Positions 1 through 40,263 of a stretch of DNA of 40,263 bases are shown here, piece after piece (within the stretch, counting starts at the first letter, position 1; every line of letters begins with the position of its first letter). The stretch spans positions 1-40,263 of the IMG/VR virus record IMGVR_UViG_3300034022_000226; one strand, given 5' to 3'. The DNA is from a virus. The notes beneath the pieces were generated by a model. That model did not search any database, was not told the origin of the DNA, and saw nothing but the letters and a program-made list of their open reading frames with translations. The translations under genes were made by a program, and so were the position numbers.

Positions 1-172
1 AGCTGCGGATAAACTAAAGAATGCAGCAATGACTAAGAAACTAGCCATATTTGATGCATTTGAGATACTGAACAGGATAGAACTAGAAAGAGAAAACATT
101 GACTCAATACGCAATGGAGTAAGTAAAACAGATACAAAACAAGGATTTGCAGAAAGAAGGTCAAAACAATAA
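1..172 (+). CDS. C-terminal end of an upstream gene, possibly terminase small subunit (partial)
   Basis: An open frame enters from the window edge (frame starting at base 2) and runs 56 codons to a TAA at 170-172. The visible part is charged and helical, ending in ...GFAERRSKQ. It overlaps the start of the large terminase frame by 26 bases, which suggests translational coupling. Its place directly before the large terminase makes a small terminase subunit the obvious guess, but no DNA-binding domain is visible in this fragment, so the function is inferred from position only. Confidence 0.5.
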   Translation, partial: AADKLKNAAMTKKLAIFDAFEILNRIELERENIDSIRNGVSKTDTKQGFAERRSKQ

Positions 173-2396
173 TCTATATAGGTTACTTGAAGATTGTATA
201 CCTACAGCCGTTATCACTAACAAGAATAGGGTAAGGTCGTGGTTATATGGGTATAATGACCAATATAATGTAATTGTCATTTCAAAGACAGGACAGATAG
301 GACAAATATTAGATATAGCAGGACTACAAGTAGCCTTGCCTCCAATGCCTGACAAGTGTTTTCAAAGAAACGCATCTAAAAAAGAACAGTATTGGCAACG
401 CCACGAGACTCCAAAAGAACTAGCAAAGATTCAATCAATATTCCAATGGAATGAAAAACCAAAGCAATTTAAAGATCTTTGGGTAGACTATATCGAACAA
501 GAGTTTGATTATAGGGAACAAGGCTTTTGGTTTATGAACAACGGAATGCCTACATACATAACAGGTTCTCATTATATGTACCTGCAGTGGGCAAGTATTG
601 ATGTGGGTTATCCTGACTTTCGTGAAGCCAATAGAATATTTTGGATATTTTGGGAGGCTTGTCGTGCTGACCCAAGATCATTTGGTATGGTGTATTTAAA
701 GATTAGGCGTTCAGGATTCTCTTTTATGTCTTCCTCTGAGTGTGTCAATATAGGAACACTTGCACGTAATGCTCGTATAGGCATATTATCAAAGACAGGA
801 GCAGATGCTAAGAAGATGTTTACAGATAAGGTTGTTCCTATTAATAGTAGACTACCTTTCTTTTTTAAGCCTATTATGGATGGTATGGATAAACCAAAAG
901 CTGAGTTAGCGTACCGCATTCCTGCATCAAAGATTACTAAAAAGAATATGTATGATGCCAATGATAATGATGTTGAAGGTTTAGATACGTCAATAGATTG
1001 GAAGAATACAGAAGACAACTCATATGATGGAGAGAAATTATTATTTTTAGCTTCAGACGAATCTGGAAAATGGACGAAGCCTGTAAACATTAAGGAGAAT
1101 TGGCGTGTAACTAAAACGTGTTTGCGTTTAGGTAGTAAGATTATAGGCAAGTGTATGATGGGATCAACCTCAAATGCATTATCTAAGGGCGGACAAAACT
1201 TTAAAGATATTTATGAAGACTCACGTATAAGCACTCGTAATGCCAATGGTCAGACTAAAAGCGGACTATATGCACTATTCATTCCAATGGAGTGTAATAT
1301 GGAGGGATTTATAGATAGATACGGGATGCCTGTGTTTAAGAAGCCAATAGAGCCTATTCTAGGGGTAGATGGAAATTTTATTAAGAATGGGGCAGTAGAC
1401 TATTGGGAAGCGGAGGTTGAGTCTTTAAAAAGCGATGCAGATGCATTGAATGAGTTTTATCGTCAGTTTCCTAGAACTGAGTCTCACGCATTTAGAGATG
1501 AGAGCAAACAAGCCTTGTTTAACCTTACTAAGATTTATCAACAGATTGACTACAATGACTCAATGATAAAAGACCACTATATGACACGTGGGTCTTTCTA
1601 TTGGAAGGATGGTATAAAGGACACACAGGTTATATGGACCCCTGAACAGCGTGGTAGATTTAACATAAGTTGGTCTCCACCAAAGCATATGCAGAATAAT
1701 GTTCATATAAGAAACGGGATTAAGTATCCCGGAAATGAGCATCTTGGGTCATTTGGATGTGACTCTTATGATATATCAGCAGTGGTTGGAGGACGTGGGT
1801 CTAATGGCGCACTACACGGGATGACCAAGTTTCATATGGATGATGCTCCTGCAAATGAGTTTTTTTTAGAATATGTTGCTCGTCCACAGACGGCAGAGAT
1901 TTTCTTTGAAGAAGTATTAATGGCTTGTGTGTTCTACGGAATGCCTATCTTAGTAGAAAATAACAAGCCAAGACTTTTATATCACATTAAAAATAGAGGA
2001 TATAGGGGGTTTAGTTTAAACCGACCTGATAAGCAATTAATGAAGCTATCAAAGACAGAACGTGAACTTGGGGGTATCCCTAACTCATCAGAAGATGTAA
2101 AACAGGCACACGCATCGGCTATTGAGTCTTATATAGAGAAGTTTGTAGGAATGGATTTAGAAGCAAAGTATAGAGACCCTGAAGAAATGGGAACTATGCC
2201 ATTTACAAGAACACTAGAAGATTGGGCAAGGTTTGATATTAATGATAGGACAAGGTTCGATGCATCTATTAGTTCAGGACTATGCATAATGGCAAATCAG
2301 AAACATATGTATATGCCTGAGAAAAAAGAGTCGAAATTAATTATTAACTTCGCCAAGTATACAAATGATGGAACAACAAGTCAATTGATGAGATGA
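147..2396 (+). CDS. terL: Terminase large subunit (packaging ATPase and nuclease)
   Basis: Motor that pumps DNA into the prohead and cuts the concatemer. The 749-aa length suits a two-domain terminase. The ATPase part shows a degenerate Walker A region (LKIRRSGFSF, about residues 184-193), a Walker B (LLFLASDE, 298-305, ending in D304-E305) and a likely coupling motif GSTSNALSKGG (339-349). The RNase H-type nuclease part shows acidic positions in GCDSYD (D539, D542) and LVENN (E604). The start is uncertain: the frame has no ATG before Met67 (base 345), and the N-terminal extension needs a TTG at 147, just behind an AAGGA. The stop overlaps the portal start as ATGA, so the two are coupled. The order TerL-portal-capsid is standard. 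Confidence 0.9.
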   Translation: MQKEGQNNNLYRLLEDCIPTAVITNKNRVRSWLYGYNDQYNVIVISKTGQIGQILDIAGLQVALPPMPDKCFQRNASKKEQYWQRHETPKELAKIQSIFQWNEKPKQFKDLWVDYIEQEFDYREQGFWFMNNGMPTYITGSHYMYLQWASIDVGYPDFREANRIFWIFWEACRADPRSFGMVYLKIRRSGFSFMSSSECVNIGTLARNARIGILSKTGADAKKMFTDKVVPINSRLPFFFKPIMDGMDKPKAELAYRIPASKITKKNMYDANDNDVEGLDTSIDWKNTEDNSYDGEKLLFLASDESGKWTKPVNIKENWRVTKTCLRLGSKIIGKCMMGSTSNALSKGGQNFKDIYEDSRISTRNANGQTKSGLYALFIPMECNMEGFIDRYGMPVFKKPIEPILGVDGNFIKNGAVDYWEAEVESLKSDADALNEFYRQFPRTESHAFRDESKQALFNLTKIYQQIDYNDSMIKDHYMTRGSFYWKDGIKDTQVIWTPEQRGRFNISWSPPKHMQNNVHIRNGIKYPGNEHLGSFGCDSYDISAVVGGRGSNGALHGMTKFHMDDAPANEFFLEYVARPQTAEIFFEEVLMACVFYGMPILVENNKPRLLYHIKNRGYRGFSLNRPDKQLMKLSKTERELGGIPNSSEDVKQAHASAIESYIEKFVGMDLEAKYRDPEEMGTMPFTRTLEDWARFDINDRTRFDASISSGLCIMANQKHMYMPEKKESKLIINFAKYTNDGTTSQLMR

Positions 2397-4828
2397 AAAA
2401 TATAACAGTATCAATAAACGCAACATCTTTTCCAAGTCAGTTAGTAACTGATGCAGAAAAAGCGTCAAAAGAATTTGGTTTACAAATAGGTCAATCCATA
2501 CAATATGAGTGGTTTTTGAAAGACGGAAGTTCTTGTAGATACTATAGTCAGTGGAGAGATTTTCGTAGAGTAAGACTATATGCACGTGGAGAACAGTCAA
2601 TTGCTAAATATAAAAATGAATTAGCAATAGATGGAGATTTGTCTTATTTAAATTTAGATTGGACTCCTGTTCCTATTATACCTAAGTTTGTTGACATTGT
2701 TGTTAATGGTATGTCAGATAGACTTTTTAAGGTAAAGGCTTACGCACAAGATGCAATGTCTCAATCTAAAAGAAGCAAGTATCAGGATATGGTTGAATCT
2801 CAGATGTTATCTAAAGATATCTTAACAACCATTAAAGAAAAAACAGGGGTAAATGCATTTATGATGGACCCTGATAAGTTGCCTGAGACTGATGAAGAAT
2901 TATCTTTGTATATGCAACTTAACTTCAAACCTGCTCTTGAGATTGCAGAAGAAGAAGCTATTAATACTCTGTTTGATGCCAATCATTATGATGACATTCG
3001 TAAAAGAATAGATTATGATGTAACTGTAATTGGTATTGGAGTAGCAAAACACGAGTTTTTACAAGGATCAGGTGTTAAAATCTCATACGTTGACCCGGCT
3101 AATATTGTTTATAGTTACACTGAAGACCCGTTTTTTAAAGATTGTTTCTATTGGGGAGAGATTAAAACTGTTCCAATACTTGAGTTGATGAAAATTGACC
3201 AATCTTTAACTAAAGAAGATTTACAAGAAGTTACCCAATACAGTCAAGCTTGGTATGATTATTTTAATGTTGCTCAGTTTTATGAGAACAGTATGTTCCA
3301 TAGAGACACGTGTACATTATTATACTTTAACTATAAAACCACTAAAAAGGTAGTATATAAAAAGAAAAACTTTGAAGGTGGTGGCTCTCGTGTAATTGAG
3401 AAAGATGACACTTTTAATCCTCCGGCTGATAAGATGGAAGAGGGGAACTTTGAAAAGATTGAGAAGACAATTGACGTTTGGTATGAAGGTATAATGGTAA
3501 TGGGTACAAGTATGTTACTACAATGGAGACTATCTGAGAATATGGTTCGTCCAAAGTCATCTACTCAACACGCTCTGCCAAACTATGTAGCTTGTGCCCC
3601 ACGTATGTACAAAGGTGTTATCGAGTCTTTATGTCGTAGGATGATACCATTTGCTGACTTAATTCAAATAACTCATTTAAAATTACAACAAGTTATTGCA
3701 CGTACAGTTCCTGATGGTGTATTTATAGACGCAGATGGACTAAGTGAGATTGATTTAGGTACAGGTAACGCATATAATCCTGAAGATGCTTTAAGGTTAT
3801 ACTTCCAAACAGGTAGTGTAATTGGTAGGAGTTTCACTCAAGATGGTGACTTTAATAACGCAAGAGTTCCTATTACTCAGTTAACATCTAACTCAGGAGC
3901 AGCTAAGACTCAGATGCTTATTACCAATATGAACCACTATGTGGATATGATTAGGTCTGTAACAGGACTTAATGAAGCAAGAGATGGTTCTAATCCTGAC
4001 CCTAACTCATTAGTTGGTCTACAGAAACTAGCAGCATTAAACTCAAATACAGCAACAAGGCATATACTTGATGGTTCTTTGTACATATACCGTTCATTAG
4101 CAGAGGCTTTAACTTATAGAATAGGGGACATCTTGCAATATGCTGACTTTAAAGATGAGTTTGCCAATCAGATTGGTAAATACAACGTGTCTATACTAGA
4201 TGAGGTTAAAGACCTTTACATTTATGACTTTGGTATATTTATAGAGATTTCTCCTGATGAAGAGCAAAAGGCACAACTTGAAGGTAATATTCAAATGGCA
4301 TTAGCTAAAGGAGATATTAATCTTGAGGATGCAATTGATATACGTGAGATAAGGAATATCAAACTTGCTAATCAGTTACTCAAGATGAAGAGAATTAAGA
4401 CTCAAGATCGTGAGGAAAAGATGGCAATGCAAAAACAGGCAATGATTGCTCAACAACAATTGAAGTCTCAAGAGATGGCAGGACAAGTTGCAATGCAGAC
4501 AATTGATATGGAAACAAAGTCTAAGATGCAGATAAAACAAGCTGAAATTGCCTTTGATATTCAAAAAATGCAAAAGGAAGCAGAGTTAAAATCTTTTTTA
4601 ATGGCTGAAGAGTTTGGGTATAATCAACAGTTGCGTGGAATGGAAGTTGATAATTTAACGCAAAGAGAACAAAAGAAAGAAGATGCTAAGGCAAGTAGAA
4701 TTAGTCAGCAAAATACAGAGCAATCTAAGTTAATTAATCAAAGAAAGAACAATCTTCCACCAATGAGTTTTGAATCAAATGAAGATAGTTTAGATGGATT
4801 TGACTTGTCTGAATTTTCGCCAAGATAA
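2393..4828 (+). CDS. Portal protein
   Basis: Dodecameric ring at the packaging vertex through which DNA enters and leaves. The 811-aa length fits the long portals of Bacteroidota podoviruses, and phrases such as PVPIIPKFVDIVVNGMSDRL (residues about 93-112) and the segment around YVDPANIVYSYTEDPFFKDC are familiar from that family (memory-based, no search run). The C-terminal third (about residues 650-770) is Gln/Lys/Met-rich and strongly helical, as expected for a portal barrel or crown. It starts by ATGA overlap with the terminase gene. The next gene is the scaffold candidate, so this is the usual packaging-to-capsid order. Confidence 0.85.
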   Translation: MKNITVSINATSFPSQLVTDAEKASKEFGLQIGQSIQYEWFLKDGSSCRYYSQWRDFRRVRLYARGEQSIAKYKNELAIDGDLSYLNLDWTPVPIIPKFVDIVVNGMSDRLFKVKAYAQDAMSQSKRSKYQDMVESQMLSKDILTTIKEKTGVNAFMMDPDKLPETDEELSLYMQLNFKPALEIAEEEAINTLFDANHYDDIRKRIDYDVTVIGIGVAKHEFLQGSGVKISYVDPANIVYSYTEDPFFKDCFYWGEIKTVPILELMKIDQSLTKEDLQEVTQYSQAWYDYFNVAQFYENSMFHRDTCTLLYFNYKTTKKVVYKKKNFEGGGSRVIEKDDTFNPPADKMEEGNFEKIEKTIDVWYEGIMVMGTSMLLQWRLSENMVRPKSSTQHALPNYVACAPRMYKGVIESLCRRMIPFADLIQITHLKLQQVIARTVPDGVFIDADGLSEIDLGTGNAYNPEDALRLYFQTGSVIGRSFTQDGDFNNARVPITQLTSNSGAAKTQMLITNMNHYVDMIRSVTGLNEARDGSNPDPNSLVGLQKLAALNSNTATRHILDGSLYIYRSLAEALTYRIGDILQYADFKDEFANQIGKYNVSILDEVKDLYIYDFGIFIEISPDEEQKAQLEGNIQMALAKGDINLEDAIDIREIRNIKLANQLLKMKRIKTQDREEKMAMQKQAMIAQQQLKSQEMAGQVAMQTIDMETKSKMQIKQAEIAFDIQKMQKEAELKSFLMAEEFGYNQQLRGMEVDNLTQREQKKEDAKASRISQQNTEQSKLINQRKNNLPPMSFESNEDSLDGFDLSEFSPR

Positions 4829-4847
4829 AAATATCAAATTTTTTATA

Positions 4848-4855
4848 TATTTTTG
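4848..4855 (+). promoter_or_regulatory. Possible Bacteroidota-type -7 box (TATTTTTG)
   Basis: TATTTTTG matches TAnnTTTG and sits 20 bases before the ATG of the scaffold candidate, in a 47-base gap. No convincing TTTG -33 box lies 19-21 bases upstream, so this is weak. It could allow the scaffold and capsid genes to be expressed above the terminase-portal pair. Confidence 0.35.
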
Positions 4856-4875
4856 TATAAATAAAATCAAATCAA

Positions 4876-5970
4876 ATGGAATATAAAGTAAGATCATTAG
4901 ACGTAATTGAACCAAAAAGTGTTCAAGAAGTAGAAACAGAATTGCTTGACAAACACGAACAGTCATTAAGTAATGTACAACAAGAGATACAATTTGTTGA
5001 AAATAATGTACAAGAAAATGCACCGAATTTAAGTGCTGATTTAAAAGAAGAAGATGTTCTTTCATATATTGGGAAAAGATACAATAAGCAAATAAACTCA
5101 TTTGATGAGTTAATGGCTGAACGTAAAGAAAGTGAAGATTTGCCTGAAGATGTTTCAGCTTATATGAAGTATAAGAAAGAAACAGGACGGGGATTCGATG
5201 ACTTTGTTAAGTTAAAGAAAGATTTTGATTCAATGGACTCTGAACAACTTCTTAAAGATTATCTTATATCTACACAAGAAGGTCTTGATAGTAACGATAT
5301 AGATACATTATTAGAAGATTACAGATTCGATGAAGATATTGACGATGAATTAACTATTAAAAAAGTTAAAATCGCCAAAAAGAAAGTTGTTGCTGAAGCT
5401 AAGAAATACTTCAACTCTCAGAAAGAGAAATACAAAATGCCCCTTGAGTCAAGTGAGGCATTCGTTTCCGATGATGAGAAAGAGATGTACCAAAGTTATA
5501 AGCAATATACCAAACAAGCAAAGACAATAGAAGAAGAGAACACACGTAAGCGTCAATGGTTTGACCAAAAGACAAATGATGTATTTGACAACGAGTTCAA
5601 AGGTTTTGAGTTCAATGTTAATAACAAAAAAGTTACGTTTGCTCCCGGTGATGCCTCTGAGTTAAAGAAGAACCAATCAACTCCACAAAACTTTATAAAC
5701 AAGTTTTTAGATGAGCAAGGTTTAATGAAAGACGCTGCAGGTTATCATAGATCACTGTCAATAGCAATGAACCCTGACAAGTTTGCTAAGTTCTTTTATG
5801 AACAAGGATTGTCTGATGCCACTGAAGATGTTATGCGTAAAACCAAAAACATTAATATGTCAGAGCGGAGAGCACCTGAAGTTAGCAAAACTACAGACGG
5901 AATGCAGGTTAAAGCGATAAACCCTGACTCAGGACGAAATCTGAGGATTCGCAGTATAAAAAAGATTTAA
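4876..5970 (+). CDS. Putative capsid scaffolding protein
   Basis: Not recognised by a motif. The 364-aa product is very acidic and helical in its first two thirds (many E/D/K, no Cys) and ends in a basic tail (RNLRIRSIKKI). An acidic helical body with a basic C-terminal capsid-binding tail is the usual shape of a scaffold, and its place between portal and major capsid genes is the standard scaffold position. No Ser-His protease signature is seen. The leader AAATCAAATCAA precedes the ATG, as in several genes of this phage. Function is inferred from position and composition. Confidence 0.6.
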   Translation: MEYKVRSLDVIEPKSVQEVETELLDKHEQSLSNVQQEIQFVENNVQENAPNLSADLKEEDVLSYIGKRYNKQINSFDELMAERKESEDLPEDVSAYMKYKKETGRGFDDFVKLKKDFDSMDSEQLLKDYLISTQEGLDSNDIDTLLEDYRFDEDIDDELTIKKVKIAKKKVVAEAKKYFNSQKEKYKMPLESSEAFVSDDEKEMYQSYKQYTKQAKTIEEENTRKRQWFDQKTNDVFDNEFKGFEFNVNNKKVTFAPGDASELKKNQSTPQNFINKFLDEQGLMKDAAGYHRSLSIAMNPDKFAKFFYEQGLSDATEDVMRKTKNINMSERRAPEVSKTTDGMQVKAINPDSGRNLRIRSIKKI

Positions 5971-5991
5971 AAACATTTAAAAATTAAAAAA

Positions 5992-7410
5992 ATGGCAAGT
6001 GCATTATTAAACAATCCTACCTACGCCCTGCAGCCTTCTGCAGAACAGGTGGCATTGCAAACAAACTACATTACCAACTTTAACTTCTTGAATCAGTATC
6101 TACCTGATACTTATGAGAAAGAATTTGAGCGTTATGGTAACAGGACAATCGCATCTTTTCTACGTATGGTAGGAGCAGAGATGCCGTCTAACTCTGACCA
6201 AATTAAATGGGCAGAACAAGGACGTTTACACATCAAGTACACAAGTTGTACTTCAGCAGCAGCAGCAGCTTCTGCAACAGCAACCTTTACTGTAGCTGAT
6301 AGTGGTGTAACTTACATAGCTATCCGTGTTGGACAGACTTTGATGATTCAAAATAATTCATCAGGTGTTTTTAACAAAGCTATTGTAACTGCAGTAGGTT
6401 CCGCAACAACCTTCACTGTAGCTTATTATGAGACTGCAGGTCAAGCATTTGCAGTATCTACAGCTTGTACTGTATTCATTTATGGTTCTGAGTTTAAAAA
6501 AGGAACTAACGGAATGGTTGGTTCATTGGAATCAGAAGATGATATCTACAGCAATAACCCTATTATCATTAAAGATAAGTATGCGGTTAATGGTTCTGAT
6601 ATGGCTCAAATTGGATGGGTTGAAGTTACAACTGAGAATGGTGCTACAGGATACTTGTGGTACTTGAAATCAGAGCACGAAACTCGTCTTCGTTTTGAAG
6701 ATTATCTTGAAACCTCAATGATTGAAGCAGTTCCTGCTGCAGCTTCTTCCGGTGCTGCAACTGCAGGTTACATTGGATCTGAAGGTATTTTCTACGTAGT
6801 AAATGCTCGTGGTAACGTATGGGGTGGTGGTACTCCAACAACTTTGTCTGATTGGGATTCTATCGTTTCTCGTTTGGATAAGCAAGGTGCTATTGAAGAA
6901 AACGTAGTATTTGTTAATCGTGGTCTTAGTTTTGATATTGACAATATGTTAGCTACATTGAATGGTTACGCTACAAGCGGAGCTGCTAATGCTGCATCTT
7001 ATGGTCTTTTTGATAACGATGTTGATATGGCGTTAAATTTAGGTTTCTCAGGTTTCCGTAGAGGTTATGATTTCTACAAAACTGATTGGAAATACTTAAA
7101 CGATCCAACAATGCGTGGTGGTTTGAGTAGTGCTGCTGCAACTGCAACAGGTACTATTACAGGTTTGATGGTTCCTGCAGGTTCTACCTCAGTTTACGAT
7201 CAGATTATGGGCAAGAATGCTAAACGTCCTTTCTTACACGTTAGATATCGTGCTTCTGAAGCTGAAGATCGTCGGTATAAGACTTGGATTACAGGTTCTG
7301 CCGGTGGAGCTGCTACTAGCGACTTGGATGCAATGGAGGTTAACTTCCTTTCTGAGCGTTGTGTATGTACTCTTGGAGCAAATAACTTTGTATTGTTCCG
7401 TTACGGATAG
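5992..7410 (+). CDS. Major capsid protein
   Basis: 472-aa shell protein. The N-terminal segment (NQYLPDTYEKEFERYGNR, then IASFLRMVGAEMPSNSDQI, residues about 35-71) and the C-terminal end (MEVNFLSERCVCTLGANNFV, then LFRYG) are typical of HK97-fold capsid proteins of crAss-like and related Bacteroidota phages; this is a memory-based match. An Ala/Thr/Val-rich stretch (about residues 80-165) reads as a beta-rich insertion domain. Usage of GCT, GGT and CGT codons is stronger than in neighbours, as in highly expressed genes. It is preceded by a 21-base A-rich leader and followed 17 bases after the stop by a strong intrinsic terminator, so its transcript can end on its own. Confidence 0.85.
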   Translation: MASALLNNPTYALQPSAEQVALQTNYITNFNFLNQYLPDTYEKEFERYGNRTIASFLRMVGAEMPSNSDQIKWAEQGRLHIKYTSCTSAAAAASATATFTVADSGVTYIAIRVGQTLMIQNNSSGVFNKAIVTAVGSATTFTVAYYETAGQAFAVSTACTVFIYGSEFKKGTNGMVGSLESEDDIYSNNPIIIKDKYAVNGSDMAQIGWVEVTTENGATGYLWYLKSEHETRLRFEDYLETSMIEAVPAAASSGAATAGYIGSEGIFYVVNARGNVWGGGTPTTLSDWDSIVSRLDKQGAIEENVVFVNRGLSFDIDNMLATLNGYATSGAANAASYGLFDNDVDMALNLGFSGFRRGYDFYKTDWKYLNDPTMRGGLSSAAATATGTITGLMVPAGSTSVYDQIMGKNAKRPFLHVRYRASEAEDRRYKTWITGSAGGAATSDLDAMEVNFLSERCVCTLGANNFVLFRYG

Positions 7411-7427
7411 TCAAAGAAGGTCAATAT

Positions 7428-7459
7428 GGAGGGTGTCTTTAAAGACACTCTCCTTTTTT
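7428..7459 (+). terminator. Intrinsic terminator after the capsid gene
   Basis: A hairpin with arms GGAGGGTGTCTT and AAGACACTCTCC (one G-T pair) is followed directly by TTTTTT at 7454-7459. It begins 18 bases after the capsid TAG. Its upper stem is one of five copies of the palindrome GTGTCTTTRAAGACAC (7433-7448). Confidence 0.85.
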
Positions 7460-7481
7460 AAATCAAATTAAATTAAATAAA

Positions 7482-8225
7482 ATGGCAAAAGCTACAGGAA
7501 GTACAGATAAATTATATAAATTAAAAGGTGGAAACCCTCTTTCTTACACATTAGCATCAAGGAATCACCCTCGTTTTCCACTAATGTGGTTTGATGAGAA
7601 GAACAACCAAAATCGTGCTTTAAGGTATTCAGTAAACCAAAAGTCTCCTTTTGAGGATGAACAAGATGGGAATGCTATTATTGAGCCGATTATATTTGAA
7701 GATGGATTTTTAAGAGTACCAAGAACAAATCCTGTTTTACAACAGTTTTTACATTACCATCCATTGAATGGCAACATATTTATGGAGGTAGATAAAGAGA
7801 AAGATGCAAGTACAGAGGTTGAGGACTTGAATATAGAAGTAGATGCTCTAGTTGAAGCTCGTCAGCTTACACTTGACCAAATTGAGACATTAACAAGAGT
7901 TTTATTTGGAAAAGACCCATCAACAGTATCAACTGCTGAGTTAAGAAGGGATATTTTGGTGTATGCTAAAACAGACCCTAAAGGATTTTTGAATGTATTA
8001 AACGATCCTGAGTTGAGATTTCAAGCTAAAGTTCGTTTATTCTTTGAAAATAAATTATTAATATTAAGAAATTCAGAGAAAGAAGTATGGTTTAATACCA
8101 TTACCAATAAAAAGAAAATGTTGTCAGTTCCGTTTGGAGAAGACCCATACGATATGGTTGCCCACTTCTTGCAAAGCGATGAAGGATTGGACTCACTGAA
8201 GATGCTTGAATCATCTTTAGCCTAG
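7482..8225 (+). CDS. Capsid-adjacent virion protein of unknown role
   Basis: 247 aa, not recognised by name. The N-terminal part (KLKGGNPLSYTLASRNHPRF) is followed by a basic/aromatic segment and an acidic linker (about residues 105-125), then a helical domain. It carries no enzyme motif, signal peptide or membrane segment. It lies between two intrinsic terminators, one after the capsid gene and one after itself, so it probably relies on read-through from the capsid transcript or on an unseen promoter. The position suggests a capsid accessory or head-completion protein; that is inference. Confidence 0.7.
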   Translation: MAKATGSTDKLYKLKGGNPLSYTLASRNHPRFPLMWFDEKNNQNRALRYSVNQKSPFEDEQDGNAIIEPIIFEDGFLRVPRTNPVLQQFLHYHPLNGNIFMEVDKEKDASTEVEDLNIEVDALVEARQLTLDQIETLTRVLFGKDPSTVSTAELRRDILVYAKTDPKGFLNVLNDPELRFQAKVRLFFENKLLILRNSEKEVWFNTITNKKKMLSVPFGEDPYDMVAHFLQSDEGLDSLKMLESSLA

Positions 8226-8260
8226 TAGATTCTTGATTTTTGATTGATTAGTGATTAAAG

Positions 8261-8292
8261 AAGGGGGCACTTATTGTGTCCTCTTTTTTTTA
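8261..8292 (+). terminator. Intrinsic terminator after the 247-aa gene
   Basis: Stem AGGGGGCAC / GTGTCCTCT with a TTATT loop and two G-T pairs, followed by a run of T from 8284. It lies about 35 bases after the TAG and directly before a promoter-like site. Confidence 0.75.
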
Positions 8293-8302
8293 TGTATATT
8301 TG
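8274..8302 (+). promoter_or_regulatory. Bacteroidota-type promoter (TTG ... TATATTTG)
   Basis: TATATTTG at 8295-8302 fits TAnnTTTG exactly and lies 14 bases before the ATG at 8317. A TTG at 8274-8276 is 18 bases upstream, slightly shorter than the usual 19-21. Because a terminator stands immediately upstream, the neck and tail genes beyond need a new start, which supports this call. Confidence 0.55.
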
Positions 8303-8316
8303 TAAAAAAAGAACTA

Positions 8317-9267
8317 ATGATAAATGGAGTAAGAAATGCTGTTTTATCAGTACTTAATAAAAATAATTACGGATATATATCTCCTTCTGATTTTAATTTG
8401 TTTGCAAATAATTCTCAAATGGAGATTTATGAAGAATATTTTAGTAGTTATAATAAAGTTATAAATGCTGAAAATACTCGTACATCAGGTGTAGAATATG
8501 CTGATATGGAACAACCCATTGCAGAGGTTTTAGAATATTTTTTAAGGACAGATTATTTATCAAAAATTTCTGCTAATAAATTCTCAATGCCAACACCAAC
8601 CACTACAGGATATAATACATATATGTTGTTGGATGTTAAATGTAAACCTGTTATTCTTAAAACAGGTACAAATACAAGTGTAGTTTCTTTACAATTAGTT
8701 GATAGTACTGCATTATTTACTACATATGGTATTGCTGCAGGAGATGTTGTAACTAATTTAACTACAGGGTTAGTATCTACAGTAGTTTCTGTAGTAAGTA
8801 ATACAGTTTTATCATTAGATTCAAATATATTTTTAGCATCAGGTAATTCCTATGTTATTATTTCTTCCGCTACTATTGTTCAAACAGAAAAAGTAAATAA
8901 TTCAAAACTTGGGTTATTGGTTAATTCCAATTTAACTGTTCCAACAATTGAGTTCCCTGTTTATGGACTACAAGGTTCAGAGTTAACTTTTTATCCTGTT
9001 ACTATAACCAATAAGGGTCAAGTAGAAGCAACTTATTTTAGGTATCCGGAAGTACCAAAATGGACTTATATCTCATTAGCTAATGGTGAACCTGTATTTG
9101 ACCAATCTCAACCTGATTATAAAGACTTTGAGTTACCTATTGAAGATGAGTATAAATTAGTAACTAAGATACTTGAGTATTGTGGTATGTCAATTAGAGA
9201 AATAGAAGTTACTCAGTTTGGGTTAGGTCAAGAACAAGCTCAAAAGCCTACATTTAGTATGCAATAA
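8317..9267 (+). CDS. Putative head-tail connector (ring/neck) protein
   Basis: 316 aa starting MINGVRNAVLSVLNKNNYGY. I chose the ATG at 8317. An in-frame GTG at 8251 would give 22 more residues, but those codons run through the terminator hairpin and the promoter, so they are not coding. The N-terminal helical part is followed by a Thr/Val/Ser-rich beta insertion (about residues 110-190) and a C-terminal segment (QSQPDYKDFELPIEDEYKLV). The arrangement before a gp4-like adaptor gene suggests a ring or connector component; the exact role is inferred. Confidence 0.6.
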   Translation: MINGVRNAVLSVLNKNNYGYISPSDFNLFANNSQMEIYEEYFSSYNKVINAENTRTSGVEYADMEQPIAEVLEYFLRTDYLSKISANKFSMPTPTTTGYNTYMLLDVKCKPVILKTGTNTSVVSLQLVDSTALFTTYGIAAGDVVTNLTTGLVSTVVSVVSNTVLSLDSNIFLASGNSYVIISSATIVQTEKVNNSKLGLLVNSNLTVPTIEFPVYGLQGSELTFYPVTITNKGQVEATYFRYPEVPKWTYISLANGEPVFDQSQPDYKDFELPIEDEYKLVTKILEYCGMSIREIEVTQFGLGQEQAQKPTFSMQ

Positions 9268-9281
9268 TAAAATTTTAAAAG

Positions 9282-10205
9282 ATGGCATATATATCACAAT
9301 ATGAATATTATGAAAATGGAGGTGTAGTCCCTGAAGATAAAAATTGGGGATCATACCAATATGTTAGTTTGACGGACATTGTTAATAACTTTTTATTAAT
9401 GTACTCAGGAAACCATTCATTGGTTAACAATGAAGAGCGTTTCAAGGTATTGTTCCACGCTAAACGTGCAATACAAGAATTAAATTACGATGCATTTAAG
9501 GAGATTAAAATATTAGAATTAACAGTACCTGATAATTTAAGGTACATATTACCATCTGATTACGTCAATTGGGTTCGTGTATCGTTGTATAAAGATGGAT
9601 GGTTGCGTCCATTATCTGAGAATATTCAAACACTTTCATCAAGAGCATATCTTCAAGACAATACAGGAAGGATTTTATTTGACCAAGATGGTAATGCACT
9701 TTCTCCTCAATACTCAGAGATAGACTACGACAGGCTAACGCATATTAAAAAAAGTATATACCTTAATCAAGGAAGCCAATTTAATGGTCAACTTGGATGG
9801 AATTATGATGGTATGTGGTATTTTGATTACAGTATAGGAACAGCGTATGGATTAAATACTGAGACAGCTAATTTTAATCCTACATTTAATATTGAAAGAA
9901 AGACAGGAGTTATTAATTTTGACTCGTCAATGGCAGGAGAATCTTGTATTCTTGAGTATATATCAGATGGTATGGAGCAAGGAGACAACTCTTTAATAAC
10001 AGTAAATAAGTTATTTGAGGCATATGTTTATGCAGCAGTTGAGTATGAGATATTGAGTTCTAAACTTGGTATACAAGAATATATTATTGCTCGTTCTCGT
10101 AAAAAAAGAAAAGCATTGTTAAATAATGCAAAGATTAGAATCAGTAACATTCATCCCGGCAGACTCTTAATGAATATGAGAGGTATGGACAAGCAAATAA
10201 AATAA
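9282..10205 (+). CDS. Putative head-tail adaptor / tail tubular-like protein
   Basis: 307 aa. The segment VSLTDIVNNFLLMYSG, the FHAKRAIQELNYD helix (about residues 65-78) and PSDYVNWVRVSLYKDGWLRP (about residues 88-107) are familiar from connector proteins of Bacteroidota podoviruses annotated as tail tubular or P22 gp4-like. It would form a ring below the portal. The C-terminus is basic (RSRKKRKALLNNAKIR). It sits 14 bases after the previous gene and one base before the next, so it belongs to one transcript with them. The name rests on remembered family patterns. Confidence 0.6.
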   Translation: MAYISQYEYYENGGVVPEDKNWGSYQYVSLTDIVNNFLLMYSGNHSLVNNEERFKVLFHAKRAIQELNYDAFKEIKILELTVPDNLRYILPSDYVNWVRVSLYKDGWLRPLSENIQTLSSRAYLQDNTGRILFDQDGNALSPQYSEIDYDRLTHIKKSIYLNQGSQFNGQLGWNYDGMWYFDYSIGTAYGLNTETANFNPTFNIERKTGVINFDSSMAGESCILEYISDGMEQGDNSLITVNKLFEAYVYAAVEYEILSSKLGIQEYIIARSRKKRKALLNNAKIRISNIHPGRLLMNMRGMDKQIK

Positions 10206-10206
10206 A

Positions 10207-13200
10207 ATGGCAAATTTCACAAGGAACTTTATAGCAGGAAGGATGAATAAGGTTGTTGACCAACGTCTTTTACCTGAAGGTGAGTATATTGATGCTATGA
10301 ATATTAGGATGGGTTCTACAGAGAACTCAGAGATTGGTGTTATTGAAAATACAAAAGGCAATCTACCTATTATACCATTAACATATATAGATGGAACACC
10401 ATTAAGTGCAACTGCAAGATGTATTGGTGCTATTCAAGATAGTGCTAACGAGACTATATATTGGTTTGTTCACGATGATAATTTTAGTGTTGGAGCTACA
10501 GGTAAACTTGATTTAATAGTATCTTATAATGTATATACAAAATTATTGACATACCACGTTATTAGCATTAATGATGGTAGTAATGTAGATACAACTTTAA
10601 ATTTCAATCCAAGTTATCTTATTACAGGAGTTGACATTATTAATGGGTTGTTATTTTTTACTGATGATTACAATGCTCCAAGATTTATTAATGTATCAAG
10701 GAATTACGCTAATCCAATTGCCAACATAGACCAAACAAGTGCAGAGTCTTTGCTTGTAATTAAAAAACCACCTACTGAATCTCCTTCTATTGAGCCTATT
10801 GTAACAAGTGGGCAAGAGAATTATTTAGATACAAGATTTATTTGTTTTGCATATAGGTACTTGTATATTGATGGAGAGTATAGTGCAACATCACAATGGT
10901 CTCAACCTTCATTTATTCCAAATCCTTTTAGTTTTAGTATAGGAAGTTTCTTAAATGAAGGGATGACTAACTTTTGCAATTCAGTTATAATAACTTATGA
11001 CTCAGGTGGTCCACTTGTAGTTGGTATTGACTTATTATTTAAACAATCTAATAGTAATATTATTAAAGTTATTGAGAAATTAAATAAGTTAAATTTAGGA
11101 TTTGCAAATAATACTGATTATAATTATACATTTACAAATAGCAAAATTTTTACAATATTAGCTGAAAGTGAATTATTGAGATTATATGATAATGTACCTA
11201 GATACGCTAAGGCTCAAACAATTATGGGCAACAGGTTAATGTATGGTAATTATGTTGAAGGATATAATTTAGTTGATGAGTTTGGTAGTCCTATTAAATT
11301 TGAATATACTACTGAGTTAATATCTACTCCTATAGGAAATTCAGATATTATTGATGGATCAAATTCAAGTAATTACACAATTGATATACCTACAAATATT
11401 GCAGATTCTGAAGTAACATTTGACTTAACAGGGCAAAATTTAGTTCAAGGAGCTTCTTTTAATTTAGAAGTAAGTATAACTCATTCTCAATTTACAGGTC
11501 AAACACCTTTTCCTACTGAAACTACAGATGTAGTAGTATTAAATTTTGCATTTTTTTTATCTACATCATATACATCAGTATATGCATTAGCAACAAGCAT
11601 TGAATTTCAAAATGCAATAGGAACTGCTTTAAATATACAAACAGTACCTGCTAATTATTGTACAGGAATAACATTTACTGATTCAGTAAATTGTGCTCTT
11701 CCTAATAACTTAGATGCATATATAAAATCAGGAAGTGGTATTAGTGCTGTTGGTCAGCCTGTTACAATTATAACAAGTCCCGGAAGTAGTATAATAGGAC
11801 TTCAGTTTCTTGCAATGCAATATGTAGATAACATAATAACTCCAACTCAAACTTTTTATGAGTATTATGAAACATTGTATGTAAATGCCACTTTTCAAGA
11901 AATAGCAAATCCACAAAGTTTACATAGTAATCGTGATTACGAGATTGGCATAGTTTATATGGATGAATTTAATAGAGCAACAACTGCTTTAGTTAGTCCA
12001 AATAATACTGAACACGTTCCTTGTGGATTTTCTTCTTATCAAAATTCTATACAAGTAACTATACCACCTACTCAATTACCTCCTGCTTGGGCAAAAAGAT
12101 ATAAGTTTGTTATTAAGCCTGATGAAGAAAATTATGAGACAATTTATTGTAGTATATACTTCCAAGACCCATTAACAAATAACGCATACCTTTTACTTGA
12201 AGGTGAAAATGCAAGAAAAACAGAGGTAGGTGATAGATTAATTGTAAAAGCTGATTCAAATGGAGCAATTTCTAGTTGTGTTTATACAACTGTGTTAGAA
12301 AAATCTGCTCAAACATCAAATTTCATTGAAATACCAAGTGAATTAGACCCTACTGTTTTTATACCTGTTCCTGCAGGAGTGTATATTAAAGTAAATCCAA
12401 ATAGTTTTACTGTTGTTCAAGATGAATTAGCTGTTATTGCTCCCGGAAAAAAACTTGTAACTGCTCCAAGTCCTACATTTGCTCCCGGATATTTTCCAAC
12501 ACTTCATTATCCAATGAATATAACTAGAACAGCAGGATTTGATCCATTAAATCTTACTTGGATATATTCTGATTATACTGTTCCATCAGGAAGTAGGATT
12601 ATTATGAGCATAAAACAATATAGAGTAGGGGTAGGTTGTAATTGTAATGAAAGGTCAAGTACATTAGAAAAAACTATAATAGCTTCTAGGAATTATGATA
12701 ATATGTATGATTGGTGGATAGGAGATAATATTGATCAACTTTTAAACGATGCTATAGTAACTGCATCTTGTGGTAACACCCCTTCTGTAAATACATTTAT
12801 TCCCGGACTTCTTAATCCAACTGCACCTACAGGAATAGGTACAAACTATTATCAATTTTATAGAAATACAACTACTAATGAGTTAGAATTAATGATTACA
12901 GGTACAGTAAGTTGTTATGGTATTGGATTTCCAAATAGTCGTGCTTCTAATGTTGAAGCAAATTTTACAGTATATCGTGCTGAAAATAATTTAATATTTG
13001 AAACAGAACCATCTGATGCTTTACCTGATGTATTTTTTGAAAATGAAATGTCATTTGCTATTACAGGTGGTAATCATATGGGTAATATTCAAAACCAAAA
13101 TATAGGTACGAGTACACCTGCAATTGTTGATACTAAATTTTTTAACTGTTTTGCATTCGGAAATGGAGCAGAAAGTTATAAAATTCGTGACTCAATTATT

Positions 13201-14655
13201 GGTAGGTCTTTTAATTTTGGTAATAGAGTTACAAGTGTTTCTGCACAAGACTACAAAGCAACTGATAGATTCTCAGATATTACTTATAGTGGTGTATATA
13301 ATGCTGAGTCAAATATAAATAAGCTAAATGAATTTAATCTAGGACTATTAAACTATAAAAACTTAGAGACATCATTTGGAGATATTTTTGTATTGGATGG
13401 TAGGCAAACTGATGTGCTTGTTTTACAAGAAGACAAGATATCATATGTATTATCGGGTAAGAATTTATTGTCAGATTCTACAGGTGGTGGTGCAGTAACC
13501 TCCGTTCCTGAAGTATTAGGTACTCAAATTGCTCGTACTGAGAAGTATGGCATTAGTTTTAATCCTGAGAGTTATATCCAATGGGGATACGATAGATATT
13601 TTACAGATGTAAAACGTGGTGTAGTTATCCAACTAAGAGGCGATTCAAGCTCAAATGACCAACTAAAGGTGGTATCTGAAATGAATATGAGGACTTGGTT
13701 TAGAGATACATTTAACGAGTCATTTAATACACAAAAACTTGGTGGGTTTGATCCATATATGAATGAATATGTTTTGTCAAACAATGACATAGCGTTACCA
13801 TCTAATCCTCAATGTATAAACTGTGGTATTTCTCAAGTATTTAACTTGTCAACAGGAGAAGAAGAGATAAAACAAATGATTTATTGTGTTGATTTAGGTC
13901 CAACAATTGGATTGTCTGATATTGTTTATGGAGTTATAGCTATATCAGTAGGAGCTGAATTTGAGATAATTGTTGATTATAATGGCACTATTGATACCAC
14001 AGGATTAGTAAATACTTCAGGCACTTTAACATTTGACAAAGACACTGTTTCGGTAGAAACTGCAACTATTACAATAAATTACACAGGAGATATTACATTA
14101 AGTGTTCTTGCTGATTGTTGTAATGCTGCTTCTTTAAGTATCGTGCAAATTGTTCTTACAAGTGATTCTAGTTCAGGAGATACAGTTCATACTCAATATA
14201 GGTTTGTAAGTGGAGCATTTGTTTCTCCATTGCAGTCAAGTTTTGTAATCTTTGCTGATGGGACTACTAATCCACTTGTTTCAAGGTACAATATAACAAC
14301 AGACTTTGTTGGTACGGGAGGATTTCCACCTGCAGGAAGTGTAATGAGTTTAATTTCAAACCAATTTGCAACTGATACATTTGTATTTGATACAGCTAAT
14401 GACAAATTTAAGTACCTTGTTTCAGACACTTTATATGCAAATACTACTGTTGATATAAATACTTTGTTAGGTTTAGCAACAACTGCAACACCTAATTTAG
14501 GTAGTGGATCATATAATTATGCAGACTTTACTGTTCCAACACTTGAAAATTATTTATATTTGATATGGGATTTCAGAAAATCAGTTCCTGTTACACTTTG
14601 TTATTCAGATATAGATTTAGATGACGTTTGTTGTAACTGTGGAGTAGCACCTTAA
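10207..14655 (+). CDS. Giant tail stabilization / hub protein
   Basis: 1482 aa. The N-terminus (NFIAGRMNKVVDQRLLPEGE, then YIDAMNIRMG) is the recognisable start of proteins annotated as phage stabilization protein in Bacteroidota phages, thought to plug or extend the podovirus tail (compare P22 gp10 and the crAss muzzle). The sequence is beta-rich throughout, with Asn/Thr/Ser repeats and few helices. Cysteine clusters occur as GVGCNCNERS (about residue 815), ADCCNAAS and the C-terminal DDVCCNCGVAP. No signal peptide or membrane segment is seen. It ends in TAA and is in the same frame as the next gene, with three codons between the stop and the next ATG. Confidence 0.7.
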   Translation: MANFTRNFIAGRMNKVVDQRLLPEGEYIDAMNIRMGSTENSEIGVIENTKGNLPIIPLTYIDGTPLSATARCIGAIQDSANETIYWFVHDDNFSVGATGKLDLIVSYNVYTKLLTYHVISINDGSNVDTTLNFNPSYLITGVDIINGLLFFTDDYNAPRFINVSRNYANPIANIDQTSAESLLVIKKPPTESPSIEPIVTSGQENYLDTRFICFAYRYLYIDGEYSATSQWSQPSFIPNPFSFSIGSFLNEGMTNFCNSVIITYDSGGPLVVGIDLLFKQSNSNIIKVIEKLNKLNLGFANNTDYNYTFTNSKIFTILAESELLRLYDNVPRYAKAQTIMGNRLMYGNYVEGYNLVDEFGSPIKFEYTTELISTPIGNSDIIDGSNSSNYTIDIPTNIADSEVTFDLTGQNLVQGASFNLEVSITHSQFTGQTPFPTETTDVVVLNFAFFLSTSYTSVYALATSIEFQNAIGTALNIQTVPANYCTGITFTDSVNCALPNNLDAYIKSGSGISAVGQPVTIITSPGSSIIGLQFLAMQYVDNIITPTQTFYEYYETLYVNATFQEIANPQSLHSNRDYEIGIVYMDEFNRATTALVSPNNTEHVPCGFSSYQNSIQVTIPPTQLPPAWAKRYKFVIKPDEENYETIYCSIYFQDPLTNNAYLLLEGENARKTEVGDRLIVKADSNGAISSCVYTTVLEKSAQTSNFIEIPSELDPTVFIPVPAGVYIKVNPNSFTVVQDELAVIAPGKKLVTAPSPTFAPGYFPTLHYPMNITRTAGFDPLNLTWIYSDYTVPSGSRIIMSIKQYRVGVGCNCNERSSTLEKTIIASRNYDNMYDWWIGDNIDQLLNDAIVTASCGNTPSVNTFIPGLLNPTAPTGIGTNYYQFYRNTTTNELELMITGTVSCYGIGFPNSRASNVEANFTVYRAENNLIFETEPSDALPDVFFENEMSFAITGGNHMGNIQNQNIGTSTPAIVDTKFFNCFAFGNGAESYKIRDSIIGRSFNFGNRVTSVSAQDYKATDRFSDITYSGVYNAESNINKLNEFNLGLLNYKNLETSFGDIFVLDGRQTDVLVLQEDKISYVLSGKNLLSDSTGGGAVTSVPEVLGTQIARTEKYGISFNPESYIQWGYDRYFTDVKRGVVIQLRGDSSSNDQLKVVSEMNMRTWFRDTFNESFNTQKLGGFDPYMNEYVLSNNDIALPSNPQCINCGISQVFNLSTGEEEIKQMIYCVDLGPTIGLSDIVYGVIAISVGAEFEIIVDYNGTIDTTGLVNTSGTLTFDKDTVSVETATITINYTGDITLSVLADCCNAASLSIVQIVLTSDSSSGDTVHTQYRFVSGAFVSPLQSSFVIFADGTTNPLVSRYNITTDFVGTGGFPPAGSVMSLISNQFATDTFVFDTANDKFKYLVSDTLYANTTVDINTLLGLATTATPNLGSGSYNYADFTVPTLENYLYLIWDFRKSVPVTLCYSDIDLDDVCCNCGVAP

Positions 14656-14664
14656 AAAAAACAT

Positions 14665-15966
14665 ATGGCAATAAGTTCATCATATTATATAAATGCACCC
14701 TCTCTTGGGTCAGCAACTGCTGTATTTACAGACAGTTCATTGTTAACGTGTGCTGCTGATGGGTTCTATTCAGATGGTGTTATATCAAGAGAACAAGTAG
14801 GTTGCGTATTGTTGCCACAACAAACTTGTCCATCTTGTGCTACACCTTGTGGTACGATTATATCAGCAAGTGGAGAGCAAGGAATTTATTTGCTTGACAT
14901 AGAAACAGGAAACACAGGTGGTGATGTAGGTGCTGTTATAGTAAGATTTGAACCATACGGTGTACCTGATGGGATAAGAGCCACACTTGGGGTAAATGTC
15001 TATAATAAATTAACATCATCAGTAGATGGTTTACACGAAAGTACAAATGCAGGATCGTTTACATTTGTAGGTGAAATAGGGTCTGATTGCGGAATATCAG
15101 GAACAACTTACCCTGCTTTAACTGAATATTTATACAATGGTACATCATTTGTTGCAACAGGAGGCACTCAAAGTGTAACTGTCGCACCGGGAGATGTATC
15201 TTTAGGAGCAACAGCTCCTGGAAATTGCTTAATGGTTATACCAAAAACTACAGCATCTCCTTCAATAATTAATTTTGAGGTAGTTGGTCCTTGTAGTGGA
15301 ACAGCTTGGGACATATCAGTAGCTTGTCCTGTATTACTTACAGGATTTAGTTCAAGTGTAATGGCTGCTAGTTCAGCAGCAGCTTGTTTACTATCTGAAA
15401 CAGTTACTTATTATAATGCATCATTGGCAAATACTCCGGGCACTATTGGGTTATATGACTTTGTATATTTAGATGCTTATGGCTCTACTCAATTACCTGC
15501 AGGATTTTACCTTGCCACAGGGTCAATAACAGGTGGGAATGATTGGTTTGAAGTAGATGCTGATGGAGTTGTAATTAGTTTAGGAGTTTGTACACCACCT
15601 GCTGTAACAACATTTACAGGAGACTTTACTTTATGTGTACAGGCAGGAGCTACTGCAGATTACAGAGCACAGGACGGAAGTGCTACTTCAGGACACTTTA
15701 CAACAACAGCTACCATAATAGCTCCTAATTGCAGTGGACCTGTTAATGTTAGTGGAACTTTAACATCTGCACAAGGACCGTTAATAATTTTAGTTCCATC
15801 TGTTCCTAGTGGAAGCACAGCTACAATTGTTGCGCAGGGTATTGGAGCTACCAATGCTGTTATTACAACAGGTGTGGTAAGTGGTATTTTACGAATTATA
15901 ATAACACCAAATAGCTATCCTTCAACTGTTACATTAAATGGAACATTAACTGTTACGTTCCCATAA
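14665..15966 (+). CDS. Tail spike / fibre-like structural protein
   Basis: 433 aa, almost entirely beta-type sequence rich in Gly, Thr, Ser and Val. The N-terminus (YYINAPSLGSATAVFTDSSL followed by DGFYSDG) is a small domain often seen in tail proteins of Bacteroidota phages, commonly just after a Cys-rich CCxC motif. Here that motif ends the previous protein. A second Cys cluster (CPSCATPCG, about residues 55-63) follows. The C-terminal 120 residues look like an Ig-like or carbohydrate-facing domain. A role at the tail tip or in receptor contact is inferred. Confidence 0.55.
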   Translation: MAISSSYYINAPSLGSATAVFTDSSLLTCAADGFYSDGVISREQVGCVLLPQQTCPSCATPCGTIISASGEQGIYLLDIETGNTGGDVGAVIVRFEPYGVPDGIRATLGVNVYNKLTSSVDGLHESTNAGSFTFVGEIGSDCGISGTTYPALTEYLYNGTSFVATGGTQSVTVAPGDVSLGATAPGNCLMVIPKTTASPSIINFEVVGPCSGTAWDISVACPVLLTGFSSSVMAASSAAACLLSETVTYYNASLANTPGTIGLYDFVYLDAYGSTQLPAGFYLATGSITGGNDWFEVDADGVVISLGVCTPPAVTTFTGDFTLCVQAGATADYRAQDGSATSGHFTTTATIIAPNCSGPVNVSGTLTSAQGPLIILVPSVPSGSTATIVAQGIGATNAVITTGVVSGILRIIITPNSYPSTVTLNGTLTVTFP

Positions 15967-15979
15967 ATAATAAATAAAA

Positions 15980-16765
15980 ATGGCAAATTATACATTGACA
16001 TATAGTGATATGGTTGGAGGATGGGTATCTTTTTACTCATACTACCCTGATTGGATGATTGGAATGAACAACTATTTCTATACTTTTAAAGGAGGAAATA
16101 TATATAGGCACAATGTAAATGCTCAAAGAAATACATTTTATGGTGAATTTACTCCTAGTACTCTACAAAGTGTATTAAATACGGCTCCTTTAGAGAACAA
16201 ATTATTTAAAACCATTAATCTTCAAGGAGATTCAATATGGAGTGTTACATTAGAAACAGACCTACAATACTCAGGGTATATAGAAAGTGCTTGGTTTGTA
16301 AAGAAAGAAGCCTCTTATTTTGCATTTATAAGGAACAACTCAGTAGGTGAACTTGCTCTTAGGAGCGTGAATGGTATAGGTAGAAGCTATCAAGTTACAG
16401 GAAGTGGAGTAGCAGTAGTAGTTAAATTCTCTGTTTCACCATTGATTTCTATAGGAAATATAATAAGTGTAGGAGATTACCTATACTTCTCATTGCCTCC
16501 TTATACTGCCCCTGTATTAGCAGGAAAGGTTACCTTAATTACAGTTGACCTTCCAAGTGGTGTAAACCAATTAACTATTGATACGACCATTCCGGGAACA
16601 ACCCCAATACCTATTCAAGATGCGTTTTTCTTATATATTAAAAACTCAGTAGCCGAGTCTCACGGAGTACTTGGTCACTACTGTACATTTAGTATTGAGA
16701 ATACATCAAGTAGCAAAATTGAGCTATTTGCAGTGCAATCAGAAGTAATGAAAAGTTTTCCTTAA
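15980..16765 (+). CDS. Tail hub-associated structural protein
   Basis: 261 aa. The beginning (TYSDMVGGWVSFYSYYPDWM followed by NNYFYTFKGGNIYRHN) is a pattern found in the stabilization/hub region of Bacteroidota phages, sometimes as the C-terminal part of the larger protein. The rest is beta-rich. It carries no catalytic motif. The 13-base A-rich gap to the previous gene suggests co-transcription. Likely a tail component next to the large hub protein. Confidence 0.55.
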   Translation: MANYTLTYSDMVGGWVSFYSYYPDWMIGMNNYFYTFKGGNIYRHNVNAQRNTFYGEFTPSTLQSVLNTAPLENKLFKTINLQGDSIWSVTLETDLQYSGYIESAWFVKKEASYFAFIRNNSVGELALRSVNGIGRSYQVTGSGVAVVVKFSVSPLISIGNIISVGDYLYFSLPPYTAPVLAGKVTLITVDLPSGVNQLTIDTTIPGTTPIPIQDAFFLYIKNSVAESHGVLGHYCTFSIENTSSSKIELFAVQSEVMKSFP

Positions 16766-16777
16766 ATTTGTGATAAT

Positions 16778-17188
16778 ATGGGGTTAAATATACGAGAACT
16801 AAACGAAAATGATTACGATGAAATTCTTGTAGGATGGTGGAAACAGTGGGGATGGGAACCTCCTAAAAGAGATTTCCTTCCAAATGATGGTAAAGGTGGT
16901 GTTATAGTGTATGATGAAGATGTTCCCGTTTGTGCAGGGTTTATGTACATAACCAACTCAAAAGCAGCGTGGGTAGATTGGATAATATCAAACAAGGAAT
17001 ACACAAAAAAACCACAAAGAAAGGATGCCATTAAGTTATTGGTATCAGCACTTACAGATATTTGTGAAAAATCAGGAAATAAATATATATACGCATTAAT
17101 TAAAAATGAGAGTCTTATAAATACATACCAAGATTTAGGGTATGTGCAAGGAAGTACTTACACAAAGGAAATGATAAAAATCTTATAA
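16778..17188 (+). CDS. GNAT-family N-acetyltransferase
   Basis: 136 aa with the GNAT layout: beta1 IRELNENDYDEI, a central strand pair GVIVYDEDVPVCAGFMYI, helix alpha3 after KPQRKDAIKLLVSALTDI, then IYALIKNESLINTYQDLGYV, the usual end of the fold. The acetyl-CoA pyrophosphate loop (R/QxxGxG/A) is not well conserved, so activity is uncertain. Family members transfer an acetyl group to an amine; the substrate here is unknown. Small GNAT genes within the structural block recur in Bacteroidota phages. An ATG follows TAAATTTG (16763-16770), a possible -7 box, though no -33 box is seen. Confidence 0.7.
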   Translation: MGLNIRELNENDYDEILVGWWKQWGWEPPKRDFLPNDGKGGVIVYDEDVPVCAGFMYITNSKAAWVDWIISNKEYTKKPQRKDAIKLLVSALTDICEKSGNKYIYALIKNESLINTYQDLGYVQGSTYTKEMIKIL

Positions 17189-17189
17189 T

Positions 17190-17738
17190 ATGGCAGTCAC
17201 AACAGCAGCAGTAATAGGTATAGTAGCAGCAGCAGGTTCAAGCACTATGTCCTTTGTACAAGCAGGTAATCAAAAGAAAGCACAACGTCAAGCTGAAGCA
17301 GATGCTGATAGAGCTATGCAAGCAGCTAGGCAAAAACTTGAAATAAATTATTATGACACATTAGCTGTACAAAAAGAACCGTATGAGTTAGAAAGAGAGG
17401 CACTATTAGCACAAGGAGCACAGGCTATACAAGCAGGTGTAGAAAGTGAAAGAGGTGTAGCAGCAACTGCAGGAAGAATACAAATGAGTATGAATGATGC
17501 ACAAGCAGGTGTAAGGTCTGCAATGGGTCAAGAGTTAAGTAATCTTGAAAAGATAAAGGTTCAAGAAGATAGTAGACTCCGTGATATAGGTACTCAATTA
17601 GATTTGGAAGAGGTTGCAGGTGCTCAATTAGCAGCAGCTAATAAGGAAGAGTTAAGTGCTAGATCATTGAAACAAGGTATGGAAGGTGTTACAAATTTAG
17701 GAAAACAAGTATTTAAAGCAGCTCCTTTATTTGGATAA
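17190..17738 (+). CDS. Small internal virion (ejection-like) protein
   Basis: 182 aa. The first 20 residues (TTAAVIGIVAAAGSSTMSFV) form a hydrophobic small-residue helix that could insert in a membrane. The rest is Ala/Gln/Glu-rich coiled-coil sequence. This matches the plan of T7 gp14-like internal virion proteins, which are ejected and sit in the host outer membrane during DNA entry. It begins one base after the GNAT stop and is followed by the 608-aa and 2290-aa proteins, reproducing a gp14-gp15-gp16-like order. Assigned by architecture and position. Confidence 0.55.
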   Translation: MAVTTAAVIGIVAAAGSSTMSFVQAGNQKKAQRQAEADADRAMQAARQKLEINYYDTLAVQKEPYELEREALLAQGAQAIQAGVESERGVAATAGRIQMSMNDAQAGVRSAMGQELSNLEKIKVQEDSRLRDIGTQLDLEEVAGAQLAAANKEELSARSLKQGMEGVTNLGKQVFKAAPLFG

Positions 17739-17785
17739 AATAATTAATATTGAAAAAAAGATTACCAATTTAAAGATAATAATCA

Positions 17786-19612
17786 ATGCCAACATATTAT
17801 AAATACGTAGAACGAAATGCAGAAAGTCAAGTAAATTGGGCAGAAGTCGGTAAGGATATTACCACTATGCTTGATGATGAGACAAAGATTAGGGAAGAAA
17901 AAAAAGCTGCTATCCAAAAAGCATTTCAAGATGATATGGAGGAACTTGCAAATGCTCCGCAAGGAAAATGGCAAGATGGTAATGATACTGTTAATAATTT
18001 TGCTCACGATATGATGGAGCAACAATTAATTGATAATAAACTTTTGAAGAGTGGTAAAATGAAACCTAGAGATTATACATTAAGAAGAGAAAATTATAAA
18101 TCTCAAACAAATGTGTTATTTGATTTACAAAAAACACTTCAATCTGAAAGAGAAAATACAATAGATTTATATCAAAAAGGAAAAATACAAGCGTTAAATA
18201 TATCCAATCAAGCTGATGTAGAAGCTTATAAAAATTTTAAAGATCGAAAAGCTATAATAAACCCTTTATCTGCTAATATTAGTATGGGATTATATGAAGA
18301 CCAAGTAGTAGATGGCAAGACTGTTCGTGTTTTAAAAAATAGTACTCCTGTAAATGTTTTAATGGGACAAATTGTTCAAAAAGTTCCTACATTACAAATT
18401 GAGGATATAATGAATAAGTGGGTACCTACAGTTGGAAAACAAAAAGATTATATATACCAAATAGCTACTAATTCAAAAGCAGGTAGCATTGTTGAGTTAA
18501 TGGGGGTTGGAGCATTAGATAACCTTGAAAAAGAACACCCTGAATTAAAGGATAAATTAGGAGATTATAAAAAAGTAATTGATGATTTTAATTTATCACT
18601 AACCCAACAAGTAAAAGCTTGGTTGCCTTCTCCGTATCAAGTTGCATCTATATTAACTGAGAACTTAGGAGGTAAATATAATGCTGATTCTTATGTTTGG
18701 GATGAAAATATAGCAAAAGCAGATAAAACTAAAATACTTAAAAAAGTTGATCCTTTAACAGGAATGGTTACTTTAGATGAGAATGCACCACACTATAAAG
18801 AACAAAAGCAAGAAGCGGAAGATTGGATTAGAACTTCATTATTAAATAAGCTTGATCAAGGAAGAAGTCTTACAGTTACAGGTACAACTCCTTATGCACC
18901 TCAACCACGTGAAGAATCTGAATATAAAGTAAGAACAAGAGAAGAGAATAAAGAAAAAATTTCAGTAGCAGGTTCTTGGAATGATATATATACAGCTAAA
19001 ACTGTAGCAGAAAAAAATGCAGCAGTAGGAACAATATTAGGTTCACCTGTAGCAAAAAAAGAAGGATTAATAGGAATAACTTTTGATGAAAAAGGGACTG
19101 CTTTTCTTAAATATGATAACCCTAAATTAGATCGTTTTATAAAAATGCTTGATGAAAATCAAAAACCTATTTCTTTAAAACAATGGTCAATATTAGGTGA
19201 TGAAATTCATAATATAACAGATGAGAAATTATTATCAAAAGCAAGAGGAGGAAGTTTTGGAGGATTAGAAGCAACAGAATGGAAGAAAGTTGAAGCGAAA
19301 AGACAAGGTGGAAAAGCGGAAGCACCTGTTGTAGAGATATTGCCTGAGTTGTTTAGAATAAAATCAAAAGAATCAAGTAAATCATTACAGAAAAAATTAG
19401 GTCCTACCTTTAAGGTAACTGATAAATCTCTTGGTGGACTTTTTGGTAATGATGTTGAAGTTATTGCTCCAAATGGTGAGCCATTTACTTATAATGCAGC
19501 TTCAAGTCAATCAGAAGCTGCAGTAGCAAAAGCTGACCTTGAGCAATTTATAAAAGATAATGGAGCACCTGTTTCAGGAGCGGCAACTACTACAGGTGGT
19601 GTTGTTAGGTAG
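17786..19612 (+). CDS. Putative internal virion / ejection protein
   Basis: 608 aa, not recognised by motif. Sequence is soluble, mixed-charge and mostly helical, with no membrane segment. It contains an internal Lys/Glu-rich stretch (EESEYKVRTREENKEKISVA, about residues 375-394), and the tail is Gly/Ala/Thr-rich. Its place between the small membrane-active protein and the giant protein suggests a T7 gp15-like or crAss cargo-like role in the ejected channel. The preceding gap is 47 bases and AT-rich with no terminator. Confidence 0.5.
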   Translation: MPTYYKYVERNAESQVNWAEVGKDITTMLDDETKIREEKKAAIQKAFQDDMEELANAPQGKWQDGNDTVNNFAHDMMEQQLIDNKLLKSGKMKPRDYTLRRENYKSQTNVLFDLQKTLQSERENTIDLYQKGKIQALNISNQADVEAYKNFKDRKAIINPLSANISMGLYEDQVVDGKTVRVLKNSTPVNVLMGQIVQKVPTLQIEDIMNKWVPTVGKQKDYIYQIATNSKAGSIVELMGVGALDNLEKEHPELKDKLGDYKKVIDDFNLSLTQQVKAWLPSPYQVASILTENLGGKYNADSYVWDENIAKADKTKILKKVDPLTGMVTLDENAPHYKEQKQEAEDWIRTSLLNKLDQGRSLTVTGTTPYAPQPREESEYKVRTREENKEKISVAGSWNDIYTAKTVAEKNAAVGTILGSPVAKKEGLIGITFDEKGTAFLKYDNPKLDRFIKMLDENQKPISLKQWSILGDEIHNITDEKLLSKARGGSFGGLEATEWKKVEAKRQGGKAEAPVVEILPELFRIKSKESSKSLQKKLGPTFKVTDKSLGGLFGNDVEVIAPNGEPFTYNAASSQSEAAVAKADLEQFIKDNGAPVSGAATTTGGVVR

Positions 19613-19633
19613 AAAAAAATAAAATAATTAATT

Positions 19634-22600
19634 ATGCCGGATTTAAAACAAGCGTTAAGAGATTTTGTAGCTACCTCTAATAGTGGTAAATATACTGATG
19701 AAGCTACTTTATTATCTAAATTTCCTGAGTTACAAGGTTATGACATTAATTCATTAAAAGATTTTGTAGCTACTTCTAATAGCAATAAGTACGCAAATGA
19801 AGATGAGTTATTTTCTAAATTTCCTGAATTTGGGTTAGGTGGACAACAACCTGAATTAAAAAAAAAAGAAGAGCCAATACTTCCAATGGCTCCACAAAAA
19901 GAGCAAGTACCAAGCGCAATACCGGGAATGCAACCTTTTACGGGTTCTCCTTTGGCAGGTACTCCTTCGGAATTACCATCTCCAATAAGTGAGGAGCAAC
20001 CTGAAACTCCTGTAGCTCCAATTACTCCAAGTTATGTAGAACCAACTCCCGTTCAACTTGAGCAGGGACCACTTGGTGCGTTTAATCAAAAAATAACAGG
20101 TCCTGATTACGGTGGTCAATTAACTCCTGAAGAACAAGCACGTGCAGTAAAGATTCAACAACCTGAAGTTCCTGAAGAGGAAAAAGAAGGTTATTGGAAA
20201 AATTTCTTTACAAAATCATTGCCTTTAGGTATAAATCAATTAGATAAATTAGTTGCATCTGCTCCTGAAGCTGTTGTTAATGCATTATTAATTCCACAAA
20301 ATTTTGTTGCTTGGGCAACAGGTTTAGATATAGCTACAAATGCTGATAAACTTGGTAAAGATTTAGGCATATCAAATCCTATATTGAAAAAACTTAATGA
20401 AGAACAAGAGTATCTTCAAAATAAAATAGGGAAATTTAATAAAGAAAATTACGAAAAAACAGGTATATATGAAAATATAAAAGATGGTAATTATTCAGAC
20501 GCATTTGCACTATTAGGAAATGGTATAATTGAAAGTGCTCCTATTAGTGTAGCTATGATGTTTGGAGGTGCTACACTTAGTGCTGCAGAATTAACTGCTG
20601 CAGGTACATTATTATTTTCAGAAGGTAGTAGGGAACAGTTAAATGAAACTGCACCTAATATGTCTGAAATTGAAAAGACACTTAAATCTTTAGCTATGTC
20701 ATCTGCTGAGACAGTTTTCTCTCAAGTAGGTACAGGAACTATAGGTCAAGTATATAAAGATATAATTAAAAAAGAAGGATTAGAGGCAGGTCAAGTTGTA
20801 TTTAAAAACGGGTTAGTAGATATGTACAAAACCGCTTTAAAAAAGTATGGTGCTCCTATTGGTCTATTAGGAGAAGGTATAGAAGAAGTTGCTACTCAAG
20901 TAACTCAAAATGTTATTAGTGGTAAACCTGCATTTGAAGGTGCTGCCGATGCTTTTATTGTGGGAGGTGGAAGTGGTATTGTATTTGCGACTCCAATTAC
21001 TGTAATGAAAGCTAACGAGAACATTAAAAACATTGTAGAAACAAACAATTCTAAATCTGAAATAAAGACCATCTTAAAGGATAAGCCATCTGAATTACAT
21101 CAAATATTTAATGTTCCACAGGCAGAGGAATTTACTCCTGAGCAAATACAAATTGCAAATACAAATAAATCTAGGGATATATTAGTAAAAAATTTAGATA
21201 AAAATGTAAAAGATGGTGTAATATCTTCTGAAGATGCAAAACAATCTGTATATATTTTTGATAAAGCACAGCAAGTTTCTAATGCTGTAAAAGATTTAGA
21301 TGTAAGTATTGAGAAGAAAACAGAAGTAGCAAATTTGTTAAGTAAAAGAAATGAATTAAAAACAAAGATTGAGAATAAAGAAGATGTACTTGTTGTAAAA
21401 GAAAAGCAACAAATTGATCAAATAAATAAACAAATTTCAGATATTATTTTAGAACCTAAAACCGAACAAAATGCCATTCAAGAACAAGCAGCAGATGAAA
21501 GCGTGTTACGCACAGGGCAACCCGAAGTGGGATTGCAAGAAGTGGTCGAAGGAAACGTCCAACCTGAAGTCACTACCGCAGGGACCCAAGAAGTCGTTGC
21601 TGAGCAACCGAAGCAAGAAGAAGTAGCTGTTCCTGAGATTAAAAGAGAGTCTATTCGTTTACTTACAGATGAAGAGGTTAATCCTTTGTATGATGAGATA
21701 CCAATGAATCTTCTTCCAATAGCAGATAACGTATCAAAACAAGATGCGGTATTTGATGCATACTTTAAATCTAAGCAAAACAATACTAACCCTAAATTAA
21801 TTAAGGTAGTAGAATCATCTTTGATTAAAACTCCTGAAGTGTCTTTAAAGACACAAGAGGAAGTTGTTCCTGTAGAAATTACACCCGTTGTTGAAGTAGA
21901 ACAATATGTTCCTATTACTGAGAAGGAAGTGAGGCACGATGCGTTTACAAGAGATAATGCTATTGATTATGAGGAGGATTATAAAACAGGTGATAATGGA
22001 AGGGAGTATTCATATATATCAAGCCTGACTGTTGAGTTACTTGATAACGATGGTAATAGCATAGGGAACTTAATTAAACTTGTGGATGAAGATGGGAATA
22101 TGACTTTTGAAGCAGAAGATGTAGACGGTAATAAATTATCAAAAGACGAATTTGGATTTGATACTAAAGGTGAAGCTAAAAAAGCACTTGTAGATAAATG
22201 GAATAAAACTCAAAAGAAAGAGTTTGATAAAGAAGTTAAAAAGAAAGCTAAAGAAACTGAAAAAGTTGCTGCTAAAGAAGCTAAAAAGAAAGCAAAAAAA
22301 GAAGCACCTGTTGCTCCTGTTATTATACCTGTAGAACCCGTTCAAGCAACTGCAGAAGAACAAGGCATTACAGATGAGTTAATGAATTTGGATGTAAATG
22401 ATGAGGATAGTTTAAAAAGAATATTAGATGCTCTTGATAGAGTAGATGAGAATATATCTAAAAAGTTATTTGGAGGCGCTAACGAGTCATTACTAGCTAT
22501 CCCATTAGGTACTGTTCAGTTGGTTATTAAAAGTTTAAAAGTATTGGTAAAAGGTGGTATGTTACTACGTGATGCCATTAGGAAAGTAGCTACTGATAAT

Positions 22601-25600
22601 AATATATCTCAAGAGTCTATAAAAGACATTTTAAATATTGCCCCTATCCAAGAAGGGTTTAATAGCGTTATGTCAAAAGTTGACGTTATGATTGAGCGTC
22701 AAAAAAGAAGAGGCGTAGAAGAAAAAAGAATAATTAGCAATGTTGATACCTTAGTAAGAAATGAAGAGGTATATAAAAGTGCTGATGATGCACAGAAAAA
22801 AATATTAGAAAGAGAAGCAAGAGTTAAGTTGGGTGTTGCACCAAGACGTGCTCCATCAATAGGGAGAGTTCTAGGTGTACTTAAAGACATTACAAATATC
22901 TCAAGACAAGAGAAATTGCAAGTTATCAAGCAGATAAGAGAGTTGTCAAGAGATGCTGCTAAAGATTTAGCTAATGAAATTAAAGAGTTAGCTAAAACAG
23001 GGACAATTACTCCTAACCAAGCAGCCAATATTATTGCAAGGTTTGGTAAAGTAAATATGCTTAATGAAGTGTCTGTATCAAACTTTGTTGACTATATGTC
23101 AAAAGTTTTTGAAAATGCAGAGTATGTAAATAAAATTGAGCAAGTTAATAGTAAATTAAAAACTGCTAAGAAAAACATAGGTACGAAGATTGGTACAGCA
23201 GATGGTTTAATTCTTCCATTACAAAGATTATTCTCTATTAATCCAACACTTATTCCTCAAGAGTTTTTTGATAGATATTCTGAATTGGTAAATATGTTTG
23301 GAGAAAAACAAGCAGTTCTTTCTCTTGAAGAAAAATCAGCAGTAACTAAAGACGTTGAGTCTATTCTTACAGGTTTAAATGAAGAACAATCAAAAGCAAA
23401 TGAATTAGCAGATAGGTTTAATCAATTTGAAGGTAAAGTATTTGATGATGAAGGTAGATTGCAATACGCTGATACCATTAATAAAATGGTTGAGGAAAAG
23501 GTTATTGATGAAAACGAGGCAGAGATTATGCGTAAGTATAAATCTGACATCGCTCCGCAAGTAAGTAAAACAAAAATGACTGAGCAAGAAATTTCAGAAG
23601 AAAAAAAAGAATTAATACAGGCTTTAAATAAAACACAAGTTGATACAAGCGGTTTACCTACTCGATATCAACGTGATTTAGCTAATCGTTTAAAAGATTT
23701 GGTTTCTACAAAAAATGTTGAAGAATTAAGCAATACAGATTTAAAAAACTTATTAAAAGTTCTTGATAATATCAATAATAATTATCTACCTCACTATGCT
23801 CAGTTAATGGTAGAAAAATTAAATTCAATTAATGATGCGGAGACTTTAACTTCTGCATTTAAAAAAGCAGTTATTGCTCCATTATCAGGACTTTATTCAA
23901 AAATTAAATCTTCTGTATTAGGTTCAAAAAGAACGGCAGTATCTGAAATGGTAAGAAGGAATCCATTATTTTATGTAGACCAAATATTTGGGAACTTTAA
24001 AACAAAAGATATATTCAATGCTGTATTTAATAAAGTATCAGAAGCGGAAGCAAAATTTAAAGCTGATTTAAAAAGAGTACAAAATATACTAGAGAAAGCA
24101 GAGGAGCGAGTTGCAAAATCATTTAACCTTAATGGTAATGATACATTAATGTCTAAGTTTAAGATGATGACTTATATGGTTCAACTTGAATACGATTCTA
24201 ATAAGGGAAGCAAACAAGTTAATCCTGCTGCTGATTATTTAAGGGCAACTATTAAACACATTGACGAAGGGAAGTCTCAATTTGGAGAGAGAGATGCAAA
24301 TATGTTGCAAAAAATACTTAAAGAATTTGCACCTAATGGAGAGATTGATAATGATAAATTGTATAATTCATTTAATAAAGCAGAGAAATCAGCTATTAAA
24401 GATATTCGTGGTGTAAATGAATCTTTAAGAGAAAAAGCGGAAGATACTGCAGCCATTATTCGTGGTGATAGGATTAATCCTTTAACAAACTATGTGCATC
24501 TAAATGTTCTTCACGAACACCAACCTAACGATTTAACTTCAGGTGTTGCATTTGTTAATGATTATAACAATTCAATGAGAGGGTCTACAAAGGCAAAATC
24601 TTTAATAGAAAGAACAGGTAAAGTATCTCCATTAAATTTTGATGTATTTGCTTCTGCTCAACGTGGAGCAAAGTTTGTTTTAATGGATTATAATTTAACT
24701 GAACCTATTCGTACTGCTCGTAAAACCATTAAACAAACTGTCTCTAATTTTGAAAAAGAAGGTAGAATACCAAAAGAGAAAAGACAAATTATAAATGCTA
24801 TTGATTCAGCATTTGAAGAGGCTACAGAGAATGTGTTGACAAATACTTTTGTTACAAATTCATTAGCTGATGATTTTGTTGACTATGTAAATAAACAAGG
24901 CTATAGAGCTGTACTTGCCGGGACATCAAGATTTGTATCTGAGTTAAGTTCAAATATTGCATTTGCTGTTATATTAGATCCTAAAGCATTTGCTACAGGA
25001 GTAGAAAATAAAGGCTTTATTATGTCTGTTGATGCTCCACTTGTTATGGAGAATGTAAATAGCAAACAAACTAATAGGATATTTCCTACAGATACTTTAT
25101 CGGGCAAGGTAATAGATACCAATATACTTCAACAAACAAGTGGTATAAAAGGTGCTAAATCAAAAAATCCTGTTGCAAATAAAACACAACAAATATGGAA
25201 TTTATCAGGTAAAAAAGTTGCAAATACAGTCGAATTAACTGCTGATGCATTAATATCAACCCCTGATAAACTTGCAATGCGTCCAATGTGGTTTGGATCA
25301 TTTGCAAATGAATTTAAAAACATTTCAGGAGAAAAAGTAGATTTTAATAAAATTGCAGCTAATGACGAAAAATATATGGAGCAGCATAAAGAGGCTATTG
25401 AGAAAGCAAAAACAACTGCTGACGAAAAGTCTATTATGATGGGTTCTACAGACAATCCTTTTATGGGGATACTTAAAGGTACTGTAAAACCTGACCAAAA
25501 ATTCCTAACAAGGGCATTTAACAATTTCAATAACTTTATGACTAAGTTTATGATTTTTGAATATGTTTCTGCTCGTACAGGTATTATGGCAGCAATGGGA

Positions 25601-26506
25601 AATGGCTCATTAACTAAAAAACAAGGGGTTGCCGTACTTGGTGCTGTAACTACAAGGATGGTGGTTTATACATTAATGCTTCAAATGTTAGGAACAGGAC
25701 TTATGGGATTAATATTTGGAGATGGAGAAGAGCCTGAAGATGAAAAATCATTTATGCAAAAACTTGGTCAAGCATTTGCTTCTGCATTTACATCAATAGC
25801 ACTTGGTAGAGATTTCGGCAATGCTACTAAACAAATGATTAATATTGGAGTAGAACGTGTAAACGAAAACTATCTTGACTTTTTAAGAGAAGGAGATTAT
25901 GATCCGTATAAAGATGCAATTCAATATTCTATTGTTCCTCCTGATAAAGAAGGTAAACAAACAGACTTGAAAGATTTCTTATTGAATATGGGGGGAGCAT
26001 TTGGTCCTGCATTAAAAACTGCAGATTTAATTGGTCGTAAACTATTAGAGCCTGAAAAGAAAGAAGCAGATGCAATTGAAAGAAGAGAAGATGAAATTAA
26101 AGTACGTATTCCATTAGAGATATTAGGAAATTTAGGATTTATACCATTATATAAAGACATAAGAAAAGTTGTTTTAAAAAATATGTATAGCAGCCTTGAG
26201 AATGCTGAAAGAACTGCAGCAGATAAAAAGAAAGCTGAAAAAGAAAAATTGCACGGATATAAAAATAAATCTGATATGGAGCGTTATGACCCTGAGCTTT
26301 GGGATAAAGTATATGGCCCCAATTCTCCTGATTATGATAAAGACGAGGCAATAAAAGAAATTAAAAAAGCAAAACAAAAATTAGAAAGAGAAATGAAAGA
26401 CGAAATGTATGATTATACTCCTAAATCTAAAAGTGGATTTGGATCTTCAAAATTTGGGCAAGGTGCAAGTAAATCTAGTTTTGGGTCTGCAAAATTTGGG
26501 CAGTAA
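19634..26506 (+). CDS. Giant virion-associated (ejection-type) protein
   Basis: 2290 aa. The N-terminus carries two copies of a 33-residue repeat (each with DFVATSNS, KY and SKFPE). A Pro/Glu-rich low-complexity region follows (about residues 75-190), then a membrane-like Ala/Gly segment (about 280-320), a second Pro/Glu/Val linker (about 625-760) and a Lys-rich helix (KKKAKETEKVAAKEAKKKAK, near 870). The remainder is long and helical. Near the C-terminus a hydrophobic stretch (VVYTLMLQMLGTGLMGLIFG, about 2010-2030) is followed by short FGSxKFGQ repeats at the very end. It resembles large polyvalent-protein (LPD38-type) ejection proteins from memory. No lysozyme, polymerase (DxDxD) or protease motif was found. 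It closes the late operon. Confidence 0.6.
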   Translation: MPDLKQALRDFVATSNSGKYTDEATLLSKFPELQGYDINSLKDFVATSNSNKYANEDELFSKFPEFGLGGQQPELKKKEEPILPMAPQKEQVPSAIPGMQPFTGSPLAGTPSELPSPISEEQPETPVAPITPSYVEPTPVQLEQGPLGAFNQKITGPDYGGQLTPEEQARAVKIQQPEVPEEEKEGYWKNFFTKSLPLGINQLDKLVASAPEAVVNALLIPQNFVAWATGLDIATNADKLGKDLGISNPILKKLNEEQEYLQNKIGKFNKENYEKTGIYENIKDGNYSDAFALLGNGIIESAPISVAMMFGGATLSAAELTAAGTLLFSEGSREQLNETAPNMSEIEKTLKSLAMSSAETVFSQVGTGTIGQVYKDIIKKEGLEAGQVVFKNGLVDMYKTALKKYGAPIGLLGEGIEEVATQVTQNVISGKPAFEGAADAFIVGGGSGIVFATPITVMKANENIKNIVETNNSKSEIKTILKDKPSELHQIFNVPQAEEFTPEQIQIANTNKSRDILVKNLDKNVKDGVISSEDAKQSVYIFDKAQQVSNAVKDLDVSIEKKTEVANLLSKRNELKTKIENKEDVLVVKEKQQIDQINKQISDIILEPKTEQNAIQEQAADESVLRTGQPEVGLQEVVEGNVQPEVTTAGTQEVVAEQPKQEEVAVPEIKRESIRLLTDEEVNPLYDEIPMNLLPIADNVSKQDAVFDAYFKSKQNNTNPKLIKVVESSLIKTPEVSLKTQEEVVPVEITPVVEVEQYVPITEKEVRHDAFTRDNAIDYEEDYKTGDNGREYSYISSLTVELLDNDGNSIGNLIKLVDEDGNMTFEAEDVDGNKLSKDEFGFDTKGEAKKALVDKWNKTQKKEFDKEVKKKAKETEKVAAKEAKKKAKKEAPVAPVIIPVEPVQATAEEQGITDELMNLDVNDEDSLKRILDALDRVDENISKKLFGGANESLLAIPLGTVQLVIKSLKVLVKGGMLLRDAIRKVATDNNISQESIKDILNIAPIQEGFNSVMSKVDVMIERQKRRGVEEKRIISNVDTLVRNEEVYKSADDAQKKILEREARVKLGVAPRRAPSIGRVLGVLKDITNISRQEKLQVIKQIRELSRDAAKDLANEIKELAKTGTITPNQAANIIARFGKVNMLNEVSVSNFVDYMSKVFENAEYVNKIEQVNSKLKTAKKNIGTKIGTADGLILPLQRLFSINPTLIPQEFFDRYSELVNMFGEKQAVLSLEEKSAVTKDVESILTGLNEEQSKANELADRFNQFEGKVFDDEGRLQYADTINKMVEEKVIDENEAEIMRKYKSDIAPQVSKTKMTEQEISEEKKELIQALNKTQVDTSGLPTRYQRDLANRLKDLVSTKNVEELSNTDLKNLLKVLDNINNNYLPHYAQLMVEKLNSINDAETLTSAFKKAVIAPLSGLYSKIKSSVLGSKRTAVSEMVRRNPLFYVDQIFGNFKTKDIFNAVFNKVSEAEAKFKADLKRVQNILEKAEERVAKSFNLNGNDTLMSKFKMMTYMVQLEYDSNKGSKQVNPAADYLRATIKHIDEGKSQFGERDANMLQKILKEFAPNGEIDNDKLYNSFNKAEKSAIKDIRGVNESLREKAEDTAAIIRGDRINPLTNYVHLNVLHEHQPNDLTSGVAFVNDYNNSMRGSTKAKSLIERTGKVSPLNFDVFASAQRGAKFVLMDYNLTEPIRTARKTIKQTVSNFEKEGRIPKEKRQIINAIDSAFEEATENVLTNTFVTNSLADDFVDYVNKQGYRAVLAGTSRFVSELSSNIAFAVILDPKAFATGVENKGFIMSVDAPLVMENVNSKQTNRIFPTDTLSGKVIDTNILQQTSGIKGAKSKNPVANKTQQIWNLSGKKVANTVELTADALISTPDKLAMRPMWFGSFANEFKNISGEKVDFNKIAANDEKYMEQHKEAIEKAKTTADEKSIMMGSTDNPFMGILKGTVKPDQKFLTRAFNNFNNFMTKFMIFEYVSARTGIMAAMGNGSLTKKQGVAVLGAVTTRMVVYTLMLQMLGTGLMGLIFGDGEEPEDEKSFMQKLGQAFASAFTSIALGRDFGNATKQMINIGVERVNENYLDFLREGDYDPYKDAIQYSIVPPDKEGKQTDLKDFLLNMGGAFGPALKTADLIGRKLLEPEKKEADAIERREDEIKVRIPLEILGNLGFIPLYKDIRKVVLKNMYSSLENAERTAADKKKAEKEKLHGYKNKSDMERYDPELWDKVYGPNSPDYDKDEAIKEIKKAKQKLEREMKDEMYDYTPKSKSGFGSSKFGQGASKSSFGSAKFGQ
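19660..19829 (+). repeat. Tandem 99-bp coding repeat
   Basis: Two adjacent units start at 19660 and 19759, each beginning AGATTTTGTAGCTAC and ending in a TCTAAATTTCCTGA segment. They encode the twin N-terminal repeats of the 2290-aa protein; DNA identity is highest at the unit starts and ends. Confidence 0.8.
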
Positions 26507-26511
26507 ATAAT

Positions 26512-26697
26512 TCAAAAATCATCGTCTTCGATTGACTTTAGGATTAGTCGGAGGTCTATAATAAGGTTGCGTATGTCTTTGTCGACAGGGAGAAATTCCC
26601 TGTCAACTAAGTTTTCATAAATGTTTGCTAGTAGCAGGTGCTGTTCATTTATCCTAAATGAGATACGCTCTGCTCTTGAGTTTTCGCTATTGTCCAT
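26512..26697 (-). CDS. Small hypothetical protein
   Basis: 61 aa, unrecognised. Charged and helical, with an acidic C-terminus (SIEDDDF). It starts inside the end of the DnaA-like gene (11-base overlap) and is the last gene of the early operon. Its stop faces the stop of the 2290-aa gene across five bases. A strong hairpin at 26584-26604 lies inside it. Confidence 0.6.
   Translation of the reverse strand: MDNSENSRAERISFRINEQHLLLANIYENLVDREFLPVDKDIRNLIIDLRLILKSIEDDDF
26584..26604. terminator. Hairpin near the convergent operon ends, possible late-operon terminator
   Basis: Perfect 8-bp stem GACAGGGA / TCCCTGTC with a 5-base loop, 78 bases past the late-operon stop and inside the opposing 61-aa gene. 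On the plus strand only a short TTTT (26612-26615) follows, so termination may be weak or factor-assisted. Confidence 0.4.
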
Positions 26698-27199
26698 AGT
26701 CGGATATATCGTTAAACATTAAGTTTACCTTTTTTAGTATAAACTTTTCTTTTCCATTAGGTGTTTTTTTATCTATTATACTAAGTATGTCTTCAATCCT
26801 TTTGTACTTTGTCTCCATTCGTGTTACATTCTCTCTCTCCAAAATTAGCTTTTCTATTTGGTTATTTAAACTAATAATAGACAATTTATTATCTTTTTCC
26901 TCTTTATTTATATATAACACCTCTTTGTCTATTAAAAACAAGTCCCTACACGTAATATACTTAGCCATTAGTCCATTCACCTGAGTAAGTAAATGGTATA
27001 CGTTACGCATATAATTTATAACGGTAGAGTGGTCTTTCTTTAAAAACCTACCAATTGAGGCGTATGTGTAACCTCTTTCTCTAAGAATTTTAGAGAATAC
27101 CATTCTTGCATCTACAATCTCACGTCTTTTTATTTTATCTTTTACATCTTCATTAAATACGGATTTTATAATCTCTGATAATTGTTGCATTTCTTTCAT
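26687..27199 (-). CDS. DnaA domain IV-like DNA-binding protein
   Basis: 170 aa. Residues about 24-65 (RREIVDARMVFSKILRERGY, then TYASIGRFLKKDHSTVINYM) match the helix-turn-helix domain that DnaA uses to bind DnaA boxes; DHSTVINY is the characteristic recognition motif. The AAA+ domain of DnaA is absent. A coiled-coil-like Lys/Glu region follows (about residues 95-150). It could bind origin or promoter sites in the phage or recruit host DnaA-type recognition. A second, different protein with the same domain is encoded at 35496-35798. The leader AAATCAAATCAA precedes its ATG. Confidence 0.8.
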   Translation of the reverse strand: MKEMQQLSEIIKSVFNEDVKDKIKRREIVDARMVFSKILRERGYTYASIGRFLKKDHSTVINYMRNVYHLLTQVNGLMAKYITCRDLFLIDKEVLYINKEEKDNKLSIISLNNQIEKLILERENVTRMETKYKRIEDILSIIDKKTPNGKEKFILKKVNLMFNDISDYGQ

Positions 27200-27212
27200 T
27201 TGATTTGATTTT

Positions 27213-27455
27213 TTAAATTCCTTTAAATACTTCTACTTTAATTCCGTGTGCTTCTAGTTCCTTGAGCCTGTACTCTTGTAGCTTTGATAGTTTCCCATCA
27301 GGCTTCTTTACCTCAACAAATAGAACGTCACAATCTTTTGGTATTGCTATCAGGTCAGGGATTCCGTGTTTATTAGTCATAACAAGTTTTATTACGTAGT
27401 ATCCCTGAGCCTCTAACTCTTTAATCTTCTTTGTCTGTATCTGTTGCTCTTTCAT
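27213..27455 (-). CDS. VRR-NUC domain nuclease
   Basis: 80 aa, the size of a stand-alone VRR-NUC domain (PD-(D/E)xK superfamily). The catalytic pattern is visible: GIPDLIAI (D34), FVEVKKPDG (E48, K50) and the helix KLSKLQEYRLKELEAHG with Q60. Family members cleave branched or structured DNA and are common in phage replication modules, where they may act as Holliday-junction or flap nucleases. The start overlaps the end of the upstream gene by 35 bases, indicating coupling. Confidence 0.85.
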   Translation of the reverse strand: MKEQQIQTKKIKELEAQGYYVIKLVMTNKHGIPDLIAIPKDCDVLFVEVKKPDGKLSKLQEYRLKELEAHGIKVEVFKGI

Positions 27456-27840
27456 ATATTGGATTGCTTCGTTTAAATTCGTTGTATTTATCTAAAATGA
27501 TATCAGGGATATCGTCATAGATAATACACTCGTGGATGGTAACATCAAAGAACCCAACAGGCAATTTCTCAGCAATGTATGAGATCCAAACATTTATTTT
27601 CCCTCTCTCTTTAGTTGGGACATCATTAAATCCTATTGCACCTGCCATAGGTTGTTTAATGGATTCATTTTCCTTCATTGCTCCCATTATTTCTTTTGTA
27701 ATCTTGGCATATAGTTCCTCTACTATAATTACACTAAAGATTTCATACTCGTCTCCTGTTTCTAAAATTTGATACATAGCTTTAAGTTTTTTTAATTGTT
27801 TTGATATTTTATTATGATTAAATACATTTTGTTGTTTCAT
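27421..27840 (-). CDS. Hypothetical protein
   Basis: 139 aa, unrecognised. It has a basic helical N-terminus (NHNKISKQLKKLKAMYQ) and a mixed alpha/beta remainder with GKINVWISYIAEKLPVGFFD (about residues 80-99) and HECIIYDD. A conserved-looking His-Glu pair (HECIIYDD) could suggest a metal site, but this is not enough to assign a function. It overlaps the VRR-NUC gene at its end and the 72-aa gene by ATGA at its start. Confidence 0.6.
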   Translation of the reverse strand: MKQQNVFNHNKISKQLKKLKAMYQILETGDEYEIFSVIIVEELYAKITKEIMGAMKENESIKQPMAGAIGFNDVPTKERGKINVWISYIAEKLPVGFFDVTIHECIIYDDIPDIILDKYNEFKRSNPIYERATDTDKED

Positions 27841-28055
27841 AATTTTTCTATTTCTTGTTTTACTTCATCCCAAAATCTCCATTCTTTATCTAATGGATAA
27901 TGATTCCAATTAATACAACTTCTTATTTCATCTATTGCTATTAATGCACAAGAAATAGCCATTGTTTCCATTTCTAATTGAGTTAATTCTGGATTTATAA
28001 CGCATTCAAACATATGCGTATATAATTGTTCTGCTTTTTCTTTTGGGTTACTCAT
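27837..28055 (-). CDS. Small phage protein, paralog of the 63-aa gene at 39536-39727
   Basis: 72 aa. The core MAISCALIAIDEI followed by FWDEVKQEIEKL is a pattern common in small proteins of Bacteroidota phages; the function is not known to me. The 63-aa protein near the right edge shares the layout (KxxAExL..., AISIAI...VDGI..., then WIDVIEYLEAKI). It overlaps the HNH gene by 8 bases and the next gene by ATGA. Confidence 0.65.
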   Translation of the reverse strand: MSNPKEKAEQLYTHMFECVINPELTQLEMETMAISCALIAIDEIRSCINWNHYPLDKEWRFWDEVKQEIEKL

Positions 28056-28581
28056 AAAAATTATTTTTAAAATGTGAAATTAAAATAGCATCTAAGTTGT
28101 TTGTATATATATTATTTAGCTTTTGACTTACTTGACCTAATGAAACTCCTTTATACTTTGCAAAATTGCCCATAGATTCAAATACTTTTTTTGTTTTTAA
28201 GCATAATACTTTTTTATTCAATCTTTCTCGTATTGCTTGTTTTTCATTTTTTGTTTTTTTATGAGGTATATAATTATCTGAACTTACAAAATGGTTTGTA
28301 TTTTCTTTTGCTGTTACCCATTCTAAATTAGATGAGTTGTTGTTGTGTTTATATAAATCTTTATGGTTAACATAGTTTTTGCCTTCTTGCTTTTCACAAA
28401 ACGATTCTGCAACTAATCTATGTACATAATATCTTTTTCTTTTATTTTTTTTATACAAAAGAACAACCATATACCTATCTGTAATAACATTAACAAGATG
28501 TTTATTTTTTTTTATATTAAGTATCTTGCCTGTATCCGATACCATATAATTTTCGTAACCTTCTATTTTCTTATAATTCAT
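28048..28581 (-). CDS. HNH homing endonuclease with NUMOD4 and NUMOD1-like domains
   Basis: 177 aa. The N-terminal NUMOD4 motif (KKIEGYENYMVSDTGKI, residues 4-20) is followed by the HNH nuclease (VHRLVAESF, then VNHKDLYKHNNNSSNLEWVT, about residues 54-93). A C-terminal DNA-reading helix like NUMOD1 (KKVFESMGNFAKYKGVSLGQ, about residues 132-151) completes the layout. Such free-standing enzymes cut DNA at specific sites and spread by recombination. The region is visibly poorer in G+C than the helicase next to it, a sign of separate origin. Its start overlaps the helicase stop by 11 bases. Confidence 0.85.
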   Translation of the reverse strand: MNYKKIEGYENYMVSDTGKILNIKKNKHLVNVITDRYMVVLLYKKNKRKRYYVHRLVAESFCEKQEGKNYVNHKDLYKHNNNSSNLEWVTAKENTNHFVSSDNYIPHKKTKNEKQAIRERLNKKVLCLKTKKVFESMGNFAKYKGVSLGQVSQKLNNIYTNNLDAILISHFKNNFYE

Positions 28582-29815
28582 TATTGTTATTTAAAAATGT
28601 TTTATCAAAATGTTTTAATGTATAGTCCTTCTTTTTAGTAACTGCCTTGTATATGTCTTTCTCTATGCCACCCTTTGAGAATATCCAATACACTTGATTC
28701 TCAAGCCTGTCTTTAGTAGTCATACGATCCTTGCTCTGCCAATAGCTAGTGGCACTGAAGTCAATATTGTAATATACTAAATACTTAGCGTGTCGTAAAG
28801 ATATTCCTTCTCTGCCGGAGACAATCTGCAATGCAATATTCTTGTCGGTGTCTTCAAAGACACTTAGCTCTGACGTTAACTCATCACCAAATACTTGCTT
28901 CAGCGCATTGAACTCTTCCTTGAACTTATAAAAGATTCCAATCTTGCATCCTTCAAATCTTTTCTTTATGAACTCAGCCTTGCTTAAATCAATTATCATA
29001 GACTCTCCACTCTCAAATTTAACTGTACCTGAGCATAGTTGATGTACCTTCATCATTAGTTTCACGGGTGTGTCTGCTAGTATTACCTCACCCTTTCCTT
29101 CAATCAATAAGTCCCTCTTTAGTTTCTTAATCAAGTTGTATGTCATCTCACTCATCTCTACCTCAAGTACCTCCTCAATGGTCTCAGCCTTGAATCCTGC
29201 CTCTGCCTGAGTGTAATTGATAGTGTACGGCTCCATAGCTTTAATAATTGATTCTAGTCCTTCGCTATAGTCCCTGATGAACAACCCGTTTATCTTCTTG
29301 TCTTTTACTTTCACGTACCTATCTGAGAACCTATAAAAGTTTGTAAACTCTCTGAATGGATTATTTGGTATGCCATAAACTTGATGGTACATCTGCGAGT
29401 ACGACTCAGGTGTGGGCGTTCCGGATAGGAGAATAACATTGGCTTTAGTCTTGGCAATCAAGTCCTTAACTTGAATAGCTCGTTTGCTTGGCTTGGGCAG
29501 AGCCGAACAGGAATGTGCTTCATCAATTACTATTAAATCCCATTTTAAGTCAGGCAGTTTATGTATGCTTTCGTAATTGATAACAGTAATGTCATAAGAG
29601 GGATTAAAAAGTTTGTAGTCGGCAGTAATTGAAGTTACTGCTTTCTTTTTAGTCAAGAACAAAACATTTTTACTTCCAATAGTTTCTGCTATGCCAAGAC
29701 TTGTAAGCGTTTTGCCACAACGAACTTCCATTGCCAAATAAACAAAGCCATACTCTTGGACTATCTTGCTTCCTTGCTTGATAATATCTACTTGGTAGTC
29801 TCTAAGTTCTAACAT
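28571..29815 (-). CDS. SF2 (SNF2/DEAD-type) DNA helicase
   Basis: 414 aa. Motifs in order: Q-motif RDYQ (Q8), Walker A MEVRCGKT (29-36), Ia LFLTKKK, motif II VIDEAH (96-101), motif III LLSGTP (129-134), a second RecA-like domain with IGIFYKF (about 295), motif V/VI IVSGREGISLRHA and SYWQSKDRMTTKD (about 333-375). These make a compact two-domain translocase typical of phage replication or recombination loci, comparable to other small phage SNF2-like helicases. The gene is bracketed by two HNH endonuclease genes that overlap both its ends. One copy of the 16-bp palindrome (28848-28863) lies within it. Confidence 0.9.
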   Translation of the reverse strand: MLELRDYQVDIIKQGSKIVQEYGFVYLAMEVRCGKTLTSLGIAETIGSKNVLFLTKKKAVTSITADYKLFNPSYDITVINYESIHKLPDLKWDLIVIDEAHSCSALPKPSKRAIQVKDLIAKTKANVILLSGTPTPESYSQMYHQVYGIPNNPFREFTNFYRFSDRYVKVKDKKINGLFIRDYSEGLESIIKAMEPYTINYTQAEAGFKAETIEEVLEVEMSEMTYNLIKKLKRDLLIEGKGEVILADTPVKLMMKVHQLCSGTVKFESGESMIIDLSKAEFIKKRFEGCKIGIFYKFKEEFNALKQVFGDELTSELSVFEDTDKNIALQIVSGREGISLRHAKYLVYYNIDFSATSYWQSKDRMTTKDRLENQVYWIFSKGGIEKDIYKAVTKKKDYTLKHFDKTFLNNNNEL

Positions 29816-30332
29816 AATATTTATTATTTAAAACATTTAAAATAGTACTTCTGTCTACATTATATTTTAACATAAAAATTTTTACATTACCAGGAAATAA
29901 AATAACATTTTTAATATTTCCTTTTATACAATTTTTTCTAATGTCAATTACTTCTAATTCTGACAACTTTCTAATTGGGTTTATCTTGTCTAAAGTATTG
30001 TAAGAATGACTTTCATTTTCAGAATAAGTACACCATTCTAAATTATTTAACCAATTATTTTCTTTATCTCCATCAATGTGATTTACACAGGGTTTATTTA
30101 ATGGGTTCTCAATAAAATACATTGCAACTAATCTGTGTACTTGAAATCTTTTTGTTTTCCCACTAATAGATAATGTAACTCTTTTATATCCTCTTGATGT
30201 TTCTTGTTTTAAAAATTTTCCTGACCTAACAGACCAAACTTCTCCATCAATATAAATTCTATAATTTCTTTCATATCCATTTATATGTTTATATCTAATA
30301 TAATCATATTCAATAATTTTTTGTGTTTCCAT
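29802..30332 (-). CDS. HNH homing endonuclease (NUMOD4-type)
   Basis: 176 aa. A NUMOD4-like start (HINGYERNYRIYIDGEVWSV, about residues 16-35) precedes the HNH core (VHRLVAMYF, then CVNHIDGDKENNWLNNLEWC, about residues 67-101) and a C-terminal helix (KYNVDRSTILNVLNNKYY) for DNA recognition. The coding region is extremely AT-rich compared with the helicase and primase. Its stop overlaps the helicase start by 14 bases. It is divergent from the other HNH gene, so a separate arrival is likelier than local duplication. Confidence 0.85.
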   Translation of the reverse strand: METQKIIEYDYIRYKHINGYERNYRIYIDGEVWSVRSGKFLKQETSRGYKRVTLSISGKTKRFQVHRLVAMYFIENPLNKPCVNHIDGDKENNWLNNLEWCTYSENESHSYNTLDKINPIRKLSELEVIDIRKNCIKGNIKNVILFPGNVKIFMLKYNVDRSTILNVLNNKYYVRT

Positions 30333-30333
30333 A

Positions 30334-30735
30334 TTATAATTTTTTAAATTTTACAGGATATTTTGATAAAAAATCAACAACCCCTTCAAGTTTTGCAAAC
30401 TTAATATAGTTGCCATCTGTGTCTAATACCTTTATCATTTCAATGATTATTTTTGGCTCTCCATTTATTTTTTCAAATCTATATTTAACTATTTCAAGAC
30501 TTCCTATTTTTTTTTTCTCCATATCATATAATTTTTTATAGTGATCACAACTGTTAACGATTCGTTTAATGGTCTCGCTGTCATTGTTATATTTTAAAAC
30601 TTTTCTTATAATTACTGCATTGCCTCTGCCTGACTTTACCTCTTTAGTTTGGTCTAGTATTGTCTTTAATGAATAACAGTAGTCCAACATAGATGCGTTA
30701 TCGTGTCCAAGTTTGCGCTGTATTATGTCTACCAT
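30334..30735 (-). CDS. Hypothetical replication-module protein
   Basis: 133 aa, unrecognised. Mostly helical and basic, with a C-terminal beta segment (EPKIIIEMIKVLDTDGNYIK). It starts 7 bases inside the end of the primase-helicase gene, so it is translated with it. Position suggests a role in replication, but no motif supports one. Confidence 0.6.
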   Translation of the reverse strand: MVDIIQRKLGHDNASMLDYCYSLKTILDQTKEVKSGRGNAVIIRKVLKYNNDSETIKRIVNSCDHYKKLYDMEKKKIGSLEIVKYRFEKINGEPKIIIEMIKVLDTDGNYIKFAKLEGVVDFLSKYPVKFKKL

Positions 30736-33164
30736 TGGTCATCAGTTTGGTTTTGATACTCAGGGTCTTGCCTCTTTGTTATTATTATCCATCTACCATT
30801 TTGGTCTCTATCCTCTTGCGGAGTAGTTCCCTCTTTGTACATAGCATAAGCTATTAGCCACTTGTAAAATTTGGTTCTACTAACCGTCATCCTTCCTCTA
30901 GGTCCGTAGTCAGGGTACTCATCCACAAAGTTTGAGTATAGGTCGTTCTTATAAAGCCTTATCTCTACTTGTAGCATCACCTCCCGATTCTGATGAGTAT
31001 CTACCAACCCACACCACTCTATAAACTCGTGGCAGGTTTCTGCAGATAGCTGACGAATCTTTAGATTGACAAATACTGACTTGACAAGTCCCGTGTTCAA
31101 ATAGTTTTTAAGACATCCAATCATATAGTTATCAAACTCGCACCAATCGTCATCGTTCCAATCACCAAACATTAGTTTGCCAAACTCATCTAGTGGCGTA
31201 AATGATTTGGTATAATACTGATGCAATTCTAGTTCCCACTTTCTTCTAGCAAATGAATTACCGGCTCCCTTTATCGCATAGTTTGTTGTAATAGCAATCT
31301 TCGGAGAACGACTGAACGGAATCTTTATCGCATCCTTATTTTTCTTCTCTAGGGTCAATCCCTCAGTTACTACTGAGAACAGTCTCTCAAAATCAAAATG
31401 CTTCCTCACATCATCAAAGCAAAGTATCTGCGTATCTGCTGATACCAACTGATAGGCAAAGCTGCGTTCAAACGCAAATGACTTACCATCAATCACCACT
31501 AATTTTTTCATCTTGCTAAGTGCGTTCATAAGTAGTCCTTTACCTGTGCCCCCTTCAGGATTATCGCTTATCACCTCATCGTTCAGAATTACTGCCGGAC
31601 AAAATGATAGGTTCTTATATCCGTGTAATAAGAATCCAATAGTACTCTCCATTGACTTTACTCTATCCTTGTCCGATCCATTGATATTCTCAACAAACTT
31701 TCTGAAGTCACACGCATCGGTTACGTCACAAATATTGAATGTCCTATCAATCACGTGGTCTTTCCAAACATATCCTCCCAAGTCCAAGTAGTCAATGGTT
31801 AGGATAGTGTCCTTGCTAATCTTTACTGCACAGTTTTTATAATACAAGTATGATGCATCTTTGGTATCTGCAATGAAGTATATCTCAATCGTTGATAGCA
31901 TTGATAAGAACTCTTCCTTAAAGAATCTTGTGTTGTCTGCAAAATAGTTATACACTCCAATGTCATCTAACTCCAACAAGTGCGTAAGCACAAAGTCCTT
32001 AATCTCTTTCTCACTCGTGTGGTCAATCAGATTATTAGTCACCTTTACAAATATGTAGTTCTTGCCACCTTCAGGGCAATACTTATAGAATCCATTGTCT
32101 TCCAAAAACTGCTTGAATTGAATGTGTATAATTCTTATAACTCCTCTATCGTTTCTGTCCCAAAAGGTTTGCTTCTCGTTCTCTTCCTCAACCTTATTAA
32201 GAACTGATTCGATAGTCTCGCTATCCAAGTTGGAGTCTTGCAATTGGTAGCGAATCTCTTTTTTTGATACACCTCTCCTTAGCTTTGCTTTTATCTGATT
32301 TACTTTCTCTTCGTCCTCATAGTACTTAGTACCAAAATTTGTTGAATGCCTGTATGCTGAATCAATCGTTATTCCAATCTCACGAAGTGTGAAGTCATCA
32401 TCTGCAAATTGATTGATTACATAGGATGCTAAACTCTTATTGACACCAAAGTCATTGAACGCCATCGCTAGTACGTATGCATTCTGATTACGTTGTCCCT
32501 CTTGCATTGGGTACTTTTTATGCCACCACTTTACAAGTATCTCAACAATCTTATTCTCATCCGTTATTGGTATCGTTGCCTTGTCTCTTGTCTTACTTAT
32601 CTCCGTGTACTCAGGCTCCTCAATCACATCCCAAATACTGCTATTCTCATTAACGTGAATTAATGGGTCATAAGACTCGTAACACACCCTGCTTAGGTTC
32701 TTGCTCGTCTTGTCAAAATAAGGCGAATTAAAGTGCGTTTCTAGGCTTTTGAAGTAGTTTGTATGGTTCTCTGCATCTGCCGGTATCTTAATAAGTATCT
32801 TTAGACCATTACCTGATGGTGAGATGAATACTGAAAACACGTACTTGTTCTTAGATAAGTTCTCTTTGTCTTGCAGTAACTCCTTCTGCTTTATGTAGCC
32901 ATCAAAATCTAAGCATATCAATCCTGAGTGGGTTATCATAGATGCATCGGTACGCTTGTTGAACGTACCACTAAAGCATATTGCCGGTAGTTGCTTCTTT
33001 AACTCTTGTCTCTCAGGTTTGCTTTTCTCAAGTCTTATTTTTTTGATCAACTCTTTAGTTGCACCTGCTCCAACCTTGATTCTATCAAGGATTACACGTA
33101 CATCCCTAAAGAATGGAGTATCAGTATCCCTAATATTTTTGAAAATCGTCACATTTTGTGTCAT
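30729..33164 (-). CDS. Primase-helicase (AEP-type/BT4734-like N-terminus, SF3 helicase C-terminus)
   Basis: 811 aa fusion for origin opening and priming. The N-terminal part has the archaeo-eukaryotic primase-like pattern: LICLDFDGY (D86, D88) and FISPSGNGLKILIKI (115-127), followed by NLSRVCYESYDP (157-166), as in VirE-N/BT4734-like domains. The C-terminal part is an SF3/D5-like ATPase: Walker A NPEGGTGKG (535-543), Walker B ILCFDD (580-585), sensor KIAITTNYA (N628) and arginine finger FARRKWE (640-641). Upstream (33165-33300) lie AATGTCGAT repeats that could be its operator or the origin. No DNA polymerase gene is visible nearby. Confidence 0.9.
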   Translation of the reverse strand: MTQNVTIFKNIRDTDTPFFRDVRVILDRIKVGAGATKELIKKIRLEKSKPERQELKKQLPAICFSGTFNKRTDASMITHSGLICLDFDGYIKQKELLQDKENLSKNKYVFSVFISPSGNGLKILIKIPADAENHTNYFKSLETHFNSPYFDKTSKNLSRVCYESYDPLIHVNENSSIWDVIEEPEYTEISKTRDKATIPITDENKIVEILVKWWHKKYPMQEGQRNQNAYVLAMAFNDFGVNKSLASYVINQFADDDFTLREIGITIDSAYRHSTNFGTKYYEDEEKVNQIKAKLRRGVSKKEIRYQLQDSNLDSETIESVLNKVEEENEKQTFWDRNDRGVIRIIHIQFKQFLEDNGFYKYCPEGGKNYIFVKVTNNLIDHTSEKEIKDFVLTHLLELDDIGVYNYFADNTRFFKEEFLSMLSTIEIYFIADTKDASYLYYKNCAVKISKDTILTIDYLDLGGYVWKDHVIDRTFNICDVTDACDFRKFVENINGSDKDRVKSMESTIGFLLHGYKNLSFCPAVILNDEVISDNPEGGTGKGLLMNALSKMKKLVVIDGKSFAFERSFAYQLVSADTQILCFDDVRKHFDFERLFSVVTEGLTLEKKNKDAIKIPFSRSPKIAITTNYAIKGAGNSFARRKWELELHQYYTKSFTPLDEFGKLMFGDWNDDDWCEFDNYMIGCLKNYLNTGLVKSVFVNLKIRQLSAETCHEFIEWCGLVDTHQNREVMLQVEIRLYKNDLYSNFVDEYPDYGPRGRMTVSRTKFYKWLIAYAMYKEGTTPQEDRDQNGRWIIITKRQDPEYQNQTDDQW

Positions 33165-33197
33165 TTTTATGTCGTTTAACTGATTGATTATTAATTA

Positions 33198-33296
33198 AAT
33201 GTCGATAATGTCGATTTTAAAGTCAATATATATTCAGAAATAAATAAGAATAGTTAAATGTATATATAAGAAGTATAGGGAAAATTTATCGACATT
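33198..33296. promoter_or_regulatory. AATGTCGAT repeats before the primase gene (operator or origin candidate)
   Basis: Two tandem copies of AATGTCGAT (33198-33206, 33207-33215) and one inverted copy ATCGACATT (33288-33296) flank about 70 bases of very AT-rich sequence, between the SSB terminator and the primase start. No clear TAnnTTTG box is present. The repeats suit a protein-binding site; which protein is unknown. Confidence 0.5.
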
Positions 33297-33315
33297 TCTG
33301 ACATAGTGTAAGGGT

Positions 33316-33342
33316 AAAAAAGGGAGAGTATATAACTCTCCC
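33316..33342 (-). terminator. Intrinsic terminator after the SSB-like gene
   Basis: Read on the minus strand, the stem GGGAGAG / CTCTCCC encloses a TTATATA loop and is followed by TTTTTT. It lies 29 bases past the SSB-like stop. It separates the recombination genes from the primase, so the primase needs its own promoter. Confidence 0.85.
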
Positions 33343-33370
33343 AATTTTATTCTAGTAATTTACTCCCATT

Positions 33371-33673
33371 TTAAAAGGGGAGGTCCTCTTCTGATTCTAC
33401 AATCAAAGGAGCCTTTTTAACTTTTGCCGGTACTGATTTGGTTTCAGCTTGTGGCTTTGTAGTAGTAGGCTCATAGGTATCCAACTCAACATAGTAGTTG
33501 CCACTCTTGGCAGTCTTAATGTTAAGGTTTACCCAACCATTCTTCTCGTGTTGGCGAATGAAAGCTACCGCTTCATCACCTTTCATCGATAATCTCCCTA
33601 CTACAAAGTCAGGAGCCTTTTCGTTTCTCTTAAATGAGAATCCGTCTGCAAAGATTTTTTCATCTTGTGCCAT
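33371..33673 (-). CDS. SSB-like single-stranded DNA-binding protein
   Basis: 100 aa. The last residues (SEEDLPF) form the acidic tip with terminal Pro-Phe that bacterial and phage SSBs use to bind partner proteins. The first 65 residues alternate beta strands (KIFADGFSFKRN, FVVGRLSMKG, GWVNLNIKTAKSGNYYVELD) as in a minimal OB fold, followed by a Pro/Lys/Thr-rich linker. It would coat single strands for the annealing protein, exonuclease and primase nearby. It is short for a full SSB, so a reduced phage type is likely. Confidence 0.75.
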   Translation of the reverse strand: MAQDEKIFADGFSFKRNEKAPDFVVGRLSMKGDEAVAFIRQHEKNGWVNLNIKTAKSGNYYVELDTYEPTTTKPQAETKSVPAKVKKAPLIVESEEDLPF

Positions 33674-33752
33674 AGTGTTTAAGTTTTTATTTTTTTACCT
33701 CAGTCTATTTATACCAATCATTTACCTCTGAGGCTAAGTTAATAATTGGGTG

Positions 33753-33861
33753 TAGTCAGGACAGGATTCGAACCTGTATTTATACCACCACACAACTTTC
33801 TTTATAGGCGAGCCCGCAGAACTCTCGTTGTATGTGCTTTTTCCAATTCAGCCACCTGACT
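33753..33861 (-). tRNA. Class II tRNA-like gene with abnormal, enlarged anticodon arm
   Basis: Acceptor AGTCAGG pairs fully with CCTGACT. A class II D arm (GCT ... AGC, loop with GG) and a perfect T arm (ACAGG, loop TTCGAAT, CCTGT) are clear. The next stem, CATACAAC / GTTGTGTG (8 bp), encloses about 30 bases with an inner CGAG/CTCG hairpin instead of a 7-base anticodon loop, so no anticodon can be assigned. CCA is not encoded. It could be a degenerate tRNA, a tRNA with an insertion, or a tRNA mimic. Confidence 0.5.
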
Positions 33862-33875
33862 ATTTTGATTTTAAA

Positions 33876-33969
33876 AAGATTAACTATTCAGGAGCTTCAC
33901 CTACCTTTAATTATACTTGATGCCTCCAAATTAATGGTCAGAATCGAGCTTTTTACTTTAGTTAATCTT
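33876..33969. repeat. 11-bp inverted repeat between the two tRNA-like genes
   Basis: AAGATTAACTA (33876-33886) is exactly repeated in inverse as TAGTTAATCTT (33959-33969). The 94-base span equals a class II tRNA in length, but neither strand shows a TTCRA T loop, so it is not called a tRNA. Confidence 0.6.
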
Positions 33970-33972
33970 CTG

Positions 33973-34068
33973 TAGTCAGAGCCGGACTCGAACCGGATAC
34001 CGTTCTAGACGGATTAGACAACCATTTTACAGGACTCGGTAACCATACCTCATTACGCCCACCTGACT
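33973..34068 (-). tRNA. Class II tRNA-like gene, anticodon unclear (possibly Tyr GUA)
   Basis: Acceptor AGTCAGG pairs with TCTGACT (one G-T). The T arm CCGG, loop TTCGAGT, CCGG and a variable-arm hairpin CCGT/ACGG are good, and the 95-base length suits class II. A CTGTAAA string would be a standard tyrosine anticodon loop, but its flanks do not pair into a normal stem; the D arm is weak too. It shares the first ten bases (AGTCAGGTGG) with the neighbouring tRNA-like gene. Confidence 0.5.
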
Positions 34069-34072
34069 ATTA

Positions 34073-34088
34073 GTGTCTTTGAAGACAC
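34073..34088. repeat. Palindrome copy GTGTCTTTGAAGACAC
   Basis: One of five copies in the window (others at 7433, 21839, 28848 and 38148). It lies six bases past the exonuclease stop and just before the tRNA-like cluster, so it may form a 3'-end hairpin. Confidence 0.85.
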
Positions 34089-34094
34089 AGTAAG

Positions 34095-34865
34095 TTACAG
34101 TAAGTACTCATCAATACAGTAATTAGCAATGTCATCAGTAGGGTTCTCACCATAGTATTTATTAAATACCTCAATGGCTTTCCAAACTTTAACCTCGCCT
34201 CCCTTTACAAAGTCATCTGTTGGTCTAAAGATACCAAGTACTCCCGTAACTTTGTCAATTACATAAAACACCAATGGCTTACCAAATAACTGCTGATAGA
34301 TATAGCATTGGCTATCATAGTTATATGCCTTTGCTGAGTACTTGAACTTATGTATGTCGCTTGTGGTCTTTAGGTCAATAACTGAGTCATCCGTTACTAT
34401 GTCAGCCTTTCCCTTCCATTTCATACCAAATATCTCTGCTATTGCCGGAACCTCGTACTTGTTGCCTTGTCTATAGATTTGCTCAAAGAATAGGATATTG
34501 CCGTTCATCACCTTTACAAGCCTCTCAATCTCATCCATCTCCTTTCGTAACATACAGAACTGTAGGTTATTAGTTTCGCAGAATGCTTTGTACTCCTTTG
34601 TTGTCCTAGTACTCACATCAACAAATGGTGTGTCCTTAGCCTTCTCCGGCTCTAAGATCAATTGATGGAAGTACCTTCCGTCCATAAATGCTTTGTTGTC
34701 TTCACGTGGCTTACCAAAGTCTTGAGGATTGCTTAACAGCGTTCCTATATCTGAATTAGATAAGTAGTTCTTACCAATGCCACTATAGTATTCTTTGTCA
34801 TTCAATAGAATCTCAAGCACATTCGGCTCATTCGTTACATCTAAAATCTCTAGAAGTGTTGCCAT
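34095..34865 (-). CDS. RecE/Cas4-like PD-(D/E)xK exonuclease
   Basis: 256 aa. The nuclease core is visible: FMDGRYFHQLILEP (61-73, with H67), KWKGKADIV (D155), SVIDLKTTSD (D164, K166) and the YDSQCYIYQ helix (Q186, Y190). This is the DUF3799/RecE-type arrangement. Such enzymes chew one strand of a linear DNA end to expose single strands for the annealing protein, whose gene lies two bases upstream in the same operon. The single-strand binder is encoded just beyond the tRNA-like genes. The pair points to phage-encoded recombination, also useful for concatemer formation. Confidence 0.85.
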   Translation of the reverse strand: MATLLEILDVTNEPNVLEILLNDKEYYSGIGKNYLSNSDIGTLLSNPQDFGKPREDNKAFMDGRYFHQLILEPEKAKDTPFVDVSTRTTKEYKAFCETNNLQFCMLRKEMDEIERLVKVMNGNILFFEQIYRQGNKYEVPAIAEIFGMKWKGKADIVTDDSVIDLKTTSDIHKFKYSAKAYNYDSQCYIYQQLFGKPLVFYVIDKVTGVLGIFRPTDDFVKGGEVKVWKAIEVFNKYYGENPTDDIANYCIDEYLL

Positions 34866-34867
34866 TA

Positions 34868-35473
34868 CTACGAATTTATTAGGTTAGAAATATCTTTCTT
34901 TAGTGAAGGACTAATTTTGTACTTGCGCACCAATTGTCCACCAATCTTCTCAAGTCCCAATTCCTTATTTGCAGTAACATACTTTACAACCTTCTCCCAA
35001 TCCTCAGTTCCTTTCTTTAAATCAACCAACTCAATTGCTTTTGCTACTACAGGTTCTGAAATGTCTTCAGGTAAATCTTCGCCGGCAAATATGTACAAAC
35101 CTAATCCAAACATAGCTAGGTTCTTCACCAAGCACCTCATCATTGTCTTATTAATGTCGAAGGTAGTGGCAGCCTCAACTGTCTTCTCTCCAAACTTTGT
35201 GCTATAAGTATACGAAGTCTTCTTCATACTCTTATTCGCTCCGTCCATAACAGGTAGCCACATCTCTAAAGTCTCATCCTCAATGGTAACGGTAGTGTGA
35301 CACATAAAGCCTAAAGTCTCGTCATACTCAGTCTCTCCCATCTTATACTTAGCGTCAGGACACGCTCTTTTTACTTCCGACCACGCCCACGCCCAAGATA
35401 GGTAGGACAAGTCTTTTTTCTTCTCAACGTGCTCATTCACGTTAATAGCCGATAATTTCTCGAATGTTGTCAT
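34868..35473 (-). CDS. Single-strand annealing recombinase (Sak/DUF1071-type)
   Basis: 201 aa. The start DLSYLSWAWAWSEVKRACPD (residues 21-40) and the segment TMMRCLVKNLAMFGLGLYIF followed by AGEDLPED (about 110-138) are characteristic of the Sak/DUF1071 annealing family, related in role to Rad52/Erf. It would pair complementary single strands made by the neighbouring exonuclease. The C-terminal 60 residues are a helical, Lys-rich tail. The leader AAATCAAATCAA precedes the ATG. Confidence 0.85.
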   Translation of the reverse strand: MTTFEKLSAINVNEHVEKKKDLSYLSWAWAWSEVKRACPDAKYKMGETEYDETLGFMCHTTVTIEDETLEMWLPVMDGANKSMKKTSYTYSTKFGEKTVEAATTFDINKTMMRCLVKNLAMFGLGLYIFAGEDLPEDISEPVVAKAIELVDLKKGTEDWEKVVKYVTANKELGLEKIGGQLVRKYKISPSLKKDISNLINS

Positions 35474-35495
35474 TTGATTTGATTTTGATTATTGA

Positions 35496-35798
35496 TTAAA
35501 TAAATACTGCTCTTTCAATATCTTTTACTACCGTAACATAGTCCCTGTCCTCTGCTATCTTTTTGTCTACTGATGCTACGCCATAAATTACGCTCGAATG
35601 CTCAATGTCATACCCGCACTCTTTCATATACTGTTGTATATAAGTGATTTGCATAGGTCTCTTAAAGCACAAGTAATAGATCAAGTGTCTCGCATCTACT
35701 ACATTTCTTTTCTTTGATTTTGTGAATAGGTCTTGTTTATTGACACTGAATAACTCACAAACTCTGTCTACATACTGATTAAACACGTCCTGCTTCAT
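35496..35798 (-). CDS. Second DnaA domain IV-like protein
   Basis: 100 aa. Residues about 31-75 (RNVVDARHLIYYLCFKRPMQ ... DIEHSSVIYGV) match the DnaA C-terminal DNA-binding domain; HSSVIYG is the recognition helix signature. Unlike the copy at 26687-27199, the protein is nearly the bare domain. A short N-terminal helix (VDRVCELFSVNKQDLF) resembles the linker before domain IV. It may mark the phage origin or control the recombination operon, which begins 23 bases downstream. Confidence 0.8.
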   Translation of the reverse strand: MKQDVFNQYVDRVCELFSVNKQDLFTKSKKRNVVDARHLIYYLCFKRPMQITYIQQYMKECGYDIEHSSVIYGVASVDKKIAEDRDYVTVVKDIERAVFI

Positions 35799-35801
35799 AA
35801 T

Positions 35802-36095
35802 TTAATTTTTACTTTTATTAAAATTTGCCTTCCACTCTTCTATTTTCTCTATACTAAGCCTCTGATTCATATCCTCAATTCTATCCCACAACTGCCCCTC
35901 AACCACGTCAAGTGATTTGTCTAATGTATTGTCTTCTAAATAAAATTGACCTGATTTTAATAATTGGATATATGCACCTCCTGAGTATTCTACCACGTCA
36001 GTGCAGTCAGGATGAAGTTGGGTATTTGCATTCTTTTCAAGGAAAGAATCCCGATAAACGAAGTGTCCACTGTTGATAAATTCTGCTTTTGTCAT
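35802..36095 (-). CDS. Hypothetical protein
   Basis: 97 aa, unrecognised. I start it at the ATG at 36095 (MTKAEFINSGHFVYRD), which follows the AAATCAAATCAA leader; an in-frame TTG at 36119 would extend it through the leader and is not believable. The protein is soluble, with an acidic middle and a helical C-terminus. Confidence 0.65.
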   Translation of the reverse strand: MTKAEFINSGHFVYRDSFLEKNANTQLHPDCTDVVEYSGGAYIQLLKSGQFYLEDNTLDKSLDVVEGQLWDRIEDMNQRLSIEKIEEWKANFNKSKN

Positions 36096-36116
36096 TTGAT
36101 TTGATTTTGATTGGTA

Positions 36117-36124
36117 CAAAGATA
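36117..36124 (-). promoter_or_regulatory. Possible -7 box TATCTTTG
   Basis: On the minus strand TATCTTTG fits TAnnTTTG and lies 21 bases before the ATG at 36095. No clear -33 TTTG is seen. It could start transcription of the DnaA-like, annealing and exonuclease genes. Confidence 0.35.
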
Positions 36125-36126
36125 GT

Positions 36127-36351
36127 CTATTTATAGAACATTAAGTCAGTATATTTTACATAAATAAATCCTTCGTGAACAATTTTCTCCGCATTGTCCC
36201 AAGATTCCTTCGTAATGATATGCTGCTCAGGGAAGTTAGGGTTGATCTCCAACTCAACTACTAAGCTATCTATTTGCTTATGGCACTCTTCCAAAGAAAG
36301 TTGAACCATCTTCATTTTTTCCACTAATGTTAATTCTATTGCTTGTTCCAT
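36127..36351 (-). CDS. Small hypothetical protein
   Basis: 74 aa, unrecognised. A helical Glu/Leu-rich first half is followed by a short C-terminal beta-like part (EGFIYVKYTDLMFYK). One base separates its start from the stop of the preceding gene. Confidence 0.55.
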   Translation of the reverse strand: MEQAIELTLVEKMKMVQLSLEECHKQIDSLVVELEINPNFPEQHIITKESWDNAEKIVHEGFIYVKYTDLMFYK

Positions 36352-36352
36352 T

Positions 36353-36625
36353 TTAATAGTGTTTAAGGATTCTAAAATATTCGGTATCTAAACGACCTAA
36401 TAGAAATTCCAAATCATCAAATTGTTGAATAATTAAAGGTTTTAATACTTTTAAAAGAGTCTTTACTTCACCTATGTTATAAATATTCTCCTCAAATGAT
36501 GTCTCTTTATAAGTCTCTAAAGAATTTTCCTTCATATATTTTAAAAGTTCAGACGGGAAAGTTTTAGCATCGAAATTAATAATTTCAATTAAATCTTTAT
36601 GATATTCAAATTTATTTTTGTCCAT
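36353..36625 (-). CDS. Small hypothetical protein
   Basis: 90 aa, unrecognised, helical with several Leu/Ile repeats (EVKTLLKVLKPLIIQQFDDL). The DNA is noticeably more AT-rich than the flanking 130-aa gene, which may indicate a different origin. Confidence 0.55.
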   Translation of the reverse strand: MDKNKFEYHKDLIEIINFDAKTFPSELLKYMKENSLETYKETSFEENIYNIGEVKTLLKVLKPLIIQQFDDLEFLLGRLDTEYFRILKHY

Positions 36626-36644
36626 TTTTTTAAGTTTTTAATAG

Positions 36645-37037
36645 TTATCCAAATACTATTTCTCCAAATGCAAGGTACTGAAGCACAACGTCTGCCGTTT
36701 CTGCGTCACCCTCCTCTTTAATGTGCGCCATCAACGCATCACTATTGGCACTACGTGAAAGCTTTTGCAACCTCTCCTGCATTGTTTTTAGGCTTATGGT
36801 ACCAATTACCTCATCCTCGTGCTCTGCATCATTGATGGGCACATCTACGCCCTTCTCGATAGCTTTTAAGATTGCTGTGCTCAAGTACGGGTCTTCTGAC
36901 TTGGGCACAGCGTTCCGGATGAGCTTAGTAGCTTCATCACTCAAGTAATACCAATAGTTGCTACCACCCTCTAGGGCAGTTACAAAGATGTCTTCAAGAA
37001 CTTCTCTTTTGATTTCTTGATTGATTGTAATTGTCAT
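36645..37037 (-). CDS. Conserved phage protein of unknown function
   Basis: 130 aa. The start EVLEDIFVTALEGGSNYWYY (residues 12-31) is a pattern I recall from many phages of Bacteroidota, always as a small early protein without assigned role. A second half ends DAETADVVLQYLAFGEIVFG. Higher G+C than its neighbours. Confidence 0.65.
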   Translation of the reverse strand: MTITINQEIKREVLEDIFVTALEGGSNYWYYLSDEATKLIRNAVPKSEDPYLSTAILKAIEKGVDVPINDAEHEDEVIGTISLKTMQERLQKLSRSANSDALMAHIKEEGDAETADVVLQYLAFGEIVFG

Positions 37038-37042
37038 TTTGA

Positions 37043-37270
37043 TTAGATTTTTTTATAGTTATTAATGTTTAGGTTATAGTCTTCGCAGTATTCTTGTACT
37101 ATTTCAATTTTGTCGGTCACCCCATAACCCATACCGTCTGACCACTCGTTTTGGTCGTCTGCAAATTTATATGCATCATCCTCATTGTCAAATGCACGAA
37201 CACGTCCTGAATTGTAGCCATCGCAGTCCGTCCCTGTTTGTATTACCCAATAGGTAGCTAATTTGTCCAT
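37043..37270 (-). CDS. Small hypothetical protein
   Basis: 75 aa, very acidic and aromatic, with WVIQTGTDCDGYNSGRVRAF followed by DNEDDAYKFADD. The GTDCDGYNSG start resembles small antirestriction-like or DNA-mimic early phage proteins only in charge; no function is claimed. Confidence 0.55.
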   Translation of the reverse strand: MDKLATYWVIQTGTDCDGYNSGRVRAFDNEDDAYKFADDQNEWSDGMGYGVTDKIEIVQEYCEDYNLNINNYKKI

Positions 37271-37275
37271 TTTAA

Positions 37276-37428
37276 TTAATTTATAATGTTAGAAAATGCT
37301 ATGATACAAAATTGCACATAGGTGAACTTCTGTTCTGCTTGTGGGATTTTCTCGTAGTCATCCCGAAGATTCTCCTCAAACTCTCCTACGAACTCGTAGA
37401 ATAGTTGCAATAACTCATCGTTACTCAT
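37276..37428 (-). CDS. Small acidic hypothetical protein (50 aa)
   Basis: Starts MSNDELLQLFYEFVGEFEEN and ends in a hydrophobic stretch (FCIIAFSNIIN). Its ATG overlaps the stop of the upstream gene as ATGA, and it ends five bases before the next ATG, so it fits the operon exactly. Confidence 0.5.
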   Translation of the reverse strand: MSNDELLQLFYEFVGEFEENLRDDYEKIPQAEQKFTYVQFCIIAFSNIIN

Positions 37429-37712
37429 ACTAATTTTAATTTATGTTTTCTAGCTTCAATGTCAATTGCTTCAAAAATCTGCTCCGTCATATCACACATT
37501 ACCACGTCTAGGATGCCGTAGGCTTCGCCCCTATCACATTGGTATTTCTCCCTTATGTCCTCAATATGCCACATATTGCTAGTGTAATAACCCTTTGCTT
37601 TCAAAGTGTCCATAATTTTCTGTGTACTGTTTTTTAGACTTGCTAACTCATCTCTAAGGTAGTCAATCTCAAGCTGTGCCGTAGCACGCTCACTCATTTG
37701 GTAGTGGTTCAT
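37425..37712 (-). CDS. Conserved small phage protein
   Basis: 95 aa. An N-terminal coiled coil (ERATAQLEIDYLRDELASLK) is followed by MWHIEDIREKYQCDRGEAYG, then EQIFEAID. The second half recalls a widespread small phage family of unknown role. Coupled by ATGA to the genes on both sides. Confidence 0.6.
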   Translation of the reverse strand: MNHYQMSERATAQLEIDYLRDELASLKNSTQKIMDTLKAKGYYTSNMWHIEDIREKYQCDRGEAYGILDVVMCDMTEQIFEAIDIEARKHKLKLV

Positions 37713-37840
37713 TTTGATTTTATTTTATTAGGTTTGAAATAAAAGTATACGCAAATTGCTGAGTATACCAACGCTGCTAGTGGAATGCAGACTAAAAAAA
37801 AGTAAACTGTCTCCCACACAAAAAATAGTTTCTTTCTCAT
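37709..37840 (-). CDS. Tiny membrane protein (43 aa)
   Basis: One transmembrane segment (about residues 12-35, TVYFFLVCIPLAALVYSAIC and on), a basic N-terminus (MRKK) and a basic tail (KPNKIKSK). Its stop overlaps the next start as ATGA. A single-span basic protein could be a holin-like or superinfection-exclusion protein, but an early-operon location argues for caution. Confidence 0.55.
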   Translation of the reverse strand: MRKKLFFVWETVYFFLVCIPLAALVYSAICVYFYFKPNKIKSK

Positions 37841-37844
37841 AATT

Positions 37845-38069
37845 TTAAAATTCAATAAGTTCAATGTATTGATGCATTACAACTGTTGCCCTCTTATACT
37901 TTTGCTGTAGGCTTAAAATATAATCCTCGTTGTCATACATAATCTCATTCTCTCTCTCGTACTCAACCATTGGCTGAATAACGATTTTGATTTTCTCTGC
38001 ATCTAAGGACGTAAGGACATAGAAGTCCTCCTCGTCCCAAGCACTTGTCGAAATTCTAAATACGTTCAT
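37845..38069 (-). CDS. Small hypothetical protein
   Basis: 74 aa, unrecognised by name; FRISTSAWDEEDFYVLTSLD followed by a helical acidic part. Similar short proteins occur among early genes of related phages as far as I recall. Preceded by a 108-base gap. Confidence 0.6.
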   Translation of the reverse strand: MNVFRISTSAWDEEDFYVLTSLDAEKIKIVIQPMVEYERENEIMYDNEDYILSLQQKYKRATVVMHQYIELIEF

Positions 38070-38147
38070 TTTGTTGTGGTTTAAATGGTTATCCGTTTCA
38101 TCCTTTAGGAATCGTCAGTCAGGATACACACCCTGATACGGAAGGAA

Positions 38148-38163
38148 GTGTCTTTGAAGACAC
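38148..38163. repeat. Palindrome copy GTGTCTTTGAAGACAC
   Basis: Lies 14 bases past the stop of the amidotransferase fusion gene, in a 108-base gap with no gene. A further short stem (TCAGG/CCTGA, 38119-38136) lies beside it. It may end or process the transcript. Confidence 0.85.
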
Positions 38164-38177
38164 CCCCCTCGTAGAAT

Positions 38178-39275
38178 CTAGGCTTGAAGTCTCAAGACCT
38201 CAGACTCAGTGAACCACTCATCACAACCACAGCAATGATAATTTGAAAATGCATCGTGCTCCAAATCGTGAAAGCAATTTACACAAAACGGCTTTTCGTC
38301 TTGTACATTGAAGTCACAATCCTCTTCGTATAATGTCTCAGTAGGCGCATAATAGCTATCAAACAAGCTAACCGCATCACCATTGCTATACTTGTCCCAA
38401 CCTTTGCCCCAACCTAAAGTCTTAGGCTTTTTTATGTTATGGAAGTACGTTTTATGGTGAACCTTGCCTACCTCAGTCTCTTTAATATTGAAATATATCC
38501 AACAACTAAGTACAATACCTTTAACTTTTATGTCAATCTGCCTTCTCCTGTACCAATTCGGGTGACCCTCTAGCCTGTCCAACTCTTTTAGCTTTGTGTC
38601 ACTCACCTTGAATACGTCCACTTGCACGTTATAACCTACATCACTTTTGTCTATCAGGTAAGGTAAGCCACTTATAACCAATGGATATTTGTCTTTCGTG
38701 TATCCTTTGCCTACAAATTTGGACGAACTAAGGTAAGCATAGTAATTGCCATACCCTTTCTTTAACGTGCCGTAAACAGCCACTAAATTGTCCTCAATGA
38801 TATTTTTGCTATACCATACGCCATCTTTTTGCGTCCACAACTCTTTGTTGTACACCTGATAAGTCCGACTATGTACATTGATAGTCACAAACCGACTCTG
38901 ATGCTTCTCTAACTCTTTTTTCCAATGATGTCTAGGTATCTCGCCTAAGTTATTTGCAAGTACTCTTGAGTCACTCATTTGAGCGTTACCCAACCCTTGA
39001 ATAGTCCCGTTCATCATAAGCCACTCATTTTGATTCTTACCGCATTTGAATGGGTGCGTATTCTCTTTGTTGATTGCCCCGACTGTAGCATATCTAAAGT
39101 GTGCAATGAATGGACGCTCCGACTCTAATACTCTAAATTCTGCGCTCTTGTGGTAAGTTACCTCGAAAGTGTCGAGCCATATAATACCCAATCCGTGTGG
39201 ATTAATTCGTGCTGAAGTCTTTGCAACCTCTTTTGATACTTTCTTTCCCTTCTGCTTGATAATGATTATACACAT
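38178..39275 (-). CDS. Class II glutamine amidotransferase / gamma-glutamylcyclotransferase-like / zinc-ribbon fusion
   Basis: 365 aa in three parts. Residues 1 to about 155 are an Ntn-type glutaminase domain: Cys2 directly after Met (catalytic once Met is removed), NPHGLGIIW, FIAHFRYATVG (R61), NTHPF and MMNGTI (N89-G90). Residues about 163-265 are a GGCT/AIG2-like domain: VAVYGTLKKG (168-171 YGTL) and KLKELDRLEGHPNWYRR, with the expected catalytic Glu236. Residues 331-351 carry CVNC and CCGC, a small zinc ribbon. The first domain would release ammonia from glutamine; the second acts on gamma-glutamyl groups. Why they are joined is unknown; modification of an amino compound or nucleotide is possible. 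The leader has a short hairpin. Confidence 0.75.
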   Translation of the reverse strand: MCIIIIKQKGKKVSKEVAKTSARINPHGLGIIWLDTFEVTYHKSAEFRVLESERPFIAHFRYATVGAINKENTHPFKCGKNQNEWLMMNGTIQGLGNAQMSDSRVLANNLGEIPRHHWKKELEKHQSRFVTINVHSRTYQVYNKELWTQKDGVWYSKNIIEDNLVAVYGTLKKGYGNYYAYLSSSKFVGKGYTKDKYPLVISGLPYLIDKSDVGYNVQVDVFKVSDTKLKELDRLEGHPNWYRRRQIDIKVKGIVLSCWIYFNIKETEVGKVHHKTYFHNIKKPKTLGWGKGWDKYSNGDAVSLFDSYYAPTETLYEEDCDFNVQDEKPFCVNCFHDLEHDAFSNYHCCGCDEWFTESEVLRLQA

Positions 39276-39369
39276 ACTTGATTTGATTTGTAGGCAATGT
39301 CTTTTATAGACATAGAACCTGATTAATAAACTGATATTGAACGAAGGTACAACAATAAATAGACATAAC
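39276..39369 (-). promoter_or_regulatory. 94-base leader with hairpin before the amidotransferase fusion
   Basis: Contains ATGTCTTTTATAGACAT (39297-39313), a looser relative of the 16-bp palindrome, and the AATCAAATCAA leader close to the ATG. A minus-strand TATTGTTG (39350-39357) is one base off TAnnTTTG, so a promoter is possible but weak. Confidence 0.3.
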
Positions 39370-39531
39370 CTAATTTATTTTTGTAGCTTTAAATTTTTGA
39401 CGTAATAAATATGGATGCTCAAAGATAAATTTTGAGTACGCTTTCTCAATTGCCTCCCACTTTGTATGGGCGACAACTGAGTAAACGTGCTTGCCATCGT
39501 AAAACAATTTAAAATAGTGCTCTGCTTCCAT
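39370..39531 (-). CDS. Small hypothetical protein (53 aa)
   Basis: Starts MEAEHYFKLFYDGKHVYSVV, continues AHTKWEAIEKAYSKFIFEHP and ends basic. It looks like a small alpha/beta domain in which a beta hairpin is followed by a helix. The ATG lies four bases past the stop of the previous gene. Its layout resembles that of the 46-aa gene at 39844-39984 (strand, then xxKKEAIEESKKW helix). Confidence 0.5.
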   Translation of the reverse strand: MEAEHYFKLFYDGKHVYSVVAHTKWEAIEKAYSKFIFEHPYLLRQKFKATKIN

Positions 39532-39535
39532 ATAT

Positions 39536-39727
39536 TTAGGGTTTAATTTTTGCTTCTAAATATTCAATAACATCAATCCAATACTTATTTCCCGGTAAGG
39601 CTGAAAGGATTCCATCTACGTGCCAAATTGCAATACTTATTGCAATCGATTCTTTTGTACCTCCCGAAGATGGCGCAAACTGATACGCCTCATCAATTAA
39701 ATTTTCTGCTTGTTGTTTTACTGTCAT
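39536..39727 (-). CDS. Small phage protein, paralog of the 72-aa gene at 27837-28055
   Basis: 63 aa: KQQAENLIDEAYQFAP, then KESIAISIAIWHVDGI, then WIDVIEYLEAKIKP. The same helix-helix-Trp layout occurs in the 72-aa protein, a recurrent phage family without known role. Starts four bases past the lipoprotein stop. Confidence 0.6.
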   Translation of the reverse strand: MTVKQQAENLIDEAYQFAPSSGGTKESIAISIAIWHVDGILSALPGNKYWIDVIEYLEAKIKP

Positions 39728-39731
39728 AATA

Positions 39732-39839
39732 TTATGGTTTTTTAGGGCATCTTACTGCCAAATTTGATTGAAAAATATGTTTAGGGGCACAACTCGACAC
39801 TGTCAAGCTTATTGAGATTATTATCAATATTACTTTCAT
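39732..39839 (-). CDS. Tiny lipoprotein (35 aa)
   Basis: MKVILIIISISLTVSSCAPK is a complete lipoprotein signal: one Lys, a hydrophobic core and the lipobox VSSC (Cys17). Only 18 residues would remain after cleavage. It sits in a tight string of small genes with 4-base gaps on both sides. Possible roles are an outer-membrane superinfection-exclusion factor or an o-spanin-like lysis part; neither is shown. Confidence 0.6.
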   Translation of the reverse strand: MKVILIIISISLTVSSCAPKHIFQSNLAVRCPKKP

Positions 39840-39843
39840 TTGA

Positions 39844-39984
39844 TTAATATTTATAAGTTAATAAAATACGTTTCTCTATTCTAGTTTTTAGCCATTTTTT
39901 TGACTCTTCAATAGCTTCTTTTTTGTATTTAAAGGACGTTAATTGAATAAATTGACCTTTAATAAATATGTCAATTGCCCACAT
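39844..39984 (-). CDS. Small hypothetical protein (46 aa)
   Basis: Starts MWAIDIFIKGQFIQLTSFKY and ends in a basic helix (KKEAIEESKKWLKTRIEKRI). It follows the edge gene by 11 bases and precedes the lipoprotein by 4. A very AT-rich stretch, so the call rests on fit in the gene string. Confidence 0.45.
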   Translation of the reverse strand: MWAIDIFIKGQFIQLTSFKYKKEAIEESKKWLKTRIEKRILLTYKY

Positions 39985-39995
39985 TTTTTTAAATT

Positions 39996-40262
39996 TTAAC
40001 ATAATATTTTTGCTTTAGCATGATTGATTGGGTGAACTACTACAAAGTGATGGATTTTATATACTCCAACTGTGTCCGACTCCATTCTTTTGCTTTTAAT
40101 ACCCTCATTGGTTAACTTCTCTTCAATGGCGTTTAACTCACTCTCGTTTAACGTCTCATAGACTGAATAAATAGGCTTACTATAGCCTGATTCAATCCAC
40201 TCACAAGTACAGTCAAACTCCTCCTCCTCAATGGGGTTAAATACGCCTCTTATGATCTCGTC
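39996..40262 (-). CDS. Partial hypothetical protein at the right edge
   Basis: 88 residues of the C-terminal part are visible, from the window edge to a TAA at 39996-39998. The segment is acidic (PIEEEEFDCTCEWIESGYSK) and ends KIHHFVVVHPINHAKAKILC. No function recognised. The start lies outside the window. Confidence 0.55.
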   Translation of the reverse strand, partial: DEIIRGVFNPIEEEEFDCTCEWIESGYSKPIYSVYETLNESELNAIEEKLTNEGIKSKRMESDTVGVYKIHHFVVVHPINHAKAKILC

Positions 40263-40263
40263 A

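Follow-up and report, generated by a model that had tools for sequence, protein, structure and literature searches.

Plasmid RK2 carries 12 palindromic OB sites, and the P1 ParB protein is laid out as a helix-turn-helix followed by a small beta-alpha domain. For RK2, the part of a report on KorB that we consulted describes one protein serving the dispersed OB operators of a single replicon (PMC11790492). Sections of two reports on Cluster A mycobacteriophages describe stoperators, the targets of the L5/TipsytheTRex repressor, as many near-identical genome-wide sites, often placed in short post-gene gaps and oriented with transcription; in these phages a site lies upstream of the regulator gene, and repressor and site diverge jointly between phages (PMC6550527, PMC9283540). 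Type III hammerhead ribozymes of prophages, in the portion of Perreault et al. 2011 (PMC3088659) drawn on here, occur as several copies flanking single genes.

The window, by which we mean the whole 40,263-nt stretch of DNA analysed, is a fragment of an aquatic phage belonging to a ~60 kb Bacteroidota podovirus-like lineage. A literature search, with preprints outside its scope, found no paper that treats this group of phages or any stoperator-like system in phages of Bacteroidota. The first-pass annotation had reported a 16-bp palindrome in five copies, and an exact search of both strands recovered all five copies of GTGTCTTTRAAGACAC. With up to 3 mismatches allowed the window gave 16 strand-matches, against a mean of 0.84 and a largest value of 4 in 100 dinucleotide shuffles, so the repeat is real. 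The exact 16-mers were not found mentioned in the PMC literature. The features concerned are as follows.

147 to 2396, plus strand: terminase large subunit gene, terL (phrog_6681, E 1e-177)
356 to 371, unstranded: decayed palindrome GTGTTTTCAAAGAAAC in terL, where most relatives keep an exact copy (CLQRH)
5992 to 7410, plus strand: capsid/virion structural gene preceding copy 1 (phrog_13704)
7433 to 7448, unstranded: palindrome copy 1, self-complementary, TTTAAA core with TA centre; upper stem of a terminator-like hairpin behind the capsid gene
19634 to 26506, plus strand: giant 2290-aa ORF holding copy 2 (from the ORF listing)
21839 to 21854, unstranded: palindrome copy 2, self-complementary, TTTAAA core; inside the 2290-aa ORF in frame 0 (VSLKT)
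28571 to 29815, minus strand: SNF2/ResIII-like helicase gene holding copy 3 (homology search)
28848 to 28863, minus strand: palindrome copy 3, in the helicase gene in frame 1 (SVFEDT)
34073 to 34088, minus strand: palindrome copy 4, past the exonuclease stop (34095) and ahead of tRNA-like sequences
34095 to 34865, minus strand: exonuclease gene preceding copy 4 (phrog_412, PF12684)
38090 to 38144, minus strand: type III hammerhead ribozyme; in the sense direction it follows copy 5 by 3 nt
38148 to 38163, minus strand: palindrome copy 5, past the GATase-GGCT fusion stop (38178) and directly before the hammerhead ribozyme
38178 to 39275, minus strand: GATase-GGCT fusion gene preceding copy 5 (PF06094, PF13230)
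39297 to 39313, unstranded: decayed palindrome of 17 nt, ATGTCTTTTATAGACAT, upstream of the GATase-GGCT gene

All three non-coding copies do stand close after stops, as had been noted: 22 nt behind the capsid gene (stop at 7410), 6 nt behind the exonuclease gene and 14 nt behind the amidotransferase fusion. The first-pass annotation had missed the two decayed palindromes, in terL and at 39297 to 39313, and the hammerhead behind copy 5. Relatives have homologous post-capsid copies, and copy 2, which stands in low-complexity sequence, also has counterparts in relatives. The record G062 shows a context resembling that of copy 4 and carries GTGTCTTCATAGACAC in a context like that of the 39297 to 39313 palindrome. 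ARAGORN detected no tRNA in the window. The reading of copy 1 as the upper stem of a terminator held, since the hairpin there is terminator-like and followed by a T run. A GC-rich stem with a T run was found at copy 1 only, the other four copies being without a T run, and on this ground a general terminator role was rejected.

A search for the palindrome yielded at least 120 stretches. The scripts covered several records to 60,000 bases, G005 to 40,000 of its 41,198 and the phages elemoE and Panino to 50,000. The palindrome was present in most long records, so the absence from related phages that would have counted against the early proposal did not occur. Most long site-bearing records of the lineage hold 6-18 copies; most records behind these ranges were chosen for having the palindrome, whereas a set of 32 picked by their helicase was not, and the helicase used as bait itself carries a site. 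A reversed-pattern control gave no match in five scans and one match, in G088, among the 32 helicase-picked records. Homologous places recur often, in terL, the helicase, GroEL, the giant protein and behind the capsid gene, and span three reading frames. The site sets vary among phages that carry EG1, the gene that opens the early operon: several have no GroEL site, some have no helicase or small-gene site, and MW202828 has none in its late genes. Because sites are inherited together, such counts are not independent.

Within coding DNA it is the nucleotide word that appears to be kept. The terL site is present in 61 of 80 homologues, and 61 of the 62 terL genes that encode CLQRH do so with the codons TGT CTT CAA AGA CAC. 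Its conservation ranks 11th of 2232 windows, falling to 93rd once the rows are strictly thinned to 14. In the helicase, none of the other 16-nt windows among 1227 is as conserved as the site, whichever of the three redundancy levels is used; the codon identity of the six-codon block, which extends past the 16-mer, is unremarkable (rank 121 of 387). Relatives that lack EG1 have other residues in terL (CTQRS, CIKRS or CYRRS for CLQRH), and some of them have VSSKTP or VSSETP with a broken palindrome. The two coding copies in the window were rightly placed in unrelated frames (frame 0 in the 2290-aa ORF, frame 1 in the helicase), and protein constraint was rejected as the explanation of such copies, given the three frames used, the fixed terL codons and the residues that change when EG1 is absent.

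What travels with the palindrome is EG1. Its product is unannotated and has a predicted helix-turn-helix; the model (pLDDT 85.6) has helix-turn-helix-like helices, only about 70 residues ahead of them, and a C-terminal beta-beta-beta-alpha domain. The window has no EG1 gene, its record stopping before EG1 is reached. Among the helicase-picked long records, the 21 of 32 with EG1 have 1-13 sites (median 10); of the 11 without it, 8 have no site and the others have 1, 2 and 9. On the helicase tree EG1 status changes 7 times, at least 6 of these forced, with G080 scored as lacking the gene. That record, with 9 sites and no EG1 found, seems from its synteny with G060 to stop where EG1 is expected. 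G003 has a stop within its EG1 frame yet keeps 12 sites, G021 has no EG1 and retains an exact helicase site, and G087 has a divergent EG1-like gene, a single site by a loose pattern and possibly a 5-copy palindrome of its own. Of 82 distinct EG1 genes, these being 175 loci minus 93 near-copies, with some loci sets overlapping in contigs, 80 have a GTxTCxT-type palindrome, in 2-12 copies, as the top de novo cluster in their surroundings. The same scan of seven EG1-less records (elemoE and Panino over 50 kb each) gave only unrelated clusters of 2-4 copies. EG1 is usually flanked by sites, often with one copy right behind the gene; 65 of the 75 distinct loci have a site no more than 350 bp upstream, usually at about 205-300 bp, and the flank survey omitted 5 of 60 loci with a short upstream region or a partial gene. 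A putative TAnnTTTG promoter lies nearer EG1 than this upstream site and does not overlap it, which leaves no sign of classic promoter occlusion at EG1.

The word itself also varies, some phages using dialects of it. MW202828 carries 14 copies of GTGTCGTTAACGACAC, a GTGTCGT half-site dialect, and the consensus half-site is GTGTCAT at the EG1 locus L400, GTGTCCT at L447 and L208, and GTCTCTT at L204. In G059 the sites in terL, in the helicase and behind the capsid gene share the reading GTCTCTT..AAGAGAC, and so have switched together; the exceptions are a small-gene site of which just one half has switched and a GroEL gene without a site. Variants of the presumed recognition helix (GVKNS in L150, GWKNS in L165, GWGKS in L170) still occur with GTGTCTT. 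The option of a protein operator, one of three raised at the outset, is strongly supported by these dialects, by the co-occurrence with EG1 and by conservation at the DNA level in three frames.

From these sequence comparisons we consider it likely that the palindromes are operators of EG1 that regulate transcription genome-wide, with an additional RNA hairpin role for early copies. That EG1 binds the palindrome is highly probable; whether it then acts as a transcriptional silencer or roadblock we would call evenly poised. In the proposed scheme GTGTCTTYRAAGACAC would be the operator of this phage-encoded helix-turn-helix protein, probably a dimer in which each subunit reads one GTGTCTT half-site with a flexible YR centre between. 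One site usually stands upstream of EG1, often one behind it and several after early genes, and the late and replication genes hold single internal sites. Binding would give feedback on the early operon together with silencing or a block to elongation elsewhere, in the manner of stoperators. In early intergenic regions the RNA of a copy often folds into the hairpin that immediately precedes a hammerhead ribozyme, and the post-capsid copy is often a terminator stem, so that at these places one sequence may do two jobs, as DNA operator and as mRNA 3'-end hairpin.

The hammerhead core and its three paired stems were confirmed in an alignment of 8 sequences, with 99.1% of cells paired and 27 cells altered on both sides (0 of 500 shuffles). 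Against Rfam RF00008 the window's ribozyme scores 30.4 bits (E 0.002) and the best relative's 47.6 bits, both under the gathering score of 48.5. Model R1 scores the window's ribozyme at 73.8 bits, but the window is part of its training set, and training contigs recur among the sources of R1. A hammerhead directly follows 79 of 194 early palindrome copies. In the converse count, the palindrome stands just upstream of 90 of 120 hammerheads (78 of 103 distinct), against a mean of 5.6 and a maximum of 12 under random placement, a control whose site pattern was somewhat stricter than that used for the count itself; loci were unthinned except for the 103 distinct ribozymes. Judged by eye, many of the 30 hammerheads that lack a palindrome show a different GC-rich hairpin at that place.

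Could the palindrome then be mainly a stem-loop that terminates transcription or shields the ends made by hammerheads? Its place beside the ribozymes speaks for this, as do the terminator stems formed by many relatives' post-capsid copies. However, 115 of the 194 early copies have no detected hammerhead, coding copies have no such role, and a stem needs no genome-specific word. Pairing is not clearly maintained either: in sense RNA the asymmetric variants give 15 C.A mismatches against 18 U.G wobbles. The site centre is YR in 511 of 515 sites, the central YR step being mostly the sole asymmetry, and since C.A is about as frequent as U.G, these centres argue for selection of the palindrome as DNA and not as RNA. 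Sense-strand centres in the early operon are CA 189 times and TG 39 times (sites not independent), against a background CA/TG ratio of 1.15 over all dinucleotides and 533:248 in TT..AA contexts (sites included); helicase copies read TG. Ribozyme-linked copies have CA 54 times, TA 11 times and TG once, and the CA bias could come partly from their RNA role. The terminator or processing signal suggested earlier thus stands for a subset, the post-capsid stems and the early copies before hammerheads, and falls for the coding copies. As the main explanation it is very unlikely, and an RNA-only role, opposed by the mismatch counts and the coding copies, is kept as a second role.

A ParB/parS-like system, in which EG1 condenses, segregates or marks phage DNA instead of controlling transcription, is in our estimate unlikely. 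A 16-bp palindrome in many copies, also within genes, would suit it, and the full EG1 model in Foldseek against the PDB has the P1 ParB-DNA complex 1zx4_A as its top match (E 0.036, not significant), with KorB 1r71_B at a weak Z of 5.5 in VIA, where unrelated folds score equally high. The DNA-binding domain alone, however, gave nothing in Foldseek at E<=0.001 and a best VIA Z of 4.5, to 2h09 and 4gcl, so the ParB/KorB likeness was not reproduced. Searches with 46 EG1 proteins against Pfam and NCBIfam at E<=0.1 found no ParB-family match and no ParB-type N-terminal CTPase domain; EG1 has no convincing family in Pfam, PHROGs or NCBIfam, and its profile matched no PDB sequence. It was found in INPHARED in MW202828 only and not in PLSDB, and 45 pattern matches in genome contigs yielded none confirmed. 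A ParA-type ATPase (AAA_31, PF13614) was found in 0 of 25 EG1-bearing records, and scanning 17 records for a ParA motif produced 2 matches that look like chance. The sites are moreover densest at early gene ends, with a bias along the direction of transcription. Of the early copies, 74 of 261 lie inside genes, and 133 of the 187 intergenic ones are within 25 nt of a stop. We think it quite improbable that the sites are bound by a different protein, of phage or host, encoded by a gene that accompanies EG1. In the small comparison set, the site-bearing records have further gene families in common that elemoE and Panino lack; the candidate winged-helix-like protein near groEL, however, also occurs in elemoE, which has no sites, the sites usually flank EG1, and a host protein leaves the per-phage dialects unexplained. 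A mobile or selfish hairpin of REP/MITE type, spreading within the genome, would account for near-identical words in many copies. It is rejected as exceedingly improbable: where proteins can be aligned, coding copies stand in place of codons, without insertion at the compared sites (as where CLQRH is swapped in EG1-less relatives), homologous positions are kept across many diverged phages, flanks differ among copies, and dialects change in place.

If EG1 operators are the right reading, EG1 would represent a family of phage DNA-binding proteins not described before, whose operator code can be read directly; sequence alone would supply dozens of natural protein-operator pairs, in several dialects. 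Genome-wide silencing sites would be extended from temperate actinobacteriophages to Bacteroidota phages without signs of lysogeny, coding sequences would have been shaped to preserve a DNA word, and tandem early genes would link operator hairpins to hammerhead ribozymes. With somewhat less assurance, we suggest that such a lineage may run a stoperator-like network whose palindrome is written into coding DNA in three frames, is rewritten with the regulator's specificity and decays on its loss, early copies doubling as the RNA hairpin before a hammerhead.

Set against the sections on Cluster A stoperators, the lineage shares dispersed phage-wide sites, mostly in short intergenic gaps, a site upstream of the regulator gene and dialects. 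It differs in that the stoperator is an asymmetric 13-mer and the site here a 16-bp palindrome, found also within late genes; EG1 has no known family, and many copies abut hammerhead ribozymes. Cluster A mycobacteriophages are temperate, with integrase or parABS, whereas integrase (PF00589) and PF13614 were each found in 0 of 25 records searched here. As with KorB and OB in the portion consulted, one protein is proposed for dispersed operators, with a weak likeness in the helix-turn-helix region (1r71_B), but EG1 has no ParB-family match and no partner ParA (0 of 25 records). The EG1 model resembles P1 ParB in having a helix-turn-helix and then a small beta-alpha domain, unlike P1 ParB/parS in that the 1zx4_A match is not significant by E-value and ParA is found in 0 of 25 records. 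The ribozymes share with phage type III hammerheads (RF00008), so far as the sections used describe them, a three-stem core with CUGANGA and GAAA and several copies flanking single genes; unlike known phage hammerheads, most here follow, at a distance of a few nt, a palindrome that is probably a protein operator and that makes up the hairpin before them.

The first-pass annotation had reported five exact copies of the 16-bp palindrome in the window (7433-7448, 21839-21854, 28848-28863, 34073-34088 and 38148-38163), and all five were confirmed there, far above chance, with no match to the reversed pattern. A scan of viral contigs found at least 120 palindrome-bearing stretches. Individual records carry up to 18 copies, with none for the reversed control; in the set of 32 long records gathered through their helicase, a single record had one control match. 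The central two bases were YR in 511 of 515 sites. Homologous placements recur: behind the capsid gene, with many more in the early operon, where 133 of 187 intergenic copies stand no more than 25 nt past a stop. In the late modules sites recur singly, and orientation is skewed with the direction of transcription.

Judged by comparison, the window, an IMG/VR record of 40,263 bases, is a fragment. By its capsid, portal, terL, primase and recombination genes it falls in a ~60 kb lineage whose relatives include MW202828.1 and, at a greater distance, Maribacter phage Panino, Cellulophaga phages and the Flavobacterium elemo phages; because of these affinities its host is probably a member of the Bacteroidota. 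The palindrome network of the window may be partly eroded, since its terL and pre-GATase copies have decayed. Further features were observed near these sites and in the early operon:

28048-28581 (-) and 29802-30332 (-): HNH/NUMOD4 endonuclease genes, on both sides of the helicase gene that holds copy 3
26687-27199 (-) and 35496-35798 (-): two small proteins containing PF08299, the helix-turn-helix domain of the DnaA C-terminus
33753-33861 (-): tRNA match of 109 nt (Rfam 44 bits) that carries a large insertion and was not called by ARAGORN
~33965-34065 (-): second tRNA-like sequence, seen by eye, its ends AGTCAGG/CTGACTA resembling the first's; both lie just behind copy 4, with similar sequence there in record G062
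38178-39275 (-), also L131 14335-15252 and L140 11443-12384: recurring GATase-GGCT fusion plus a gene we take to be amidoligase-like

Several copies lie within genes, in different reading frames.

Coding sites of the palindrome (gene; frame; residues)
terL; frame 2; CLQRH
helicase; frame 1; SVFEDT
small gene; frame 0; VSSKTP
phage GroEL; frame 1; CV[LF]EDT
giant protein, low-complexity stretch; frame 0; VS[SL]KT

When terL and helicase genes were gathered by protein homology, without using the palindrome, the exact word was present in 61 of 80 and 39 of 80 respectively, and 61 of the 62 terL genes encoding CLQRH used the same five codons. The helicase site ranked first in conservation among 1227 16-nt windows; the terL site ranked 11th among 2232, falling to 93rd once terL was thinned to 14 rows. 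Codon identity over the helicase six-codon block, which extends beyond the 16-mer, was unremarkable (rank 121 of 387). Relatives lacking EG1, the first gene of the early operon, instead have CTQRS, CIKRS or CYRRS in terL, and in their small gene VSSKTP (G068, G078) or VSSETP (G088) is retained with the palindrome broken. Selection thus appears to act on the DNA word rather than the protein.

EG1 encodes a protein of ~190-230 aa for which family and profile searches found no recognised family. Sixty loci and further scans yielded 175 loci and 82 distinct proteins, and with no sequence assumed, this type was the commonest near-palindrome around EG1 for 80 of the 82, all but L154 and L197. Of 75 distinct loci, 65 have a palindrome no more than 350 bp upstream of EG1, in most cases between -205 and -316. 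Another count, over 55 loci, placed it between -205 and -300 in 50 and found a site just behind EG1 in 41. TAnnTTTG boxes, presumably Bacteroidota promoters, numbered 41 upstream of EG1 in 57 loci, 34 of them within 110 bases of the start. In many loci (e.g., L175, L193, L194) the ~65 bases upstream of the palindrome nearest EG1 contain a C-rich low-complexity tract (CCTG/CCGC, EG1 sense strand), perhaps an origin or a structured region.

The number of sites tracks the presence of EG1. Among 32 long records picked by helicase homology, the 21 with EG1 had a median of 10 sites; of the 11 without, eight had none and the others 1, 2 and 9, and the helicase tree implies at least six changes of EG1 status. 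Exceptions were G080 (nine sites, EG1 not found), whose end seems by synteny with G060 to fall where EG1 is expected; G003, with a stop inside the EG1 frame yet 12 sites; G021, without EG1 and keeping a single exact site, in the helicase; and G087, with a divergent EG1 and one site. Several EG1 phages lack the GroEL, helicase or small-gene copies. Searches of elemoE and Panino, neither of which has sites, found no EG1. The window record itself lacks EG1, and its nearest GATase relatives (L538, L539, L540) all lie on EG1-carrying contigs.

The half-site, usually GTGTCTT, varies between phages. MW202828, which has an EG1 relative, carries 14 exact GTGTCGTTAACGACAC copies, all at 43.7-55.2 kb, its early region, and no palindrome in late genes. 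Consensus half-sites were GTGTCAT (L400), GTGTCCT (L447, L208) and GTCTCTT (L204), and G062 and its kin have a looser centre. G059, the record of L204, has GTCTCTT..AAGAGAC at the terL, helicase and post-capsid sites alike, so that the encoded residues become SLQRD and SLFEET; only one half of its small-gene site is changed, and no site lies in its GroEL. The presumed recognition helix of L204 reads GWNKS against GWQKS in most, only a hint of a tie to the variant half-site, as proteins with GVKNS, GWKNS and GWGKS retain GTGTCTT. In G087 (L502, L504) five GTTCACCnnnTGAAC-like copies of a different palindrome (1097, 4017, 56236, 56792, 57368) all lie within ~5 kb of the divergent EG1 if the record ends are joined, suggestive, perhaps, of a far variant.

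Copy 5 is followed by a hammerhead ribozyme, and others stand after early genes in relatives:

window 38090-38144 (-): type III hammerhead, behind copy 5
L103 592-646; L009 13339-13393
L101 2153, 2462 and 4087; L040 4027
L124 9363-9417 (-)

Hammerheads in relatives reach 47.6 bits, slightly below the Rfam cut-off, with strong covariation in eight. A model built from them (R1) found 121 in 63 sources, 120 outside the window and each of these on the EG1 strand. One match, the hammerhead-like L148 28916-28964 (-; 33.4 bits) of the EG1-less Flavobacterium phage elemoE, appeared in 458 kb of other relatives without EG1 or with a divergent one (G087); MW202828 had none among the R1 matches. The palindrome lies just upstream of 90 of the 120, modally 13 nt before the model start, against 5.6 expected under random placement with a site pattern stricter than that for the observed 90. 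Many of the other 30 have, by eye, a different GC-rich hairpin there, so an RNA hairpin seems to be wanted before hammerheads, and the putative operator often supplies it. At least one extra outward pair occurs in 31 of 66 ribozyme-linked copies versus 26 of 126 others, and centres of the former are nearly all CA/TA. Early sites taken together show no clear preference for RNA pairing (C.A 15, U.G 18, symmetric 269), an argument that DNA is the primary level of action.

The main rival to a transcriptional role is ParB-like organisation of DNA by EG1. The AlphaFold2 model (pLDDT 85.6) has HTH-like helices at 76-84 and 88-98, for which 'HTH' is a fair label, and a C-terminal beta-beta-beta-alpha domain; its top PDB match is P1 ParB on DNA (E 0.036), and KorB-operator scores Z 5.5. 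Since unrelated folds score equally and the DNA-binding domain alone gives no significant structural match and only weak HTH likeness, ParB/KorB kinship is a lead. Neither a ParA-type ATPase nor a tyrosine integrase was found in any of 25 records, and EG1 was confirmed in none of 84,980 species genomes scanned, so nothing points to lysogeny or partition in the lineage. The site upstream of EG1 lies well above the putative promoter, which does not fit plain promoter occlusion there.

We favour, at about an even chance, a role in which EG1 sites would silence transcription or act as a roadblock, with feedback on the early operon, because the arrangement resembles that of stoperators: palindromes crowd behind early genes, appear one at a time in late modules and show an orientation bias that follows transcription.

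Follow-up and report, generated by a model that had tools for sequence, protein, structure and literature searches.

The 40,263-base stretch of viral DNA analysed here as a whole (the window) encodes a protein in which a class-II (Ntn) glutamine amidotransferase (GATase) domain is fused to a GGACT (AIG2-like) cyclotransferase domain and a Cys4 ribbon (Table 1). The fusion gene sits in an early replication block, near genes for an SSAP, an exonuclease and a helicase. The window is probably a fragment because many relatives span 50-65 kb. Its structural genes occupy positions 147-17738 and one of their products is matched by Pfam crAss muzzle-protein domains, pointing to a putative crAss-related Bacteroidota phage. 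Two HNH/NUMOD4-type homing-endonuclease-like genes (28048-28581 and 29802-30332) flank a helicase-like gene of the window.

Table 1. Features of the fusion gene and its surroundings (window coordinates; residues refer to the fusion protein).
Feature	Position	Strand	Remarks
Palindrome GTGTCTTTGAAGACAC	38148..38163	no strand	just 3' of the fusion gene; copy of an iterated element
Fusion protein gene	38178..39275	minus	365 aa; start ATG, stop TAG; class-II (Ntn) glutamine amidotransferase + GGACT + Cys4 ribbon
Cys4 ribbon	38223..38285	minus	residues 331-351; C331-x2-C334 ... C348-x2-C351
GGACT (AIG2-like) cyclotransferase domain	38484..38783	minus	residues 165-264; YGTL 168-171; predicted catalytic Glu236, codon 38568-38570
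GATase domain	38796..39275	minus	residues 1-160; Cys2 codon 39270-39272; R61, N89-G90, D102
Imperfect copy of the palindrome, TGTCTTTTATAGACA	39298..39312	no strand	fusion gene leader

The three-domain make-up had been proposed by a sequence-only reading of this DNA. It is confirmed by Pfam, PHROG and Foldseek matches and by the Cys4 motif, and Cys2, R61, N89-G90, YGTL and E236 lie where that reading placed them. The amino-terminal domain is a predicted class-II (Ntn) glutamine amidotransferase. Pfam GATase_4 (PF13230) matches residues 55-95 barely over its cut-off (23.2 versus 23.0 bits), GATase_6 also matches this domain, and the PHROG hit is to glutamine-fructose-6-P aminotransferase (E 2e-6). 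A weak profile match (E 0.005) to solved GFAT and class-II GATases aligns the R and NG residues to GFAT, while D102 is equated with the class-II GATase Asp by position only. Cys2 directly follows the initial Met and would be exposed on Met removal. The glutaminase domain of GFAT/GlmS is likewise an Ntn domain with RxAT and NG motifs, but the fusion is devoid of the sugar isomerase domain and has a GGACT domain attached instead. Fold and domain matches for this part of the protein are consistent, if weakly, with the assignment.

The middle domain is a predicted GGACT/AIG2-type cyclotransferase of the BtrG/GGCT fold. PF06094 (GGACT) covers residues 165-264 (E 2.9e-21, 76.7 bits versus a cut-off of 22.8), the PHROG match is to gamma-glutamyl cyclotransferase (E 1.7e-21), and sequence matches were found to PDB entries 2kl2, 1vkb and 3jub. 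E236 aligns with the E of LDDFED in mouse GGACT. The AlphaFold model of the fusion is of moderate quality (pLDDT 76, pTM 0.45), with a low-confidence linker between the GGACT domain and the ribbon. Submitted to Foldseek, as the sequence-only reading had recommended, its GGACT part matches 3jub (TM 0.75 by target, rmsd 1.7, E 7e-9) and also 3juc, and GFAT chains are retrieved as well, mostly with prob 0.9-1.0. The fold, the YGTL loop and the catalytic Glu align between the fusion and human/mouse GGACT (3jub, 3juc, 1vkb), which is a single-domain cellular enzyme in contrast to the multi-domain phage protein. Human/mouse GGACT acts on gamma-glutamylamines such as gamma-glutamyl-epsilon-lysine.

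Relatives of the fusion were found in 190 IMG/VR stretches by a profile scan, 80 of which were retained, in two MAG contigs labelled Cytophagales and Flavobacteriales, and in two GenBank phages (MW202828 and C75C1) where the protein is annotated only as 'gamma-glutamyl cyclotransferase'. Residues C2, R61, H74, N89, G90, D102, YGTL and E236 are invariant in all 83 aligned sequences. The claims of two intact active sites and of a link to glutamine/gamma-glutamyl chemistry hold. The sequence-only reading would have been undermined by an assembly error or by a catalytic Cys or Glu that varies among homologs: both residues are invariant, and an artefactual origin of the fusion is ruled out by the many independent contigs and the two GenBank phages. 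The four ribbon cysteines are intact in 82 of the 83 sequences. The ribbon is absent from the C75C1 clade and lies between both enzyme domains in three relatives (L073-L075); since its position and presence are mobile, it is more likely accessory than catalytic.

A second protein is encoded upstream of the fusion in 68/68 relatives that have at least 3.5 kb of upstream sequence, at a distance of 0.5-4.9 kb (median 1.8 kb). The 574-aa 'hypothetical protein' encoded directly upstream of the fusion gene in MW202828 belongs to this family. Neither Pfam nor PHROGs recognizes the partner, and PF12224 (Amidoligase_2) matches 0/26 members even at E<=1, while an in-house profile of canonical phage amidoligases matches members of the type found in L065 (E 1e-5 to 5e-5). 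Its predicted structure (pLDDT 93.1, pTM 0.92) retrieves from the PDB glutamine synthetase, the gamma-glutamylmethylamide synthetase GmaS and YbdK, most with prob of at least 0.9, and from the BFVD viral models many 'Amidoligase enzyme' entries with prob 1.00. Comparing the partner profile with individual amidoligases gave no significant results, whereas profile-profile comparison with seven phage amidoligases did (hhalign, 95.4%, E 1.9e-8). GxExE, DxS, E, CGxH and EFR motifs occur in identical order in the partner family and in phage amidoligases. Judged by predicted structure and profile comparison, the upstream partner is a divergent amidoligase of the glutamine synthetase fold, and it points to an amidoligase family without annotation that was overlooked by Pfam and PHROGs.

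No amidoligase gene lies inside the window, but its sequence stops 988 bp upstream of the fusion gene, a shorter distance than the gap in most relatives. The ligase could not be seen by the sequence-only reading because its expected spot falls past this end. Small ORFs between amidoligase and fusion differ among loci, the commonest (~50 aa) being found in 12, and no substrate-like small ORF is common to all loci. A conserved gene coding for ~213 aa is present near the amidoligase in 25/29 loci, ~3.4 kb upstream of the fusion (16160-16768 in MW202828), and gave no Pfam match among the members scanned.

Gene order shared inside the window's own phage group partly reflects plain genome conservation, so it is weak evidence for the pairing. 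A second clade is represented by phage C75C1 (OQ984151). A comparison of 17 window proteins gave a C75C1 match for the fusion alone (44% identity over 267 aa), against 17/17 for MW202828. The two-domain fusion of C75C1, like that of the window type, has an amidoligase gene upstream, at 0.86 kb, but the fusion is ribbon-less, the amidoligase is a canonical PF12224 member and the other 16 window proteins are unmatched. An upstream amidoligase is found in 10/12 C75C1-like IMG/VR loci and the other two hold just 1.2-1.5 kb of upstream sequence. The fusion is thus constantly close to an amidoligase in two clades that are distinct in sequence.

Phage amidoligase cassettes are widespread, although no function has been shown for them in the literature surveyed. 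Adjoining genes 97, 98 and 99 of Arthrobacter phage Salgado code for GGACT, amidoligase and GATase_6 proteins: by family, these are the three activities of the fusion and its partner, but distributed over three separate genes. No ATP-grasp protein is annotated among the five Salgado genes seen. Further examples, hand-picked and non-random like Salgado, have lone relatives of the fusion domains near amidoligase sets. They comprise the LUZ24-like phage UFV-P2 (PMC3890496), CW02, phiEco32, Vp_R1, Acinetobacter phage vB_AciJM_313, the OM43 phages MEP401/402 (PMC10580990) and the oyster-associated Zobellviridae phage all-k141_1748665; in Alcaligenes phage QDWS535 the ligase is ~4 kb from a GGACT gene. 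The sets of phiEco32, UFV-P2, CW02, Vp_R1 and all-k141_1748665 share with the window type the enzyme families and a place in the early region close to genes for replication. The known amidoligase/GAT-II/GGCT (AIG2)/ATP-grasp sets are made of separate genes, usually with an ATP-grasp ligase, while here GATase, GGACT and ribbon are in one chain and the amidoligase is too divergent for Pfam and PHROGs. No ATP-grasp family member was detected among the 32 window and 34 MW202828 proteins scanned, which are part of each protein set. The cassette as such is already known; new are the two-activity fusion with its ribbon, a system with no visible ATP-grasp protein, and the unrecognised amidoligase family.

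Because relatives pair with an amidoligase and separate-gene equivalents exist, the fusion is read as a fused variant of the known cassette. It is probably a compact form in which Ntn ammonia supply and GGACT editing serve the amidoligase. The Ntn domain would hydrolyse glutamine through Cys2 and supply ammonia to the amidoligase, an enzyme that would spend ATP to give a carboxylate substrate an amide or gamma-glutamyl bond. Linkages of this class would also be the target of the GGACT domain, which would cyclise gamma-glutamyl groups off amines as 5-oxoproline and so edit or deprotect the product, and the ribbon would be an accessory docking element. The glutaminase, cyclotransferase and ligase activities, as well as their coupling, are predicted from the protein families. 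The presence of two of the three activities in one chain is an argument for a single pathway that includes both glutamine hydrolysis and gamma-glutamyl removal. The fusion also leaves a system of just two proteins, amenable to joint production and assay. The earlier idea that a gamma-glutamyl or amino group is installed and trimmed fits this scheme once an ATP-dependent ligase is added, but the DNA base proposed among its targets is without support.

The most likely substrate of the cassette is a protein or a peptide of the host cell wall or surface, small molecules being possible; the two readings that follow are substrate choices inside the fused-cassette explanation. Modification of the host surface is a tentative choice: amidation or gamma-glutamylation of peptidoglycan or another surface peptide by the cassette would alter adsorption or lysis and exclude competing phages. 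Enzymes of the LtsA/AsnB type amidate the cell-wall diamino acid by means of a class-II GATase and an ATP-dependent amide former, a precedent that counts in its favour. Iyer et al. 2009 (Mol Biosyst) are cited for the phage amidoligase gene sets and reportedly put forward the host-surface idea for phiEco32. The cell-wall or superinfection role suggested for phiEco32 is repeated in later papers, which ascribe such a host-surface role to phage amidoligase/GATase sets (PMC10580990; PMC11318856). No direct experiment on this role was found in the literature surveyed, and it would require a cytoplasmic wall precursor as substrate.

Tagging of proteins or peptides is a more doubtful choice. Here a protein of the host or the virion would receive glutamyl or amino groups from the amidoligase, and isopeptide-like gamma-glutamyl-amine links would be removed by the GGACT domain. 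GGACT is the best structural match, the substrates of GGACT enzymes are gamma-glutamyl-amines (PMC12756093) and the ribbon could dock a protein substrate, but no conserved substrate gene was found between amidoligase and fusion. It is a rather unlikely proposal that the divergent amidoligase of glutamine synthetase fold and the fused glutaminase/cyclotransferase mark a macromolecule of the host or the virion by writing and erasing a gamma-glutamyl or amide group, which, if true, would be a chemistry not yet shown for phages.

An improbable alternative is that the fusion acts alone in catabolism, draining glutamine, gamma-glutamyl-amines or glutathione in the course of infection. The two active sites are both intact and each reaction is lytic when alone, but an ATP-dependent amidoligase steadily accompanies the fusion in two clades, which argues for a joint pathway, and a plain drain leaves the ligase unexplained. 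The drain of glutathione suggested by the sequence-only reading is not favoured either, the closest solved relatives being GGACT enzymes, not the glutathione-specific ChaC. It is highly improbable that the fusion helps to equip a phage DNA base with a gamma-glutamyl or amino side chain, which is chemically conceivable and would suit its location in the replication block, since no base-hypermodification family (dUMP hydroxymethylase, base kinase, glycosyltransferase or 7-deazaguanine) was found among the 32 window proteins and 34 proteins of the complete relative MW202828 that were scanned, the only thymidylate-related match being a ThyX-type thymidylate synthase of MW202828.

The palindrome that was noted beside the fusion gene is real, but neither it nor the hairpin leader is special to this gene. 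The window holds five such 16-mers, this one included (GTGTCTTTNAAGACAC-like; positions 7433, 21839, 28848, 34073 and 38148). The MW202828 version, GTGTCGTTAACGACAC, is found at 14 sites (e.g. 16038, 19946 and 21221), mostly around early genes. TGTC-N2-9-GACA occurs 10 times in the window, versus 3.0 expected, and no shuffle reached 10. A hairpin or terminator specific to the fusion was rejected, as the palindrome recurs throughout the genome; promoter-like sites are at chance level. The iterated palindrome may be a regulator site or an RNA hairpin.

Homologs of GroEL and GroES are also encoded by most relatives, ~5-7 kb upstream of the fusion and on the opposite strand (12964-14854 in MW202828). 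Seven contigs (L064-L070), representing two diverged variants, have an in-frame TGA at fusion codon 118 in place of an invariant Trp (e.g. 8969-8971 in L065). Phage-wide recoding of TGA to Trp was rejected for these contigs, as no tRNA turned up and translating TGA as Trp gains little elsewhere. The changes downstream of the TGA are still mostly synonymous (15 to 6), a pattern suggestive of read-through, of reinitiation or of a shared mutation that is fairly recent.
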